DNA from: Sphingopyxis sp.
GTDB taxonomy: Bacteria; Pseudomonadota; Alphaproteobacteria; Sphingomonadales; Sphingomonadaceae
DNA: 64,000 nt
Reading direction: 5' to 3'
NCBI GenBank assembly: GCA_016793775.1
Contig: JAEULK010000013.1
Coordinates: 39,368-103,367 of the forward strand
Shown in pieces: positions 1 through 64,000 of this stretch. Numbering within the stretch: the stretch's first letter is position 1; each line of letters begins with the position of its first letter. Below the pieces are notes generated by a model. The model saw only the letters and a program-made list of their open reading frames with translations, was not told the origin of the DNA and made no database searches. Made by a program: the position numbers and the translations under genes.

Positions 1-2
1 TC

Positions 3-647
3 AGCGCGGGAACGCTGACGCAGAAGAACGGCGCGCGGATGAAGGCCGAATATGACGCGTTGGTCGCGCTCGAGACGCGCTATGGCGCCGATGGGCGTTT
101 TACGACCGCCGAGCGCACCGAGCTGGGCGACAAATATGGCGCGTTGACGCAGGTTCTGTCGGAGGGCGGTTATGCCGATGCGGCGGTGCCCGACACGCTG
201 GCGGTTGCCGACGGCAAGGCCGAATTCACCCGCCGCGTCGATGCGCAGGTCAGCGCGCGCCGTCTGACCCGCACCGCCGGCACGCGGCTCAAGACCGACT
301 ATGCCGCGCTGATCACCGCCGAGGCCACTTATGCGCGCGACGGGATCAGCGAGCGCGAGCGCGACGATCTCGACGCCAGGCTCGATGCGCTCGACACGCG
401 GGTGGGCGATACGGCTTATGGCAATACGCCGGTGGTGCTCGACAACAAGACGCGGCTGGCGAATATCGACAGTGCGCTGCGCACGAGCGGCCTCAGCACC
501 ACGGCGCAGGCGCAAGTGCGCGTCGAGGCGGGCGACCTGACGCGCCTCGATGCGGCCTATGCCCGCGCGACGCCATCAAGTGACGACCGGGCTTATCTGG
601 AGCGGCGGATTGTCGAGCTGGAGACGAAGGCGAAGGTGAAGCGCTGA
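3..647 (+). CDS. Helical repeat protein, 5'-truncated by the window edge
   Basis: The frame is already open at the left edge (residues before the ATG at 39 continue the same pattern), so the true start lies outside the window. The visible part is charged and probably alpha-helical. It contains an internal repeat: KNGARMKAEYDAL near the edge is echoed 83 residues later by TAGTRLKTDYAAL, and each copy is followed by a Glu/Arg-rich helix. No enzyme motif, signal peptide or membrane segment is visible. The function is unknown; it resembles structural repeat proteins of no named family. It is convergent with the ornithine decarboxylase gene and shares a terminator hairpin with it. Confidence 0.6.
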   Translation, partial: SAGTLTQKNGARMKAEYDALVALETRYGADGRFTTAERTELGDKYGALTQVLSEGGYADAAVPDTLAVADGKAEFTRRVDAQVSARRLTRTAGTRLKTDYAALITAEATYARDGISERERDDLDARLDALDTRVGDTAYGNTPVVLDNKTRLANIDSALRTSGLSTTAQAQVRVEAGDLTRLDAAYARATPSSDDRAYLERRIVELETKAKVKR

Positions 648-662
648 TACCTCGGCCATAAG

Positions 663-700
663 AAAAGGGCCGGTCGCTTTGCAGCGCCGGCCCTTTCTTT
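663..700. terminator. Bidirectional intrinsic terminator
   Basis: AAAAGGGCCGG and CCGGCCCTTTC pair around a 13-nt loop. A T-rich tail follows on the + strand and an A-run precedes the stem, so it can also end transcription coming from the opposite side. It lies between two convergent genes. Confidence 0.8.
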
Positions 701-718
701 ATCGCTTCGCGATCCCGT

Positions 719-1912
719 TCAGAACAGCTTGGTCACCGTCGCCGTGCGGCGCTCGGGCTCGGCTTCGCCGGTGTAGAGGCTGAGCATCGGTTCGTCGCTG
801 ACGACATGGGTCTCGTCGGCGCCGAAGCCGTTGAACTTGGTGCGCATCGCGCAGCCATAGGCGCCGAGCATGCCGATCTCGATGAAATCGCCCGCCTTCA
901 CATCCGCAGGGAGGTAGAAGGGCCCGGCCATATGGTCGAGGTCGTCGCAGGTCGGGCCGTAAAAGCTGAACGCGGTCATCTCGGCGTCGCTCTCGGGCTC
1001 GCGCAGCAGCGTGACGGGGAAGCGCCAGCCGACATGCGCGGCGTCGAACAGCGCGCCATAGGCACCGTCGTTGATGTAGAGTTCGTCGCCGCGGCGCTTT
1101 TCGACGCGCACGATCAGCGAGCTGTACTCGGCCGACAGCGCGCGGCCGGGTTCGCACCACAGTTCCGCCGAATAGCTGATCGGCAGGCTTTCGAACGTCC
1201 GGTGGATCGTGTCGAAATAGGCGCCGAGCGGCGGGGGCTCCATGCCCGGGTAGGACGAGGGGAAGCCGCCGCCGACGTCGATGATGTCGACGGTGACCGA
1301 CGCCGCGACGATCGCGGCGCGGACGCGCTCCATCGCCTGCGCATAGGCATGCGGGGTCATCGCCTGGCTGCCGACGTGAAAGCAGATGCCGAGCGCGTCG
1401 CTGGCCTGGCGGGTCGCCATCAGCAGTTCGGCGACATCCTCGGGTTCGGCGCCGAACTTGGCGGCGAGGCTGAGCTTCGAATGGTCGGACGAAACCCGGA
1501 GACGGACCAGCAGGTTGAGGTCTTCGGCGCCCTCGGTCGCGCGGACGATCTTTTCGAGCTCGTCCATCGTGTCGAGCGAGAAGGTGCGCACGCCATGCTT
1601 CCAATAGGCTTCCGAAATCGCTTCTTCGGCCTTCACCGGATGCATGAAGCAGAGCACTGCCTTGGGCAGGGTGCGCGCGACGAGGCGCACCTCGGCGATC
1701 GAGGCGACGTCATAATGCGTGACACCCGAATCCCACAGCACGCGCAGCAGGTCGGGCGACGGATTCGCCTTGACCGCATACATGGTCGTGCCGGGAAATC
1801 GCTCGATGAAGAAACGCGCTGCGCGCGCCGCAGCGTGCGGGCGGACAAGCGTGACAGGTTCGACCGGCGAAAGTGCCTGAATCAGCCCGTGGGCGCTATG
1901 ATGCTGGTGCAA
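719..1912 (-). CDS. Ornithine (lysine/ornithine) decarboxylase, alanine-racemase-fold type IV
   Basis: A PLP-dependent decarboxylase of 397 residues that would make putrescine from ornithine; some family members also act on lysine. Visible motifs are YAVKANP with the PLP lysine K48, FHVGSQ near 179, the glycine loop GGGFP near 214, EPGRAL near 254 (phosphate binding), and GPTCDD with the catalytic C322 and substrate-carboxylate/amine-binding D323. Length and motif order fit eukaryote-like bacterial ODC. The only start between the upstream in-frame stop and the PLP motif is a TTG with a G-rich tract before it, so the N-terminus is moderately certain. The gene lies a few kb from the carboxyspermidine decarboxylase and dehydrogenase genes, which fits spermidine synthesis. 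A structured leader precedes it. Confidence 0.88.
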   Translation of the reverse strand: MHQHHSAHGLIQALSPVEPVTLVRPHAAARAARFFIERFPGTTMYAVKANPSPDLLRVLWDSGVTHYDVASIAEVRLVARTLPKAVLCFMHPVKAEEAISEAYWKHGVRTFSLDTMDELEKIVRATEGAEDLNLLVRLRVSSDHSKLSLAAKFGAEPEDVAELLMATRQASDALGICFHVGSQAMTPHAYAQAMERVRAAIVAASVTVDIIDVGGGFPSSYPGMEPPPLGAYFDTIHRTFESLPISYSAELWCEPGRALSAEYSSLIVRVEKRRGDELYINDGAYGALFDAAHVGWRFPVTLLREPESDAEMTAFSFYGPTCDDLDHMAGPFYLPADVKAGDFIEIGMLGAYGCAMRTKFNGFGADETHVVSDEPMLSLYTGEAEPERRTATVTKLF

Positions 1913-2060
1913 CTCAAGGGACCCCCAAAAATAACGTTAAACTTACAAGGCTGCCTTGCGGTTATTGGAAGTCCCCCTGGGGCAGCGGGGGTGCGATATA
2001 TGCAGGGGGGTCCCCCCTGTAAAGACCCTATCGCGCAATTTTGTAACGCAACGGTAACAG
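1913..2060 (-). promoter_or_regulatory. Structured leader of the ornithine decarboxylase mRNA
   Basis: Read on the minus strand, this leader carries a near-perfect palindrome (2003-2019, CAGGGGGG/CCCCCCTG), a second C/G-tract hairpin (1971-1993), a 5-bp hairpin CAAGG-CAG-CCTTG (1946-1958) and, just before the start codon, GGGGGTCCC (1918-1926). This last tract is exactly complementary to GGGACCCCC within the palindrome. Alternative pairing could hide the initiation region. Alphaproteobacterial ornithine decarboxylase genes are known to carry a conserved speF leader; whether this is a member was not tested. Confidence 0.45.
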
Positions 2061-2167
2061 TCGCGCCGAAACGGGCCTGACGCGCGGTAACCGGGGGACA
2101 AGCGAGACAAATCGGGCGACTCGCGCTATCGGTGCTGCGCCCTTCCCGCCGAAAGGATCGCGCCGCC

Positions 2168-3817
2168 ATGACCCCGCCGCCCGACGTCAACTACACTTTT
2201 ACCGACGCCGAGCTTGAGGAACTGATCGCGTTCGGCACCGTCGAATCGCATCGCGCCGGCGCCGTCCTGCTCGCCGAGGGGACGATGGCGCCCGATTGCA
2301 TCGTCACCCTGTCGGGGCACACCGACATTTTCGCGACCACCGACGAGGGACCCAAGCGCGTCGGCTGGATGGAGCGCGGGCAGTTCGCGGGCGACCTGTC
2401 GGTGCTCACCGGCCAGCGCCATTCGTCGCGGGTCGAAATGGGCGCTGCCGGGGATATTTTGCGCATCGCGCATGCCGATTTCCAGCGGCTGATCGCCGGC
2501 AACAGCTATTTCTCCGACGTGTTCGTGCGCGTGTTCGCGGCGCGGCGCGAGTTCGGCAACAGCCGCGGATTCGCGGCGATCATCGTCATCGGCGCGGCGC
2601 TGGACCGCAGCGTCTATGCGCTGCGCGACCTCTTGATGAAGCATGGGGTCGCGCACCGCTGGTTCGACCCCGCCGACGGGCCGGTCGCCGGGCATCTGAT
2701 GGCCGAACGCGGGCTGACCGACGAGCAATTGCCGCTGGTGATCCTGGGCGCGACCGATCCGCTGGTGCAGCCGACGCCCGAGAGTCTGGCGGGGGCGCTG
2801 GGGCTCGACCTGCTGCCCGACGGCGCGACCGCCGATGTGCTGGTGGTGGGCAGCGGGCCGGGCGGACTGGCAGCGGCGGTCTATGCCGCGTCTGAGGGGC
2901 TGACGGTGATCGCGCTCGATTCGTTGGCGCCGGGCGGGCAGGCGGGGACGTCGTCGAAGATCGAGAATTATCTCGGCTTCCCGACCGGTATTTCGGGCAA
3001 TGAGCTGGCACGGCGCGCGACGGTGCAGGCGCAGAAGTTCGGCGCGCGGCTGGTGTCGCCGGTGCGCGCGGCGACGGTGGGGCGCGACGGTGACGCCTAT
3101 TGCCTGCACCTCGCCGACGGGCGCAAGCTGCGCAGCCGCGCGGTCGTGGTCGCGAGCGGGGCGCGCTACCAGCGGCTGCCGATCGCGGGCATCGAGGCCT
3201 ATGAGGGGCGCGGCATCTATTATGGCGCGACCCCGATGGAGGCGCAGCTGTGCGGCAATGCCGAGGTGACCGTCGTCGGATCGGGCAATTCGGCGGGGCA
3301 GGGCGCCATCTATCTCGCGAGCGTCGCGAAGAAGGTTTACGTCATTTTTCGCCGCAAGAGCCTGCGCGAGACGATGTCCGAATATCTGGTCAAGCGGCTG
3401 GAGGAGCATCCGAACATCGAGATCATCGGATCGACCGACGTCGTCGCGCTGCACGGCGAGGACCGACTGGCGGGGCTGACCTATCGCTGCCGCGAGACGG
3501 GCGAGGAGGATCGTTGCGATTGCGGCTTCCTGTTCCTGTTCCTCGGCGCGACGCCGAACACGAACTGGCTGCCCAAGGAAATGGTGTGCGACGAGCGCGG
3601 TTTCGTGAAGACCGGCGCCGACATCGCGCCGATCGAACTGGTCAAGGCGGGCTGGTCGCTGGGCCGCATGCCGAGCCGCTACGAAACGAGCTGGCCGCGC
3701 ATCTATGCGATCGGCGACGTGCGCAAGGGATCGGTCAAGCGTGTCGCCTCGTCGGTGGGCGAAGGGTCGGTGGTGGTCAGCGACATTCACGCCGCGCTGG
3801 TGGAGATCGCCTCCTGA
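2168..3817 (+). CDS. Cyclic-nucleotide-binding domain fused to thioredoxin-reductase-like FAD oxidoreductase
   Basis: The start ATG follows GAAAGGA by about 10 nt; an earlier in-frame GTG has no such site. Residues ~8-130 look like a Crp-type cyclic nucleotide-binding beta-barrel (GQFAGDLSVLTGQ). From ~223 the fold is that of thioredoxin reductase: FAD motif VVGSGPGGLAAAV, PGGQAGTSSKIENYLGFP, NAD(P)H motif VVGSGNSAGQG near 367, and the C-terminal FAD motif IYAIGDVRKGSVKRVASSVGEG. The CxxC redox centre expected between the FAD and NADPH domains reads GATP, so disulfide reduction by the usual mechanism is unlikely. The role is probably a ligand-gated flavin oxidoreductase with unknown acceptor. 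Length is 549 residues. Confidence 0.8.
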   Translation: MTPPPDVNYTFTDAELEELIAFGTVESHRAGAVLLAEGTMAPDCIVTLSGHTDIFATTDEGPKRVGWMERGQFAGDLSVLTGQRHSSRVEMGAAGDILRIAHADFQRLIAGNSYFSDVFVRVFAARREFGNSRGFAAIIVIGAALDRSVYALRDLLMKHGVAHRWFDPADGPVAGHLMAERGLTDEQLPLVILGATDPLVQPTPESLAGALGLDLLPDGATADVLVVGSGPGGLAAAVYAASEGLTVIALDSLAPGGQAGTSSKIENYLGFPTGISGNELARRATVQAQKFGARLVSPVRAATVGRDGDAYCLHLADGRKLRSRAVVVASGARYQRLPIAGIEAYEGRGIYYGATPMEAQLCGNAEVTVVGSGNSAGQGAIYLASVAKKVYVIFRRKSLRETMSEYLVKRLEEHPNIEIIGSTDVVALHGEDRLAGLTYRCRETGEEDRCDCGFLFLFLGATPNTNWLPKEMVCDERGFVKTGADIAPIELVKAGWSLGRMPSRYETSWPRIYAIGDVRKGSVKRVASSVGEGSVVVSDIHAALVEIAS

Positions 3818-3917
3818 TTTTTGCGGTGGAAATGCCGCAGCTGCTTCGATAACCATTTGTTCTCCATATGAGTCGGCGCGGCCGCCTGGCTGGCGCAAGG
3901 ATGGTGAGGAGATGGTC

Positions 3918-5720
3918 ATGGCGGTGATCCCCGGCGGTCCTGGCGACGATATTCTTCCCGGCACGCCCGATGGCGACACGATCGACGGCTTCGACGGCAA
4001 TGACCGGATCAACGCCGGCGAGGGCAACGACACCGTCACCGGCGGTCGCGGAAACGACGTGATCAACGGCGAGGGCGGCAACGATAGGATCCGCGGCAAC
4101 GGGGGCAGCGACGTCATCCTTGGCGGCACAGGCAACGACATACTCTATGGAGGCGGTGGGGCCGACGAACTGCGCGGGGGCGACGACGACGACGAGCTTT
4201 ACGACGAGGATGGTCCGGGCATCGGGGGTGCGGGCGGCAACGACAAATTCTATGGCGGGCGCGGCAACGACCTGATCGTCATCAATCGCCCCGTCGTCTC
4301 GAGCCTGCAGGAAAACCTGCTGCTATGGGGCGACGACAATGTCCAGATCCCCGGCAACGATGTCGTCGATTATCGTAGTGCCCATGCCGATATCGCGACC
4401 GTCGACCTGCTCGGGGGTGCCGACACCTTCATTCTGCGCGACACCGGCACCGGGCGCGTCGATTTGCGCCTCGGCACGGGTCCCGAGCAGGACAGGATCG
4501 TATTCATGGACGCGACCCCCGGTTCGGCGGGGCAGGCGGGGCTGGTTGTTTCGCAGTTCGGCACGGTCGGCAGGCAGGCGTCGTCGGGTATCGGGCTGGA
4601 TGTCGTCGACCTGTCGCCGCTGCTTTCGTCGCTTACCAATTGGGACGGTGCGAATCCCTTTCTGACCGGACATTTTCGGCTGTCGGAATCGACGCTTGGG
4701 AGCGTTTTGCTGGAAGCCGATTTTGATGGCGCGGGGCCTGGCGGCTATTCGACGCTGATCCGATTTATGCCCCTGAGCTTCGCCCAAGCCGATCGTCTGC
4801 GTGTTTCGGACTTCGGCGAGGCCAATTTCATCAATATCCCGCAGGGCGGGGTGACGCGCGTCGGCGATGCGGGCGACAATGTCCTGAACGGCAGCGCCTT
4901 CGACGACAGCCTGACCGGCGCGGGCGGCAATGACAGCCTTTACGGTTTCGCCGACGACGATGTGCTGAACGGCAATGACGGCAACGACCTGCTCGACGGC
5001 GGCGCGGGCGCCGACACGATGACCGGGGGCGCGAACAACGACCGTTACATCGTCGACAATATCGGCGATGTCGTGATCGAAGGCGCGAACGGCGGCACCG
5101 ACACCGTCGCGTCGTCGATCAACTACACGCTGGGCGCCAATGTCGAAAATCTCGAACTGACCGGGAGCGCGGTCGTCGGCACCGGCAACAATGCCAATAA
5201 TGTCATAACCGGCAATGGCCTCAACAATTCGCTGATCGGCGGATCGGGCGACGACAGGCTCGAAGGCGGCGAGGGCCATGATACGCTGAACGGGGGCGGC
5301 GGTAACGACAATCTGATCGGCGGTGGCGGCAATGATGTGCTCAACGGCGGGCCGGGGATGGATATCATGGACGGCGGCGCGGGCGCCGACCGCTATCTGT
5401 TCATCCCGTCGAGCGTCAGTACGACGCAGGTCGACCGCCTCTATTTCTCGACCGCCGACGACGACGTCATCGACCTGAGCATGGTCGATGCGGTGACGGG
5501 GGGCAGCGACGATGCCTTCGGCTTCCTGGGAACGGGCGCCTTTACCGGTCTCGCCGGCCAGCTGCGTTACGAGATGACCGGCAGCTGGAGCGAGGGCGAC
5601 CGGTCGGGGTCGGTCTATCGCGTCAGCGGCGACTTGAACGGCGACGGTTTGGCGGATTTCCACATCGACGTGAACATGCTGGGCACCGACGCGCTGGGGC
5701 CGGGCGACTTCGTGCTGTAA
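3918..5720 (+). CDS. RTX (haemolysin-type calcium-binding repeat) protein
   Basis: The chosen ATG sits 6 nt after AGGAG; an ATG 6 nt earlier abuts the same site and is less likely. Glycine/aspartate nonapeptides of the GGxGNDxxx kind occur at residues ~8-90 and again ~315-490, separated by a non-repetitive domain. The second block includes YIVDNIGDVVIEG and NYTLGANVENLELTG, typical of calcium-binding beta-rolls. Residues ~490-600 resemble the serralysin-type C-terminal domain and end in DFVL, a typical uncleaved type I secretion signal. There is no N-terminal signal peptide. No catalytic domain was recognised and no type I exporter genes are adjacent, so the substrate and function are unknown; it is presumably exported and calcium-binding. 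Confidence 0.85.
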   Translation: MAVIPGGPGDDILPGTPDGDTIDGFDGNDRINAGEGNDTVTGGRGNDVINGEGGNDRIRGNGGSDVILGGTGNDILYGGGGADELRGGDDDDELYDEDGPGIGGAGGNDKFYGGRGNDLIVINRPVVSSLQENLLLWGDDNVQIPGNDVVDYRSAHADIATVDLLGGADTFILRDTGTGRVDLRLGTGPEQDRIVFMDATPGSAGQAGLVVSQFGTVGRQASSGIGLDVVDLSPLLSSLTNWDGANPFLTGHFRLSESTLGSVLLEADFDGAGPGGYSTLIRFMPLSFAQADRLRVSDFGEANFINIPQGGVTRVGDAGDNVLNGSAFDDSLTGAGGNDSLYGFADDDVLNGNDGNDLLDGGAGADTMTGGANNDRYIVDNIGDVVIEGANGGTDTVASSINYTLGANVENLELTGSAVVGTGNNANNVITGNGLNNSLIGGSGDDRLEGGEGHDTLNGGGGNDNLIGGGGNDVLNGGPGMDIMDGGAGADRYLFIPSSVSTTQVDRLYFSTADDDVIDLSMVDAVTGGSDDAFGFLGTGAFTGLAGQLRYEMTGSWSEGDRSGSVYRVSGDLNGDGLADFHIDVNMLGTDALGPGDFVL

Positions 5721-5732
5721 GCGCTGCGGGGC

Positions 5733-6920
5733 TCAGCTCAGCCGCGTCTTGAAATCGGCATAGCCGAATTCGCGGACGAGGGTCAGCGCGTCGCTTTCGC
5801 TGTCCCACAGCCAGATCGAGGGCAGCGGCACGCCGTTGAAGCTGTTGGTCTTGACCATCGAATAATGCGCCTGGTCGAGGAAGGCGAAGCGCTGGCCGAT
5901 CGCGGCGCCGCCGGGCAGGCGATAATCGCCGATGACGTCGCCGGCGAGGCACGAGGGGCCGCCAAGGCGCGTCGGCGTACCGTCGTCTTCTTCGCCTAGC
6001 ATAGCGGGGCGATAGGGCGCCTCGATGACGTCGGGCATGTGGCAGGTCGCACTGATGTCGGTGATGCCGATCGGCATGCCGTTGTCGAACAGGTCGAGGA
6101 CTTCGCCGACGAGGATGCCGGCGTCGAGCGCGATCGCCTCGCCGGGCTCGATCATCACCTCGGCGCCGGTCGTCTCGCGCACGCCCTTCAGGAAGGCGAT
6201 CAAATCATCGATCTGGTAATCGGCGCGGGTGACATGGTGGCCGCCGCCGAAATTGATCCATTTGAGATGGCCGAAATACGGACGCAGCACGGGTTCGATC
6301 GCGGCCCAGGTGCGCGCGAGCGGCGGGAAATCCTGTTCGCACAGGCTGTGCATGTGGATGCCGTCGACGCTGCGCATATGCTCGGCGGTCAGCTGGTCGA
6401 CCGGGAAGCCGAGGCGGCTGCACGGCGCGGCGGGGTCATATTTGGGCACCTCGCCCTCGCTGTGCAGCGGGTTGATGCGCAGGCCGATGTCGAAGCTTTC
6501 GCCCGCGGCGCGTGCCTCGTCGAGGATCGGGCGGAAGCGTGCGATCTGGTCGGGCGAGTTGAAGATCAGATGGTCCGACAGGCGGGCGATCTCGGGCAGA
6601 TCCTCGGCCTTATAGGCGGCGCAATAGGTCGCGACCTCCTTGTCGCCGCGCGGCCCGCCATATTCCTCGCGCCCGAGCCGCGCTTCGTAGAGGCCCGACG
6701 CGCAAACGCCGTCGAGCGTGCCGGCGACGGTCGAACCCAGCGACCACATCGAAAAGGCCTTGAGCGCCGCGAGCACCCGCGCGCCCGACGCGTCGCCGAT
6801 CTGGCGCAGCACGCCAAGGTTCGCCCGCACCTTCGCCGCATCGACGACGAAGGCGGGCGAGGGGACGCGGTTGAGGTCGAAATGGGCAAAGGCCCCGGGG
6901 TCGCCGGCTCTGGTTTCCAT
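5733..6920 (-). CDS. nspC: Carboxynorspermidine/carboxyspermidine decarboxylase
   Basis: A PLP enzyme of the alanine-racemase fold that removes the carboxyl group from carboxyspermidine (or carboxynorspermidine) to give spermidine (norspermidine). The PLP lysine is K54 in ALKAFS, with INFGGGHH near 222, EPGEAI near 258, and GGPSCLAGD with the catalytic C324. The full length of 395 residues agrees with the family. It pairs functionally with the dehydrogenase encoded at 10.0-11.3 kb; because ornithine decarboxylase supplies putrescine, carboxyspermidine is the likelier substrate here. Its first ~60 codons are partly duplicated upstream at the start of the alpha/beta hydrolase gene, which suggests that it once lay next to the dehydrogenase gene. 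Confidence 0.9.
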   Translation of the reverse strand: METRAGDPGAFAHFDLNRVPSPAFVVDAAKVRANLGVLRQIGDASGARVLAALKAFSMWSLGSTVAGTLDGVCASGLYEARLGREEYGGPRGDKEVATYCAAYKAEDLPEIARLSDHLIFNSPDQIARFRPILDEARAAGESFDIGLRINPLHSEGEVPKYDPAAPCSRLGFPVDQLTAEHMRSVDGIHMHSLCEQDFPPLARTWAAIEPVLRPYFGHLKWINFGGGHHVTRADYQIDDLIAFLKGVRETTGAEVMIEPGEAIALDAGILVGEVLDLFDNGMPIGITDISATCHMPDVIEAPYRPAMLGEEDDGTPTRLGGPSCLAGDVIGDYRLPGGAAIGQRFAFLDQAHYSMVKTNSFNGVPLPSIWLWDSESDALTLVREFGYADFKTRLS

Positions 6921-6970
6921 GGGCGCGCATGTAGGGGTTTTGGGGCGTGGAGGAAAGGGGGCGACGAGTT

Positions 6971-6991
6971 CCCCTCCCTTTCAGGGAGGGG
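6971..6991. repeat. Short palindromic repeat, CCCCTCCC type
   Basis: A perfect 9-bp stem CCCCTCCCT/AGGGAGGGG with a 3-nt loop lies between the asparaginase and carboxyspermidine decarboxylase genes. It belongs to the same GGGAGGGG repeat family seen at 22.0, 32.9, 36.7, 55.4, 56.6 and 59.2 kb. It could also attenuate read-through. Confidence 0.7.
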
Positions 6992-6998
6992 AGAAGAA

Positions 6999-8000
6999 TC
7001 AGGCCACCGGCACGTGCACATTGCCCGTGGCGGTCTGCACCGAATAGCTGAACGGGGTGTCCTCCCAGCCGATCTTGGCGGCGCCATGGACCCCGTCGCG
7101 GCGGATGACCGCGATGCCGCCGCCGATCCGGTAACCGGCATCGGCGATGCGCTGGAGTGCCGCTTCGGCCGCGGCCTGCGGGTGCATGCCGCCGCGCATC
7201 AGTTCGACCGCGTGATAGGTGGGCAGGAAGCGCATCATCACATCGCCATTGCCCGTCGCGACCGCGCCGCCGACCGCCTGATCGCCATAGGCGCCCGCGC
7301 CGGGGATCGGCGAATCGCCGACGCGGCCGGGGATCTTGCACTCGCGGCCGTTGGTCGAGCAGCCGACGGTCAGGTTGCCCGCGGCGTCGAGCGCGATGCA
7401 GCCGACGGTGTCGTGGCCGGCGAGCTTGGCGTCCTTCGCCAGCGGTTCGGGGCCGAAGGCGTCGGACTTCTCGCCCTTTTCAGCCCATTTGGCGAAGGCG
7501 GCCTGCGACTTGGGGCCGGTGAGCGAGGTTTCGGCGAAGCCCATGCGCGCCGCGAAGCGCGTCGCATCGTCGCCGACGATCAGCGTGTGCTGGGTTTCCT
7601 CCATCACCTTGCGCGCGACCGAGATCGCCTTTTTGACACGCTTCAGGCAGCCGACCGCGCCGATGTCGTGCGTCGGTGCCCACAGGATCATCGCGTCGAG
7701 CGTTGTTTCGCCGACCTCGTTGGGGACGCCATCGGCGCCGACCCAATAATCGCCGAGCAGTTCGACATGGTTGACCGCCGCCTCGACCACATCGAGCGAC
7801 GAGGCGCCTTGCGCGAGCATGGGCCAGCCGACGGCGTTGGCGCCGGGGCCGAAATTCCAGGTGGTCAGGATGAAGGGCTTGCCGGTGGGGATGGGCGCGG
7901 GTTTTGCCGGCTTGGCGGCTTCGGCTGCGACCGGCAGCGCGGCGAGGCCCGCTGCGCCGGCGGCGAAGTGGCGCCGCGAAATTGCCTTGTCGTCCGCCAT
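6999..8000 (-). CDS. N4-(beta-N-acetylglucosaminyl)-L-asparaginase family Ntn-hydrolase, Tat-exported
   Basis: The ATG at 8000 follows GGGGAG; a longer frame exists upstream but has no such site. The N-terminus carries a twin-arginine signal (SRRHFAAGAAGLAAL then AEA) predicting folded export to the periplasm. The family self-cleaves before a catalytic Thr; here it is T198 in GHDTVG, followed by CSTNG and a GDSPIPGAGAYGD loop that binds substrate. Length is 333 residues including the leader. The enzyme would hydrolyse glycosylated or beta-linked asparagine; the physiological substrate is unknown. It is the last gene of a three-gene minus-strand run with the DUF486 and hydrolase genes. Confidence 0.87.
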   Translation of the reverse strand: MADDKAISRRHFAAGAAGLAALPVAAEAAKPAKPAPIPTGKPFILTTWNFGPGANAVGWPMLAQGASSLDVVEAAVNHVELLGDYWVGADGVPNEVGETTLDAMILWAPTHDIGAVGCLKRVKKAISVARKVMEETQHTLIVGDDATRFAARMGFAETSLTGPKSQAAFAKWAEKGEKSDAFGPEPLAKDAKLAGHDTVGCIALDAAGNLTVGCSTNGRECKIPGRVGDSPIPGAGAYGDQAVGGAVATGNGDVMMRFLPTYHAVELMRGGMHPQAAAEAALQRIADAGYRIGGGIAVIRRDGVHGAAKIGWEDTPFSYSVQTATGNVHVPVA

Positions 8001-8040
8001 GCTCGTCTCCCCTTTGGCGGTGAGGCTAGCGGGGCCGGTG

Positions 8041-8391
8041 TCAGGTCGCAATCGGTCCCTTGAAGATGAAGAAGGCGCCGCCCGCGATCAGCAGGAAGCC
8101 GACGAGATGGTTGAGCGTCAGCTTCTCGCCGAGCCAGAAGACCGCGAAACCCGCAAAGACGATCAAGGTGATCACCTCCTGCATCGTCTTGAGTTCGGCG
8201 GTCGAATAGACGCTGTGGCCCATGCGGTTGGCGGGCACGACGAGGCAATATTCGAAAAAGGCGATGCCCCAGGCGATCAGGATCGCGAGCCACATCGGGC
8301 GCGAAATGTCGCCGAGATGCCCGTACCAGGCGATCGTCATGAAGATGTTCGAGACGACGAGCATGAAGATCGGCAGGATATAGGGCGTCAT
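8041..8391 (-). CDS. DMT-superfamily small membrane protein (DUF486)
   Basis: A 116-residue protein with four predicted membrane helices (MLVVSNIFMTIAWYGHL, WLAILIAWGIAFFEYC, VITLIVFAGFAVFWL, GFLLIAGGAFFIF). The central motif ELKTMQEVITL is typical of DUF486, a half-size relative of drug/metabolite transporters. Transport activity is not established for the family. Its ATG overlaps the stop of the upstream hydrolase gene (ATGA), so the two are probably translationally coupled. Confidence 0.85.
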   Translation of the reverse strand: MTPYILPIFMLVVSNIFMTIAWYGHLGDISRPMWLAILIAWGIAFFEYCLVVPANRMGHSVYSTAELKTMQEVITLIVFAGFAVFWLGEKLTLNHLVGFLLIAGGAFFIFKGPIAT

Positions 8392-9551
8392 CGGCGGTCC
8401 TTCGTCAGCGGCAGCACGTCCTTGAGCAACGCGGCGAAGAAATGGCCCGGCTCCTCGACCATCGGCATATGCGCCGAATGTTCGAGCCAGATAAGCTTTT
8501 TCGACGGCGCCCGGACCTGCGCCAACCAGTCGGCGGCGACCGGCGAGGGCACGGTATAGTCATGGCGGCCGAGCAGGAAGACGATCGGCACGTCCATCTT
8601 CTTCACGGGCCTGAAACTGACGTCGGCGAGGCGCGGCCAGAGCGTCGTGACCGAAAATTCGCTGCCCTGGCCCCACGCCTTGCGGTCGGCCTCCGTATAT
8701 TCGGGCGAGAGGCGCGGGGTCTGGAAATAATATTTGAGATCGGGCTTGTTGTAGATGAGCGACCCATAGGGGATCGCATATTTGCGCCAGCCGTCGGCCT
8801 TGGCGATGGTGAAGTCGCCGCGCGGATACGGGGCGAGCGCGTCGATGGCGTCGACCGCGTCCATATCGCCCGCGATCAGCGCCTTGCTGCGCGTCCACGC
8901 CATGCCGACCGCCTCGCCCTCGCGGAAATCGATGCCCTGGCCGACCCCGACATAGGCGTAGAGCAGGTCGGGGCGCTTCACCGCGACCGACAGGCCGACG
9001 ATCGAGCCCCAGCTGTGCCCCATCAGCACGACCTTTTTCTTGCCATAGCGTTTCTTGAGCAGTTCGATGAGTTCGATCGCGTCGTCGCGGTAGCGGTCGG
9101 GGGTCATCGTCGGCGCGAGCGTCCTGGGATCGTTGAGCGGGTAACTGCGCCCGGCGCCGCGCTGGTCGTACTGGACGACGGTGAATACATCCTCCCACGG
9201 GCGCTGGAAGGCCCAGGCGAAGGGCATTTCGACCGCGCCGGGGCCGCCGTGGACGAAGATCAGGATCGGATTGTCGCGGTCGGCACCCCGCACGTTGACC
9301 ACCTGCCGCGCGCCGCCGAGCGTGACCTCGAAGGTTTCCTGCGCGCCGTTCGGGGTGACGATCTTGCCGATGTCGGCAACGATGGCGCGCGCGGGAGCGT
9401 AAGCGTCGTCGGTTTGCGCAGCGGCGGGGGTGGTGAGGGCGGCAAGCAGGAGCAGGCCGACCGACCATCTCGAAAACGCCTTCCGCGCAGCAAGCAAGCG
9501 GGTGAGGTCGAAACGGGTGAAAGCCCCAAGGTCGCCGTCTCTCGTTTTCAT
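8388..9551 (-). CDS. Exported alpha/beta hydrolase, proline-iminopeptidase-like
   Basis: Catalytic features are the oxyanion motif HGGPG (101-105), nucleophile S180 in GHSWGS, an acid in LLGRHDYTVP and the histidine in LEHSAHMPMVEEP. The ATG at 9551 is preferred to an upstream TTG. A hydrophobic segment at ~31-46 (VGLLLLAALTTPAAAQ) with an AAAQ cleavage site marks a signal peptide with an unusually long n-region. That n-region (KTRDGDLGAFTRFDLTRLL, then AARKAFSRWS) is homologous to the start of the carboxyspermidine decarboxylase, with 30 residues deleted. The leader therefore seems to have been built from a duplicated piece of that gene. Substrate is unknown; peptidase or esterase activity is possible. 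Confidence 0.83.
   Translation of the reverse strand: MKTRDGDLGAFTRFDLTRLLAARKAFSRWSVGLLLLAALTTPAAAQTDDAYAPARAIVADIGKIVTPNGAQETFEVTLGGARQVVNVRGADRDNPILIFVHGGPGAVEMPFAWAFQRPWEDVFTVVQYDQRGAGRSYPLNDPRTLAPTMTPDRYRDDAIELIELLKKRYGKKKVVLMGHSWGSIVGLSVAVKRPDLLYAYVGVGQGIDFREGEAVGMAWTRSKALIAGDMDAVDAIDALAPYPRGDFTIAKADGWRKYAIPYGSLIYNKPDLKYYFQTPRLSPEYTEADRKAWGQGSEFSVTTLWPRLADVSFRPVKKMDVPIVFLLGRHDYTVPSPVAADWLAQVRAPSKKLIWLEHSAHMPMVEEPGHFFAALLKDVLPLTKDRR
9459..9551. repeat. Duplicated 5' end of the carboxyspermidine decarboxylase gene
   Basis: Two blocks match the 5' coding end of the decarboxylase gene in the same orientation: 9459-9496 against 6738-6775 (about 29 of 38 bases) and ~9497-9551 against ~6866-6920 (about 44 of 54). 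The 90 nt between them in the parent copy are missing, keeping the frame. The two copies flank the asparaginase-DUF486-hydrolase block. Confidence 0.7.
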
Positions 9552-9566
9552 ATGTAGCAGTTCCAA

Positions 9567-9607
9567 GGTTTCACGCAGAGGCGCGGAGGGAGCAGAGACC
9601 GCGGAGA
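9567..9607. repeat. Left inverted repeat bracketing the GxxExxY gene
   Basis: Begins GGTTTCACGCAGAGGCGC and continues through a CAGAGACCGC block. Its reverse complement, with a few mismatches and a one-base gap, is found at 10007-10048 on the other side of the gene. Confidence 0.75.
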
Positions 9608-9608
9608 A

Positions 9609-9655
9609 TCATTCTTCCGGGCGGTAATCATTGACGATCCGCTTTATGCCTTCCT
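9609..9655 (-). pseudogene. Frameshifted C-terminal tail of the GxxExxY protein
   Basis: In the next frame after the stop of the GxxExxY gene, the DNA encodes GATMKEGIKRIVNDYRPEE followed by TGA. This is the usual family C-terminus (NFG..xMKxGIxRIVN). A one-base loss or two-base gain near 9660-9670 explains the early stop. Confidence 0.65.
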
Positions 9656-10006
9656 TCATCGTCGCGCCCGAAAGTTGTGGAGCAGCCCGACGGGCTGCTG
9701 TAAAATTCTGAGATAGGTCAGGAGTTGCCTGGCATGGGCTTTGCCCAACTGCTCGACAGCTTTGATCTCCAACACAACCCGGTCGTCCACCAGAATATCG
9801 ACCCTGAAGGCTGTCTCGAAATGATGGCCGCCTACCATTAACGGCACGGCCAACTGGCGTGCCACTTTCAATCCCCGCGCTTCGAGCCGGCCCGCCAATA
9901 CGGTCTCATAAACGATCTCGAGCAAGCCGGGTCTCAAAAGCCGATGAATCGCGATCGCCTCATCGACGACGATGGCGCCGACATCGTCCATTCGCATCCG
10001 ACCCAT
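9656..10006 (-). CDS. GxxExxY protein (PD-(D/E)XK-like), C-terminally frameshifted
   Basis: The defining motif is present as PGLLEIVYETVL, followed by a nuclease-like core: FRVDILVDDRVVLEIKAVEQL, where D, E and K occupy PD-(D/E)XK-type positions. The family is about 125-135 residues and is widespread and uncharacterised. This copy is 116 residues because the reading frame shifts just after LLHNF; the lost tail is still readable downstream. The gene is isolated inside a pair of ~41-bp inverted repeats, the unit as a whole sitting between the hydrolase and the carboxyspermidine dehydrogenase genes. It may be a sequencing error, a decaying gene or a tolerated truncation. Confidence 0.8.
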   Translation of the reverse strand: MGRMRMDDVGAIVVDEAIAIHRLLRPGLLEIVYETVLAGRLEARGLKVARQLAVPLMVGGHHFETAFRVDILVDDRVVLEIKAVEQLGKAHARQLLTYLRILQQPVGLLHNFRARR

Positions 10007-10048
10007 CTCTCTGCGGTCTCTGCATCCTCTGCGCCTCTGCGTGAAACC
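10007..10048. repeat. Right inverted repeat bracketing the GxxExxY gene
   Basis: Ends GCGCCTCTGCGTGAAACC, the reverse complement of the left repeat. It starts right at the GxxExxY start codon and ends just before the dehydrogenase stop codon. Confidence 0.75.
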
Positions 10049-10051
10049 GAA

Positions 10052-11260
<1,209 letters not shown>

Positions 11261-11322
11261 CAAAATCTCCTGCGCCTAGCTATGCGGCTTGTCTTGTATG
11301 CCGCGCCCTATAGGACGAAGCC

Positions 11323-12327
11323 ATGACACAGCAAAGCCCTCAACCCCTTCCCGATAGCCTGCTCGATCCGGCGCGCGCGCCGACCCTTGCGGGCGTCGAA
11401 CGCGCGGCGGCGAAAGTCGCTGCATTGCTTCCCCGGACGCCGTTGTTGCCGCTCGAAGCCGATGGCGTGACGCTCTGGTGCAAGGCCGAGTGTCTGCAAC
11501 CGATCGGATCGTTCAAGATCCGCGGGGCGTGGAACCGGCTGACCGACCTTTCCCCCGAACAGGCGACCGCGGGCGTCGTCGGCGTGTCGAGCGGCAACCA
11601 TGCGCAGGGCGTCGCCTGGGCGGCGAAACGGCTGGGGATCAAGGCGACGATCGTGATGCCGAGCAATGCGCCGGCGATGAAGCTGGCGGCAACGCGGATG
11701 CTGGGGGCCGAGGTCGTGCTGTACGACCGCGTTACCGAATCGCGCGACGCGGTCGCGGCGAAGCTGCTCGATGAGAATGGCGGCACGCTGGTTCATGCCT
11801 ATGGCGATCCCTGGGTGATCGAGGGGCAGGGGACGGTCGGCATCGAGGCGGGCGCGCAGCTGGCGGCGCGCGGGATCGATGGGCCCGACAAGGTCGTCGC
11901 CTGTTGCGGCGGGGGTGGACTGTCGGCGGGTCTGGCGCTCGCCTGTCCCGATGCCGAGATCGTGGCGGTCGAGCCCGAGGGGTGGGACGATCTGACGCGC
12001 AGCCTGGCGGCGGGCGAGATCCTGTCGGTCGAGGACCTGTCCTATCCGACCGAATGCGATGCGCTGCAGACGCCGCAGACCTGGCCAATCAACTTCGCGG
12101 TGTTGCAGGCGCGCGGGGTGCGCGGGGTCGTCGTCACGCGCGAGGAAGTGCGCCATGCGATGCGCGTGGTGTTCGAGAAATTGCACCTCGTCGTCGAACC
12201 CGGTGGCGCGGCGGCGCTCGCGGCGGTGCTGGCGGGTAAGGTCGCGCCGGGGGCGGCGACGCTGGTCACCTTGTCGGGGGGCAATGTCGATCCCCAGAAA
12301 TATGCGGAAATTTTGGCTGGATACTAA
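11323..12327 (+). CDS. Threonine/serine dehydratase-like PLP enzyme (fold type II)
   Basis: A 334-residue beta-family PLP enzyme: PLP lysine K65 in GSFKIRGAW, SSGNHAQG (substrate binding), CCGGGGLSAG phosphate loop, and LSGGNVDP near the C-terminus. There is no C-terminal ACT domain, so it resembles catabolic threonine ammonia-lyase or serine racemase rather than feedback-regulated biosynthetic IlvA. It would deaminate Thr or Ser to a 2-oxoacid plus ammonia. It is divergent from the carboxyspermidine dehydrogenase gene with a 62-nt gap that must hold both promoters. The 2-oxobutyrate formed could feed the propionyl-CoA route, but this link is inference. Confidence 0.82.
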   Translation: MTQQSPQPLPDSLLDPARAPTLAGVERAAAKVAALLPRTPLLPLEADGVTLWCKAECLQPIGSFKIRGAWNRLTDLSPEQATAGVVGVSSGNHAQGVAWAAKRLGIKATIVMPSNAPAMKLAATRMLGAEVVLYDRVTESRDAVAAKLLDENGGTLVHAYGDPWVIEGQGTVGIEAGAQLAARGIDGPDKVVACCGGGGLSAGLALACPDAEIVAVEPEGWDDLTRSLAAGEILSVEDLSYPTECDALQTPQTWPINFAVLQARGVRGVVVTREEVRHAMRVVFEKLHLVVEPGGAAALAAVLAGKVAPGAATLVTLSGGNVDPQKYAEILAGY

Positions 12328-12363
12328 CCGGCGCTGGTGCGTTGCACCGATCGAAGGAGACAT

Positions 12364-12813
12364 ATGATGCATAAAGCGATGATCCTGTCCGGCGCCGCGG
12401 CGCTGGTGCTGCTGTCGGCGTGCGAAAAGGCCGAAGCACCCGCGCCGGCGCCGACCGAGACCACCGAAGTCGTGGATGAGACGGTGCCCGCCGACGCCGC
12501 CGATGTCGAAGCCGATTCCGCGACCGCGCCGCACCGCTTCGCCGACTGGGCGGGCAAATGGATCGGGGTCGAGGGCATGTATGTGACGATCACGCCGGGC
12601 GAGCCGGGCAAATACAAGCTCGACATGCAATCCGACCTCGACACCCAGGGCAGCTATGACGGCAGCGACAGCGAACATGGCATCAAGTTCAAGCGCGGCG
12701 CCGAGGAATTGAGCCTGCGCCGTGGCAGCGGCGACGAAACCGGCCTCAAATATCTGGCGGGCAAGAAGGAATGCCTGATCGTCAAGGAGGGCGAAGGCTA
12801 TTGCCGCGACTGA
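12364..12813 (+). CDS. Small lipoprotein of unknown function
   Basis: The ATG follows AAGGAG closely. The N-terminus MMHKAMILSGAAALVLLSAC is a lipoprotein signal with lipobox LSAC, so the mature protein is lipid-anchored at Cys. A Pro/Ala/Thr/Glu-rich linker follows, then a ~90-residue domain with W-K-W-I-G near its start (FADWAGKWIGVEGMYVTI) and two further cysteines (KKECLIV, GYCRD) that could form a disulfide. No family was recognised. It is 149 residues long and lies alone between the dehydratase and btaA genes. Confidence 0.75.
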   Translation: MMHKAMILSGAAALVLLSACEKAEAPAPAPTETTEVVDETVPADAADVEADSATAPHRFADWAGKWIGVEGMYVTITPGEPGKYKLDMQSDLDTQGSYDGSDSEHGIKFKRGAEELSLRRGSGDETGLKYLAGKKECLIVKEGEGYCRD

Positions 12814-12856
12814 CGCCCGCGAAGCTGACTTAAACCGGTCGAAGAGTGACGCCGTT

Positions 12857-12874
12857 CTGACATAAGTTGGTCAT
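12857..12874 (+). promoter_or_regulatory. Candidate Pho box upstream of btaA
   Basis: CTGACAT-AAGT-TGGTCAT matches the two CTGTCAT half-sites with 4-nt spacing at 11 of 14 positions. It is about 60 nt before the btaA start. In rhizobia, betaine-lipid genes are switched on by PhoB under phosphate limitation, which makes the site plausible. Confidence 0.4.
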
Positions 12875-12933
12875 GACGGTCACATGAACCGCGTCCACAG
12901 GCGACCCACAGAGTCGCCAAGGGGATCGCAACC

Positions 12934-14151
12934 GTGACCAGCCAGCCGAACCGCAAGATATCCGACGCCGTCGTCCGCGAGGATGCCGAGCAGAAGCAGC
13001 GCCTGCTCGATCGCGCCTTTGCGCTGGCCTTTCGCGGGCTCGTCTATGCGCAAATCTGGGAGGATCCGGTCGTCGATATGGCGGCGCTCGACATCCGGCC
13101 GGGCAACCGCATCGCGACGATCGCGAGCGGCGGATGCAACGTCTTTTCCTATCTCGTCGCCGACCCGGCAGAGATCGTCGCGGTCGACCTCAACACGGCC
13201 CATGTCGCGCTCAACCATCTGAAGCGCGTCGCGGCGCAGCGCCTGCCCGATTATGACGGCTTTCGCCGTTTCTTCGCCGACGCCGACAGCGGCGACAATG
13301 TCGAAGCATACAAGACCCACGTTCGTCCGCATCTGGACGAGGTCAGCCGTCGCTATTGGGAGGGGCGCGACCTGATCGGCCGGCGCCGCATCAACGGCTT
13401 CGCCTCGGGGCTCTACAAGCGCGGGCTGCTGGGCAATTTCATCGGCGTCGCGCATCTGCTGGCGCGGCTGATGAAGGCCGATCCGCGCCTGCTGCTCGAA
13501 GCGCGCGACATCGACGAGCAGCGGCATATTTTCAAAACGAAATTCGCGCCCTTCTTCGACAAGAAATTCGTCCGCTGGGTAACCGACCAGCGTTCGTCGC
13601 TGTTCGGGCTGGGCATCCCGCCAGCGCAATATGACGCGCTCGCGGGGGGCAAGCCGATGGCCGACGTGCTGCGCGCGCGGCTCGAGAAACTCAGCTGCGA
13701 TTTCGACCTCAAGGACAATTATTTCGCCTGGCAGGCGTTCGGGCGCGGCTATGGCCGCGGCGTCGAGGCGCCGCTGCCGCCCTATCTGCAGGCGGGCAAT
13801 TACGACGCGGTGAAGGCGCGCGCCGAGCGGGTGACGATGCTCCACGCCAATATGACCGATATGCTCGCGGGCGGCGAGGACGCCAGCTTCGACCGCTATG
13901 TCTTCCTCGATGCGCAGGACTGGATGACCGACCAGCAACTGCTTGCGCTGTGGAGCGAGGTCACGCGCACCGCGCGACCGGGCGCCCGCGTGCTGTTTCG
14001 CACCGCCGCCGAGCCGAGCCTGCTACCCGGACGGCTGCCGGACGACCTGCTCGATCGCTGGGACTATCGGGCTGAGGAGTCGCTGGATTATACACGCCGC
14101 GACCGGTCGGCGATCTATGGCGGGGTTCATCTCTATATATTGAAGCGCTGA
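12934..14151 (+). CDS. btaA: S-adenosylmethionine:diacylglycerol 3-amino-3-carboxypropyltransferase
   Basis: The first step of betaine lipid (DGTS) synthesis: transfer of the aminocarboxypropyl group of SAM to diacylglycerol. The 405-residue protein has the family features AFRGLVYAQIWEDP, the SAM-binding stretch RIATIASGGCNVFSYL with IVAVDLN after it, and the C-terminal FLDAQDWM and GARVLFRTAAEPS segments. It starts at GTG after AAGGGGA. The methyltransferase that completes the pathway starts 3 nt after the stop, so the two form an operon. Membranes made this way save phosphate, in line with a possible Pho box upstream. Confidence 0.88.
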   Translation: MTSQPNRKISDAVVREDAEQKQRLLDRAFALAFRGLVYAQIWEDPVVDMAALDIRPGNRIATIASGGCNVFSYLVADPAEIVAVDLNTAHVALNHLKRVAAQRLPDYDGFRRFFADADSGDNVEAYKTHVRPHLDEVSRRYWEGRDLIGRRRINGFASGLYKRGLLGNFIGVAHLLARLMKADPRLLLEARDIDEQRHIFKTKFAPFFDKKFVRWVTDQRSSLFGLGIPPAQYDALAGGKPMADVLRARLEKLSCDFDLKDNYFAWQAFGRGYGRGVEAPLPPYLQAGNYDAVKARAERVTMLHANMTDMLAGGEDASFDRYVFLDAQDWMTDQQLLALWSEVTRTARPGARVLFRTAAEPSLLPGRLPDDLLDRWDYRAEESLDYTRRDRSAIYGGVHLYILKR

Positions 14152-14154
14152 GCC

Positions 14155-14817
14155 ATGACCGGGGGGGAGGGTCATGCCGCGCTGATGGACGGCGTCTATC
14201 GCGGCCAGCGTCATATCTATGATCTGACCCGCAAATATTATCTGCTCGGGCGCGACCGGATGATCGACGAGCTGGCGCCGCCGGTGGGCGGTCATGTGCT
14301 TGAGGTCGGCTGCGGCACCGGGCGCAACCTGATCGCGGCGGCGCGCTGCTGGCCGGGGGCGCGTTTCCACGGCATCGATATTTCCGAGGAGATGCTGAAG
14401 AGCGCGCGCACCGCGATCGCCCGCGCCGGGCTGAGTCGGCGGATCAGCGTGGCGAAGGGCGACGCCACCGGCTTCGATCCGCACGCGCTGTTCCGCGTCG
14501 CGCAGTTCGACCGTATCTTCCAGAGCTACACTTTGTCGATGATCCCAGATTGGCAGGGCGCGATCCGCGAGGCGACGCGGCACCTGGCGGCCAATGGCGC
14601 GCTGCACATCGTCGATTTCGGGCAGCAGGAGGCGCTGCCCGGCTGGTTCCGCGCCGGGCTTTTCACCTGGCTGGACCGCTTCCACGTCGCACCGCGCGCG
14701 ATGCTGCCCGAGGCGGCGCGCGAGATCGCGAGTGATGTCGGCGGGCGCATGACGCTGGTGCGGCTCTATCGCGGCTATGCCTGGTCGGTGCGGATCGACA
14801 AGGGGCCGCGCCGCTAA
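14155..14817 (+). CDS. btaB: Diacylglyceryl-homoserine N-methyltransferase
   Basis: A 220-residue class I SAM methyltransferase with motif I HVLEVGCGTGRNL and a downstream GIDISEEML acidic loop. The family-specific N-terminus HIYDLTRKYYLLGRDRMI matches BtaB. It would methylate diacylglyceryl-homoserine three times to DGTS. The C-terminal half (QSYTLSMIPDWQ, VDFGQQEALPGWF) also fits. Directly downstream of btaA in the same operon. Generic methyltransferase function is certain; the specific role rests on the pairing and the N-terminal motif. Confidence 0.88.
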   Translation: MTGGEGHAALMDGVYRGQRHIYDLTRKYYLLGRDRMIDELAPPVGGHVLEVGCGTGRNLIAAARCWPGARFHGIDISEEMLKSARTAIARAGLSRRISVAKGDATGFDPHALFRVAQFDRIFQSYTLSMIPDWQGAIREATRHLAANGALHIVDFGQQEALPGWFRAGLFTWLDRFHVAPRAMLPEAAREIASDVGGRMTLVRLYRGYAWSVRIDKGPRR

Positions 14818-14867
14818 GCGGCTTGCCAAAGGACGCGCTAGCTGCTCCCCTTTGCGGCGGAGGGGCT

Positions 14868-15461
14868 ATGGACGAGACGATAGCAGCGGTGCAGGCGGGC
14901 GATGTGACGGCGGTGGTCGAAACGCTGGCGCAGGCGTTTCAGACCGACCCCGCGCTGTCGTGGATATTAGCCGAAGCCGATCATCGCGCGCGAGCGCTGC
15001 GTTCGCTGTTTCGCGTGCTGGTGCCGGCCGACAGGCGCGCGGGCGTCGCGTTGCGATCGGCGGGCGACGAAGCCGCCTCGCTGTGGCGCGCGCCGGGGCG
15101 GGCGCATAGCGGGACGCGCGAGTTTTTACGCACGGTGATCCCGCTGGTTGCGACCTTCGGCACCGCCCTGCCGCGCGGGCTGACGGTGCAGAACGGCATC
15201 GACGCGCACCGGCCCAAGGGGCGCTTCTGGTATCTCCACTATGTCGGGGTGCGGCCCGAGCATCAGGGCAAGGGTCATGGCGGGCGCATCATCCGGGCGC
15301 AGACGGCTATTGCCGATGCCGAGGGGCTGTCCTGCTGGCTGGAGACCGCGACGCCGGAGAATGTGCCGCTCTACGAACGGCTGGGCTTTGTGACGCAGGT
15401 CGAGTGGGATGTGCCGGGCGGCGGTCCGCATTTCTGGGGAATGACGCGGCTTGCCACCTAG
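14868..15461 (+). CDS. GNAT-family N-acetyltransferase
   Basis: The ATG is preceded by GGCGGAGGGG; a TTG 45 nt earlier has no comparable site. At 197 residues, the C-terminal half carries the acetyl-CoA loop: YLHYVGVRPEHQGKGHGGRII, then ETATPENVPLYERLGFV, the usual GNAT beta4/alpha3 and beta5 elements. The N-terminal half (TVVETLAQAFQTDPALSWIL) is typical of GNATs that modify small molecules. Substrate unknown. Its TAG stop codon is the first three bases of a 146-bp palindromic element, so the C-terminus may have been reset by that insertion. Confidence 0.82.
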   Translation: MDETIAAVQAGDVTAVVETLAQAFQTDPALSWILAEADHRARALRSLFRVLVPADRRAGVALRSAGDEAASLWRAPGRAHSGTREFLRTVIPLVATFGTALPRGLTVQNGIDAHRPKGRFWYLHYVGVRPEHQGKGHGGRIIRAQTAIADAEGLSCWLETATPENVPLYERLGFVTQVEWDVPGGGPHFWGMTRLAT

Positions 15462-15604
15462 GGCCGATCGACATTCAGCCCTGACGGCCTGCAAATGGCG
15501 GCTTTCCGCGCTTCCGGTGCTCACCTACTTTAAGTACGCTGCGCTCCGGGTCACGGAAAACCACCATTTTCGGCACGTCATCTTCTGAATGTCGATCGAC
15601 CCTA
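15459..15604. mobile_element. MITE-like palindromic element, copy A
   Basis: The ends are TAGGGCCGATCGACATTCAG and its near-perfect reverse complement at 15585-15604. The interior is an imperfect palindrome around a TACTTTAAGTA core. An inverted copy lies at 32890-33036. Both ends supply the TAG stops of the two convergent flanking genes. No ORF of its own and no clear target duplication were seen. Confidence 0.75.
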
Positions 15605-16291
15605 GTCGTCGAAACCCACGAAACGTACGGCATCCGCGACGCTCTTGCGGTTCGACACCACCGCGTTGGCCGGGAAATCGTCGGCGGGCCAACCCATCGC
15701 GACGCAGATCATGATCACCTGATCGTCCGGGATCTGCGCATGTTCGCGCACCACCGGCGACTGCATGATGCCCTGGCTGTTGATCACGCAGCCGAGACCC
15801 CGCGACCAGGCCGCGTTGACCAGCGCGTTGGTCACCGCGCCGCAGTCGAAGGGCGCGATGTCGCTGCCGAGCAGGATGCGGTCATAGGTGACGACGATGC
15901 TGACTGGGGCGTCGAACTGGCGGAAACCGCGCAGCACCCAGTCCTGCCGCGCGTCCTTGTCGTCGCGCGCGATGCCCATCGCACCGAACAATTGTTTGGC
16001 GATCTCGATCTGGCGCGCGCGGTGGTCGTCGGCGATACCGTCGAAGCGGCGGAATTCGCGGCTGTCGGGCTTGCCGGCGAGAATGCCCTCGGTATTGCCG
16101 CGGCGGATCGCGTCGAGCGCGGCGCCGGTGACGACCGAGAAATTCCAGCACTGGTTGTTGAACGACGAGGGCGCGCGCATCGCGACCTCGAGGATCTCGG
16201 CGATCAGCTCTTTCGGAACAGGCTTGTCGAGGAAGCCGCGAATGCTGCGGCGTCCCCTGACGACCTCGTCGAAACCCGGTGCGGTCGTCAC
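15602..16291 (-). CDS. Nitroreductase-family FMN oxidoreductase
   Basis: A 229-residue protein with the family N-terminus [21 protein letters not shown] (FMN phosphate-binding arginines) and [14 protein letters not shown]. Then [24 protein letters not shown] and the C-terminal [19 protein letters not shown]. It would use NAD(P)H to reduce nitro or quinone compounds; the actual substrate is unknown. The GTG start overlaps the hemA stop (GTGA), so expression is coupled to heme synthesis. Its stop codon lies in the terminal repeat of the adjacent palindromic element. Confidence 0.85.
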
Positions 16292-17508
16292 GCGGCCTTG
16301 CGCAGCTCCAGTTCGAGCCGACCCCAGATTTCGGTCAGCGCCGTCGTCAGCTCGCGCATCATCGCCTCGTCGTGCGCCGGACCCGGGGTGAAGCGCAGCC
16401 GTTCGGTGCCGCGCGGCACGGTCGGGTAATTGATCGGCTGCACATAGACGCCATATTCGGCGAGCAATATGTCGCTGATCTTTTTTGCGCGCACCGGGTC
16501 GCCGACCATCAGCGGCACGATGTGCGTCGTCGAATCCATCACCGGCAGGCCCGCGTCGCGGAAGCTCGCCTTGAGATACGCCGCGGCGGTCTGCTGCGCC
16601 TCGCGTTCGACGCTCGACGATTTGAGGTGGCGCACGCTGGCGAGCACGCCGGCGACGAGCACCGGCGACAGGCTGGTGGTGAAGATGAAGCCGGGCGCAT
16701 AGCTGCGGATCACGTCGATGATATTCTTGTCGGCGGCGATATAGCCGCCCATCACGCCGAACGCCTTGCCGAGCGTGCCTTCGATGATCGTCACGCGGTC
16801 GGCGGCCTCGTCGCGGTCGGTGATGCCGCCGCCGCGCGGGCCGTACATGCCGACGGCATGGACTTCGTCGCAGTACGTCAGCGCATTATATTTCTCGGCG
16901 AGGTCGCAGATCGCGTGGATCGGGGCGACGTCGCCGTCCATCGAATAGACGCTTTCGAACGCGATCAGCTTGGCGGCGTCGGGATCGTCCTCGGCCATCA
17001 ATTCTTCGAGATGCGCCAGGTCGTTGTGGCGCCACACGCGCTTTTCGCAGCCCGAATTGCGGATGCCCGCGATCATCGAGGCGTGGTTGAGCTCGTCCGA
17101 ATAGATGATGCAATTCGGCAGCAGCTTGCCGAGCGTGCCCAGCGTCGCTTCGTTCGAGATATAGCCCGAGGTGAAGAGCAGCGCGCCGTCCTTGCCGTGG
17201 AGGTCGGCAAGTTCGGCCTCGAGGTCGACGTGATAATGGGTGTTGCCGCCAATGTTCCGCGTGCCGCCCGAACCGGCGCCGACGTCGTGCAGCGCCTCTT
17301 CCATCGCGGCGACGACCTTGGGATGCTGGCCCATGGCGAGATAGTCGTTCGAGCACCAGACGGTGATCGGCTTCGGCCCGTTATGCCCGGCAAAGCAGCG
17401 CGCGTTCGGAAACGAACCCTTGTTGCGCAAAATGTCGATGAAGACGCGATAGCGTCCCTCTTCGTGCAACCGGTCGATGGCGCGTGCGAAAATATCGTTA
17501 TAGTTCAC
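16288..17508 (-). CDS. hemA: 5-aminolevulinate synthase
   Basis: Condenses glycine and succinyl-CoA to 5-aminolevulinate, the first step of heme synthesis in the C4 route, diagnostic of alphaproteobacteria. The 406-residue protein shows [69 protein letters not shown] and the PLP lysine K248 in [14 protein letters not shown]. It starts at GTG. The upstream gap holds two short inverted repeats, CGGCT-ATTAAC-AGCCG (around 17552) and GCGAA-CGA-TTCGC (17600-17612), which may be regulatory. Succinyl-CoA from the methylmalonyl pathway in this window is one of its substrates. Confidence 0.96.
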
Positions 17509-17644
17509 GTCTCAGCCCCGCAGTCAGGTGCCAGCACCGCTCCCTCCGGGCGGCTATTAACAGCCGGGCCAATAACGCCGGCAAGCGCCGAAAGCCAGTG
17601 CGAACGATTCGCAATTCAGGCGGCAGTTCAGTCTGATCGAGCGG

Positions 17645-18451
17645 CTAGATGATATCGATCCGGCCAAGCCCATAGGGCGCCAGCGATGCCAGCGGCGGCG
17701 GCGGGCGATCAGCGCTGCGCGTGAACACCGCGATGCCGGGCGGGGCGGCGCTCGGCCAGGGCTGGCCGCGGGTCAGGTCGGCGATGCGGCGCGCGATGCC
17801 CTCGGCGCCGTCGATCAGGCGGACGCCGGGGCCGGCTTCGGCCTGCAACTCGTCGGCGAGCAGCGGGAAATGGGTGCAGGCGAGGACGATGACGTCGAGT
17901 TTGTCGCCCCCCGGTTGCTGGGTCAGTCCGGCGATGGCGCGCGCGGCGACCGCCGGGTCGAGGGTCTCGCCGCGCAGCTTCGCCTCGGCGCCGGTGACGA
18001 GACCGGGGCTGCCGTGGCGCAGCACCGTCTTGCCCGCGGCGAAGCGCGCCGAGAGGTCGTCGACATAGGGCTGGCGCACCGTGGCCTCGGTACCGAGGAC
18101 ACCGATGACGCCGGTCCGGGTCAGCTCGGCGGCGGGCTTGATCGCGGGTACGGTGCCGACGATCGGCAGGTCGAGCGCGGCGCGGACATGGGCGAGCGCG
18201 ATCGTCGAGGCGGTGTTGCACGCGATCACCGCGAGCCGCGGCTGATAGCGTTCGACCAGCCGCCCGAGCAACGCGGGGACGCGCGCCGCGAGTTCGGCCT
18301 CGCTTTTCTGGCCATAGGGTAGGCCGGCATAATCGGCGGCATAGACGATCGGCGCGGTCGGCAGCAGCGCGCGCGTCGGTCCGAGCACGGTGAGGCCGCC
18401 GAGGCCGGAGTCGAAGAAGAGGATGGGGGCGTCGGCGCGGGCAGGGGGCAT
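17645..18451 (-). CDS. murI: Glutamate racemase
   Basis: Makes D-glutamate for peptidoglycan. The two catalytic cysteines are C78 in VIACNTAST and C192 in VLACTHFPLL. The N-terminal FFDSGLGGLTVL and PYVDDLSARF segments also fit. At 268 residues it is the usual length. It stands alone, convergent with nothing and divergent from plsY; alanine racemase, the other D-amino-acid enzyme of the wall pathway, is at 47-48 kb. Confidence 0.94.
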   Translation of the reverse strand: MPPARADAPILFFDSGLGGLTVLGPTRALLPTAPIVYAADYAGLPYGQKSEAELAARVPALLGRLVERYQPRLAVIACNTASTIALAHVRAALDLPIVGTVPAIKPAAELTRTGVIGVLGTEATVRQPYVDDLSARFAAGKTVLRHGSPGLVTGAEAKLRGETLDPAVAARAIAGLTQQPGGDKLDVIVLACTHFPLLADELQAEAGPGVRLIDGAEGIARRIADLTRGQPWPSAAPPGIAVFTRSADRPPPPLASLAPYGLGRIDII

Positions 18452-18544
18452 CGACGCGCCCTAGCAGCGGCGACGGGGCCGCTCAATGGCCGCCACGAGT
18501 TTGTCCGATTTGGCGGTCACCATGCGCGAATGCGTTGATTGCTA

Positions 18545-18581
18545 CGCGCAATATCGCCACAAAGGCGCAAAGGGAGCAGGG
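18545..18581. repeat. Solo half of the CGCAAAG/CGCAGAG-type repeat
   Basis: The stretch CGCCACAAAGGCGCAAAG just before plsY resembles one arm of the inverted repeats around the GxxExxY gene and at 61.1 kb. No opposite arm is visible. Confidence 0.35.
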
Positions 18582-18587
18582 GTTGCC

Positions 18588-19190
18588 ATGACGACATATC
18601 TGTTGATCGCCGCGGGCTATCTGCTCGGCTCGATCCCGTTCGGGGTGATCCTGACGCGGGCGTTCGGCGCCGGCGACCTGCGCCAGATCGGGTCGGGCAA
18701 TATCGGCGCGACCAATGTGCTGCGCACCGGGCGCAAGGGGCTGGCGGCGGCGACCCTGATCCTCGACGGCGCGAAGGGCGCGGTCGCGGTGCTGCTGGCG
18801 CGGCATTTCTTCCCCGAAAGCGGCGACCATGGCGCGATGGCCGCGGGCGCGGCGGCGATGATCGGCCATTGCTACCCCGTCTGGCTGAAGTTCCGCGGCG
18901 GCAAGGGTGTCGCGACATTGCTCGGCCTGTCGATCGCGCTTGCCTGGCCGATCGGGCTGGTCTTTGCGGCGGTATGGCTCGGCACGGTGCTGCTGCTGCG
19001 CATTTCGTCGCTCGGCGGGATGCTGGGCGCAATATCGGCGCCGGTCGCGGCGCTCGCGCTCGGCTATCCCATCTATGCCTTTGGCCTCGCGGGACTGGCG
19101 ATCGTCGTGTTGTGGCGCCACCGCGAGAATATCGCGCGGCTGCGCGCCGGGACCGAGCCGCGCGTCGGCGACAGGAAAAGCGCCGAATGA
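18588..19190 (+). CDS. plsY: Acyl-phosphate:glycerol-3-phosphate acyltransferase
   Basis: Integral membrane enzyme making lysophosphatidate, the first step of phospholipid synthesis. The 200-residue protein shows the three PlsY motifs: GSIPFGVILT followed by IGSGNIGATNVLRTG, FRGGKGVATLLG, and the C-terminal WRHRENIARLRAGTEPRV; several hydrophobic helices separate them. The ATG follows GGAGCAGGGG. Its stop overlaps the dprA start (ATGA), a common pairing in alphaproteobacteria. Confidence 0.93.
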   Translation: MTTYLLIAAGYLLGSIPFGVILTRAFGAGDLRQIGSGNIGATNVLRTGRKGLAAATLILDGAKGAVAVLLARHFFPESGDHGAMAAGAAAMIGHCYPVWLKFRGGKGVATLLGLSIALAWPIGLVFAAVWLGTVLLLRISSLGGMLGAISAPVAALALGYPIYAFGLAGLAIVVLWRHRENIARLRAGTEPRVGDRKSAE

Positions 19191-20269
19191 CCGATGCCGA
19201 GCGGCTGGCGCGGCTGCGGCTGATCCGCACGCCGCATGTCGGCCCGGTCAGCTGGCACCAGTTGATGATGCGCTTCGGATCGGGCGAGGCGGCGCTGGCG
19301 GCGCTGCCCGATCTGGTCGGGCGCGGCGGCGGCAAGCTGCGCGTCGCACCGGTCGAGATCGCGGAGAGGGAGATCGAGCGCGTAGCGGAACTCGGTGCGC
19401 GCCATGTCTTCGGCGACGAGGCGGACTATTCGCCGTTGATGCGCGAGGTCGAGGGGGCGCCCCCCGTCGTCATCGTGCGCGGCGACGCCGCGATGCTGCG
19501 CCGCCCGTGCGTCGCGATCGTCGGCGCACGCAACGCCTCGGCCGTCGCGTGCCGCTTCGCGCGCCAGATGGCGGCCGAGCTGGCGGCGCGCGATGTCACG
19601 GTGGTCAGCGGGCTGGCGCGCGGCGTCGATACGGCGGCGCATATCGGTGCGCTCGGCGGGCGCACCGCGGCGGTGATCGGCAGCGGCATCGACATCGCCT
19701 TTCCGCCCGAAAATGCGGCGCTGCAGGAAAAAATCGCAACCGACCAGTTGCTGATCGCCGAACAGCCGCCGGGGACCGAGCCGCTGGCGCGCCATTTCCC
19801 GTCGCGCAACCGCATCATCGCGGGGATGGCGCACGGCACGCTCGTCATCGAGGCGGCGCCCAAGTCGGGATCGCTGATCACCGCGCGCCGCGCCGGCGAC
19901 TTCGGGCGCGAGGTGATGGCGGTTCCCGGCTCGCCGCTCGATCCGCGCGCGCAGGGGTGCAACCTGCTGATCCGCGAAGGCGCGACGCTGATCCAGACTG
20001 TCGACGATGTGATCGAGGCGCTGGGGCCGATCGATGCGCGCATGGTCCGCGAACCGTTGCAGACCTATGCGACCGCGCCCGCCGGGCTCGAGGCCGGCGA
20101 GGGCGATCGGCGTACGGTCGCCGACCTGCTCGGGCCGACCCCGGTCGCGATCGACGAGTTGGTCCGTCAGTCGGGCTGTACCGCCGCAGCGGTGCAGCTG
20201 ATCCTGCTCGAACTCGAACTGGCGGGGCGGATCGAGCGCCACGCCGGGGCGAAGATTTCACGCCTGTGA
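19187..20269 (+). CDS. dprA: DNA-processing protein DprA (Smf)
   Basis: Loads RecA on incoming single-stranded DNA during natural transformation. The 360-residue protein has an N-terminal helical (SAM-like) region, then the Rossmann core: VAIVGARNASAVACRFARQM, VVSGLARGVDTAAHIGAL, FPPENAALQEKIA, FPSRNRIIAGM, EAAPKSGSLITARRAGDFGRE and VPGSPLDPRAQGCNLLIREGA. A C-terminal winged-helix domain starts near residue 300 (VADLLGPTPVAIDELVRQSG). Start overlaps the plsY stop. Confidence 0.94.
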   Translation: MTDAERLARLRLIRTPHVGPVSWHQLMMRFGSGEAALAALPDLVGRGGGKLRVAPVEIAEREIERVAELGARHVFGDEADYSPLMREVEGAPPVVIVRGDAAMLRRPCVAIVGARNASAVACRFARQMAAELAARDVTVVSGLARGVDTAAHIGALGGRTAAVIGSGIDIAFPPENAALQEKIATDQLLIAEQPPGTEPLARHFPSRNRIIAGMAHGTLVIEAAPKSGSLITARRAGDFGREVMAVPGSPLDPRAQGCNLLIREGATLIQTVDDVIEALGPIDARMVREPLQTYATAPAGLEAGEGDRRTVADLLGPTPVAIDELVRQSGCTAAAVQLILLELELAGRIERHAGAKISRL

Positions 20270-20336
20270 CCTGCCGCATAGCGGCGCAACCTTCTGCAAT
20301 CTAACCATTCATCGCGGTTCAGCCACGGTTCAGCGG

Positions 20337-20618
20337 CTGGCCGACGAGGCCGAATATGCGATGCGCGCGATGGCGGCGGCGACCCAGTCGCGTTACCTGT
20401 TCCTGACTGACGACAGCGGGGTGGGCAATCCGCACGCGCCGCCGGCGATCGACTGCTATCTCGTCACGCGCCTCGACGCGCTGGTGCGCCGCGTGGTCGA
20501 CGGCCAGATCAGCGGCCGCCGCATCGAGCCCGACGACAAGGAGGTGATCCGCAGCGTCGGCAAATATGACGCGGGCAGATGCGTGCTCCCCGCCGACTTC
20601 AAATGGCAGAACTCATAA
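20337..20618 (+). pseudogene. C-terminal remnant of a VWA-domain protein
   Basis: The frame encodes LADEAEYAMRAMAAATQSRY, then LFLTDDSGVGNPHAPPAIDCY, VTRLDALVRRVVDGQISGRR and IEPDDKEVIRSVG. This matches, from memory, the C-terminal end of secreted von Willebrand factor A proteins of sphingomonads and rhizobia. The N-terminal signal, metal-binding DxSxS and most of the VWA fold are absent, and homology appears to begin abruptly before the first Met, inside the frame. No ribosome site precedes it. It is most likely a leftover of a deletion between dprA and topA. Confidence 0.6.
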
Positions 20619-20648
20619 GCCGCTGACTTGTCCCCGCATCGTTGGTGC

Positions 20649-20666
20649 GGGGGCGGGGGCGGGGGC
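20649..20666. repeat. Tandem GGGGGC triplet
   Basis: Three perfect GGGGGC units about 85 nt upstream of topA. A G-rich structure on the non-template strand is possible but only three long G-tracts are present. Confidence 0.5.
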
Positions 20667-20749
20667 GCTCGAAACCCCTTGACGGGAGACCGCGACCCCC
20701 GCCACCCTCGCGCGTACATACGTGAGAGACAGCAGGACAACGCGTTTAC

Positions 20750-23326
20750 ATGCAATTGGTTATTGTGGAATCGCCCGCCAAGGCGAAGACGATCGAGAAA
20801 TATCTCGGTCGCGATTTCAAGGTGTTGGCCAGCTATGGCCATGTTCGCGACCTGCCCCCCAAGGACGGGTCGGTCGATCCCGACGACGGCTTCGCGATGC
20901 AGTGGCAGCTTTATCCCGACAAAACGAAGCGGATGAAGGAAATCCAGGACGCGGCCAAGACTGCCGACCGCCTGATCCTCGCGACCGACCCCGATCGCGA
21001 GGGCGAAGCGATCAGCTGGCATGTGCAGGAATTGCTGCGCAGTAAAAAGGCGCTGCCCGCCAAGGTCGACCGCGTCACCTTCAACGCGATCACCAAGCAG
21101 GCGGTCACCGACGCGATGGCGGCGCCGCGCGAACTCGATACCGACCTGATCGACGCCTATCGCGCGCGCCGCGCGCTCGACTATCTGGTCGGCTTCACCC
21201 TGTCGCCGGTGCTGTGGCGCAAGCTGCCCGGCGCCAAGTCGGCGGGGCGCGTCCAGTCGGTATCGCTGCGGCTGATCGTCGAGCGCGAGCGCGAAATCGA
21301 GGCGTTTGTCGCCTTGCAATATTGGTCGATCACCGGGCTGTTCGAAATGGGCGGCACGCCGTTCCGGGCGCGGCTTGCGCGCTGGCGCGGCGACAAGATC
21401 GAGCGGCTGACGATCACCAGCGAGGCCGACGCACGCGCCGCCGAGGCCGATGTGAAGGCGGGCCATTTCACCGTCGAGAACGTCGAGACCAAGCCGCTGA
21501 CGCGTAACCCGCCGCCGCCCTTCACCACCTCGACCCTGCAGCAGGAAGCCGCGCGCAAGCTCGGCTTTTCGGCGAGCCACACGATGCGCGTCGCGCAGGG
21601 CCTCTATGAGGATGGCGCGATCACCTACATGCGGACCGACGGCGTCCAGATGGACGGCAGCGCGATCAGCGCGGCGCGCAAGGCGATCGCGACACGCTAC
21701 GACGGGGGCTATGTCCCCGACAAGCCGCGCCAATATCAGACCAAGGCGAAAAATGCGCAGGAAGCGCATGAGGCGATCCGGCCGACCGACTTTTCCAAGG
21801 ACAAGGCCGGCAGCGGCGACCATGGCCGGCTCTACGAGCTGATCTGGAAGCGCGCTATGGCGAGCCAGATGGCCTCGGCGCGGCTCGAACGCACGAGCAT
21901 CGATCTGAGCGACGGTACCGGCAAGACGGTGCTGCGCGCGACCGGGCAGGTGGTCAAGTTCCCGGGCTTTCTCGCGCTTTACGACGAAAGCCGCGACGAG
22001 AGTCATTCTCCCTCCCGGGAGGGGGCGGGCGACGACGACGATGCGCGCCTGCTGCCCGCGATGGCGAAGGGCGACGCGCCGGCCAAGACCGGGGTCGAGG
22101 TCGAAAGCCACGAGACCCAACCGCCGCCGCGCTATTCGGAAGCGAGCCTGGTCAAGAAGATGGAGGAGCTCGGCATCGGGCGCCCGTCGACCTATGCCTC
22201 GATCCTGCAGGTGCTGAAGGACCGCGCTTATGTGACGGTCGAGAAGAACCGTTTCATTCCCGAAGAGAGCGGGCGGCTGCTCACCGCCTTCCTCGAACGC
22301 TATTTCACCCGCTACGTCGAATATGACTATACTGCGGGACTCGAGGAAGAACTCGACGACGTATCGGGCGGCCGCGCGCAGTGGCAGGCGGTGCTCGAGG
22401 CCTTCTGGCGCGATTTCAAGCCGCGTACCGGCGAGGTGATGGAGCTGAAGCCGTCAGAGATTACCGCGGCGCTCGACGAGTTCCTCGGCCCCTATCTCTT
22501 CCCCGACAAGGGCGACGGCAGCGACCCGCGGCTGTGCCCCAATTGCGGGACCGGCAAGCTGGCGCTGCGCGGCGGCAAGTTCGGGCCGTTCATCGCGTGC
22601 AGCAATTATCCCGACTGCAAATATACCCGCAAATTCGCCCAGCCGGGCGGTAGCGACGGCGCCGACACCGGACCCGAAACGCTCGGCACCGACCCCGAGA
22701 GCGGGCTGGAAGTCACGAAGCGCAGCGGGCGCTTCGGCCCCTATATCCAGCTCGGCGACGGCAAGGAGGCGAGGCGTTCGTCGATCCCGGCCGACATCCC
22801 CGGTGAGGATTTCGATCTCGACTATGCGATCCGGCTGCTGAGCCTGCCGCGCGAGGTCGGCGTGCATCCGGAGAGTGGAAAAGTCATCATGGCGGGGCTG
22901 GGGCGTTACGGACCCTATCTGCTCCATGACGGCAAATATGCGAAGCTGGCGGGCACTGCCGAAATCTTCGAGATCGGCATGAATGCCGCGGTCGCGCGGA
23001 TCGCCGATGCCGCCAATGGCGGCGGGCGCGGGCGGACCAAGACCGAGCCGCTCAAGAGCTTTGGCGCGCATCCGACCAGCGGCGGCGACATGAAGCTGAT
23101 GGCCGGGCGCTTCGGTCCCTATGTCACCGATGGTACGACCAATGCGACCTTGCCAAAGTCGATGGAGCCCGACGCGCTGACCGAAGAGGAAGCGATCGCG
23201 CTGATCGATGCGCGCGCCGCCAAGGGTCCGGCGAAGGGCAAGAAGAAGGCGGCGCCGAAAAAGGCTGCGGCCAAGAAGGCCCCGGCGAAGAAAAAGGCGC
23301 CGGCCAAGAAGGCAGCGAAGGAATAG
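20750..23326 (+). CDS. topA: DNA topoisomerase I
   Basis: Relaxes negative supercoils. Residues 1-115 are the Toprim domain (VIVESPAKAKTIEKYLG, ATDPDREGEAISWH). The active-site tyrosine is Y293 in DGAITYMRTDG. One C4 zinc ribbon follows (LCPNCGTGKL...CSNYPDCKY), then repeated GRFGPY motifs of topoisomerase C-terminal domains, and a basic Lys/Ala tail (KKAAPKKAAAKKAPAKK) that can bind DNA. At 858 residues it is normal for alphaproteobacteria. Around residue 420 a short insertion, HSPSREGAG, is encoded by a palindromic intergenic-type repeat. Confidence 0.96.
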   Translation: MQLVIVESPAKAKTIEKYLGRDFKVLASYGHVRDLPPKDGSVDPDDGFAMQWQLYPDKTKRMKEIQDAAKTADRLILATDPDREGEAISWHVQELLRSKKALPAKVDRVTFNAITKQAVTDAMAAPRELDTDLIDAYRARRALDYLVGFTLSPVLWRKLPGAKSAGRVQSVSLRLIVEREREIEAFVALQYWSITGLFEMGGTPFRARLARWRGDKIERLTITSEADARAAEADVKAGHFTVENVETKPLTRNPPPPFTTSTLQQEAARKLGFSASHTMRVAQGLYEDGAITYMRTDGVQMDGSAISAARKAIATRYDGGYVPDKPRQYQTKAKNAQEAHEAIRPTDFSKDKAGSGDHGRLYELIWKRAMASQMASARLERTSIDLSDGTGKTVLRATGQVVKFPGFLALYDESRDESHSPSREGAGDDDDARLLPAMAKGDAPAKTGVEVESHETQPPPRYSEASLVKKMEELGIGRPSTYASILQVLKDRAYVTVEKNRFIPEESGRLLTAFLERYFTRYVEYDYTAGLEEELDDVSGGRAQWQAVLEAFWRDFKPRTGEVMELKPSEITAALDEFLGPYLFPDKGDGSDPRLCPNCGTGKLALRGGKFGPFIACSNYPDCKYTRKFAQPGGSDGADTGPETLGTDPESGLEVTKRSGRFGPYIQLGDGKEARRSSIPADIPGEDFDLDYAIRLLSLPREVGVHPESGKVIMAGLGRYGPYLLHDGKYAKLAGTAEIFEIGMNAAVARIADAANGGGRGRTKTEPLKSFGAHPTSGGDMKLMAGRFGPYVTDGTTNATLPKSMEPDALTEEEAIALIDARAAKGPAKGKKKAAPKKAAAKKAPAKKKAPAKKAAKE
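22010..22023. repeat. CCCTCCC/GGGAGGG palindrome inside topA
   Basis: A perfect 14-bp palindrome CCCTCCCGGGAGGG in coding sequence, of the same family as the intergenic hairpins at 6.97, 32.87 and 56.6 kb. It encodes SPSREG in an acidic linker between core topoisomerase segments. Confidence 0.6.
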
Positions 23327-23332
23327 AATTGG

Positions 23333-23414
23333 ACGTCGGCCCCGCGAAGGCGGGGGCCGCTATCGACCGAGCGCAAGGTTGCCCGCGGCCCCCGCCTTCG
23401 CGGGGGCGACGGTC
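23333..23414. repeat. CCCCGCGAAGGCGGGG palindromic repeat between topA and a convergent gene
   Basis: Arms CCCCGCGAAGGCGGGGGCC and GGCCCCCGCCTTCGCGGGG face each other across ~40 nt. The same repeat occurs at 44.6 kb and, in frame, within pdhC at 58.1 kb. Here it can serve as a bidirectional terminator. Confidence 0.75.
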
Positions 23415-23419
23415 ACCGC

Positions 23420-24448
23420 CTACGGCCGCTGCTCGTTCCACGCCGTCCCGGTCACCGGCTCGCCTTGGAAGGTCCCAGCCGCGGTCGCCACGCCCTCGTA
23501 AACATAGCTGCCGAAGGCGTCGAACGCCTGATCGGGCATCGATGTGGTCACGCTGATCGAGGCGTCGAACTCGGCGATTTCGAGCAGGAAATCGAGGTAG
23601 AAGATCTGGCCGTTGGGCGCGGTCCATGTTCGCTTGCCCGGGGTCATCACGACGCCCGTGGTGAAATAGGTGGTTCCGTCGGCGCATTGAATCGTCGCAT
23701 TGCTCTGATGCGGCTGACCGGGCACGACCGGCGAGGAAGCGTCGAGGACCATCGAGTTGGAGATATGCACGCCATTGCTCAGCTGCATATCCTGCAGATA
23801 CCAGAGGATCGGCTTGGTCGATGTTCCGAAAAGCCCATATTCATGGTCCATCCACGTCTGGCCGCTGACGTCGAAGGTCTGGCCATCGTAACAGATCGTC
23901 CCGCTCGCCTGGAGGCGGGTGAGCGAATAATAATAATTGTTCGTCGTCACGCCGCCAGGATTGGGCGGGGTCGGGTTGACGCCCGAACCCCAGACGATGA
24001 ACGGCGAACCCTCCTGCGCCATGACGAGGTCGAAGGTCACCACCGTGCCCGTCGCTTCGTCGGTCAGCTGCGCCTTCACGCTCATGTTGGTGGGATCTGC
24101 CTGCGGCGCGGTCATCGCGATCCAGTCGGCGTCGGTGCCGGGGGTGCCGAGCCGGGCGTACCAGTCCTTGCTCGGGTCGCTTTCGGCCCAATTGGCGGGG
24201 TTCTGCGTCGCGGTCTTCTGGAAATGGAGCTGCTTCGCGACGTCGGTCAGCATGACCTCGGTAAAGGCGAGCGGAGTGAAGCTCGCGGCGTTGATCTCGA
24301 AGCCGAAGACGCGGTCGCCGGCGACCAAAGTGCCAGTGTGCCACCACCATTCGGTCGGCGCCTCGGGGTGCAGATATTGATCCTGCGGCAGCTTGATCGC
24401 GACTTTGGACGGCGGCACGGGAACGGGCCCGGAATCTTTCGGCGTCAT
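23420..24448 (-). CDS. Lipocalin-like (AttH/CrtC-type) domain protein
   Basis: The ATG follows GGGGGAG; the open frame runs much further upstream but has no supporting start. The 342-residue protein carries TEWWWHTGTLVAGDRVFGFE near residue 32 and VSGQTWMDHEYGLFG near 195, the hallmarks of AttH-like proteins related to carotenoid 1,2-hydratase (CrtC), with two tandem lipocalin-like beta-barrels. No signal peptide is visible. Such proteins hydrate or bind lipophilic molecules; the ligand is unknown. It is divergent from a secreted lipase-like gene, and the gap holds a repeated TTTGGTGC(G)CAAA site. Confidence 0.75.
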   Translation of the reverse strand: MTPKDSGPVPVPPSKVAIKLPQDQYLHPEAPTEWWWHTGTLVAGDRVFGFEINAASFTPLAFTEVMLTDVAKQLHFQKTATQNPANWAESDPSKDWYARLGTPGTDADWIAMTAPQADPTNMSVKAQLTDEATGTVVTFDLVMAQEGSPFIVWGSGVNPTPPNPGGVTTNNYYYSLTRLQASGTICYDGQTFDVSGQTWMDHEYGLFGTSTKPILWYLQDMQLSNGVHISNSMVLDASSPVVPGQPHQSNATIQCADGTTYFTTGVVMTPGKRTWTAPNGQIFYLDFLLEIAEFDASISVTTSMPDQAFDAFGSYVYEGVATAAGTFQGEPVTGTAWNEQRP

Positions 24449-24522
24449 ATGTCTCTCCCCCTCGGCCCGCAGAAAGCGGGCTGCGATAACTATCATGACG
24501 AAAGCAAAAGGCCGCACGGTTA

Positions 24523-24575
24523 TTTGGTGCGCAAAGTAAAGGATTGCTGCCATATTTGCGATATTTGGTGCCAAA
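24523..24575. promoter_or_regulatory. Pair of TTTGG-CCAAA operator-like palindromes
   Basis: TTTGGTGCGCAAA (24523-24535) and TTTGGTGCCAAA (24564-24575) start 41 nt apart, about four helical turns, in the divergent promoter region of the AttH-like and lipase-like genes. This suggests a repressor bound on one DNA face; the regulator is not in this window. Confidence 0.4.
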
Positions 24576-24632
24576 GCGGCCATATCGGTCGTCGCCAACT
24601 CGTGGTAGAATGGGCCAACCGGGAGGTGTTCG

Positions 24633-25757
24633 ATGCGCCGTTTGTTGGTCCTGCTGTTCCTCGCACTCGCCATGCCCGCCGCCGTACAGGCGCAGCAGGC
24701 AGGGAGCCTGATCGCCGCCGAACCGGTCGCCGATACCCCGCCGGGGGTGCAGGCGTGGCGCATCCAATATTGGACGACCAACGGAAAGAACGAGCCGCTG
24801 CGCGTCACCGGGATCGTCGCCGCGCCGCGCGAGGCGGTGCCGCCGCGCCCGCGCCGCGTCATCGCCTGGACCCATGGCGCGTGGGGCGTCGCCGAAAAAT
24901 GCGCGCCGTCGCTGAGCGGCAATTTCTTCGGCGCCTCGGCCGGGGTCGAACCCGCGGTGCGCGCGGGTTATGTGGTCGTCGCGCCCGACTATATCGGGCT
25001 CGGCAGCCCCACCATGCATCCCTTCCTGGTCGGCGACGACACCGCGCGCGCGGTGCTCGACGGGGTGCGCGCCGCCCGCGGTATCGCCGGTGCGGCGGCG
25101 GGGAGCAGCTTTGCCGTCTGGGGCGAATCGCAGGGCGGCCATGCCGCGCTTTGGACCGCGATCCGCGCGCGCGGCTATGCGTCCGACCTGACGCTCGTCG
25201 GCGCGGCGGCGGCGGCTCCGCCGACCGACCTCGCCGCCAACCTGCGCGAGGGCAGCGACAAGAATGCCCGCGCGCTATTGCTGTCCTTCACGCTGCACAG
25301 CTGGTCGGAGCTTTACGGCTTTTCACTCGACGCGATCGCCAATCGCGCCAATCAGGGCATCATCCACCGGCTGGCACAGAATAATTGCGTCAGCCTGGAA
25401 AAGAAGCCGAAGCTCGGCACGATCCTGGGCATCGTCACCGTCGCGCGCGCCACGAAGAAAAAGGATATCGCGACGATCGAACCCTTTGGGTCTTTCGCGC
25501 GCAGCAACAGCGTTGATCCGGCGCGCGTGCCGGGGCCGCTGCTGATCGCGCAGGGCGACAAGGACGTCATCGTCGCGCCCGCCGTCACGCGCCGCTTCGC
25601 GCAGGCGGTATGCGGCCAGCGCACCAAGCTGCGCTATGTCGAGATGCGCGGCACCGAACATGGCGCGAGCGCCAAGGACAGCGTGGCGGAGACGCTGGCT
25701 TGGATCGGCGCGCGCTTCGCGGGCGAGCCGCCGCCCGACGATTGCGGGCGGTTCTGA
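24633..25757 (+). CDS. Secreted lipase/alpha-beta hydrolase (LIP-type)
   Basis: A 374-residue protein with a clear signal peptide (RRLLVLLFLALAMPAAVQAQ). The hydrolase core shows WTHGAWG (oxyanion region), YVVVAPDYIGLGSP, the nucleophile elbow GESQGGHAALW, and late acid and histidine in IAQGDKDVIVAP and RGTEHGAS. Architecture fits the secretory lipase family (fungal LIP and actinobacterial relatives). Substrate is unknown. The divergent neighbour also handles hydrophobic molecules, so a shared lipid or terpenoid role is possible. Confidence 0.82.
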   Translation: MRRLLVLLFLALAMPAAVQAQQAGSLIAAEPVADTPPGVQAWRIQYWTTNGKNEPLRVTGIVAAPREAVPPRPRRVIAWTHGAWGVAEKCAPSLSGNFFGASAGVEPAVRAGYVVVAPDYIGLGSPTMHPFLVGDDTARAVLDGVRAARGIAGAAAGSSFAVWGESQGGHAALWTAIRARGYASDLTLVGAAAAAPPTDLAANLREGSDKNARALLLSFTLHSWSELYGFSLDAIANRANQGIIHRLAQNNCVSLEKKPKLGTILGIVTVARATKKKDIATIEPFGSFARSNSVDPARVPGPLLIAQGDKDVIVAPAVTRRFAQAVCGQRTKLRYVEMRGTEHGASAKDSVAETLAWIGARFAGEPPPDDCGRF

Positions 25758-25760
25758 CGT

Positions 25761-26201
25761 TTAGCGGAAAGTATCCGGATCAACTGGCGGGGTGCGATCG
25801 AACCACGCTAGGGCGTCGGGTCGGAACAACATGTACAGTGCTCCGCCTTGCATGACCGTAACGAACAGCGCGACCGCCAGCGACAACCCCTGAGGTCCGA
25901 GCGGGTTGTTGAGGTTGCTCAACATCGTCAAAAGGCCGATGGCGAAAAACGCCACGAATATCCACTTGGCGATCTTGCTCGCGCGAAGTGAGATAAACGA
26001 CCAGATGACAAGGTTGATTGCCACGCTGATGACAACGGTCGCGATCATGAAGCCCGAGCCCAGACCGGCAGCCACAATTTCAGGAGTGCGTGCTAGCTTG
26101 TCGGACATCTCACTCCAGCCCATTGCGAAATTCAGCGCGCCGAGCGCGAGCGAACCCAGATAGAGGCGGTCGAAAAATTTGATGGAATCGGGTTTCGTCA
26201 T
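25761..26201 (-). CDS. Four-helix membrane protein of unknown function
   Basis: A 146-residue protein with four predicted membrane segments (YLGSLALGALNFAMGW, GFMIATVVISVAINLVIW, IAKWIFVAFFAIGLLTML, LAVALFVTVMQGGALYML). No conserved charged motif was recognised. Base composition is visibly less GC-rich than in the neighbours, which may indicate late acquisition. It sits just downstream of era on the same strand with 22 nt between them. Confidence 0.7.
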   Translation of the reverse strand: MTKPDSIKFFDRLYLGSLALGALNFAMGWSEMSDKLARTPEIVAAGLGSGFMIATVVISVAINLVIWSFISLRASKIAKWIFVAFFAIGLLTMLSNLNNPLGPQGLSLAVALFVTVMQGGALYMLFRPDALAWFDRTPPVDPDTFR

Positions 26202-26223
26202 TCGGTAGCCCCTCGTTTTCGGT

Positions 26224-27117
26224 TCAATCGACCCAGTCGAGCCCCATGTCGCGATAGACGCCGCGGTCCTCGTCCCAGTTCGCCTTGACCTTGACGTGCA
26301 GGAACAGATGGACCTTGCGGCCGAGCAATTCGGTCAGTTCGGCGCGGGCGCGGCTGCCGATTTCCTTGATCCGTTCGCCCTTGTGGCCGAGGATGATCGC
26401 CCGCTGGTTGTCGCGGGCGACAAGAATCTGCTGGTGGATTTCGGCGCTGCCGTCCTTGCGCGTCGTGAATTTCTCGGTCTCGACGGTCGACTGGTACGGC
26501 AGTTCCTCATGGAGCTGGCGATAGAGCTGTTCGCGGGTGATTTCGGCGGCGAGCATGCGTTCGGGCGCGTCGCTGACCTCGTCCTCGGGAAAATGCCATG
26601 GCCCCTCGGGCATCAGCGTGGCGAGATGCGCCTTGAGTTCGGCGACGCCGTCGCCGGTGCTCGCGGAGACGAAGAAGGTTTCGTCGAAAGCGACCCGCTC
26701 GTTGAGCTGCGTCGCGATCGTCAGCAATTTGTCCTTCTTGGTGAGATCGACCTTGTTGAGGACGAGGAATTTCTTTTCGGGGCGCCCCTCGATCCCCTGC
26801 AGCACGCGTTCGGCGCGTTCGCCGAGCTTCGCCGCGGCATCGATCATCACCAGGATCGCCTCGGCCTGGTCGAGGCTGTTCCACGCCGCCGCGACCATCG
26901 CGCGGTCGAGCCGACGGGTGGGGGCGAAGATGCCGGGGGTGTCGATCAGCACGATCTGAACGTCGCCCTCCATCGCGACGCCCATCAGCCGGGTGCGCGT
27001 CGTCTGCGCCTTGGGGCTGACGATCGCGACCTTCTGGCCGACGAGCGCGTTGACGATGGTCGATTTGCCCGCATTGGGCGCGCCGACGACGGCGACGAAG
27101 CCGCAGCGCTGGGTCAT
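26224..27117 (-). CDS. era: GTPase Era
   Basis: Essential GTPase for 30S ribosome maturation. G1 is GAPNAGKST (11-19), G3 DTPGI, G4 LNKVDL and G5 SASTGDG; the C-terminal KH domain includes [13 protein letters not shown] and [14 protein letters not shown]. Its 297 residues are typical. Its start overlaps the rnc stop (ATGA), giving the conserved lepB-rnc-era operon. Confidence 0.96.
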
Positions 27118-27794
27118 TCACTTTGTCCTTCAAGGATCGCGAGCATCGCGATCGCCGCGGCCTTTTCGGCCGCCTGTTTCGATGCGCCTTCGCCTTCGGC
27201 GGTGGCGAGCTTGCCGATTGTCACCCCGACGCGGAAACGCGGGGCATGGTCGGGGCCCACGCGGCGGATCAGGCTATATTCGGGGGGCTTGCGGCCCTTG
27301 GCGGCCGCCCATTCCTGGAGCGCCGCCTTGGGATGCTTGGACGCCGCGATCTGGCCGTCGATCATCGCGTTCCAATGTTTGACGATGAAGGCGCGCGCGG
27401 CGCCCTCGCCAAGGTCGAGCCACAAGGCACCGATCAGCGCCTCGAGAACATCGGCGGCGATATTGTCGCTATGGCGTCCGCCGTCGCCGATCGCCTGGCT
27501 GCCGAAGCGGACATGGGCGTTGAGATCGAGGCCGCGAGCGACGGTCGCGCAGGTCTCCCCCGAGGCGAGCACATGCAGCCGCGACGACATTTCGCCTTCG
27601 CTTGCCTGCGGGAAACGGCGGAAGAGTTCCGATGCGATCACGAGGCCCAGAACGCGGTCGCCGAGAAATTCGAGCCGCTGATAATCGGCGGCGCCGCTGC
27701 TGCCATGGGTCAGCGCCTCATGATAGAGGGCGATGTCGCGCGGCGCGGCGCCGGTGATGGCTGCGATCGTGTCGGCGGAGGCGCCGCCGTTCAA
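27114..27794 (-). CDS. rnc: Ribonuclease III
   Basis: Double-strand-specific endoribonuclease that processes rRNA precursors and mRNA. The family signature is [15 protein letters not shown] near residue 40, with the second metal-binding region [14 protein letters not shown]; a dsRNA-binding domain follows ([13 protein letters not shown] ... [14 protein letters not shown]). It starts at TTG, overlapping the lepB stop (TTGA). The 226-residue size fits. Confidence 0.95.
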
Positions 27795-28708
27795 AAGCCA
27801 TCCCCGATGCGGCTCCAGCGTGCCGCGGTGAACCAGCTGATCGGATTGAGCCAGCTCGCCGACCCGTCGGTCGAGAACATGCCGACCAGCGCATGGCCGA
27901 CCAGATTTTCCTCCGGAACCAGGCCGATGCCCTGATTTTCCTCGGCCGGGAAACGGCTGTCGGCGCTGCGATCGCGGTTGTCGCCCATCAGGAACAAATG
28001 CCCTTCGGGGACGAGCTTCAGCGGGGTATTGTCCTGCTCGATCGGCGCGATGTCGAGGATCGCATAGCTTTTGCCGCTGGGCAGCGTTTCCTTATATTGC
28101 GGATAGCGGCACATACGCGCGCCGTCGGCGCCGGTCGTTTCGAACTGGAGCTGGAAACAGGGGCGCAGGTCGCTGTCCTGCGGCACCGGCAGCCCGTTCT
28201 TGCGATAATCCTCGCGCGCGGCTTCGAGCATATTCTCGGTCACCGGGATGACGAAATCGGGCATCTTCTCGCGCGGCAGCGGCTTTCCGTTCAGCCACAC
28301 GATCCCGTCGACGACCTGCACCGTGTCGCCCGGCAGGCCGATCACGCGCTTGATATAGTCATTGTCGTTCACCGGCGGCGCCTTGAACACGACGACGTCG
28401 CCGCGCTCGGGCGTCCTGGCGAAAATGCGCCCGGGGATCAGCGGCACGCTGAACGGCAGGCTGTATTTCGAATAGCCATAGGCCATTTTGTTGACGAGCA
28501 GATAGTCGCCGATGAGCAGCCGCGGCTGCATCGATTCCGAAGGAATGTTGAAGGGCGACAGGAAAAAGCTGCGGAAAATCAACACCGCAACCGCGAGCCA
28601 CGCCAGGAAGCGGACGGTGTCGATCGCTTCTTCCTTGGCGGTCATCGGGGCGGGGGCTGTCGGGCCGGCGGAGGGCGGCGTATCGGCGGAAAGGCTGGCT
28701 TCGGTCAT
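27791..28708 (-). CDS. lepB: Signal peptidase I
   Basis: Cleaves secretory signal peptides. After a ~30-residue cytosolic lead, one membrane helix ([17 protein letters not shown]) is followed by the catalytic Ser S59 in IPSESMQP and Lys K120 in [28 protein letters not shown] is the box E signature. The chosen ATG gives 305 residues; the frame extends further upstream without a convincing start, and a later ATG (MTAKEEA) is also possible. First gene of the lepB-rnc-era operon. Confidence 0.93.
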
Positions 28709-28827
28709 GGCGCGGCATTTGGCGATGAATAGGTCTTCGCGCAAGCGAATATCGGCGGATCGCACTGGCGCGCCGGCGGCGGCGGACCTATGGAAACGGC
28801 CACCTGACAGCATAAGGATGCCGATTC

Positions 28828-30333
28828 ATGACGACAGCCGATCAAGCCTGGCAGGCGCTCGCCGACTGGCAGCCGCAACGGCTGACCGACCTTGTCGCCG
28901 CCGACCCCGCGGCGCGGCTGGGCAAGCTGGTCCGCACCGTCGCCGACATCCGCTTCGATTTCGCGAAGACTCACCTCGACGATGCCGCGATCGCGGCGCT
29001 GTCCGACCTCGCCGCCGCGCAGGATTTTGCGGGCCGGCGCAAGACGCTATTCGCGGGCGGCATCGCCAATCCGACCGAGGACCGTGCCGCCGAGCATAGC
29101 GCCGAGCGCGGTGACGGCGCACCCGAATCGGTCCACCGCGCCCAGGCGCTGCACCAGCGGATGCGGATGCTGATCGACGCGATCGAGGCGGGCGCGTTCG
29201 GCGAGATCCGCCACCTGCTCCACATCGGCATCGGCGGTTCGGCGCTCGGCCCCGACCTGCTCGTCGATGCGCTGGGGCGCCAAGGATCGCGCTACGACGT
29301 CGCGGTGGTCTCCAACGTCGACGGCGCCGCGCTGGCCGAGGCCTTCGCCAAATTCGATCCCGCCTGCACGCTGGTCGCGGTCGCGTCGAAGACCTTCACC
29401 ACGACCGAGACCCTGCTCAACGCCGCCTCGGCACTGCAATGGCTGGAGGAGGCTGGGGTGCCCGATCCGTTCGGTCGCGTCATCGCGCTGACCGCGATGC
29501 CCGAACGCGCGATGGAATGGGGCGTCGACGAAACGCGCATCCTGCCCTTTTCGGAAAGCGTCGGCGGGCGCTATTCGCTGTGGTCGTCGATCGGTTTTCC
29601 CGCCGCGCTCGCGCTTGGCTGGGATGCCTTCGCCGACATGCTCGAGGGCGCGGCCGAGATGGACCGCCATTTCCGCCTCTGCGACGGCGCCGACAATGTC
29701 TGCCTGCTCGCCGCCTTCGCCGACCAGGTCTATGCCAACCGCCTCGGTTGCCAGACGCGCGCGGTCTTTGCCTATGACGAACGGTTGCGGCTGCTGCCCT
29801 CCTATCTGCAACAGCTCGAAATGGAATCGAACGGCAAGGCGGTGATGCTGGGCGGTCAGCCGCTCGGCCGCGAGAGCGCCGTCGTCACCTGGGGCGGGGT
29901 CGGCACCGATGCGCAGCACGCGGTGTTCCAGCTGCTCCATCAGGGTACGCTCCTGATCCCGGTCGAATTCGTCGTCGCGCGCGAACCCGACCATCTGCTC
30001 GACGACGCGCATCACGAAACGCTCGTCGCCAATTGCATCGCGCAGGGTGCGGCGCTGATGACCGGGCGGACGAGCGCCGACGGCGCGCGCAATTACCCCG
30101 GCGACCGGCCCTCGACCACGATCCTGCTCGACCAGGTCACCCCGCGCGGCCTGGGCGCGCTGATCGCCTTTTACGAGCATCGCGTCTTTGCCAACGCGGT
30201 GCTGCTCGGGATCAACCCGTTCGACCAGTTCGGGGTCGAACTGGGCAAGGAAATGGCGAAGGCGCTGGCCGAGGGCACGACCGAGTTCGACGCCGCGACG
30301 CAGGCGCTGATGCAGGCCGCGCTCGGCGCGTGA
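28828..30333 (+). CDS. pgi: Glucose-6-phosphate isomerase
   Basis: Interconverts glucose-6-phosphate and fructose-6-phosphate. Visible motifs include HIGIGGSALGPDLLVDAL, VASKTFTTTETL (phosphate binding), SVGGRYSLWSSIGFPAAL and QQLEMESNGK with the catalytic Glu, and NPFDQFGVELGK near the C-terminus. At 501 residues it is slightly short for the family but full in motifs. Divergent from lepB. Confidence 0.96.
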   Translation: MTTADQAWQALADWQPQRLTDLVAADPAARLGKLVRTVADIRFDFAKTHLDDAAIAALSDLAAAQDFAGRRKTLFAGGIANPTEDRAAEHSAERGDGAPESVHRAQALHQRMRMLIDAIEAGAFGEIRHLLHIGIGGSALGPDLLVDALGRQGSRYDVAVVSNVDGAALAEAFAKFDPACTLVAVASKTFTTTETLLNAASALQWLEEAGVPDPFGRVIALTAMPERAMEWGVDETRILPFSESVGGRYSLWSSIGFPAALALGWDAFADMLEGAAEMDRHFRLCDGADNVCLLAAFADQVYANRLGCQTRAVFAYDERLRLLPSYLQQLEMESNGKAVMLGGQPLGRESAVVTWGGVGTDAQHAVFQLLHQGTLLIPVEFVVAREPDHLLDDAHHETLVANCIAQGAALMTGRTSADGARNYPGDRPSTTILLDQVTPRGLGALIAFYEHRVFANAVLLGINPFDQFGVELGKEMAKALAEGTTEFDAATQALMQAALGA

Positions 30334-30438
30334 GGCTGCGCCACTGTCTGTAATGGCAAAAATCGATTGGCATCCTGCGCGGGGGTAACCACATAGGCGC
30401 CGGCCGCGAAGAACGGCCATCAGCAACCAGGGGTCCCC

Positions 30439-31785
30439 ATGAGCAATTTCGACTATGATCTTTTCGTCATCGGTGCGGGTTCGGGCGGCGTGCGCGCCTC
30501 GCGGATCGCGGCGTCGCACGGCGCGCGCGTCGCGGTGGCGGAGGATTATCGCGTCGGGGGCACCTGCGTCATCCGCGGCTGCGTGCCCAAGAAACTGCTC
30601 GTTTACGGCGCCCATTTTGCCGAGGATTTGAAGGACGCGCGCCATTTCGGCTGGGACGTCCCCGACTGCAAATTCGACTGGGACCGGCTGCGCGACAATG
30701 TGCAGGCGGAGGTCACGCGTCTTGAGGGCCTTTATGGCCAGACGCTCGACAATCATAAGGTCACCGTTTTCAAGACGCGTGCGACGATCGCGGGGCCGCA
30801 GAAGGTCCGGCTCGCGGACGGCACCGAACTGACCGCCGAACGTATCCTGGTCGCGACCGGCGGCTGGCCGCACGTCCCCGAATTTCCGGGCAGCGAGCAT
30901 GCGATCACCTCGAACGAGGTTTTCCATCTAGAAACGCTGCCCAAGCGCGTCGTGATCGCGGGCGGCGGCTATATCGCCAACGAGTTCGCCGGTATCTTCA
31001 ACGAATTCGGCAGCAAGGTGACGATCGTCAACCGGGGCGACACGATTCTGCGCGGTTACGACGAACAGATCCGCGACCGGCTGCTCCAGATTTCGATGAC
31101 CAAGGGCATCGAGTTCCGCTTCAACGCGCCTTTCCAGTCGATCTCGAAGAATGACGACGGCACGCTGACCGTCATGCTCGAAGGCTGTGACCCGATCACG
31201 GCCGATGCGGTGCTCGTCGCCGCGGGCCGCGTGCCCAACACCAAGGGTATCGGGCTGGAGGAAGCCGGGGTCGAACTCGACGATCATGGCGCGATCAAGG
31301 TCGACGAGACGAACCAGTCGTCGGTGCCGAGCATCTATGCCGTCGGCGACGTCACCAACCGCATCCAGCTTACCCCGGTCGCGATCCGCGAGGGGCAGGC
31401 GTTCGCGGACTCGGTTTTCGGCGGCAAGCCGACCGTGGTCGATTATCAGAATGTGCCGAGCGCGGTGTTCAGCCACCCGCCGATCGGCGCGGTCGGCATG
31501 ACCGAGGCCGAGGCGCGCAACAAGCTTGGCAGCATCCGCGTCTATACCAGCGATTTCCGCGCGATGAAGAATGTCCTCGCGGGCCGTAACGAACGTGCGC
31601 TGTACAAGATGGTCGTCAACGCCGCGACCGACCAGGTCGTCGGGCTGCACATGATCGGCCCCGATGCGCCGGAAATCCTGCAGGCGGCGGCGGTCGCGGT
31701 GAAGGCCGGGCTGACCAAGGCCGATTTCGACGCCACCGTCGCGCTGCACCCCAGCATGGCCGAGGAACTGGTGCTGCTGAAATAG
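30439..31785 (+). CDS. gor: Glutathione-disulfide reductase
   Basis: FAD/NADPH enzyme that regenerates glutathione. FAD motif FVIGAGSGGVRASR, the redox disulfide C43/C48 in GGTCVIRGCVPKKLLVYG, NADPH motif VIAGGGYIANEFAGIF with nearby NRGDTILRG, YAVGDVTNRIQLTPVAIREGQ, and the C-terminal active-site histidine in ALHPSMAEELVLLK. The 448-residue protein matches bacterial Gor rather than lipoamide dehydrogenase. It is separate from pgi by 105 nt with no obvious terminator. Confidence 0.93.
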   Translation: MSNFDYDLFVIGAGSGGVRASRIAASHGARVAVAEDYRVGGTCVIRGCVPKKLLVYGAHFAEDLKDARHFGWDVPDCKFDWDRLRDNVQAEVTRLEGLYGQTLDNHKVTVFKTRATIAGPQKVRLADGTELTAERILVATGGWPHVPEFPGSEHAITSNEVFHLETLPKRVVIAGGGYIANEFAGIFNEFGSKVTIVNRGDTILRGYDEQIRDRLLQISMTKGIEFRFNAPFQSISKNDDGTLTVMLEGCDPITADAVLVAAGRVPNTKGIGLEEAGVELDDHGAIKVDETNQSSVPSIYAVGDVTNRIQLTPVAIREGQAFADSVFGGKPTVVDYQNVPSAVFSHPPIGAVGMTEAEARNKLGSIRVYTSDFRAMKNVLAGRNERALYKMVVNAATDQVVGLHMIGPDAPEILQAAAVAVKAGLTKADFDATVALHPSMAEELVLLK

Positions 31786-31847
31786 AGTTTCGGCCTGCAA
31801 CGCAAATGCGCTAACTTGCCCGCCATAACAAGCGAGGGGAGCGGCGC

Positions 31848-32864
31848 ATGGCGGGCACGGTTTTGGTCACCGGAGGCAGCGGTTATATCGCGGGCTTTCT
31901 GATCCGGCAGTTGATCGAGAACGGCTGGAACGTCCACACGACGGTGCGCAGCCTGAAGCGCGAGCCCGAGGTGCGCGGCTGGCTCAAGATCGACGACAGC
32001 AGGCTCGACTTCTTCGCCGCCGACCTCGAGAATGACGCGGGCTGGGCCGAGGCGATAGCGGGCTGCACCCATGTCGCGCATGTCGCGTCGCCCTTTCCGC
32101 TCGATGTGCCCAAACAGGCCGACGATCTGGTGATCCCGGCGCGAGAGGGCGTGCTCAGGGCGCTGCGGTTCGCGCGGGCGGCCGACATCAAGCGCTTCGT
32201 GCTGACCTCGTCGATGGCATCGATCGCCTATGGCCATGGCAAGGGCCGCGACCTCTACAACGAAGCCGATTGGACCAACCTCGATAATCCCGAGGTCATG
32301 CCCTATCCACGCTCGAAGACGGTGGCCGAGCGCGCCGCGCGCGACTGGGTCGCGGCCGAGGGGGGCGACATGGAATTCGCCTCGGTCAACCCCGCGGCAG
32401 TGTTCGGGCCGCTGCTCAGCGACGACCTCTCGACCTCGATCGAGGTCGTGAAGCAATTGCTGGAGGGCAAGGTGCCGATGTGTCCCGACGTCGGTTTCGG
32501 CATCATCGACGTGCGCGATGTCGCCGACATGCATTATCGCGCGCTGACAGCGGAGGGAATCAAGGACGAGCGGTTCGTCTGCTCGGGGCCGTTCCTGAAG
32601 TTCATCGATGTCGCCGAGATACTGAAGGCCAATCTCGGCGAACAGGCGCGCAAGGTGCCGACGAAGAAGATGCCCGACTGGCTGCTCAAGACGATGGCGA
32701 TATTCCGGCCGGAGCTGAAACAGGTCGTGGCCGAACTCGGCAATGTCCGCGGCGGCGACAGCAGCCATGCGATGGCGCGCCTTGGCTGGACCATGCGCCC
32801 GCCCGAGGAAGCGATCCTCGCGACGGCGCAGGATCTGATCGGGCGGGGGATTGTGCGGGTCTAA
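31848..32864 (+). CDS. NAD-dependent epimerase/dehydratase (dihydroflavonol-reductase-like SDR)
   Basis: An extended short-chain dehydrogenase of 338 residues. Nucleotide-binding glycine motif VLVTGGSGYIAGFLIRQL, acidic patch VRSLKREPEV that suggests NADP preference, VAHVASPFP, catalytic Ser in VLTSSMASIAYG and the YxxxK pair in YPRSKTVAER. It resembles dihydroflavonol 4-reductase/aldehyde-reductase type proteins; the substrate is not known. Followed by a strong short hairpin and the second copy of the palindromic element. Confidence 0.82.
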   Translation: MAGTVLVTGGSGYIAGFLIRQLIENGWNVHTTVRSLKREPEVRGWLKIDDSRLDFFAADLENDAGWAEAIAGCTHVAHVASPFPLDVPKQADDLVIPAREGVLRALRFARAADIKRFVLTSSMASIAYGHGKGRDLYNEADWTNLDNPEVMPYPRSKTVAERAARDWVAAEGGDMEFASVNPAAVFGPLLSDDLSTSIEVVKQLLEGKVPMCPDVGFGIIDVRDVADMHYRALTAEGIKDERFVCSGPFLKFIDVAEILKANLGEQARKVPTKKMPDWLLKTMAIFRPELKQVVAELGNVRGGDSSHAMARLGWTMRPPEEAILATAQDLIGRGIVRV

Positions 32865-32866
32865 TT

Positions 32867-32888
32867 CCCCTCCCGCTTGCGGGAGGGG
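32867..32888. repeat. CCCCTCCCGC/GCGGGAGGGG hairpin
   Basis: A perfect 10-bp stem with a two-base loop directly after the SDR stop and one base before the palindromic element copy B. Member of the GGGAGGGG repeat family; it may terminate the SDR transcript. Confidence 0.7.
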
Positions 32889-32889
32889 C

Positions 32890-33036
32890 TAGGGCCGATC
32901 GACATTCAGAAGATGACGTACCGAAAATGGTGGTTTTCCGCGCTTCCGGAGCGCAGCGTACTTAAAGTATGTGAGCACCGGAAGCGCGGAAAGCCGCCAT
33001 TTGCAGGCCGTCAGGGCTGAATGTCGATCGGCCCTA
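32890..33036. mobile_element. MITE-like palindromic element, copy B
   Basis: An inverted copy of the element at 15459-15604, with ends TAGGGCCGATCGACATTCAG and the exact reverse complement at 33017-33036. The interior palindrome and TACTTAAAGTA core are conserved. Its right end supplies the TAG stop of the convergent ScfR-type regulator gene. Confidence 0.75.
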
Positions 33037-34443
33037 GCCGATGCGGTAGGGCACGACGTCGCGGCGGTCGGGATCGACCAGGATCGGCCGGTCGCTCGGC
33101 GGGAAGGCGCGCTGGTCGCAATCGTCGCGCGGGCAGATGCGGCACGACGATCCGATGCGCGTCGCGGCCTGCGGTGCGGCGACATCGACCCCGTCGGCAT
33201 AGACGAAGTCGGCGGCATATTGCGCCTCGCAGCCGAGTGCGACGGCGTAGCGGCGCGGGCTACGCGCGTAGCTGCCGGACGGTTTCACCAGTCCCTTCGC
33301 CATAGACACATAGCGCAGCCCATCGGGGGTCTCGGCGAGCTGGAACAATATGCGGTCGGGGATCGCCGCCGCCTCGTGGACGACCCACAAAGGACAGGCG
33401 CCGCCGAAGCGGGCGAATTGCAGGCGCGTCGCGCTGTGCCGCTTGGTGATATTGCCCGCCATATCGACGCGGCAGAAGAACATCGGAATGCCGCGCGCAC
33501 CGGGGCGCTGGAGCGTCGAGAGGCGGTGGCACGCCTGCTCGAAACTGACGCCATAGTCCATGCGCAGCCGGTCGATGTCGTGGCGCACCGCGCGGGCGCT
33601 GGCGCGGAACGGGGCATAGGGCATCAGCACCGCGCCCGCGGCGTAGTTGGCGAGCCCGACGTGGAGCAATTGCCGTGCCGCCGCGGTGCGCAGCGGGCTC
33701 GCCTCGACCACCGCCGCAATTTCGTTGGCGAGCGCGAGCGCGGCGAGCTGGTGCGCGAGCTGGAAGCGGCGGCTCTCGGCGGGCTGCGACGGGTCGATCA
33801 CCAGGTGGCGCATCGTCGCGTCATAGTCGCGCAGCGCCTGCGTCTGGTTGTAGACGATCGAGATGCCGAGCGCGTCGCGCAGCCGCCGCTCGATCGTCTC
33901 GATCGCGGGCGAGGGCGCGCGTCCGCGCAATTGCCCCGCGAGTATCTCGGCGGCGCGGTCGATGCTGTCGACATAATTGCCCGCGTCGTGGAACCAGTCG
34001 CGCACCTCTTCCCACGGCAGGCGGCTGCCCTCGGCGGTGCCCCCGGTGAGCGCCTCGTCGATGATCTGGAGCCGCTGGCCGGCGCGGCGATAGGCGGCGT
34101 GGAGCGCGACGAACTGGTCGGCGAGCTGCGGCTGTTGCAGCGCGGCGCGTTCGAGCTGTTCGGGGGGCAGGGGGGAGGCGGCGAAGAGTGGGTCGGCGGC
34201 GGCTTCGCGCAGCGCGCCCTGGCGGCGGTCGCCGACGTCGGCCGCGACCTCCTCCCATTCGAGTGGGAACAGGCGCTGTAGGCGTTCGAGCAAAGCGGGG
34301 GTCAGCGGGCGGTCGTCATGCTCGATCTGGCTGAGGTAGGAGGCGGAAATGCCGAGCTGCGCGGCGAAGTCGGCCTGGCGGATCGCACGGGCTTCCCGAA
34401 GCCCGCGAAGTTGTCGCCCAGCGTAAAGGCGGGTTGGCAGCAT
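33034..34443 (-). CDS. Short-chain fatty acyl-CoA regulator (ScfR/PccR/MccR type)
   Basis: A 469-residue transcription factor. Residues ~7-60 are an XRE-type helix-turn-helix ([20 protein letters not shown] then [11 protein letters not shown]). A middle region with [18 protein letters not shown] resembles the ImmA/IrrE fold, and the C-terminus is DUF2083 with the cysteine cluster [16 protein letters not shown]. Proteins of this group sense acyl-CoA intermediates and control propionyl-CoA carboxylase. Divergence from pccB and the TTTGCAAA repeats in the shared promoter agree. The ATG at 34443 is chosen because the longer frame crosses those operators. The stop codon comes from the neighbouring palindromic element. 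Confidence 0.88.
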
Positions 34444-34458
34444 AGGGTCGAGCCCTAC

Positions 34459-34503
34459 TTTGCAAAGTCGGACTTTGCAACTTTGCAAATTCGCATTTGC
34501 ATC
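34459..34503. promoter_or_regulatory. TTTGCAAA operator cluster between scfR-type gene and pccB
   Basis: Four copies on one strand start at 34459 (TTTGCAAA), 34474 (TTTGCAAC), 34482 (TTTGCAAA) and 34496 (TTTGCATC). The related regulator PccR of Rhodobacter sphaeroides recognises spaced TTTGCAAA repeats, as I recall. The site can control both divergent genes. Confidence 0.7.
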
Positions 34504-34552
34504 ATCGGCCAAGCGGGCGCAGACGGCAGCTTCCAGCAAACCGGAGAGACGC

Positions 34553-36085
34553 ATGTCCGCCAATATCGCCGAAATGGAACGCCGCCGCGCCGCCGCCGCT
34601 CTGGGGGGCGGACAGAAGCGCATCGACGCGCAGCACAGCAAGGGCAAGCTGACCGCGCGCGAGCGGCTCGACGTGCTGCTCGATCATGGCTCGTTCGAAG
34701 AGTTCGACACCTATGTCGAGCATAATTGCACCGATTTCGGCATGGAAAATCAGAAGATTCCGGGCGACGGCGTGGTCACCGGCAGCGGCACGATCAACGG
34801 CCGCCTCGTCTATGTGTTCAGCCAGGACTTCACGGTCTTTGGCGGCGCGCTGTCCGAGCGTCACGCCGAAAAGATCATGAAGGTGATGGACAATGCGATG
34901 AAGGTCGGTGCGCCGGTCATCGGCCTGAACGACAGCGGTGGCGCGCGCATCCAGGAGGGCGTCGCGTCCTTGGGCGGCTATGCCGAGGTGTTTCAGCGCA
35001 ATGTGCTGGCGTCGGGCGTGGTGCCGCAGATCAGCCTGATCATGGGCCCGTGCGCGGGCGGCGCGGTTTACAGCCCCGCGATGACCGACTTCATCTTCAT
35101 GGTGAAGGATAGCAGCTATATGTTCGTCACCGGTCCCGATGTGGTCAAAACCGTCACCAACGAGGTGGTGACGCAGGAGGAACTGGGCGGCGCGATCACC
35201 CACACGACCAAGAGCTCGGTCGCCGATATCGCGTTCGAGAATGATATCGAGGCGCTGCTCGCGACGCGCGATTTCTTCGACTATCTGCCCGAAAACAACC
35301 GCAGCGGGGTGCCAGAGCGGCCGACCGACGACCCGTGGGACCGCGCCGAGCCGAGCCTCGACACGCTGATCCCGCCCAATGCGAACCAGCCCTATGATAT
35401 GCACGAGCTGATCCGCAAAACGGTGGACGAGGGCGATTTCTTCGAGGTGCAGCCGGCACATGCGGGCAATATCCTCTGCGGCTTCGGGCGCATCGAGGGG
35501 CGCACGATCGGTATCGTCGCGAACCAGCCGATGGTGCTGGCGGGCGTGCTCGATATCAATTCGTCGAAGAAGGCGGCGCGTTTCGTGCGTTTCTGCGACG
35601 CGTTCGAGATTCCGATCATCACTTTCGTCGACGTCCCCGGCTTCCTGCCCGGCACCGCGCAGGAATATGGAGGCATCATCAAGCATGGCGCGAAATTGCT
35701 CTTCGCCTATGCCGAGGCGACGGTGCCCAAGATCACGGTCATTACGCGCAAGGCCTATGGCGGCGCCTATGACGTGATGGCGTCGAAGCATCTGCGCGGC
35801 GATTTGAACTATGCCTGGCCGACCGCCGAGATCGCGGTGATGGGCGCGAAGGGCGCGGTCGAGATCATCTTCCGCAGCGACATCGGCGACCCCGAGAAGA
35901 TCGCGCAGCGGACGAAGGAATATGAGGACCGCTTTGCGAACCCGTTCGTGGCCGCGTCACGCGGCTATATCGACGAGGTCATCCACCCGCACAACACGCG
36001 CAAAAGGATCGCGCTGGGGCTAAGGAAGCTGCGGAACAAGAGCCTAGAGAACCCGTGGAAGAAGCATGATAATATTCCGCTTTGA
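34553..36085 (+). CDS. pccB: Propionyl-CoA carboxylase beta chain (carboxyltransferase)
   Basis: Transfers carboxyl from biotin to propionyl-CoA, giving methylmalonyl-CoA. The 510-residue protein has both carboxyltransferase halves: [16 protein letters not shown] and [13 protein letters not shown] in the N half, [25 protein letters not shown] and [10 protein letters not shown] in the C half, with the oxyanion Gly-Gly pairs typical of this family. The ATG follows GGAGAGACGC. It heads a module with epimerase, mutase, biotin synthase and the alpha chain, all on one strand. Confidence 0.95.
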
Positions 36086-36093
36086 GTTTTCCT

Positions 36094-36169
36094 CGTCACC
36101 CCGGACCTGATCCGGGGTCCCGCTGATCGGCGTTTAAAAGCGGGATGCCGGATCAAGTCCGGCATGACG
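36094..36169. repeat. CGTCACCCCGGA...TCCGGCATGACG palindromic repeat
   Basis: Contains CCCCGGACCTGATCCGGGG and GCCGGATCAAGTCCGGC and is bounded by CGTCA/TGACG. This type of intergenic palindrome is very common in alphaproteobacteria. It lies between pccB and the epimerase gene and may stabilise or segment the mRNA. Confidence 0.75.
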
Positions 36170-36188
36170 AAACTGGAGAGAGTTTGAG

Positions 36189-36629
36189 ATGAAATTAGGC
36201 CGCCTCAACCATATCGGCGTCGCGACGCCGTCGATTGCCGACAGCATCGTCTTTTACCGCGACGTGATGGGTGCGACGAAGATCCATGATCCTTTCGACC
36301 TGCCCGAGCAGGGCGTGAAAGTGTGCTTCGTCGACACGCCGGGCGTCGACGGTGCGCTCAACGGCACACAGATCGAGCTGATCGAGCCATTGCCGGGCAA
36401 TGAATCGATCGCCGGTTTCCTGCAGAAGAACCCTGCGGGCGGGCAGCACCATGTCTGTTATGAAGTGCCCGACATCCATGCCGCCAAGGCCGCGTTCGAG
36501 GCGCTGGGCAAGCGCGTGCTGGGGGAACCGCGGATCGGGGCGCATGGGACGCTGATTTTTTTCCTGCATCCCAAGGATATGGGCGGGGTGCTGACCGAGA
36601 TCATGGAGACGCCTGAGGAGGCGCATTGA
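36189..36629 (+). CDS. mce: Methylmalonyl-CoA epimerase
   Basis: Converts (S)- to (R)-methylmalonyl-CoA for the mutase. A 146-residue VOC-fold protein: RLNHIGVATPSI with the metal histidine, IELIEPLPG, GGQHHVCYEVPDI with the second metal histidine, and FLHPKDMGGVLTEI with the C-terminal metal Glu. Position between pccB and the mutase gene confirms the role. Confidence 0.93.
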   Translation: MKLGRLNHIGVATPSIADSIVFYRDVMGATKIHDPFDLPEQGVKVCFVDTPGVDGALNGTQIELIEPLPGNESIAGFLQKNPAGGQHHVCYEVPDIHAAKAAFEALGKRVLGEPRIGAHGTLIFFLHPKDMGGVLTEIMETPEEAH

Positions 36630-36636
36630 GCCCACC

Positions 36637-36798
36637 TACCCCCTCTCCCGTCGGGAGATGGTTGCGAAGACTTGGCGCCAAAGGCGCCTAGTCGAAGCTG
36701 GGTGAGGGGATGGACGCTATCGAGAGGGCAGAGACCCTCACCAACTCCGCCTAAGCCTACGGCCAAGGCTTCGTATCCTCTCCCGGTGGGAGAGGAGA
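36637..36798. repeat. CCCTCTCCC-type palindromic repeat between epimerase and mutase genes
   Basis: The arms CCCCCTCTCCCGTCGGGAGA and CCTCTCCCGGTGGGAGAGG lie at the two ends; inside are TTGGCGCCAAAGGCGCC and GCCTACGGCCAAGGC. It looks like a two-armed, gene-less member of the repeat family that brackets the DUF559 gene at 59.2-59.7 kb. It fills the gap and holds no ORF. Confidence 0.6.
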
Positions 36799-36816
36799 TA
36801 TGGAACGAGACTGCAT

Positions 36817-38964
36817 ATGACCGACAAACCCACGCTCGACCAATGGGCGGCCGCCGCGACCAAGGAAGTGAAGGGCAAGGACCTTACCTGGCACACCGCC
36901 GAGGGGATCGACGTCAAGCCGCTCTATACGGCCGAGGACGTCGCGACCGACCCCGGCCTGCCGGGCTTCGCGCCCTTCACGCGCGGGGTGCGGGCGTCGA
37001 TGTATGCGGGGCGGCCGTGGACGATCCGGCAATATGCGGGCTTTTCGACCGCCGAGGAATCGAACGCTTTCTATCGCCGCAACCTCGCCGCGGGGCAGAA
37101 GGGCCTGAGCGTCGCCTTCGACCTTGCGACGCACCGCGGTTATGACAGCGACCATCCGCGCGTCACCGGCGACGTCGGCAAGGCGGGCGTCGCGATCGAC
37201 AGCGTCGAGGATATGAAGATCCTGTTCGACGGCATCCCGCTCGATCAGATGTCGGTCAGCATGACGATGAACGGCGCGGTGATCCCGATCCTCGCCTTCT
37301 TCATCGTCGCGGGCGAGGAGCAGGGGGTCGAGCGCAAATTGCTCGACGGCACGATCCAGAACGACATCCTGAAGGAGTTCATGGTCCGCAACACATACAT
37401 CTATCCGCCCGAGCCGAGCATGCGGATCATCAGCGACATCTTCGGCTACACCAGCCGCGAGATGCCGAAGTTCAACAGCATCTCGATTTCCGGCTATCAT
37501 ATGCAGGAAGCCGGCGCGACGCAGGTGCAGGAACTGGCCTTCACCATCGCCGACGGCATGGAATATGTGAAATATGGCGTGGCTTCGGGCCTCGACATCG
37601 ACAAGTTCGCCGGACGGCTGAGCTTCTTTTTCGCGATCGGCATGAACTTCTTCATGGAAATCGCCAAGCTGCGCGCGGCGCGGGTGCTGTGGCATCGCGC
37701 GATGACCACATTGGGGGCGCAGGACGAGCGGTCGAAGATGCTGCGCACGCATTGCCAGACGTCGGGCGTGTCGCTGACCGAGCAGGACCCCTACAACAAC
37801 GTCATGCGCACGACGATCGAGGCGATGGCGGCGATGCTCGGTGGCACCCAGAGCCTGCATACGAACGCGCTTGACGAGGCGATCGCGTTGCCGACCGATT
37901 TTTCGGCGCGCATCGCACGCAACACCCAGATCGTCATTCAGGAAGAGACGGGGATGACCAAGGTCGTCGACCCGCTCGGCGGCTCTTATTATGTCGAGGC
38001 GCTGACCCAGCAGCTCGTCGATGCGGCGCAGGAGATCATCGACCGCGTCCAGTCCGAAGGCGGCATGGCGAAGGCGGTCGCCGCCGGCTGGCCCAAGGCG
38101 ATGATCGAGACCGCGGCGGCGGCGCGGCAGGCGCGGGTTGACCGCGGCGACGACGTCATCGTCGGGGTGAACAAATATCGCCTGAAGGACGAGGATCTGC
38201 TCGAAACGCTCGAGGTCGATAACGCCAAGGTGCGTGAGGGCCAGATCGCGCGGATCGCCAAGACCAAGGCGGGCCGCGACGAAGCCGCGTGCCAGGCGGC
38301 ACTGAAGGCGCTGCGCGATGCCGCGGCCGGCGAGCAGTCGATCGAGAATAATTTGCTCGCGCATGCGGTCGAAGCCGCCCGCGCCCGCGCGACGCTCGGC
38401 GAAATCAGCTCGGCGATGGAGGAAAGCTTCGACCGCTACGGCACCCAGCCGACCCCGGTGAAGGGCGTCTATGCCGCGCCTTATGAGGGCGACGACCGTT
38501 GGCAGCAGGTGCTCGACGGGGTCGCGGCCGTCGAACGCCGCATGGGGCGCAAACCGAAGCTTCTCGTCGCCAAGATGGGGCAGGACGGGCATGACCGCGG
38601 CGCGAACATCATCGCCTCGGCCTTCGGCGACATGGGTTTCGACGTCGTGTCGGGGCCTTTGTTCCAGACCCCCGAGGAGACGGTGGTGCTGGCGCTCGAC
38701 AGCGGCGTCGACGTCGTCGGCGCGTCGAGCCTGGCGGCCGGACACAAGACGCTGATCCCCGAACTGATCGGCAAGCTGCGCGAGGCCGGGCGCGGCGACG
38801 TAAAGGTGATTGCGGGCGGCGTCATTCCGCCGCAGGATTATCAATATCTGCGCGATGCCGGCGTGCAGGGCATCTATGGTCCCGGCAGCAATGTGGTCGA
38901 ATGCGCGGCCGATGTGCTGCGCCTGTTGGGGCACAATATGCCCCCCGTGATGGAGGAGGCTTGA
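36817..38964 (+). CDS. Methylmalonyl-CoA mutase
   Basis: Adenosylcobalamin enzyme converting (R)-methylmalonyl-CoA to succinyl-CoA. At 715 residues it is the single-chain, homodimeric form. The TIM barrel includes [21 protein letters not shown] and [17 protein letters not shown]; the C-terminal B12 domain has the base-off signature [19 protein letters not shown] with its cobalt-ligand His, then GASSLAAGH and [12 protein letters not shown]. Dependence on B12 supply is implied. No MeaB-type chaperone gene is seen in the window. Confidence 0.96.
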
Positions 38965-38965
38965 A

Positions 38966-39466
38966 ATGAAAAGGCAATTTCTCTTGCGCTTGACCCTGGC
39001 CGGGCTGGTCGCCGGCGCGATGCCCGTGGGTGCGGCGGTCGAACCGTCGGCCGGGCTGGGCGAGACCGGGCTCGACGACGCGGTGGCCGAATTCGGCGAT
39101 CTGTGCCTGTCGATTTTCCCCAACGCCAAAAGGTTCGACTATGCCGTGTCCAAAAGCGCATTCGGCTATCAGCGCGCCGACGAAGGCCGCTGGCGCTCCG
39201 ACCGCACCGTGGTGACGCGCGTCGCGCCGGCGCAATGCGATTTCGACGCCGCGCTGAGCGCCGCCGACAGCGATCGCGAGGTCGTGGCGAGTGCGGTCGA
39301 AAAGGGGCTGCGCAAGGAGCTGGGGCTGCGCCCGGTGCGCGTCGTCTATGAAGGCGGCATGCGGTGGGACTGGCAGGTCGATGGCAAGACGCACAGCGTC
39401 TCCTATTATTTCGGCCCCACCGTCCCGGCGCGGCAGCTCGCGCTGACCTATCGCGTCGGCGCCTGA
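38966..39466 (+). CDS. Exported protein of unknown function
   Basis: A 166-residue protein with an N-terminal signal ([22 protein letters not shown]) and two cysteines ([17 protein letters not shown]) that could form a disulfide in the periplasm. No family was recognised. It starts 1 nt after the mutase stop codon and so is probably cotranscribed, but nothing in it points to propionate metabolism. It is followed by a terminator-like hairpin. Confidence 0.7.
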
Positions 39467-39495
39467 CGACCGGACCCCTATCCGACCCCTGCGGC

Positions 39496-39535
39496 GCGGG
39501 AGCGGCCTCTGTCCGCTCCCGCCCTGTCCCCGCTT
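39496..39535 (+). terminator. Hairpin before bioB
   Basis: GCGGGAGCGG and CCGCTCCCGC form a perfect 10-bp stem with a 7-nt loop, followed after 11 nt by TTTT. It may end the pccB-mutase transcript or attenuate bioB; the T-run is distant for a classic terminator. Confidence 0.5.
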
Positions 39536-39552
39536 TTGCTGAAAGACCCCCG

Positions 39553-40545
39553 ATGACCCGTACCGACTGGACCCGCGAAGAGATCGCCGAACTGTTCGAT
39601 CTGCCGTTCGACGAGCTGATGTGGGAGGCGCAGGGCGTCCATCGTCGCCACCATGCGCGCGGCGAAGTGCAGCTGTGCACCCTGCTTTCGATCAAGACCG
39701 GCGGCTGCGTCGAGGATTGCGGCTATTGCTCGCAGTCGAAGCATGCCGACAGCGGGCTGAAGGCGACCAAGCTGATGGACGTGCGCGCGGTGCTGCAGGC
39801 GGCGGCGCAAGCAAAGGATTCGGGATCGCAGCGTTTCTGCATGGGCGCCGCCTGGCGCAACCCCAAGGATCGCGACATGCCTGCGATCGTCGAGATGATC
39901 GAGGGCGTGCGCCAGATGGGCATGGAAACCTGCATGACGCTGGGCATGCTGAGCAAGGAGCAGGCGCAGGTGCTGGGCGCCGCGGGACTCGATTATTATA
40001 ATCATAATATCGACACGAGCCCTGAGAATTACGGCAATGTCATCACCACGCGGACCTTTCAGGAGCGGCTCGATACCCTGGAGGAAGTGCGGCAGGCGGG
40101 GATCAACGTCTGTTCGGGCGGCATCGTCGGCATGGGCGAGAATCGCGCCGACCGCGTCGGTTTCATCCATGCGCTGGCGACGCTGCCCGAACATCCGGGC
40201 AGCGTGCCGATCAATGCGCTGGTGCCGGTGAAGGGCACGGTGCTGGGCGACATGCTCGCCGACACGCCGCTCGCGAAGATCGACGATATCGAGTTCGTCC
40301 GCACCGTCGCGGTCGCCCGCATCACCATGCCGATGAGCATGGTCCGCCTGTCGGCGGGGCGCGAGAGCATGTCGGAGGCGACGCAGGCTTTGTGCTTCAT
40401 GGCGGGCGCGAACAGCATCTTCACCGGCGATAAATTGCTGACGACGGGCAATCGCGGCGACAGCGCCGATGCGGCCTTGTTCGCCAAGCTGGGGATTGTG
40501 CCGATGGTCAGCGAAGAGCCGATGCGGATGGAAGCGGCGGAGTGA
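39553..40545 (+). CDS. bioB: Biotin synthase
   Basis: Radical SAM enzyme inserting sulfur into dethiobiotin. The SAM-cluster cysteines are C52, C56 and C59 in [42 protein letters not shown], and [20 protein letters not shown] with the [2Fe-2S]-ligand Arg are also present. The 330 residues are normal; the longer open frame upstream overlaps the preceding gene and is not used. No other biotin genes are near. Its place between the mutase and the biotin-dependent PccA gene suggests supply of cofactor to the carboxylase. Confidence 0.95.
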
Positions 40546-40994
40546 AAGCGATTCGCCATATCGCGACGTCATTCGGTGCGCCGCTATGTCTGTTGTTTCC
40601 CGGCATGGCGCAGGCTTGCAGCGACCCTAGCGAGCGCTGGTATGTCAAAGTGAGCGATGTGGTCTTCGATGCCGTTGCCAACTGCAATCCGGATCAGAGA
40701 TCGTGTCAATTGCGCGTTACAAGCATAATGAAGAACCCGCAAAACTTGGCCATTGATCGCCGCCGGATCGAAGTGGATTATCAAAACTGGTATGCCGATT
40801 GGTTCGCAAGCAATCCGGATGAAATCATCATCATTTGTGGGGTGCCAGTTTTTGAACCCACCGAAACAAGGTTTCGCGCTCGCTTTTACGCGAATCTCGA
40901 TAAAAAAACATCTGAGCTGATAGTCAGAAAGGCTGAGGTTGGCCGCCCGACCGAACAGGGCGCGGTGATGCGCGACGGATTCGAAGCCGAATGA
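40542..40994 (+). CDS. Exported small protein of unknown function, low-GC
   Basis: A 150-residue protein starting at GTG that overlaps the bioB stop (GTGA). A signal-peptide-like N-terminus ([24 protein letters not shown]) precedes a domain with cysteine residues spaced through it ([22 protein letters not shown]). Base composition is clearly more AT-rich than the rest of the cluster and codon choice differs, which suggests later acquisition. No family recognised. Confidence 0.65.
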
Positions 40995-41233
40995 CCCGCA
41001 AGCCGCTCCTGGCTGTGTTGACGTCGGTCTTGCTGCTGCCCGCGTCCTGCGCGTGCGGCTACACGGCCAATCGTATGCAGGGGGTGCGGATGGGGACCGA
41101 GGGCGGCTCGGGCGGACCCTTGTGGATCGAGAATCTGCTTTGGATCGCCGCGCTGGCGCTGATGCTGGTGTGGGCGCGGCAGGTGTCGAAAATCTATCGC
41201 AGCGAGCCGGCGACGAAGGAGACGGGCGAGTGA
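40991..41233 (+). CDS. Small membrane protein of unknown function
   Basis: An 80-residue protein whose ATG overlaps the upstream stop (ATGA). An N-terminal hydrophobic stretch (LLAVLTSVLLLPASC) looks like a lipoprotein or secretion signal with a Cys, and a second helix (IENLLWIAALALMLVWA) lies near the C-terminus. No family recognised; a two-helix membrane protein is the simplest reading. Confidence 0.6.
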   Translation: MTRKPLLAVLTSVLLLPASCACGYTANRMQGVRMGTEGGSGGPLWIENLLWIAALALMLVWARQVSKIYRSEPATKETGE

Positions 41234-41621
41234 TGCTGATGTCGTTGATGCTGCTCGCCGCGGCGGCGCAGGAGCCCGAGGTCGATTGCGACAACCCGCA
41301 ATATCAGGTCGAGATGAATTTCTGCGCGCAGAAGGATTATGACGCTGCGGACGCGGAACTCAACGCGCAGTGGAAGCGGACCGTCGCCGAAATCAAGCGG
41401 CGCGACAAGGATATCGACCGCAGCTACGACAGCCAGCCGACGGGCTATGACACGCTGCTCGCGGCGCAGCGTGCTTGGCTGACCTATCGCGACCAGCAGT
41501 GCCTCTCCGAAAGCTTCGCCGCGCGCGGCGGGAGCATGGCGCCGATGCTGCACAGCGGCTGCATGGCGCGGCTGACCAAGGAACGCACCGAACAACTCAA
41601 GGCACTTGTCGAGGAATATTG

Positions 41622-41622
<1 letters not shown>
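41233..41622 (+). CDS. LprI-like (DUF1311) protein, exported
   Basis: A 129-residue protein with a short signal (LMSLMLLAAAAQ). The DUF1311 core is visible: VDCDNPQYQVEMNFCAQKDY, AQRAWLTYRDQQC and a final cysteine in HSGCMARLTKERTEQL, giving four cysteines that pair in this family. Relatives include lysozyme-inhibitor-like lipoproteins. The ATG shares one base with the previous stop, and its own TGA shares one base with the pccA start, so it is embedded in the operon. Confidence 0.82.
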
Positions 41623-43628
<2,006 letters not shown>

Positions 43629-43641
43629 CGCTCCAGCATTT

Positions 43642-43724
43642 CGTCATTGCGAGGAGCGAAGCGACGAAGCAATCCAGTGTCGCGCAAGCCCGCTCTGGAT
43701 TGCTTCGCTACGCTCGCAATGACG
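43642..43724. repeat. CGTCATTGCGAG...CTCGCAATGACG palindromic repeat
   Basis: Arms CGTCATTGCGAGGAGCGAAG and, opposite, CTTCGCTACGCTCGCAATGACG, with internal GAAGCAATCCAG/CTGGATTGCTTC. A very widespread bacterial intergenic repeat. It probably forms the 3' end structure of the pccA transcript. Confidence 0.8.
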
Positions 43725-43734
43725 GAGTCTTGGA

Positions 43735-44106
43735 ATGCACCTGAATCACGACAATGGCGCCCCCGTGGCCGACCCGATCGCCTTCGACGATTTCCTGAAG
43801 GTCGATATCCGCATCGGCACGATCGTCGCGGCCGAACCCTTCCCCGAAGCGCGCAAGCCCGCGTTCAAGCTGAAGATCGACTTCGGCCCCGCGATCGGGG
43901 TGAAGAAGAGCAGCGCGCAGATCGTCGATCGTTATGCATTGGAGCAACTGCCGGGTCGGCAGGTCGCGGCGGTGGTCAATTTCCCGCCGCGCCAGATCGG
44001 CAAGTATATGTCCGAGGTTTTGACGCTGGGCTTCGCCGACGAAGCGGGCGCGGTGATCCTGTTCGCGCCCGATCATGTGGTGCCTAACGGGTCGCGGCTG
44101 TTCTGA
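43735..44106 (+). CDS. csaA: CsaA-type tRNA-binding-domain protein
   Basis: A 123-residue protein that is almost entirely one OB-fold tRNA-binding domain: FLKVDIRIGTIVAAEPFPEARKPA, KLKIDFGPAIGVKKSSAQI, VVNFPPRQIGKYMSEVLTLG. CsaA has been described as a secretion-linked chaperone able to bind peptides; related domains bind tRNA. The gene follows a repeat and precedes a MAPEG gene. Confidence 0.88.
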   Translation: MHLNHDNGAPVADPIAFDDFLKVDIRIGTIVAAEPFPEARKPAFKLKIDFGPAIGVKKSSAQIVDRYALEQLPGRQVAAVVNFPPRQIGKYMSEVLTLGFADEAGAVILFAPDHVVPNGSRLF

Positions 44107-44165
44107 CGTCTCGCCATGCCCGCGCGTTCGGGCTAGGATCGGCGCGAACAGGGGGAGAGACGATC

Positions 44166-44573
44166 ATGACCTTACCGGTAACCGCCTTCGTTGCCGCAGT
44201 CTGCGCGCTGCTGTTGCTCGCGACCGCGATCGACACGGTGCGCCAGCGGCTGCGGCTGAGCGCGGCTTTCGGCGACCATGGCGACGCGAAACTGATCAGC
44301 GCCAGCCGCAGCCATGGCAATCTCGCCGAATATGCGCCGATCACGATCATCCTGCTCGGCCTGCTCGAAAGCGCGCGCGCCAATCATATGGGATTGCTGG
44401 TGATCGGCGCGATCTTCCTGATCGGCCGCGTCGCGCATATCGTCGGACTCTACACCCCGTCGCCGCCGGGCAAGGCGCCGCTGGGGCGCCAGGTCGGGGT
44501 GGTCGCGACGTTCGGGACGTTGCTGGCGCTGGGCGGATGGACCTTGTGGATGCTGGCGACGGTGAATTTATAG
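44166..44573 (+). CDS. MAPEG-family membrane protein
   Basis: A 135-residue protein with four hydrophobic helices and the MAPEG pattern: RLRLSAAFGDHGDAKLISASRSHGNLAEYAP, where the R-x-x-x-N-x-x-E core binds glutathione in relatives, and RVAHIVGLYTPSPP. Eukaryotic MAPEG enzymes are glutathione transferases or eicosanoid synthases; the bacterial role is not settled. Membrane location is certain. Confidence 0.85.
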   Translation: MTLPVTAFVAAVCALLLLATAIDTVRQRLRLSAAFGDHGDAKLISASRSHGNLAEYAPITIILLGLLESARANHMGLLVIGAIFLIGRVAHIVGLYTPSPPGKAPLGRQVGVVATFGTLLALGGWTLWMLATVNL

Positions 44574-44587
44574 CGGTTGCACAACGA

Positions 44588-44680
44588 CCGTCGCCCCCGC
44601 GAAGGCGGGGCCGTTATCAATCGTGCCCAACCCGCGCGGTTTTGAGCCGACAGCGGCCCCCGCCTTCGCGGGGGCGACGG
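44588..44680. repeat. CCCCGCGAAGGCGGGG palindromic repeat
   Basis: CCGTCGCCCCCGCGAAGGCG at one end is mirrored by CGCCTTCGCGGGGGCGACGG at the other. Same family as the repeat at 23.3 kb and the one inside pdhC. It separates the convergent MAPEG and cyclase genes. Confidence 0.8.
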
Positions 44681-44691
44681 TTAAACGCGGT

Positions 44692-45462
44692 TCAACTTTC
44701 CACCAACGCCACCGCCCTGATCCACCCCGCGCTCGCGCGTTCGATCTTCACCGGGAAGCAGCTCAGCGTCCATCCGGTCGGGGGCAGGGCGGCGAGGTTG
44801 GTGAGTTTTTCGATCTGGTAATAGGGCTTGATGCGGCCCGCCTTATGGCCTTCCCAGATGATCTTCGGGTCGCGCGTTTCGGCCCAGCGCCTTGCGGTGT
44901 GGCTGAACGGCGCGTCCCAGCTCCACGCGTCGGTGCCGACGACCTGCACCCCGCGCTCGGTCAGGTACAAGGTCGCTTCCTCGCCCATGCCGCAGCCCTG
45001 GTCGGTGAAATTGTCGGTGCCATAGAGGGCGCCCGACTGGACGAGCACGATGTCGAACGGCTGGAGTTCGCGACCGATGCGTGCGAGTTCGGCCTCGACC
45101 TCGGCGGCGGCGATCACATGGCCCGCGGGGCGATCCGAGAAATCGAGCTTCACCCCGGGGCGAAAGAAGAGATCGAGCGGCGCTTCGTCGATGCTCGGCG
45201 CGGGGGTGGCGCCGCGGTCGGTGGTCGAATGGAAATGCCAGGGCGCGTCCATATGCGTGCCGTTGTGCGTGCTCAGCGTCAGGCTTTCGACCGCCCAGCC
45301 TTCGCCGTCGGGCAGGTCGTCCTGGGTCAGTCCGGGGAAGAACATCGCGATCTGCTGCCACGTATTCTCGTGCGTCATATAGGTGATCTGCGGGCGCATC
45401 ACCGGCGGGTCGGACACGACATCGTTGGTGATCGGGATCGAGAGGTCGATGAATTGGGTCAT
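44692..45462 (-). CDS. Cyclase family protein (kynurenine-formamidase-like)
   Basis: A 256-residue metal-dependent hydrolase of the PF04199 type. The N-terminus is FIDLSIPITNDVVSDPP; the metal site is STHNGTHMDAPWHF; then LDFSDRPAGHVI, and LTERGVQVVGTDAWSWDAPF near the C-terminus. Relatives hydrolyse N-formylkynurenine or isatin, or act in polyketide cyclisation; no tryptophan genes are nearby, so the substrate is open. Divergent from the MHS transporter, which may carry a related carboxylate. Confidence 0.84.
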   Translation of the reverse strand: MTQFIDLSIPITNDVVSDPPVMRPQITYMTHENTWQQIAMFFPGLTQDDLPDGEGWAVESLTLSTHNGTHMDAPWHFHSTTDRGATPAPSIDEAPLDLFFRPGVKLDFSDRPAGHVIAAAEVEAELARIGRELQPFDIVLVQSGALYGTDNFTDQGCGMGEEATLYLTERGVQVVGTDAWSWDAPFSHTARRWAETRDPKIIWEGHKAGRIKPYYQIEKLTNLAALPPTGWTLSCFPVKIERASAGWIRAVALVES

Positions 45463-45556
45463 GCCGCGATGCTGCGCCGACGCGCCTGCTTGTGCAAGAC
45501 CGAACAGCGGCTATGACGTAAGGGATAATATCGACATCCGGGGGAATGCCAAATCC

Positions 45557-47179
45557 ATGAGCGAAGCCGTCGTCTATCAGCCGACCCAGAAGGACATCCG
45601 TCTCGTCATCGCCGCCTCTTCGGCGGGGACGATCTTTGAATGGTATGATTTCTTCATCTATGGCACGCTCGCGGCGATCATCGGCAAGGCCTTTTTCCCC
45701 AGCGACAATGCGACATTGGAAATCCTGCTCGTCTGGGCGGGTTTCGCGGTCGGCTTCGGGTTTCGGCCGCTCGGCGCGGTGCTGTTCGGTTTTCTCGGCG
45801 ACCGGCTGGGGCGCAAATATACCTTTCTCGTTACCGTCACGCTGATGGGTGTCGCGACCGCCGGGGTCGGCCTGATCCCCTCCGCGGCGACGATCGGGAT
45901 TGCGGCGCCGATCATCGTCATCCTGCTCCGCGTGCTGCAGGGGCTGGCGCTTGGCGGCGAATATGGCGGCGCCGCGGTCTATGTCGCCGAACATTCGCCG
46001 CCCGAGCGGCGCGGTTTCTATACCAGCTTCATCCAGGCGAGCGTCGTCGGCGGTTTCGTGCTCAGCCTGATCGTCGTGCTCGGGTGCAAGGCGCTGATGT
46101 CGGAGGCGGTCTGGGAAAGCTGGGGCTGGCGCGTGCCCTTCCTGCTGTCGCTCGGGCTGCTCGCGATCTCGCTGTGGATGCGGCTCAAGCTGTCGGAAAG
46201 CCCGGTGTTCCAGGCGATGAAGCAGCAGGGCGAACTGGCGAAAAATCCGCTGAAGGAAAGCTTCACCTATCCGGGCAACCCGAAGCGCATCTTCGTCGCG
46301 CTGTTCGGCATCGCCGCGGGGCTGACCGTGATCTGGTACACCGCGATGTTCTCGGGCCTGGCCTTTCTGAAAGGCCCGATGAAGGTCGAGGATACCGCCG
46401 CCGAAATCATCGTCGGCTTCGCCGCCGCGCTCGGCATGGGTTTCTTCCTGTGGGCGGGGCATATCTCCGACAAAATCGGGCGCAAGAAGCCGATCGTCTG
46501 GGGCTATGCCGCGACTTTGGTGCTGCTGTTTCCGCTCTTCTGGCTGATGGGCAGCGTCGGCAATCCTCCGCTCAGCGCCGCGGCCGAAAAGGCGCCGGTG
46601 GTTGTCACCGGGTCGCAATGCAGCTTCGATCCCTTTTCGCAGGTGCAGAAAACCGCCTGCGGCAAGACGCTCGGCGAACTGACCAAGCTCGGCGTGCCTT
46701 ACACCGTCGTCGATAGCGGCAGCCATTTCGACAGCGTCCGGATCGCCGTCGGCGGGCGCGAACTCGCGGGCGAAGAACCCGCGATCCTGCGCCCGGCGCT
46801 CGAGGCGATGGGCTATGATTTCGAAAAGCAGATCCCGGGGCCGCTCGGCATCGCGGTGATCATCGCGGCGCTGCTCGGGCTCAGTGCACTGTCGGGCTTC
46901 ACCTATGGCCCCGTCGCGGCCTTGCTGTCCGAAATGTTCCCGCCGCATGTCCGCTATTCGTCGCTGTCGATCCCCTATCATCTCGGCACCGGCTATTTCG
47001 GCGGTTTCCTGCCGCTGATCGCCAGTTTCATCATCGCCAAGACCGGCGATGCCTATGCGGGCCTGTGGTACACGTGGGGCGTGGTGCTGGTCGCCTTCCT
47101 GGTCAGCGCCTTCCTGCTGAAGGACCCGGTCGAGGGGCAATGGGACAAGGCGGCGGCGCCACAGGGGTCGTCCGCCTGA
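45557..47179 (+). CDS. MHS-family major facilitator transporter
   Basis: A 540-residue permease with 12 predicted helices. Metabolite:H+ symporter marks: SSAGTIFEWYDFFIYGTLA in helix 1, FRPLGAVLFGFLGDRLGRKY (loop 2-3), LLRVLQGLALGGEYGGA, and SDKIGRKKP in loop 8-9. A ~70-residue hydrophilic insertion with two cysteines (TGSQCSFDPFSQVQKTACG) lies before helix 11, on the periplasmic side if the topology is standard. Closest in type to ProP/ShiA-like carboxylate or osmolyte symporters; substrate unknown. The ATG is weakly supported by context. Confidence 0.87.
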   Translation: MSEAVVYQPTQKDIRLVIAASSAGTIFEWYDFFIYGTLAAIIGKAFFPSDNATLEILLVWAGFAVGFGFRPLGAVLFGFLGDRLGRKYTFLVTVTLMGVATAGVGLIPSAATIGIAAPIIVILLRVLQGLALGGEYGGAAVYVAEHSPPERRGFYTSFIQASVVGGFVLSLIVVLGCKALMSEAVWESWGWRVPFLLSLGLLAISLWMRLKLSESPVFQAMKQQGELAKNPLKESFTYPGNPKRIFVALFGIAAGLTVIWYTAMFSGLAFLKGPMKVEDTAAEIIVGFAAALGMGFFLWAGHISDKIGRKKPIVWGYAATLVLLFPLFWLMGSVGNPPLSAAAEKAPVVVTGSQCSFDPFSQVQKTACGKTLGELTKLGVPYTVVDSGSHFDSVRIAVGGRELAGEEPAILRPALEAMGYDFEKQIPGPLGIAVIIAALLGLSALSGFTYGPVAALLSEMFPPHVRYSSLSIPYHLGTGYFGGFLPLIASFIIAKTGDAYAGLWYTWGVVLVAFLVSAFLLKDPVEGQWDKAAAPQGSSA

Positions 47180-47219
47180 CCCATTGGCGCTGCGGCCAAT
47201 CGTCGCTAGGGGCGAGTGG

Positions 47220-48266
47220 ATGATCGATATCGCACCGCCGCTTCGTCTCCGCCTCGACCGCGACGCGCTTGTCGCCAACTGGCGCTGGCTGGCGGCGGCG
47301 AGCGGGCGCGCGGCGTGCGGCGCGGCGATCAAGGCCGATGGCTATGGGCTCGGCGCGCGCGAAATGATGCGCCATCTGGCGGCCGCTGGGTGCCGCGACT
47401 TCTTCGTCGCGACCTGGGCCGAGGCGGCGGCGCTGATGCCGCTGCCTGCCGGCGTATCGCTGTCGGTGCTGCACGGCGTCGGGGCTAGCGACATGGTCGC
47501 CGCGCGTTTGCTGCCGACGCGCCCGGTGCTGAACAGCGTCGAACAGGTCGCGCGCTGGCGCGAAGCCGGGGAGGGGCGGCCGTGCGACGTCATGGTCGAT
47601 ACCGGAATGAGCCGCCTGGGCTTGCGCGTCGAGGAGGCGCTGGGCGGGGCGCTGGGTGGGCTGACTATCGAAACCCTGCTCAGCCATCTCGCCTCTGCGG
47701 ACGAAGAGAGCGTGCAGAATGCGCGGCAGCTCGCGGCGTTCCGGGCGCTGCGCGAAGCGATCCCGGCGCGGCGCTACAGCCTGTCGAACAGCGCGGGGAT
47801 CTGCCTCGGCGCCGACTATGCCTTCGACCTGACGCGCCCGGGCATCGCGCTCTATGGCGGCACCCCGCGCGCCGAGGCGGCGGGACATATCCGCCAGGTC
47901 GCTTTTCCCGAGGCGCGGGTGTTGCAGGTCCGCACCGTGCGCGCGGGCGAGAGCGTCGGTTATGGCGCGACCTGGACCGCGCCCCGCGACAGCCGCATCG
48001 CGGTGGTCAACCTCGGTTATGCCGACGGCTATCTGCGCTGCCATGCCGGAACGGGCGCCGCGACATTCGGCGCCGCCGCGCTGCCGCTGGTGGGGCGTGT
48101 GTCGATGGACCTGACGGCGTTCGACGCCGACGATGCCGGCGCGGTGGGGGAGGGAGACTGGCTGGCGCTGGGCTATGACCTGCCGGCGACGGCGGCGGCG
48201 AGCGGCCTGTCGCAATATGAACTGCTCACCGGGCTGGGGCGCCGTTTCGCGCGTATCTGGTCCTAG
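47220..48266 (+). CDS. alr: Alanine racemase
   Basis: Provides D-alanine for peptidoglycan. PLP lysine K38 in CGAAIKADGYGLG, VMVDTGMSRLGLR, SNSAGICLG, RPGIALYGGTPR, and the second active-site Tyr in GESVGYGATW. The 348-residue protein starts at an ATG after AGGGGCGAG; a TTG 36 nt earlier is less likely. It is followed by a strong bidirectional terminator. Confidence 0.93.
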   Translation: MIDIAPPLRLRLDRDALVANWRWLAAASGRAACGAAIKADGYGLGAREMMRHLAAAGCRDFFVATWAEAAALMPLPAGVSLSVLHGVGASDMVAARLLPTRPVLNSVEQVARWREAGEGRPCDVMVDTGMSRLGLRVEEALGGALGGLTIETLLSHLASADEESVQNARQLAAFRALREAIPARRYSLSNSAGICLGADYAFDLTRPGIALYGGTPRAEAAGHIRQVAFPEARVLQVRTVRAGESVGYGATWTAPRDSRIAVVNLGYADGYLRCHAGTGAATFGAAALPLVGRVSMDLTAFDADDAGAVGEGDWLALGYDLPATAAASGLSQYELLTGLGRRFARIWS

Positions 48267-48311
48267 ACGGCGGACCTGCCGATCCGGCATGCGCGCCGTT
48301 GCCGGTAGAAA

Positions 48312-48348
48312 CAAAAAGGGCCCCGGTTTCCCGGGGCCCTTCTTTTTT
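48312..48348. terminator. Strong bidirectional intrinsic terminator
   Basis: AAGGGCCCCGG (48316-48326) pairs with CCGGGGCCCTT (48331-48341) around a 4-nt loop, with a six-T run after it and an A-run before it. It ends both alr and the convergent TonB receptor gene. Confidence 0.92.
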
Positions 48349-48363
48349 GGTTCGTATTCGCGA

Positions 48364-51300
48364 TCAGAGCTTGAAGGTCGCGTTCACGAAATACTGGCGA
48401 CCGGTGTAATCGTAACCCGAGTACAGCGGCGCGTTGCCGATGGTCGTGTAGTATACGGTGACCCTCGGCGGGTCCTTGTCGAACAGGTTGCGGACACCCG
48501 TCGTGACCTCCAGCCTGTCGTTCACGTGGAACTGAAACGACATGTTGTGGAGGAAATAGGCGGGCGCTTCGATCACGTAGAAGTCGTTGAGGGCATCCAC
48601 GTTGGCCTGGTTCACCACGCCGGTGGTCCGGCTGGTCTGGTTATACACGGCGGTGCCGCTGCTGCCGTCGAACCAGGTCACGCCGTAACGGAAGGTCACC
48701 GGACCCTTGCGATAGGTCACGTCACCCGAACCGACCCAATCCGGAACGTTCAGCGTACCATTTGCGTCGAGCAGGATTTCCTCGGGGAAGGTCCGGTCCG
48801 ACTGTTCGGTGTACTTGGTCACGTTCGCGTTGAGCAGCAGGCGACCGCCGAACAGGTCGGTGCCGAAGCGCAGCGAGCCTTCAAAGCCCTTCACGACGTC
48901 CTCGGCCAGGTTCACGAAGCCGCTGGTGACGGTCAGGATCTGGTTGGCGTCACGCTCGACGAAGCGGCAGAAACCGGCGTTGGGGTCGAAAGCGACACCG
49001 TTGTAACAACGATTGAGGATCGTCGTGCCGCTGAGCGCCGAAACGCCGTTGGTGACCTTGATGTCGAAATAATCGACGGCCAACGCAAACGTCGTGGTGC
49101 CCGGAAGCCGCGGCTTGATGACCGCACCGACCGACCAGTTGCGCGAGGTTTCGGCCGACAGGCCGGTTTCCGCACCGCCGCGCGTGAACGACGTGATGCC
49201 GTTGTTCTGCTGGAAGGTCGCGACGTTGATACCGACCGCGGCGCAGTTCGAAGCGCGCTGCTGTTGTGCCGGGGTATAGGCACCCGGGTTTGGCTGACCA
49301 TTGGCCCGCGGGAAGTTGTCCGCGTCGCAAGGATCGTTTGCCGCGCCGATGAAGCCGCTGGTCGCGCCCAGGAACTGCTCGGCAAGCGCCGGGGCACGAT
49401 AGGACGTGCCATAGCTGCCACGGATGCCGAAGCCTTCGAAGAACTCCCATTCACCCGCGATCTTATAGGTGTAGTCCGAACCATAGGACGCATAGTCGGT
49501 GTAGCGGATCGACGCGTTGAGGTTCAGGTTGTGGAAGAAGGGCTTGTCCGACAGGATCGGGACGAAGACTTCCGCGAAGGCTTCCTTGACGTTGTCCGAA
49601 CCGCGGGTCGGGGTACCGGCGGTCAGGCCGAGCAGGTTGCCGCTGATCGAGTTCGGATCGGGCGTGTCGTCGATGCGTTGCCTGCGATATTCCACGCCGA
49701 GCGCCAGTTGGACGTCGCCGCCCGGCATCTTGAACAGCGGACCGTCGATCGACGCCGTGAAGGTCGATTCGCGGAACTTGGTCGTGCCGATCGTGTTTTG
49801 CAGGATATAGTCGCGCCATGCCTGCGGCAGGTTGCCGCCGACGACATCGGCGCTGAGCGCGGGGGCGGCGACGCAGTTCGCGAAAGTCGCGGCGGAGGCG
49901 CAGCTGAACGAGCCATTGGGGTTTTGCACGACGTTGGTCGAAGCGGCCATGCGATCGATCAGGAACGATTCGATCTCGTAGGTGCCGTCGGTCCACGACT
50001 TGCCGGCATAGACGTCGTAACGCCAGCCATCGAACACGAAGTCGCCGCGAATACCGCCGCCGGCGCGGACATAGTCCACTTCCTGCGACGAGTCGGTGAG
50101 ACCGAAACCGATGAAGGCGCGCGCCGCGATGTTGCGACCGCTGGTGGTGTTCGTCGGAGCTGCGAAGACGCCGTCGCGCAACTCGACCGGGAGTAGCGGG
50201 CTGCCCTGGAGATAGTCGAGCGAAAGCTGGCGATACAGCAGCGAGGACGACTGACGGCGGGTGGCGAGCAGTTCGCCATAGACTTCCGCATTGCCCAAGC
50301 CGCCGACATCGTAGGTGGCTGCGAGGAAGCCCGTATAGGTCTTCACAGGCGTGACCAGCTCTTCTTCCTGGCTGGCCGGGTCGAAGCTGTCGCGGTCATA
50401 GGTGCCGACGCCCAGATAGCCCGGAAGCGAGCCGCCGCCCTGGCCCGGTGCCGGGACGAAGCGGTTGAAGTTGCCCAGCGTGCCGCTGGTGCGACCGATG
50501 CCGGTGCGGATCGGCGTGCCGAGCGTGTTGATCGTCACGCCGCCATTGTCGATCGTGAAGCAGTTGCGCGGATCGCCGAGCGGGAACGGATCGTCCGAGC
50601 CGAAAGCACCGTCCGGACCCGTCCGGAAGCCCGGAATGGGGCAACTGGTGAAGCCGCGGTCGTTCAGGCGCAGCGCATTGCGCTGACGATATTCGACCGA
50701 ACCGATGACGTTCAGGCGATCGGTGCCGAAACCGAAGGTCGCGGCGATACGCTTGTCGACGCCGGCGCCCACTTCGGGAACGTTGACCTGCGCGTCGATG
50801 GTCAGGCCACGAACCTTGCTGTCGGTGATGATGTTGACGACGCCCGCGACCGCGTCCGAACCGTAAACCGACGAAGCGCCGGCCTTCAGGACTTCGATAC
50901 GCTCGACGATGGCGGTCGGCAGCACGTTAAGGTCGGCCGCGAGGACGTTGCCGCGGGTACCGGCGGGCGCAATGCGGCGGCCGTTCAGCAGAACCAGCGT
51001 GCGCGCCGGGCCCAGGTTGCGCAGACCCAGCGTGTTCGCGCCGGTGCCGCCGGCGGTAACGAAGCCGCCGTAGAAGTTGTTGATCTGGCCAGCGCCGGCG
51101 GTCACTTCCGCGCTCTGCAGCGCGTCGGTCGCGCTGTTGAAGCCCGACTGGGTGATCTCTTCGGCGGTGACGACGGTGATCGGTTCGATCGCGTTATATT
51201 CGTCGCGGCGAATGCGCGACCCGGTGACGACGATGTCCGACGACTGGCCGACGGTCACGTCGCTGTCGCAGACGCCATCTTCATTGGCGTCGGCGCAATT

Positions 51301-51399
51301 TGCGGCGGCGGCAGGTGTATCTTGAGCGAAAACAGGTTGGCTTACGGAAATGGCCACTGCAAAGGCAGCAGCACCCATAAGCAGGTGCGACTTATTCAT
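48364..51399 (-). CDS. TonB-dependent outer-membrane receptor
   Basis: A 1011-residue receptor. Signal peptide KSHLLMGAAAFAVAISVSQP then VFAQ; TonB-box region SDIVVTGSRIRRDEYNAIEP; plug domain with VVTAEEITQSGF, GLRNLGPARTLVLLNGRRIAP and VLKAGASSVYGSDAVAGVVNI; then a 22-strand barrel ending in YFVNATFKL with a terminal aromatic/hydrophobic pattern. The plug variant with a GRR-IAP loop is common in sphingomonad receptors for plant-derived or peptide ligands; no siderophore or sugar genes are adjacent, so the ligand is unknown. The ATG follows GGGGAG; a TTG or upstream Met 27 nt earlier is not preferred. Confidence 0.92.
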   Translation of the reverse strand: MNKSHLLMGAAAFAVAISVSQPVFAQDTPAAAANCADANEDGVCDSDVTVGQSSDIVVTGSRIRRDEYNAIEPITVVTAEEITQSGFNSATDALQSAEVTAGAGQINNFYGGFVTAGGTGANTLGLRNLGPARTLVLLNGRRIAPAGTRGNVLAADLNVLPTAIVERIEVLKAGASSVYGSDAVAGVVNIITDSKVRGLTIDAQVNVPEVGAGVDKRIAATFGFGTDRLNVIGSVEYRQRNALRLNDRGFTSCPIPGFRTGPDGAFGSDDPFPLGDPRNCFTIDNGGVTINTLGTPIRTGIGRTSGTLGNFNRFVPAPGQGGGSLPGYLGVGTYDRDSFDPASQEEELVTPVKTYTGFLAATYDVGGLGNAEVYGELLATRRQSSSLLYRQLSLDYLQGSPLLPVELRDGVFAAPTNTTSGRNIAARAFIGFGLTDSSQEVDYVRAGGGIRGDFVFDGWRYDVYAGKSWTDGTYEIESFLIDRMAASTNVVQNPNGSFSCASAATFANCVAAPALSADVVGGNLPQAWRDYILQNTIGTTKFRESTFTASIDGPLFKMPGGDVQLALGVEYRRQRIDDTPDPNSISGNLLGLTAGTPTRGSDNVKEAFAEVFVPILSDKPFFHNLNLNASIRYTDYASYGSDYTYKIAGEWEFFEGFGIRGSYGTSYRAPALAEQFLGATSGFIGAANDPCDADNFPRANGQPNPGAYTPAQQQRASNCAAVGINVATFQQNNGITSFTRGGAETGLSAETSRNWSVGAVIKPRLPGTTTFALAVDYFDIKVTNGVSALSGTTILNRCYNGVAFDPNAGFCRFVERDANQILTVTSGFVNLAEDVVKGFEGSLRFGTDLFGGRLLLNANVTKYTEQSDRTFPEEILLDANGTLNVPDWVGSGDVTYRKGPVTFRYGVTWFDGSSGTAVYNQTSRTTGVVNQANVDALNDFYVIEAPAYFLHNMSFQFHVNDRLEVTTGVRNLFDKDPPRVTVYYTTIGNAPLYSGYDYTGRQYFVNATFKL

Positions 51400-51426
51400 C
51401 TGGTAACTCCCCGGTTGTCCGTTCAA

Positions 51427-51899
51427 AAATCAAGATGAACGGATTGCGGCTTAAAAAGACGGAAAACGAAAACCGCACAAGCCCCGCATGGCAATTTTCT
51501 TACCGCTTTACCGCATCGCGATGACATTGTGTCATTTTGGCAACAGTAAAAAGCACCTGCGACGATGAGGGGCGAGCAACAAGCTTGTTGCAGCGCGACA
51601 GGAATCGCGTGGCGGATGGGTTACGTGTCGGGAATAATATCAAGAATCAGGTATCGGGTGAAACTAAGTTGCTTTGGCGCCATGTCGGCTTTGTCACCGT
51701 CCGGTCGCCGCCTACGACCCGTACCTCGTGGTGGCGAGCGGCAACCGGCGGCTCGGATAGGCGACGGTCATCTCGAATCGGCCGACGCATCCGCGATCAT
51801 GTTGCGATGCATCATATATTGATGCTACCATCCCGCTTTATCGTTCAAGCCCGGCGCGGCGGGGTCGCCTTTGCCACCGGACCAGGGAGAGTTATCGCG
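51427..51899. other. 470-nt divergent gap between TonB receptor and phaR
   Basis: It is less GC-rich than its surroundings and holds no convincing gene. It should contain both promoters. The one clear feature is a perfect 6-3-6 palindrome at 51521-51535. An open frame running into phaR has no start signal. Confidence 0.6.
51521..51535. promoter_or_regulatory. ATGACA-TTG-TGTCAT operator-like palindrome
   Basis: A perfect inverted repeat with 6-bp arms located ~120 nt upstream of the TonB receptor start. The position suits a regulator of the receptor; the factor is unknown. Confidence 0.35.
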
Positions 51900-52442
51900 A
51901 TGGCGAAGTCCAAGGCGTCGGCCGATGGCGAGACGGTCATCATCAAGAAATATGCGAACCGGCGCCTCTATGACACCGAACGCAGCTGCTACATCACGCT
52001 CGAGGATCTCGGCACGATGGTGCGCGACGGGCGCGAGTTCAGCGTCGTCGATGCCAAGAGCGGCGAAGATATCACGCATAATGTCCTGACTCAGATCATC
52101 ATGGACGAGGAAACGCGCGGCGAGACGCTGCTTCCCGTCAATTTCCTGCGCCACCTGATCGGCATGTACGGCGACAAGATGCAGTCGATGGTGCCGCAAT
52201 ATCTCGAGGCATCGATGACCGCGTTCCGCAAGAATCAGCAGGACGTGCGCTCGGCGCTCGAAGGCGCTTTGGGCTCGAACCCGCTCGCCGAGCTGACGCG
52301 CCGCAACCTCGAGATGTTCCAGCAGGCGGCGGGCGCCTTCATCCCGGGCGCGGCGGGCAACAGCAAGGCCAAGGATGCGGAAATCGCGGCGCTCAAGGCC
52401 GAAGTGGCCGAGCTCAGGGCGGAACTCGCCAAGAAGAAATAA
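51900..52442 (+). CDS. phaR: Polyhydroxyalkanoate synthesis repressor PhaR
   Basis: A 180-residue DNA- and polyester-binding repressor. N-terminal PHB_acc_N domain: VIIKKYANRRLYDTERSCYI, TLEDLGTMVRDGREFSVVDA; next ILTQIIMDEE-type segment (VLTQIIMDEETRGETLLPVN) and FLRHLIGMYGDKMQSMVPQYL. The C-terminus is a Lys/Ala/Glu coiled coil (AALKAEVAELRAELAKKK). No PHA synthase or phasin gene is next to it. Propionyl-CoA control in this window and PHA both bear on acyl-CoA balance. Confidence 0.93.
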   Translation: MAKSKASADGETVIIKKYANRRLYDTERSCYITLEDLGTMVRDGREFSVVDAKSGEDITHNVLTQIIMDEETRGETLLPVNFLRHLIGMYGDKMQSMVPQYLEASMTAFRKNQQDVRSALEGALGSNPLAELTRRNLEMFQQAAGAFIPGAAGNSKAKDAEIAALKAEVAELRAELAKKK

Positions 52443-52484
52443 GAAGGGCTTCTCCCGCCCTCAACGACGGAAAATCATAATCCC

Positions 52485-54011
52485 ATGGTCAAACATGCGC
52501 TCAGCGTAACCCGGCAGGCCGACTTCGCGGCCTGGTATCAGGATGTCATTGCCGAGGCCGACCTCGCCGAGGAATCGGGGGTGCGCGGCTGCATGGTGAT
52601 CAAGCCGTGGGGGTACGGCATCTGGGAACGCATTCAAAAGGTGATGGACGCCGCGATCAAGGATGCCGGCGTCCAGAATGCTTATTTCCCGCTCTTCATC
52701 CCCTTGAGCTTCTTCGAGAAGGAAGCCGACCATGTCGATGGTTTCGCGAAGGAAATGGCGGTCGTCACGCACCACCGGCTGATCCAGGACGCGAAGGGCA
52801 AGCTCGTTCCCGATCCCGAGGCGAAGCTCGAGGAGCCGCTGATCGTCCGTCCGACGTCGGAGACGGTGATCGGCAGCGCGATGAGCCGCTGGGTGCAGAG
52901 CTGGCGCGACCTGCCGCTGAAGGTCAACCAATGGGCCAATGTCGTGCGCTGGGAAATGCGCACCCGCATGTTCCTGCGCACCAGCGAATTCCTGTGGCAG
53001 GAAGGCCATACCGCGCACGCCGACAAGGACGACGCGATGGCCGAGACGCTGCGCGCGCTCGAAATGTACCGCGCCTTCGCCGAGGATGTCCTCGCGATGC
53101 CCGTCGTCGCGGGCGAGAAGCCCGAGAACGAGCGTTTCCCGGGCGCGGTCGCGACCTATTCGATCGAGGCGATGATGCAGGATGGCAAGGCCTTGCAGGC
53201 CGGCACCTCGCATTATCTGGGCACCGGCTTCGCCGAGGCGGCGAACATCCGCTACCAGGACAAGGACGGCGGCCACAGCCTCTGCCACACGACCAGCTGG
53301 GGCACATCGACGCGGATGATCGGCGGGGTCATCATGACGCATGGCGACGACGATGGCCTCCGCTGTCCGCCGCGCATCGCGCCGCACCAGATCGTCATCG
53401 TGCCGATGCTGCGCGACAATGACGAGGATGTGGCGATCCTCGATTATTGCCGCGATCTGGAGGCGAGCCTCAAGGCGCTCGACGCCTTCCGCGAACCCGT
53501 GCGCGTGCTGCTCGACACCAGCGGCGCCAAGGCGCAGACCAAGCGCTGGGGCTGGGTCAAGAAGGGCGCACCGGTAATCGTCGAAATCGGTCCGCGCGAC
53601 GTCGCGGGCGGCAATGTCGCGGTCATCCGCCGCGACCGGCTGTACAAGGACGACGGCAAGCTCGACACCGCCTTCGTCGCCAAGGGCGATTTCGTCGCAG
53701 CTGCGGTGGCGATGCTCGAAGATATCCAGACCGGCCTCTACGCCGAGGCCAAGGCGCGGCTCGATACGAACATCGCCCGCGATGTCTCGGATCTGAAAGC
53801 GCATTTCGCCGGCGACGACAAGGTCGTCGGCTGGGCCGAGGTGCAATGGTCGCGCCCGACCGGCGCCGCGCTCGACACGATCGTCGAGCAGTTGAAGGCG
53901 CTGAAGCTGACGATGCGCAACACGCCGCTCGATGCCGCCCCGGCCGACGGCGCCTGCTTCTTCACCGGCGAGCCCGCGGTCGAACGTGTGCTCGTGGGAC
54001 GCACCTATTGA
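52485..54011 (+). CDS. proS: Prolyl-tRNA synthetase, archaeal/eukaryote-like type
   Basis: Charges tRNA(Pro). The class II core reads FPLFIPLSFFEKEADHVDGF (motif 1 area), NVVRWEMRTRMFLRTSEFLW with QEGHTAHADKDDA (motif 2), and GGVIMTHGDDDGLRCPPRIA (motif 3). The order and spacing, the HTAHA box and the C-terminal extension after the anticodon domain (ends VERVLVGRTY) match the eukaryote/archaeon-like form, without the bacterial INS editing domain between motifs 2 and 3. The 508-residue length fits that form. It may have entered the lineage by old transfer. Confidence 0.92.
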   Translation: MVKHALSVTRQADFAAWYQDVIAEADLAEESGVRGCMVIKPWGYGIWERIQKVMDAAIKDAGVQNAYFPLFIPLSFFEKEADHVDGFAKEMAVVTHHRLIQDAKGKLVPDPEAKLEEPLIVRPTSETVIGSAMSRWVQSWRDLPLKVNQWANVVRWEMRTRMFLRTSEFLWQEGHTAHADKDDAMAETLRALEMYRAFAEDVLAMPVVAGEKPENERFPGAVATYSIEAMMQDGKALQAGTSHYLGTGFAEAANIRYQDKDGGHSLCHTTSWGTSTRMIGGVIMTHGDDDGLRCPPRIAPHQIVIVPMLRDNDEDVAILDYCRDLEASLKALDAFREPVRVLLDTSGAKAQTKRWGWVKKGAPVIVEIGPRDVAGGNVAVIRRDRLYKDDGKLDTAFVAKGDFVAAAVAMLEDIQTGLYAEAKARLDTNIARDVSDLKAHFAGDDKVVGWAEVQWSRPTGAALDTIVEQLKALKLTMRNTPLDAAPADGACFFTGEPAVERVLVGRTY

Positions 54012-54015
54012 TCTC

Positions 54016-54166
54016 GTTCGCGCGGAGACGCGGAGACGCGGAGATATTGCGCCTGCCGCAAAGCGACGATCCTCGTCCAACGCTGCGGCCAGTCGCGCCG
54101 TGGGATAAAGTACGGGGCCTCGCGGCCCGAGCCATCCCCTCCGCGTCTCCGCGTCTCCGCGCGAAC
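54016..54166. repeat. Gene-less inverted-repeat unit, CGCGGAGA type
   Basis: Two perfect 28-bp arms in inverted orientation (54016-54043 and 54139-54166; the left arm begins GTTCGCGCGGAGACGCGGAG) enclose 95 bp without an ORF. The arms are made of a CGCGGAGA tandem and resemble those around the GxxExxY gene. It fills the gap between proS and rnr. Confidence 0.8.
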
Positions 54167-54180
54167 CATTTGGACGTCCG

Positions 54181-56598
54181 ATGAAAAAACCCAAGCCGCA
54201 ACCCGGCCTTCCCACGCCCGACCAGATTCTGCGCTTCATCGCCGACAGCAGCGATGCGGTCGGCAAGCGCGAGATCGCCAAGCATTTCGGCCTCCACGGC
54301 AATGACAAGATCGCGCTGAAGGCGCTGCTCAAGGACATGACCGACGAGGGGCTCGTCGACATGGCGCCGGGGCGCGCCTTCCACAAACATGGCGGGCTGC
54401 CGAAGGTAACGGTGCTGCGCGTTGCGGCGATTGAGGGCAGCAACGTCTGGGCGGTGCCCGACCGCTGGGAAGGCGCGGGCGCGCCGCCGCGGCTGCGCGT
54501 CATGGAGCAAGGTCGCAAGGGCGCGCTTGGCGTCGGCGACCGCGTGCTCGCGCGCACCGAGGAGCGCGGCGGCGGCCATGTCGCGCATCCGATGAAGCGG
54601 CTGCAGGCGAGCGCCGAACTCGTCATCGGCGTGCTCGTCCACGACACCGGCCCCGGCGGCAAAGCGATGACCTGGCTGCGCCCCGCCGACAAGCGCGCGC
54701 GTTTCGACTTCGCGGTCGCCGACATGGGCGACGCCGGTATCGGCGACCTGGTCCGCGCCGAGCTGACCGGACGCGGCCCCGCGACCAAGGCCAAGGTGAT
54801 CGAGCGCATCGGCGATCCCTTCGCGCCCAAGGCGCTCAGCATGATCGCGATCGCGCGCCACGAAATCCCGCATATATTCGGCGCCGAGACGATCGCCGAG
54901 GCCGAACGCGCGGCGAAACTGCCGCTGACGCCCGAGGGGCGCGAGGATCTGCGCGACCTGCCGATCGTCGCGATCGACCCGATCGACGCGCGCGACCATG
55001 ACGACGCGGTGTGGGCGATCCCCGACGACGATGCGACCAACAGGGGCGGCTTCAAGGCGATCGTCGCGATCGCCGACGTGAGCTATTATGTCCGCCCCGA
55101 CGGCGAACTCGACCGCGAGGCGCGGCGGCGCGGCAACAGCGTCTATTTCCCCGACCGCGTCGTGCCGATGCTGCCCGAAACGCTCTCCGCCGGCGTCTGC
55201 TCGCTCAAAGCCGGCGAGGATCGCGCCGCGATGGCGTGCCACCTCGTCATCGACAAGCATGGCAAGGTGACGTCATGGCGTTTCGCCCGCGCGCTGGTGC
55301 GGCTGCGCGCGAACATCGCCTATGAACAGGCGCAGGCGATGATCGATGGCGAGCCGATCCTCCCCGGAACGGGGAGGGGGACCAGCGAAGCTGGTGGAGG
55401 GGTACCCTCGGGGAAGCGTGCCGCCGAAACCTCGCGCAAACCGCCCGTACCCCTCCACCATCCTGCGGATGGTTCCCCTCCCCCTGCGGGAGAGGATCTT
55501 TTGCCCGCGCTCCAGAATCTCTGGGCCTGCTGGGCGCTGCTGGCGACCGCGCGCGCCGCCCGCGCGCCGCTCGACCTCGACCTGCCCGAACGCCAGGTCA
55601 TCCTCGACGAGAAGGGCGGGATCGCCGAAATCCGCGTGCGCGACCGGCTCGATTCGATGCGGCTGATCGAGGATTATATGATCGCGGCGAATGTCGCGGC
55701 GGCGAAGGCGCTCGAGGCGAAGAAATCGCCGGTGATGTACCGCATCCACGAACCGCCGAGCCGCGAAAAGCTGGTCAGCCTCAAGGATTATCTCGAAACC
55801 TTCGAACAAAGTTTCGCGCTCGGGCAGGTCATCACCCCCGCGGTGTTCAATCGGCTGATCGACGGCTTTTCCGAAGACGACCGGTTGCCCGAGATCATGC
55901 AGGCGATCCTGCGTAGCCAGACCCAGGCCTATTATGGTCCCGCCAACGCCGGCCATTTCGGCCTCGCGCTCGGCAGCTACGCGCATTTTACCTCGCCGAT
56001 CCGCCGCTACGCCGACCTGATCGTCCACCGCGCGCTCGTCGACAGCTACAAACTCGAAGTACCCGGCAAGCCGAAAGACCTGCCCGCGCGTACCGGGCTG
56101 GGCGAGGCCGATGCCAAGGGATTGTCGCGCATCGGCGAGGCGATCAGCGCGCTGGAGCGCCGCGCGATGGAGGCCGAGCGCGAGACGATCGACCGCTATG
56201 TCGCGGCCTATCTCGCCAACAAGGCGGGCGAGATCGTCGCGGCGCGGATCACCGGGGTGCAGCCCTTCGGCTTTTTCGCGACGGTCGACGGGCTCGGCGG
56301 CGACGGGCTGGTGCCGGTGTCGACTTTGGGCAGCGAGCGCTTCTTCTACGACGAGGCGGCGCGGACGCTCGACAGCGAGCATGGCCGGGTGAGCTACACC
56401 GTGGGCCAGCGGCTCGACCTGCGGCTGATGGAGGCGAATCCGGTGAGCGGCGCGCTGCGGTTCGAGCTGCCCGATGCGCCCGAGGGCGGTTTCCGCGATC
56501 GTCCGGTTCGGCGCGACGGGCTCAAGAAGGCGGGCAAGCATGTCGTCGGCAAGCGCGGCCGGCCGGCGAATATCAAGCATAAGGGGCGGAAAAGATAA
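54181..56598 (+). CDS. rnr: Ribonuclease R, with a repeat-encoded insertion
   Basis: 3'-5' exoribonuclease for structured RNA. N-terminal winged-helix-like and cold-shock domains, then the RNB catalytic domain: RDLPIVAIDPIDARDHDDAVW with its metal-binding aspartates, GGFKAIVAIADVSYYVRPDG, YFPDRVVPMLPETLS, and YAHFTSPIRRYADLIVHRAL; a C-terminal S1 domain (GEIVAARITGVQPFGFFATV) and a basic tail (GKRGRPANIKHKGRKR). At residues ~393-439 about 45 extra residues (PILPGTGRGTSEAGGGVPSG onward) come from an in-frame palindromic repeat. The frame is intact, so the enzyme may work with this loop. Confidence 0.94.
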   Translation: MKKPKPQPGLPTPDQILRFIADSSDAVGKREIAKHFGLHGNDKIALKALLKDMTDEGLVDMAPGRAFHKHGGLPKVTVLRVAAIEGSNVWAVPDRWEGAGAPPRLRVMEQGRKGALGVGDRVLARTEERGGGHVAHPMKRLQASAELVIGVLVHDTGPGGKAMTWLRPADKRARFDFAVADMGDAGIGDLVRAELTGRGPATKAKVIERIGDPFAPKALSMIAIARHEIPHIFGAETIAEAERAAKLPLTPEGREDLRDLPIVAIDPIDARDHDDAVWAIPDDDATNRGGFKAIVAIADVSYYVRPDGELDREARRRGNSVYFPDRVVPMLPETLSAGVCSLKAGEDRAAMACHLVIDKHGKVTSWRFARALVRLRANIAYEQAQAMIDGEPILPGTGRGTSEAGGGVPSGKRAAETSRKPPVPLHHPADGSPPPAGEDLLPALQNLWACWALLATARAARAPLDLDLPERQVILDEKGGIAEIRVRDRLDSMRLIEDYMIAANVAAAKALEAKKSPVMYRIHEPPSREKLVSLKDYLETFEQSFALGQVITPAVFNRLIDGFSEDDRLPEIMQAILRSQTQAYYGPANAGHFGLALGSYAHFTSPIRRYADLIVHRALVDSYKLEVPGKPKDLPARTGLGEADAKGLSRIGEAISALERRAMEAERETIDRYVAAYLANKAGEIVAARITGVQPFGFFATVDGLGGDGLVPVSTLGSERFFYDEAARTLDSEHGRVSYTVGQRLDLRLMEANPVSGALRFELPDAPEGGFRDRPVRRDGLKKAGKHVVGKRGRPANIKHKGRKR
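55360..55497. repeat. In-frame GGGAGGGG palindromic repeat within rnr
   Basis: The left arm GGGGAGGGGGACCAGCGAAG, ending TGGTGGAGGGGTA, is mirrored by TACCCCTCCACCATCC...GGTTCCCCTCCCC on the right. The length is compatible with uninterrupted translation. It is the same repeat type as at 56.6 kb and around the DUF559 gene. Confidence 0.8.
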
Positions 56599-56603
56599 CG
56601 GGT

Positions 56604-56702
56604 TCCCCTCCCTGCAAGGGAGGGGCTAGGGGTGGCTGCGAGCGGAGCGAGCCGCACTACCGTTGCTACCCACCCCCGACCCCTCCCTTGCAGGGAGAGG
56701 GG
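56604..56702. repeat. CCCCTCCCTGCAAGGGAGGGG paired palindromes
   Basis: Two hairpins, CCCCTCCCTGCAAGGGAGGG (from 56605) and CCCCTCCCTTGCAGGGAGAG (from ~56679), enclose AGCGAGCGGAGC-like sequence. They lie between rnr and the decayed gene pair and can terminate both sides. Confidence 0.75.
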
Positions 56703-56703
56703 A

Positions 56704-56925
56704 TTACCCGCCCGCCAATCGCTGCAACAACGCAGCACTCTCCGCATCGGCCGGAAAAAACGCCTCGATCGCCAATTCCGACAGCGTGATATCCACGGGC
56801 GTCCCGAAGATCGTCACCGTCGAGACGAAGCCGATCCGCCCCGCGATCGTGTCGAGCAGCATCGGCACCGCGATGCTGCTCACCGCGCCATGGCCGCTGT
56901 CGTTCGCGGGTCCCGGATAGTCTGC
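56704..56925 (-). pseudogene. C-terminal remnant of a regulator-like protein (possibly MmyB/XRE type)
   Basis: The minus-strand frame ends with GAVSSIAVPMLLDTIAGRIG, then FVSTVTIFGTPVDITLSELA, IEAFFPADAESAALLQRLAGG. I recall similar ends in XRE regulators with the MmyB ligand-binding domain, but the match is from memory. The helix-turn-helix part is missing: upstream of about 56925 the frame turns into the antisense of the next remnant. There is no start codon or ribosome site of its own. Confidence 0.45.
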
Positions 56926-57171
56926 GATTTCGCCGCGGGGCGGCTGATGGTCGTCGCCGCAAGGCAGAAGGTGCCGAGCGCCGCGCTGGTCAAGCTGATC
57001 GCGCGCGGCAATCTCGGCTGGGTCGCGGCGAGCTTTGCGGTGGTCGCGACCTATGCCGGCCAGATGACGGGCATCGGCATCGCGGTCGTCGTTGCGCAGG
57101 CGCTCGGCGTGCTCGGCTTCGCGATCCTCCAAGGCAAGGGCGCCGCCGTTCCGCGCGCGGTCCTGATCTAG
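56925..57171 (+). pseudogene. C-terminal remnant of a small integral membrane protein
   Basis: The frame reads CDFAAGRLMVVAARQKVPSA then ALVKLIARGNLGWVAASFAV and ends in two hydrophobic helices (TGIGIAVVVAQALGVLGFAIL). It looks like the last two or three helices of a ~130-residue four-helix protein; the first helices and start are missing. It begins at the same point where the opposite-strand regulator remnant ends, so one deletion seems to have removed both 5' parts and the shared promoter. Confidence 0.5.
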
Positions 57172-57623
57172 CTCAACGCATCGAGCCGCGCGATATCGAT
57201 CCCGCCCGGCACCAGCATCACCGGACAGGGGAGCGTGCCCGCATCCTGTCCGGTGAAATGCGCGACCAGCGGCCCCGGCGCGCCCGACGCTGCCGTCGCC
57301 AGCACCAAAGCGGCGATCTCGTCATTTTCGGCGATCACCGCGCATACGACCTCGGCGGGCTTGCCCTGGCGGACCATGATCTGCGGCGTGACATTGGCTT
57401 CCTGCTGCACTGTGTCCGCCGCCGCCGACACCAGCGCCTCGGCATGTTCGCGCGCTTCGGCCTCGATCGTAGCCTGGACGCCGCCGAAGGCGACAAAATC
57501 CTGCGGCGGGATGATCGCCAACACCGCGACTCCGCCGCCGGTGCGCGCCGCGCGGCGCGCCGCGAAGCGCAGCGCCAGGCTCGCCTCCGGACTGTCGTCG
57601 ATCACGACCAGATAGGTACGCAT
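57168..57623 (-). CDS. Universal stress protein (UspA family)
   Basis: A 151-residue protein with the Usp fold: YLVVIDDSPEASLALRFAAR at the N-terminus, VLAIIPPQDFVAFGG, IMVRQGKPAEVVCAVIAEND and a final G-2x-G-9x-G(S/T)-like ATP-loop region that reads LATAASGAPGPLVAHFTG, less conserved than the ATP-binding type. The ATG is chosen for GAGGGG upstream; an ATG 15 nt earlier is possible. Its stop overlaps that of the convergent membrane-protein remnant by 3 nt. Divergent from pdhC with ~157 nt between them. Confidence 0.85.
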   Translation of the reverse strand: MRTYLVVIDDSPEASLALRFAARRAARTGGGVAVLAIIPPQDFVAFGGVQATIEAEAREHAEALVSAAADTVQQEANVTPQIMVRQGKPAEVVCAVIAENDEIAALVLATAASGAPGPLVAHFTGQDAGTLPCPVMLVPGGIDIARLDALS

Positions 57624-57780
57624 GCCCCGACCCCTCATATTTTTTCGGGTGGAGAGTGCGTCACATTCGTATGAAAGGCAAGTTTGCCCCAATGGACGTT
57701 GACGAACGATGGTCTTATGACGAGGGGGTAATCCGTAGCGGCAGGCCCGGCCTGCAAGACTGACAGGGACAAGCCAGACG

Positions 57781-59148
57781 ATGCCGATCGAACTCAAAAT
57801 GCCCGCCCTTTCGCCGACGATGGAGGAAGGGACGCTCGCCAAATGGCTGGTCAAGGAGGGCGACACGGTGAAGTCGGGCGACCTGCTCGCCGAGATCGAG
57901 ACCGACAAGGCGACGATGGAGTTCGAGGCCATCGACGAGGGCGTGGTCAGCCAGATCCTCGTCGCCGAGGGCACCGACAATGTGAAGGTGGGCACTGTGA
58001 TCGCGACGATTACGGGCGAGGGTGAGGATGCCAGCGCGGCGAAGGCGGCGCCTGCTGCTGCTGCTGCTGCGGCACCGGCTCCGGCTGCCAAGGAAGAGGC
58101 ACCCAAACAAGAGGACGTCGCCCCCGCGAAGGCGGGAGCCGCTAGCGATAGTGCACCAACTCCAGCGGCCGCGGCGGGAGGCACGGGACTCCCGACGCCC
58201 TCCGCGGGGGCGACGGATAAGGGCGAGCGCATCAAGGCCAGCCCGCTCGCCAAGCGCCTCGCCGCCGAGCGCGGCATCGACCTGTCGACCATCAAGGGCA
58301 GCGGCCCCGGCGGCCGCATCGTCAAGGACGACCTCGACGGCGCCCCCGCCAGTGCAGCCGCCGCTGCGCCGCAAGCCGCTGCACCGGTCGCTGCTGCGAC
58401 CTCGGCTCCCGCCGCCGCGCCGGCCCCTGCCACGGCCGGCGCGATACCCGACTTCGGCATCCCGCACGAGGACGAAAAGCTCAGCGGCATGCGCAAGACG
58501 ATCGCGCGCCGGCTCAGCCAGTCGATGCAGGAATCGCCGCACATCTACCTCACCGTCGATATTCGCCTCGACGCGCTGCTGAAGCTGCGCGGCGAGCTCA
58601 ACGCCAGCCTCGAAGGGCGCGGGGTCAAGCTCAGCGTCAACGACATGCTGATCAAGGCGCTCGCGGTCGCGCTCGAGCGCGTGCCGGCGTGCAACGTGTC
58701 GTTCGGCGGCGACGTGATGCGCAAATACAGCCGCGCCGACATCTCGGTCGCGGTCAGCATCCCGGGCGGGTTGATCACCCCGATCATCGTCGATGCGGGC
58801 GGCAAGTCGATGTCGAAAATCTCGGCCGAAATGGCCGAACTCGCCGCGAAGGCCAAGGAAGGCAAGCTCCAGCCCAGCGAATATCAGGGCGGCACCGCCA
58901 GCATCTCGAACATGGGCATGATGGGGATCAAGCAGTTCACCGCGGTGATCAACCCGCCGCAGGGCATGATCCTGGCGATCGGGGCGGGCGAGAAGCGCCC
59001 CTATGTCGTCGATGACGCGCTCGCGATCGCGACCGTCATGTCGGCGACCGGCAGCTTCGACCACCGCGCGATCGACGGTGCGGATGGCGCGCTGCTGATG
59101 AAGACCTTCAAGGACCTGGTGGAAAGCCCGCTGGGGCTGGTGGCATAA
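57781..59148 (+). CDS. pdhC: Pyruvate dehydrogenase E2, dihydrolipoamide acetyltransferase
   Basis: Core of the pyruvate dehydrogenase complex. One lipoyl domain with the lipoyl lysine K43 in ETDKATMEF; an Ala/Pro linker; an E3/E1-binding domain at ~153-187 ([28 protein letters not shown]); then the acetyltransferase domain ending in [12 protein letters not shown] with catalytic H428. Length is 455 residues. Part of the linker (~112-146, [15 protein letters not shown] ...) is encoded by a GCGAAGGCGGG palindromic repeat. E1 genes are not adjacent; E3 (lpdA) follows after the DUF559 gene. Confidence 0.95.
58115..58216. repeat. In-frame CGAAGGCGGG palindromic repeat within pdhC
   Basis: The left arm GTCGCCCCCGCGAAGGCGGG and the right arm CCCTCCGCGGGGGCGACG mirror each other as in the intergenic copies at 23.3 and 44.6 kb. 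It keeps the frame and encodes part of the flexible linker. Confidence 0.75.
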
Positions 59149-59149
59149 C

Positions 59150-59677
59150 ATGCCCGAGGGACCGAATAGCCCCTCTCCCCTTGCGGGAGAGGGGTTGGGG
59201 AGTGGGGTCCCCGCCGCGTCCGCGGCGCACAAGACTCTCTCCGAAGTCCTCGCCCGAAAGGCCCTGTTGCTTGACCGCGCCCGCCAGATGCGCGCCAATC
59301 CTACCGATGCCGAACGCCGGCTCTGGTCGATCCTGCGCGCGGGGCGGCTTGAAGGCCTCCGCTGGCGCCGTCAGGAGATCATCGACGACTGCTACATCGC
59401 GGACTTCATCTGCTTCGAGCATCGGCTGATCGTCGAGGCCGATGGCGGGCAGCATAGCGAAAACGTCTATGACGCCGAACGCGATGCCTATCTGACCGCG
59501 CAAGGCTTTCGGATATTTCGCTTCTGGAACAACGACATCCTGGCCAACAGCGACGGCGTCGTCGCGAGCATCCTCGATGCCATCGATTCTCATGGCGCGC
59601 AGACGCGCGCCGACCACACACCCCAACCCCTCTCCCGCAAGGGGAGAGGGGCTTTTGAAGGAGCCCATAATGGCTGA
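59150..59677 (+). CDS. DUF559 (Vsr-like) endonuclease-domain protein inside inverted repeats
   Basis: A 175-residue protein. The DUF559 core runs ~45-150: RANPTDAERRLWSILRAGRL, FRRQE-type (LRWRRQEIIDDCYIADFICF), EADGGQH and FRIFRFWNNDILANSDGV, with acidic and His residues arranged as in Vsr-type PD-(D/E)XK nucleases. The first ~15 residues (NSPSPLAGEGLG) and last ~20 (PQPLSRKGRGA) are translated from the flanking inverted repeats, so the native start may be later, for example at MRANPTDAERR. The gene overlaps the lpdA start by 8 nt and separates E2 from E3, as an inserted cassette would. Confidence 0.8.
   Translation: MPEGPNSPSPLAGEGLGSGVPAASAAHKTLSEVLARKALLLDRARQMRANPTDAERRLWSILRAGRLEGLRWRRQEIIDDCYIADFICFEHRLIVEADGGQHSENVYDAERDAYLTAQGFRIFRFWNNDILANSDGVVASILDAIDSHGAQTRADHTPQPLSRKGRGAFEGAHNG
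59168..59199. repeat. Left inverted repeat of the DUF559 unit
   Basis: Begins GCCCCTCTCCCCTTGCGGGA and ends GGTTGGGG. The 32-bp sequence is found as an exact reverse complement at 59621-59652. Confidence 0.85.
59621..59652. repeat. Right inverted repeat of the DUF559 unit
   Basis: Begins CCCCAACCCCTCTCCCGCAA and ends GGGGAGAGGGGC; reverse complement of the left arm. Each arm is itself palindromic (CCCCTCTCCC/GGGAGAGGGG). Confidence 0.85.
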
Positions 59678-61067
59678 CACCAACTACGACCTCATCGTCC
59701 TCGGCTCCGGCCCCGGCGGCTATGTCGCGGCGATCCGCGCGGCGCAGCTCGGTCTCAAGACCGCGATCGTCGAGCGCGAGAATCTCGGGGGCATCTGCCT
59801 CAACTGGGGCTGCATCCCGACCAAGGCGCTGCTGCGTTCGGCCGAAATCTATCATTATATGCAGCATGCGGGCGACTACGGCCTGATCGCGCAGCAGATC
59901 AGCGCCGACATCGACGCGGTGGTGAAGCGCAGCCGCGGCGTCGCGAAACAGCTGAGCCAGGGCGTCGCCTTCCTGATGAAGAAGAACAAGATCGCCGTCC
60001 ATATGGGCGAGGGCAAGCTGACCGCGCCGGGCAAGCTCGAGGTCAAGGGCGAGAAAGGGACCGAAACCCTCACCGCCAAGAATATCATCGTCGCGACCGG
60101 CGCCCGCGCCCGCGACCTGCCCTTCGCGCCCGCCGACGGCAAGCGCATCTGGACCTATCGCCACGCGCTCGTCCCGCCCGAGATGCCGACGAAATTGCTC
60201 GTCATCGGGTCGGGCGCGATCGGCATCGAATTTGCGAGCTTCTACAGCGACATGGGCGCCGAGGTGACCGTGGTGGAGATGCTCGACCGCCTCGTCCCGG
60301 TCGAGGATGCCGATGTGTCGGCCTTTCTCGAAAAGGCGCTCAAGAAGCAGGGTATGACGATCTTCACCGGCGCCGGGGTCGAGGAGCTGAAAGCCTCCGC
60401 GACCGGCGTGTCGGCGAAGATCAAGGGCAAGGACGGCAAGACAGAAAGCGCCCAATTCAGCCACGCGATCGTCGCGATCGGCATCGTCCCGAACACCGAG
60501 GATATCGGGCTCGAAACCTTGGGCGTGAAGACGACCAAGGGTCATATCGACACCGACGCGATGTGCCGCACCAATGTCCCCGGCATCTGGGCGATCGGCG
60601 ACGTCACCGCACCGCCGTGGCTCGCGCACAAGGCGATGCACGAATCGGTCATCTCGGTCGAGGCGATCGCAGGCAACCATCCGCACGCGATGGACCCGCG
60701 CAACATCCCCGGCTGCACCTATTGTCGCCCGCAGATTGCCAGCGTCGGGCTGACCGAAGCCAAGGCCAAGGACCTGGGTTACGAGGTAAAGGCCGGAACC
60801 TTCCCCTTCATCGGCAACGGCAAGGCGATCGCGCTGGGCGAGGCCGAGGGTTTCACCAAGACGGTGTTCGACGCCAAGACCGGCGAACTGCTCGGCGCGC
60901 ACATGATCGGCGCCGAGGTCACCGAGCTGATCCAGGGCTATACGATCGGCAAGACCGCCGAGCTGGTCGAGGATGACTTCATCGGCACCGTCTTCCCGCA
61001 CCCGACGCTCAGCGAGACGATGCACGAGGGCGTCCTCGCGGCCTTCGGGCGGCCTTTGCATATCTGA
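59670..61067 (+). CDS. lpdA: Dihydrolipoyl dehydrogenase (E3)
   Basis: Reoxidises the lipoyl groups of pyruvate dehydrogenase. FAD motif LIVLGSGPGGYVAAIRAAQLG, redox disulfide C43/C48 in GGICLNWGCIPTKALL, NAD motif LVIGSGAIGIEFASFYSDMG, WAIGDVTAPPWLAHKAMHE and the C-terminal active-site HPHPTLSETMHE-type end (FPHPTLSETMHEG). At 465 residues with no lipoyl domain. The ATG follows GAAGGAG. Probably once directly behind pdhC. Confidence 0.95.
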   Translation: MADTNYDLIVLGSGPGGYVAAIRAAQLGLKTAIVERENLGGICLNWGCIPTKALLRSAEIYHYMQHAGDYGLIAQQISADIDAVVKRSRGVAKQLSQGVAFLMKKNKIAVHMGEGKLTAPGKLEVKGEKGTETLTAKNIIVATGARARDLPFAPADGKRIWTYRHALVPPEMPTKLLVIGSGAIGIEFASFYSDMGAEVTVVEMLDRLVPVEDADVSAFLEKALKKQGMTIFTGAGVEELKASATGVSAKIKGKDGKTESAQFSHAIVAIGIVPNTEDIGLETLGVKTTKGHIDTDAMCRTNVPGIWAIGDVTAPPWLAHKAMHESVISVEAIAGNHPHAMDPRNIPGCTYCRPQIASVGLTEAKAKDLGYEVKAGTFPFIGNGKAIALGEAEGFTKTVFDAKTGELLGAHMIGAEVTELIQGYTIGKTAELVEDDFIGTVFPHPTLSETMHEGVLAAFGRPLHI

Positions 61068-61073
61068 TTTTGA

Positions 61074-61237
61074 CTCGCACGAAGCCACGAAGCCACAAAG
61101 AGGTTCCGAACCCGTTCGCCCTGAGCCTGTCGAAGGGCCGTCCTTTCTTCAGGTGGTGAAAGACGAACGGTGCTTCGACAAGCTCAGCACGAGCGGGGTT
61201 GAGAAATCCCCTTTGTGGCTTCGTGGCTTTGTGCGAG
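61074..61237. repeat. Nested inverted repeats, CGAAGCCA type with inner TCGACAAGCTCAG type
   Basis: The outer arms (61074-61103 and 61208-61237) match inversely at 28 of 30 bases around CGAAGCCACGAAGCCACAAAG. Within them lies a second, unrelated inverted repeat (about 61111-61138 and 61162-61198) with CTGAGCCTGTCGAAGGGC against GCTTCGACAAGCTCAGCAC. It looks like one repeat type inserted into another. No ORF. Confidence 0.75.
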
Positions 61238-61250
61238 ATTTTCCCGACTT

Positions 61251-61886
61251 TTGAGAGACAAAGCCATCATCACCCGCCACAACCGCTTCCTCATCGCCGC
61301 CGCCACGCTGCTCGTCACCGTCATCCTGCTCGGTTTCGCGGCCGTCGCGGGCTGGACGCAGGCGATGGACCTGCGCATCTCGACCGGCCTCGTGCTCCAT
61401 GTCGGCAAGAGCGACCCGACGTTCATCGTCTTCATGCAGGCGGCGAGCTGGATCGGCGGCGGGTTGCAGCGCTGGGTCATCGTGATCGGGCTGACCTTGC
61501 TCGTCTGGCGGCTGAGCGGCCCGCGCTGCGCGGTGGCGCTCGCGGGGGCGGCGCTGCTGTCGAACCTCGCCTCGAGCCTGCTCAAGCTCGCGTTCGGCGT
61601 GTCGCGCCCCGACCTGATCGAGCATCTCGACCACCAGACGAGCTTTTCCTACCCCAGCGGCCATGCGACCAACGCCGCGGTCGTCTATCTGATGCTCGCC
61701 TGGCTGGTGCCGCTGCGCTGGCGCCGCGCGGCATGGAGCCTCGCGGGCGTCATGATCCTGCTCAACGGCGTCTCGCGAATGATGCTCGGCGTGCACTGGG
61801 CGAGCGACATCGTCGGCGGCACGATGCTCGGCACCGCCTTCGCGCTGCTCGGCGCCGCCTGGGTCCGGCGCGGCAAGCCCGGATAA
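61251..61886 (+). CDS. PAP2-family membrane phosphatase
   Basis: A membrane phosphatase with five or six hydrophobic helices and the three PAP2 motifs: KLAFGVSRP, YPSGHATN with the catalytic His region, and SRMMLGVHWASDIVGG with the nucleophilic His. Substrates of relatives are phosphatidic acid, undecaprenyl pyrophosphate or similar. The TTG at 61251 gives 211 residues; a GTG at 61215 is open too but lies inside the repeat. The start is therefore uncertain. Confidence 0.8.
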   Translation: MRDKAIITRHNRFLIAAATLLVTVILLGFAAVAGWTQAMDLRISTGLVLHVGKSDPTFIVFMQAASWIGGGLQRWVIVIGLTLLVWRLSGPRCAVALAGAALLSNLASSLLKLAFGVSRPDLIEHLDHQTSFSYPSGHATNAAVVYLMLAWLVPLRWRRAAWSLAGVMILLNGVSRMMLGVHWASDIVGGTMLGTAFALLGAAWVRRGKPG

Positions 61887-61941
61887 GAAAATCCTAACCG
61901 CTCAGCGCCACAAGGGAGCGCGAACGCAGGAGGGTTTTCTC

Positions 61942-62337
61942 ATGAACGGTTCGATCACCGGCATCCTGCGCTGGCTCGGGGCGCTGATTCCCGTCGCCTA
62001 TATCGGCTTTCTGCTGTGGCATTTCATGGGCGTCGGCGGCAATTCGGCCGAGGGCATCGTCGGCATCGGGCTGGGCCCGACCGTGCTCGGCCTCTCCGTC
62101 ATCGCGCTGCTTTTTCTCATCGGCCCGCTGGTCAAGCTGATCCGGGTCGGATCGGGCGCGAACCGTGTGCCGGGCGCCAGCGTCAAGGTCGGCGACGATC
62201 TGCCCGCGACCGAGGGTTTCGACGCCGACGCCGCGCTCGCCCGCTATATGAGCCAGCGCGCCGAAGCCCCCGTGCCACCCGATCCATCGCCGCCCGCCGA
62301 CGCGCCGCGCCCGCAATTCGGCCGCAAGATCGGCTGA
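61942..62337 (+). CDS. Two-helix membrane protein ending in FGRKIG
   Basis: A 131-residue protein with two helices (LRWLGALIPVAYIGFLLWHF and GPTVLGLSVIALLFLIGPLV), then a soluble Pro-rich tail ending in PQFGRKIG. The ATG follows AGGAGG. No family recognised. The next gene product ends in a similar FGRKVA motif, so the two may share a partner or position. Confidence 0.75.
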   Translation: MNGSITGILRWLGALIPVAYIGFLLWHFMGVGGNSAEGIVGIGLGPTVLGLSVIALLFLIGPLVKLIRVGSGANRVPGASVKVGDDLPATEGFDADAALARYMSQRAEAPVPPDPSPPADAPRPQFGRKIG

Positions 62338-62343
62338 TCCTCC

Positions 62344-62979
62344 ATGGTCATCGTCCAATATAGCAGTGGCAAGCTGCTCGTCCGCGGCTTGCTGTTCTTC
62401 GTCGGCGGTCTTGCGCTGATGGGGACGCTGATCGGCGCGCCGCTCGGCCTCTATCTGATCGCATATGGCCTGCGCGCGCTGATCAAGGCGATGACCCCGA
62501 ACAAGGCGGCGATCACCCAGCATGCGCGCGGGCTCGAAATCCGCACTTTGTGGACGCGGCGCTTCGTCTCCTTCGACCATTATACGCATGTCAGCGCCGA
62601 GACGATCTTCTTCAACGCCGCGGGGCTGCCGATCCCCGGCCCGGTAATGCTGGTGATCCACAGCGAGCGAAGGGGCCTTGGGGGCGGCATCGCGGGCAAG
62701 CGCAAGATCCGCCTGCCGCTTGGCTATCTGAGGCTCGTTGAGCGCGCCGTGCCTTTGGTCGGCGAGGCGATCGAGATTTTCGCGATGCCGCATCGCGAGG
62801 CCGGGGCCACGTGGCACAAGGTGCTCGACGAACGCCGCGCCGCCGAAGGCGGACCGCCGCCGCCGCGCCAGCTCGCCACCGCCGAGGAACGTGCCGCCGC
62901 GCGCCGCGATCCGCTCGAAGGCGGCGCCCGGGACCGCCTCGACCGTGCGCCGACGGGCTTTGGCCGCAAGGTCGCCTGA
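62344..62979 (+). CDS. Membrane-anchored protein ending in FGRKVA
   Basis: A 211-residue protein with one or two N-terminal helices (LLVRGLLFFVGGLALMGTLI, GAPLGLYLIAYGLRALI), followed by a beta-rich, PH-like domain (ITQHARGLEIRTLWTRRFVS) and a charged Arg/Ala tail ending FGRKVA. The start lies 6 nt after the previous stop, indicating cotranscription. No family assigned. Confidence 0.72.
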   Translation: MVIVQYSSGKLLVRGLLFFVGGLALMGTLIGAPLGLYLIAYGLRALIKAMTPNKAAITQHARGLEIRTLWTRRFVSFDHYTHVSAETIFFNAAGLPIPGPVMLVIHSERRGLGGGIAGKRKIRLPLGYLRLVERAVPLVGEAIEIFAMPHREAGATWHKVLDERRAAEGGPPPPRQLATAEERAAARRDPLEGGARDRLDRAPTGFGRKVA

Positions 62980-63019
62980 CGCCCCTCGACAGGCGCGCGC
63001 CAGCGGCTAGGTTGGCCGC

Positions 63020-63934
63020 ATGGCGCAAGGTACCCATGATTTCGTCCCCGATCCGCGCAACGACGCGATCCTGATCAACGTCAACGGCACGCTGGTGCCG
63101 CGCGCCGAGGCGAGCGTGTCGGTTTTCGACAGCGGCTTCATGCTCGGCGACGGGGTGTGGGAAGGCATCCGCGTCCACAAGGGGCGGATGGCGTTCCTCG
63201 ACCAGCATCTCGACCGCTTGTTCGAGGGCGCGAAGGCGATCGCGATGGATATCGGGATTTCGCGCGAGGCGCTGATCCAGCGGCTCTACGATACCATCGT
63301 GGGCAACCAGATGGACGCCTGCCATATCCGCCTGATGGTGACGCGCGGCATTCGCTCGACGCCGTACCAGGACCCGCGCGTCGTCATCTCGCCCGCGACG
63401 ATCGTCATTGTCGCCGAGCATAAGGACCCGCTGCCTTCGACGGTCGAGCAGGGGCTGTCGCTGTTCACCGTCCATGTCCGCCGCGGCGACCCCGCGGTGC
63501 AGGACCCCAAGCTCAATTCGCACTCGAAGCTCAACTGTATCACCGCCTGCATCCAGGCGGCGCAGGCGGGCGCCGACGAGGCGCTGATGCTCGATCCGCA
63601 CGGGTTCGTCGCGACGTGCAACTCGACCCATTTCTTCATCGTGCGCAAGGGCGAGGTTTGGACCTCGAGCGGCGATTATTGCCTCGGCGGTATCACCCGC
63701 GGCAACGTCATGCGTATCTGCCGCGAGGCGGGTATTCCGGTGTATGAGAAGAATTTCTCGCTCACCGATGTTTACGGCGCCGATGAGGCGTTCGTGACCG
63801 GCACTTTCGCGGGCGTCGTCCCCGCGCATACGATCGACGGGCGGGTGCTGACCGAGGGCCGGGGGCCGATGGTCGAGCGGTTGCAGACGCTCTACAAGAT
63901 ATTGATAGAGAGCGATATTTCTGGCGAAGCGTAG
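63020..63934 (+). CDS. Class IV aminotransferase (branched-chain or D-amino-acid type)
   Basis: A 304-residue PLP enzyme: GFMLGDGVWEGIRV near the N-terminus, LMVTRGIRSTP, the PLP lysine K170 in SHSKLNCITACIQA, DEALMLDPHGFVATCNSTHFF, and GITRGNVMRICREAGI with a C-terminal EAFVTGTFAGVVP. It belongs with BCAT/D-alanine transaminase/4-amino-4-deoxychorismate lyase; the DEALMLD-x-x-GFVAT pattern fits BCAT/DAAT more than the lyase. No branched-chain or folate genes are adjacent, so the substrate is open. Confidence 0.83.
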   Translation: MAQGTHDFVPDPRNDAILINVNGTLVPRAEASVSVFDSGFMLGDGVWEGIRVHKGRMAFLDQHLDRLFEGAKAIAMDIGISREALIQRLYDTIVGNQMDACHIRLMVTRGIRSTPYQDPRVVISPATIVIVAEHKDPLPSTVEQGLSLFTVHVRRGDPAVQDPKLNSHSKLNCITACIQAAQAGADEALMLDPHGFVATCNSTHFFIVRKGEVWTSSGDYCLGGITRGNVMRICREAGIPVYEKNFSLTDVYGADEAFVTGTFAGVVPAHTIDGRVLTEGRGPMVERLQTLYKILIESDISGEA

Positions 63935-63962
63935 TGGAAAACCCGCCCCATCATTCCCGCTT

Positions 63963-63984
63963 GTGTCGAGCGAAGTCGAGACAC
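63963..63984. repeat. GTGTCGAGCGAAGTCGAGACAC repeat at the window edge
   Basis: A short imperfect inverted repeat (GTGTCGA against TCGAGACAC) of the type found between genes in sphingomonads. The window ends soon after, so its full extent is not visible. Confidence 0.5.
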
Positions 63985-64000
63985 GTCTGGCGCCAGCGTG

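What the first reader, a model, noticed from the sequence alone, without database searches (positions are those of the whole stretch)
9567..59652. Possible nuclease-driven repeat families: two autonomous units and several gene-less relatives
Two different small nuclease-fold genes are each bracketed by inverted repeats of their own type, and gene-less relatives exist for both: CGCGGAGA-type at 54016-54166, CGAAGCCA-type at 61074-61237 and a solo arm near 18.55 kb for the first; 6.97, 22.01, 32.87, 36.64-36.80, 55.36-55.50 and 56.60-56.70 kb for the second. The pattern parallels REP/RAYT systems, where a single-strand-acting enzyme mobilises hairpin repeats, but with PD-(D/E)XK-like proteins. 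This is the best candidate for an undescribed system here.
Basis: inference. Interest (0 to 1): 0.75.

Follow-up and report, generated by a model that had tools for sequence, protein, structure and literature searches.

The report
Nuclease genes with matching scattered repeats
Two families of small bacterial nuclease genes sit between matching inverted repeats, and gene-less copies of the same repeats are scattered through the genome in numbers that follow the nuclease, which looks like a REP/RAYT-style repeat system run by a different kind of enzyme.

Summary
Both window nucleases (GxxExxY 9656-10006, DUF559 59150-59677) are bracketed by inverted repeats, as are all 5 such genes in the genome, 65 of 65 GxxExxY units in the genus and 66 of 72 evaluable DUF559 units tested. 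In a GTDB sample biased to close relatives, 75 of 80 GxxExxY loci are bracketed, usually by one 8-bp-periodic motif. GxxExxY-type repeats follow the nuclease: carriers exceed nearest non-carriers in 11 of 11 and 14 of 14 pairs, and repeat subtype follows nuclease subtype. The DUF559 link is weaker after allowing for relatedness. Gene-less elements turn over between sister species, with empty sites. Nuclease genes mostly recur at few orthologous sites, so 'two autonomous units' is not supported. This is REP/RAYT-like demography with PD-(D/E)XK-type enzymes. GxxExxY arms are not hairpins, the 22.01-kb relative is not confirmed, and mobilisation by the nuclease is inferred. No description was seen in the held library.

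The parts
9656..10006 (-). GxxExxY gene (PF13366 / TIGR04256), PD-(D/E)XK-type; C-terminal end departs from the family
9567..9607 (+). arm of the GxxExxY unit (CGCAGAG/CGCGGAG units)
10008..10048 (-). opposite arm of the GxxExxY unit
59150..59677 (+). DUF559 reading frame (PF04480 match at residues 42-145), between two genes named here odhB and lpd from their Pfam domains; both arms are inside the frame as called
59165..59214 (+). arm of the DUF559 unit: hairpin plus G-rich linker
59607..59656 (-). opposite arm of the DUF559 unit
54016..54166 (.). gene-less GxxExxY-type element, CGCGGAG arms, conserved inner hairpins; relatives in 46 of 80 genus genomes
61074..61237 (.). gene-less GxxExxY-type element, CACGAAGCC arms, with another hairpin repeat inside
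18558..18572 (+). solo GxxExxY-type arm
56605..56702 (.). gene-less DUF559-type element, two inverted hairpins
55357..55500 (.). gene-less DUF559-type element (two-hairpin ends) in frame inside an RNase R-type gene; present in 2 of 8 genomes
36640..36800 (.). gene-less DUF559-type element with two-hairpin ends (read by eye)
6971..6991 (.). single DUF559-type hairpin
32867..32888 (.). single DUF559-type hairpin abutting another inverted-repeat element

Best explanation
Two enzyme-plus-repeat systems that work like REP/RAYT but use PD-(D/E)XK-type nucleases. Each nuclease gene is held at a few fixed sites and is flanked by the inverted repeats that mark its system. The nuclease acts in trans on matching arms elsewhere: it binds the two arms (GxxExxY: about three 8-bp units per arm; DUF559: hairpin plus G-rich linker plus second hairpin), nicks or cuts the folded element, and repair or replication copies the gene-less element to a new place without a consistent target duplication. 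Shown: the bracketing, the motif shared across phyla, arm-protein co-variation, subtype-matched abundance (GxxExxY), recurrent nuclease sites, presence/absence turnover of gene-less elements. Inferred: that the nuclease does the mobilising, the cruciform or hairpin substrate, and the copying step.
For: Bracketing of 65 of 65 GxxExxY and 66 of 72 DUF559 units; 75 of 80 GTDB GxxExxY loci against 3 of 150 controls; motif on both sides in 61 of 80 against 0 of 150. Abundance: Spearman 0.75 and 0.77 with own nuclease; sister pairs 11 of 11 and 14 of 14 for GxxExxY. Subtype matching: medians 29 / 3 / 0 and 20.5 / 3 / 0 for own type / other type / none, cross tests p 0.75 and 0.58. Arm similarity falls with protein distance. 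Empty sites between sister genomes. Purifying selection on GxxExxY.
Against: No direct evidence of catalysis. Seven genomes without GxxExxY hold 25 or more motif matches. DUF559 presence is not significant after correction for relatedness (p 0.064 and 0.21) and its discordant pairs are few (2 of 3, 2 of 2). 13 of 29 phylum-wide DUF559 loci are not bracketed. Nuclease units are also gained or lost: the window's GxxExxY unit is shared with G030 but absent in G030's sister G034. Other mobilisers were not searched for.
Confidence: 0.5

Rival explanations
1. Site-specific homing. The nuclease cuts the unfilled allele of one junction (odhB-lpd, the fabG site) and is copied in by repair; arms are structural ends or terminators, and the dispersed repeats spread by another route.
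For: DUF559 profile matches a solved 'Mobile intron protein' (3r3p, E 8e-5). Units recur at few sites with patchy presence and empty alleles; two DUF559 types occupy odhB-lpd.
Against: Does not explain why dispersed gene-less repeats match the nuclease in number and subtype.
Confidence: 0.2
2. Genome maintenance. The nuclease is a housekeeping or repair enzyme that processes folded repeats; the repeats are its substrates and are tolerated, not spread, where it is present.
For: Strong purifying selection on GxxExxY; a DUF559 protein in Caulobacter is linked to DNA damage and proposed as a Vsr-like repair enzyme (PMC12907096, passages).
Against: Does not by itself explain why the nuclease gene is bracketed by its own repeat type nearly everywhere.
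Confidence: 0.15
3. Another mobiliser (a RAYT or an IS transposase) spreads the repeats, and the nuclease is a passenger captured between them.
For: Unrelated repeat families occupy the same intergenic spots. RAYTs and other transposases were not searched for in these genomes.
Against: Capture would hardly give 65 of 65 bracketing, one motif around GxxExxY in many phyla, and subtype matching. No consistent target duplication.
Confidence: 0.12

Closest known systems
REP/RAYT (REPINs and REP-associated tyrosine transposases)
   Same: Enzyme gene flanked by its repeats in inverted orientation, recurrent fixed enzyme sites, dispersed gene-less repeats that track the enzyme. PMC8049555 (passages) describes RAYTs as single-copy, vertically inherited genes that duplicate REPINs.
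   Different: The enzymes are PD-(D/E)XK-type, not tyrosine (HUH) transposases; GxxExxY arms are not hairpins; no GTAG tag seen in the arms listed.
CGTC-tagged REPs
   Same: Dispersed palindromes; PMC3733652 (passages) says CGTC repeats are not associated with transposase genes.
   Different: No nuclease partner is named in those passages; the repeats here have other sequences and a nuclease partner.
EDxHD homing endonucleases (I-Bth0305I type)
   Same: DUF559 is a sequence relative of a 'Mobile intron protein' (3r3p; that this is I-Bth0305I is recall); patchy occupancy of conserved sites. Family described in PMC3943268 (passages).
   Different: No intron family matched in the window; units carry inverted repeats with dispersed gene-less relatives.
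Caulobacter VsrA (a DUF559 protein)
   Same: Same domain; in vivo link to DNA damage (PMC12907096, passages).
   Different: No repeat association appears in the passages seen; its flanks were not examined here.
IS elements and MITEs
   Same: Short gene-less elements with terminal inverted repeats and nested insertions.
   Different: No DDE transposase in the units; no consistent target duplication.

Membership tests
REP/RAYT | enzyme is a tyrosine (HUH/Y1) transposase | tested here: not met
   PF13366/TIGR04256 and PF04480 only; D70, K82 invariant and E80 at least 90% in 45 GxxExxY sequences
REP/RAYT | enzyme gene flanked by its own repeats in inverted orientation | tested here: met
REP/RAYT | dispersed gene-less repeats track the enzyme | tested here: met
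   (GxxExxY); DUF559 met by copy number, weaker after correction
REP/RAYT | enzyme gene at fixed sites, vertically inherited | tested here: inconclusive
   few recurrent sites, but patchy, several copies in some genomes and absent in one sister genome
REP/RAYT | repeat is a hairpin with a conserved tetranucleotide tag | tested here: not met
   GxxExxY arms fold poorly alone; DUF559 arms are hairpins; no GTAG tag in the arms (by eye)
EDxHD homing endonuclease | sequence relation of DUF559 to that nuclease fold | tested here: met
   3r3p E 8.2e-5
EDxHD homing endonuclease | encoded in a self-splicing intron | tested here: not met
   no Rfam family at gathering in the window; intein not tested
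EDxHD homing endonuclease | cuts the empty allele | not testable with these tools
   needs enzyme
IS/MITE | target-site duplication | tested here: inconclusive
   no consistent signal in 50 GxxExxY and 58 DUF559 units; short ATG-containing duplications possible at two sites
anti-phage defence | matches a known defence protein model | tested here: not met
   only weak PADLOC hits, best Cas4b E 7e-4
Rfam RNA family | gene-less element matches a curated family | tested here: not met
   0 at gathering in the window; two weak unrelated hits in nine loci

The most novel reading that the evidence does not exclude
A second, HUH-free class of enzyme-and-repeat-population systems: PD-(D/E)XK-type nucleases, parked for long times in core operons, keep and copy populations of arm-matched structured elements. 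The GxxExxY branch uses a recognisable 8-bp-periodic arm motif in many bacterial phyla and is the unrecognised source of a common class of genomic repeats.
Probability: 0.45. Interest if true: 0.85.

Novelty: new variant of a known kind. Interest (0 to 1): 0.72.

Why it matters
GxxExxY and DUF559 are common families without a settled role (the latter apart from VsrA). Tying them to matching repeats gives a testable function, may explain repeat families that have no known transposase, and offers an independent comparison for how enzyme-repeat populations persist in bacteria. It would also explain polymorphic insertions at core operon junctions and inside a coding gene.

Tried and rejected
Target duplication as in IS elements: scanned, no consistent signal (50 of 52 GxxExxY and 58 of 66 DUF559 units anchored). 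Rfam: nothing at gathering in the window, two weak unrelated hits in nine loci. Phage or plasmid carriage: GxxExxY, no relative in viral contigs, 7 of 72,556 plasmid records, 4 of those 7 with family-type arms (no control run there). DUF559: 16 viral loci, 9 of 15 tested score 16 or more (L339 not tested; L338 and L340 look like one element), 36 plasmid records. Solved relative of GxxExxY: none, best E 0.16. Gene-less element as an internal deletion of the nuclease unit: interior unlike the gene by eye. Clean empty site for the window's GxxExxY unit: of 30 genomes 2 carry it (G000, G030), 10 could not be judged, 18 lack it and have other sequence there. The GLS fit for DUF559 copies on the lpd set (standard error 0.00) looks singular and is not used. 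Structure prediction could not be run. Paper searches: protein names, DUF559 with repeats, repeat or palindrome terms, repeat letters (one unrelated fish paper), RAYT/REPIN, homing endonucleases; no listing showed this association. PMC12306157 on REPs holds none of the terms RAYT, nuclease, DUF, Sphingo, transposase; PMC8934634 gives one passing mention of GxxExxY.
Full report
What is in the window. The window lies at G000:C13:39368-103367 of a 3.93-Mb draft genome. A GxxExxY gene (9656-10006, minus; PF13366 E 3.7e-30, TIGR04256 E 1.4e-31) and a DUF559 gene (59150-59677, plus; PF04480 E 2e-37) are each bracketed by inverted repeats. The genome has two GxxExxY and three DUF559 genes, and all five are bracketed.

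Chance. An inverted-repeat score was computed between the 350 bases on either side of each nuclease. Random placements in the window (n=2807) gave a 99th percentile of 14 and a maximum of 16.5; flanking parts of the loci (n=130) a maximum of 14, reached twice. All 52 GxxExxY units tested first scored 15 or more, and 66 of 72 evaluable DUF559 units 14 or more. The other 13 GxxExxY hits scored 17.5 or more, so all 65 found are bracketed. The 73 DUF559 units are the best-scoring part, not all of it.

Outside the genus. A GTDB scan with the GxxExxY profile kept the 80 best loci. 75 of 80 score 14 or more against 3 of 150 controls; by record title 35 of 40 outside Sphingomonadales do, among them Verrucomicrobia, Planctomycetes, Desulfobacteraceae, Chloroflexi, Nostocales and KSB1. 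The five that do not are titled WOR-3, Sumerlaeia, Desulfobacterales, Verrucomicrobiota and Gemmatimonadota. The arms share a motif: TCAC, then units like CGCAAAG or CACAAAG every 8-9 bases. Two adjacent units stand on both sides in 61 of 80 loci (55 inward, 6 outward) against 0 of 150 controls; 17 have it on one side, 2 on none. Of seven plasmid-borne relatives four have such arms, including Bacteroides and Bernardetia; Fusobacteria, Treponema and Prevotella do not. DUF559 is less uniform: 16 of 29 phylum-wide loci are bracketed, with 3 of 58 controls at 14 or more and one control at 23.

Gene-less repeats follow the nuclease. Motif counts in 80 genus genomes correlate with copies of the own nuclease (Spearman 0.75 DUF559, 0.77 GxxExxY). 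Partial correlations are 0.67 and 0.70 for the own type, 0.42 and 0.40 for the other type, so there is also a shared genome-wide trend. Median matches per Mb: 1.6 without GxxExxY (40 genomes), 19.2 with (40); 2.0 without DUF559 (10), 12.6 with (70). Relatedness was checked on two overlapping 30-genome marker sets. In nearest discordant pairs the GxxExxY carrier has more repeats in 11 of 11 and 14 of 14; GLS on presence gives p 1.5e-8 and 3.7e-8. DUF559 gives 2 of 3 and 2 of 2 pairs, and presence is not significant (p 0.064, 0.21). Seven genomes without GxxExxY have 25 or more matches, perhaps relics.

Subtype matching. CGCGGAG-type repeats, minus those in the units, have a median of 29 in 14 genomes with a CGCGGAG-type nuclease, 3 in 26 with other types only, 0 in 40 with none (own against other p 1e-4). 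CGCAAAG-type gives 20.5 (12), 3 (28), 0 (40), p 0.003. Crossing the types gives p 0.75 and 0.58 (counts). These tests are not corrected for relatedness. Arm similarity falls with protein distance (rho -0.63, 61 units, 0 of 2000 permutations; one unit per site, 7 sites, rho -0.54, 14 of 2000; DUF559 rho -0.61, 66 units, 0 of 1000). The two arms of a unit resemble each other more (0.89) than arms of the nearest nucleases elsewhere (0.56), but arms were picked for complementarity, which inflates this.

The nuclease genes mostly stay at few sites. By homology of both flanks 61 GxxExxY units fall at 11 sites and 66 DUF559 units at 10. 23 GxxExxY loci match one fabG-like neighbour, and in Sphingomonas parapaucimobilis a GxxExxY gene stands between fabD and fabG. 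The odhB-lpd junction (names from Pfam domains) of 30 genomes holds the window's DUF559 type in 8, another DUF559 type in 5, nothing (1-2 nt) in 6, and other sequence in 11, one of these with a lone right arm. Occupancy is patchy: the window's GxxExxY unit is shared with G030 but absent in G030's sister G034. GxxExxY is under purifying selection (median dN/dS 0.07, 90 pairs, high dS).

The gene-less elements turn over. G030 and G034 are 94% identical at one site. Of 13 repeat clusters in 154 kb of G030 that could be placed in G034, 4 have a related repeat there, 2 another DUF559-type subtype, 2 an unrelated repeat, 4 no repeat called, and 1 is a degraded solo motif; two further hits are the arms of the nuclease unit that G034 lacks. 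Alignments show clean absence at three, one a GxxExxY-type element of about 150 bases. In the window the element at 55.36-55.50 kb lies in frame in an RNase R-type gene and is found in 2 of 8 genomes compared; a third has a different insertion.

Structure. 21 copies of the 54016-type element align over about 150 bases with a 27-pair stem made by the arms and conserved inner hairpins; 10 of 37 pairs change on both sides (shuffled mean 6.4, reached by 2 of 500; best slid control 7) and 95.2% of cells pair. Related sequences can exceed such shuffles. It matches no Rfam family.

Enzymes. In 45 sequences D70, K82 and Q94 of GxxExxY are invariant and E80 and Y98 at least 90%, a PD-(D/E)XK pattern. 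DUF559 matches a solved 'Endonuclease-Like Protein' (3hrl, E 6e-38) and a 'Mobile intron protein' (3r3p, E 8e-5). A DUF559 protein of Caulobacter is linked to DNA damage in vivo (PMC12907096, passages).

Reading. This is REP/RAYT-like demography (PMC8049555, passages) with an enzyme of another class, so not a RAYT. The likeliest mechanism is action of the nuclease in trans on matching arms followed by copying. Homing of the nuclease unit, a maintenance role, and another mobiliser remain open. No RAYT search across these genomes was done; that is the main gap.

Noticed in passing
window 15458-15605 and 32887-33039: Two copies of another element with 21-23 bp terminal inverted repeats (CTAGGGCCGATCGACATTCAG) and inner hairpins; the second abuts a DUF559-type hairpin.
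   Followed up: no
window 23334-23411 and 44587-44681: Paired CGTC-tagged palindromes, like the CGTC REPs of PMC3733652 that are said to lack a transposase.
   Followed up: no
window 61074-61237: The gene-less element contains another hairpin repeat (CTGAGCCTGTCGAAG-like); the same place after lpd holds different repeat families in other genomes.
   Followed up: partly
G007:C20:22308-22522, G007:C43:4372-4588, G008:C14:196099-196315: CGCGGAG-type elements nested inside CGCAGAG-type arms in the same arrangement.
   Followed up: no
G030:C41:38567 and G034:C1:84775: The same site carries a GxxExxY-type composite in one sister genome and a DUF559-type element in the other.
   Followed up: partly
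DUF559 arm regions (66 units): G-quadruplex motif in 91 of 132 arm regions against 3 after mononucleotide shuffling; only 4 in the whole window.
   Followed up: no
L302 (G276), L344 (viral contig): DUF559 units with very long, nearly identical arms (about 100 and 79 bases), perhaps recently active.
   Followed up: no
L376 (Fusobacteria plasmid): GxxExxY gene without the usual arms but, by eye, between two similar direct stretches.
   Followed up: no
L277, L288 and others: In 6 of 80 GTDB loci the arm motif points outward instead of inward.
   Followed up: no
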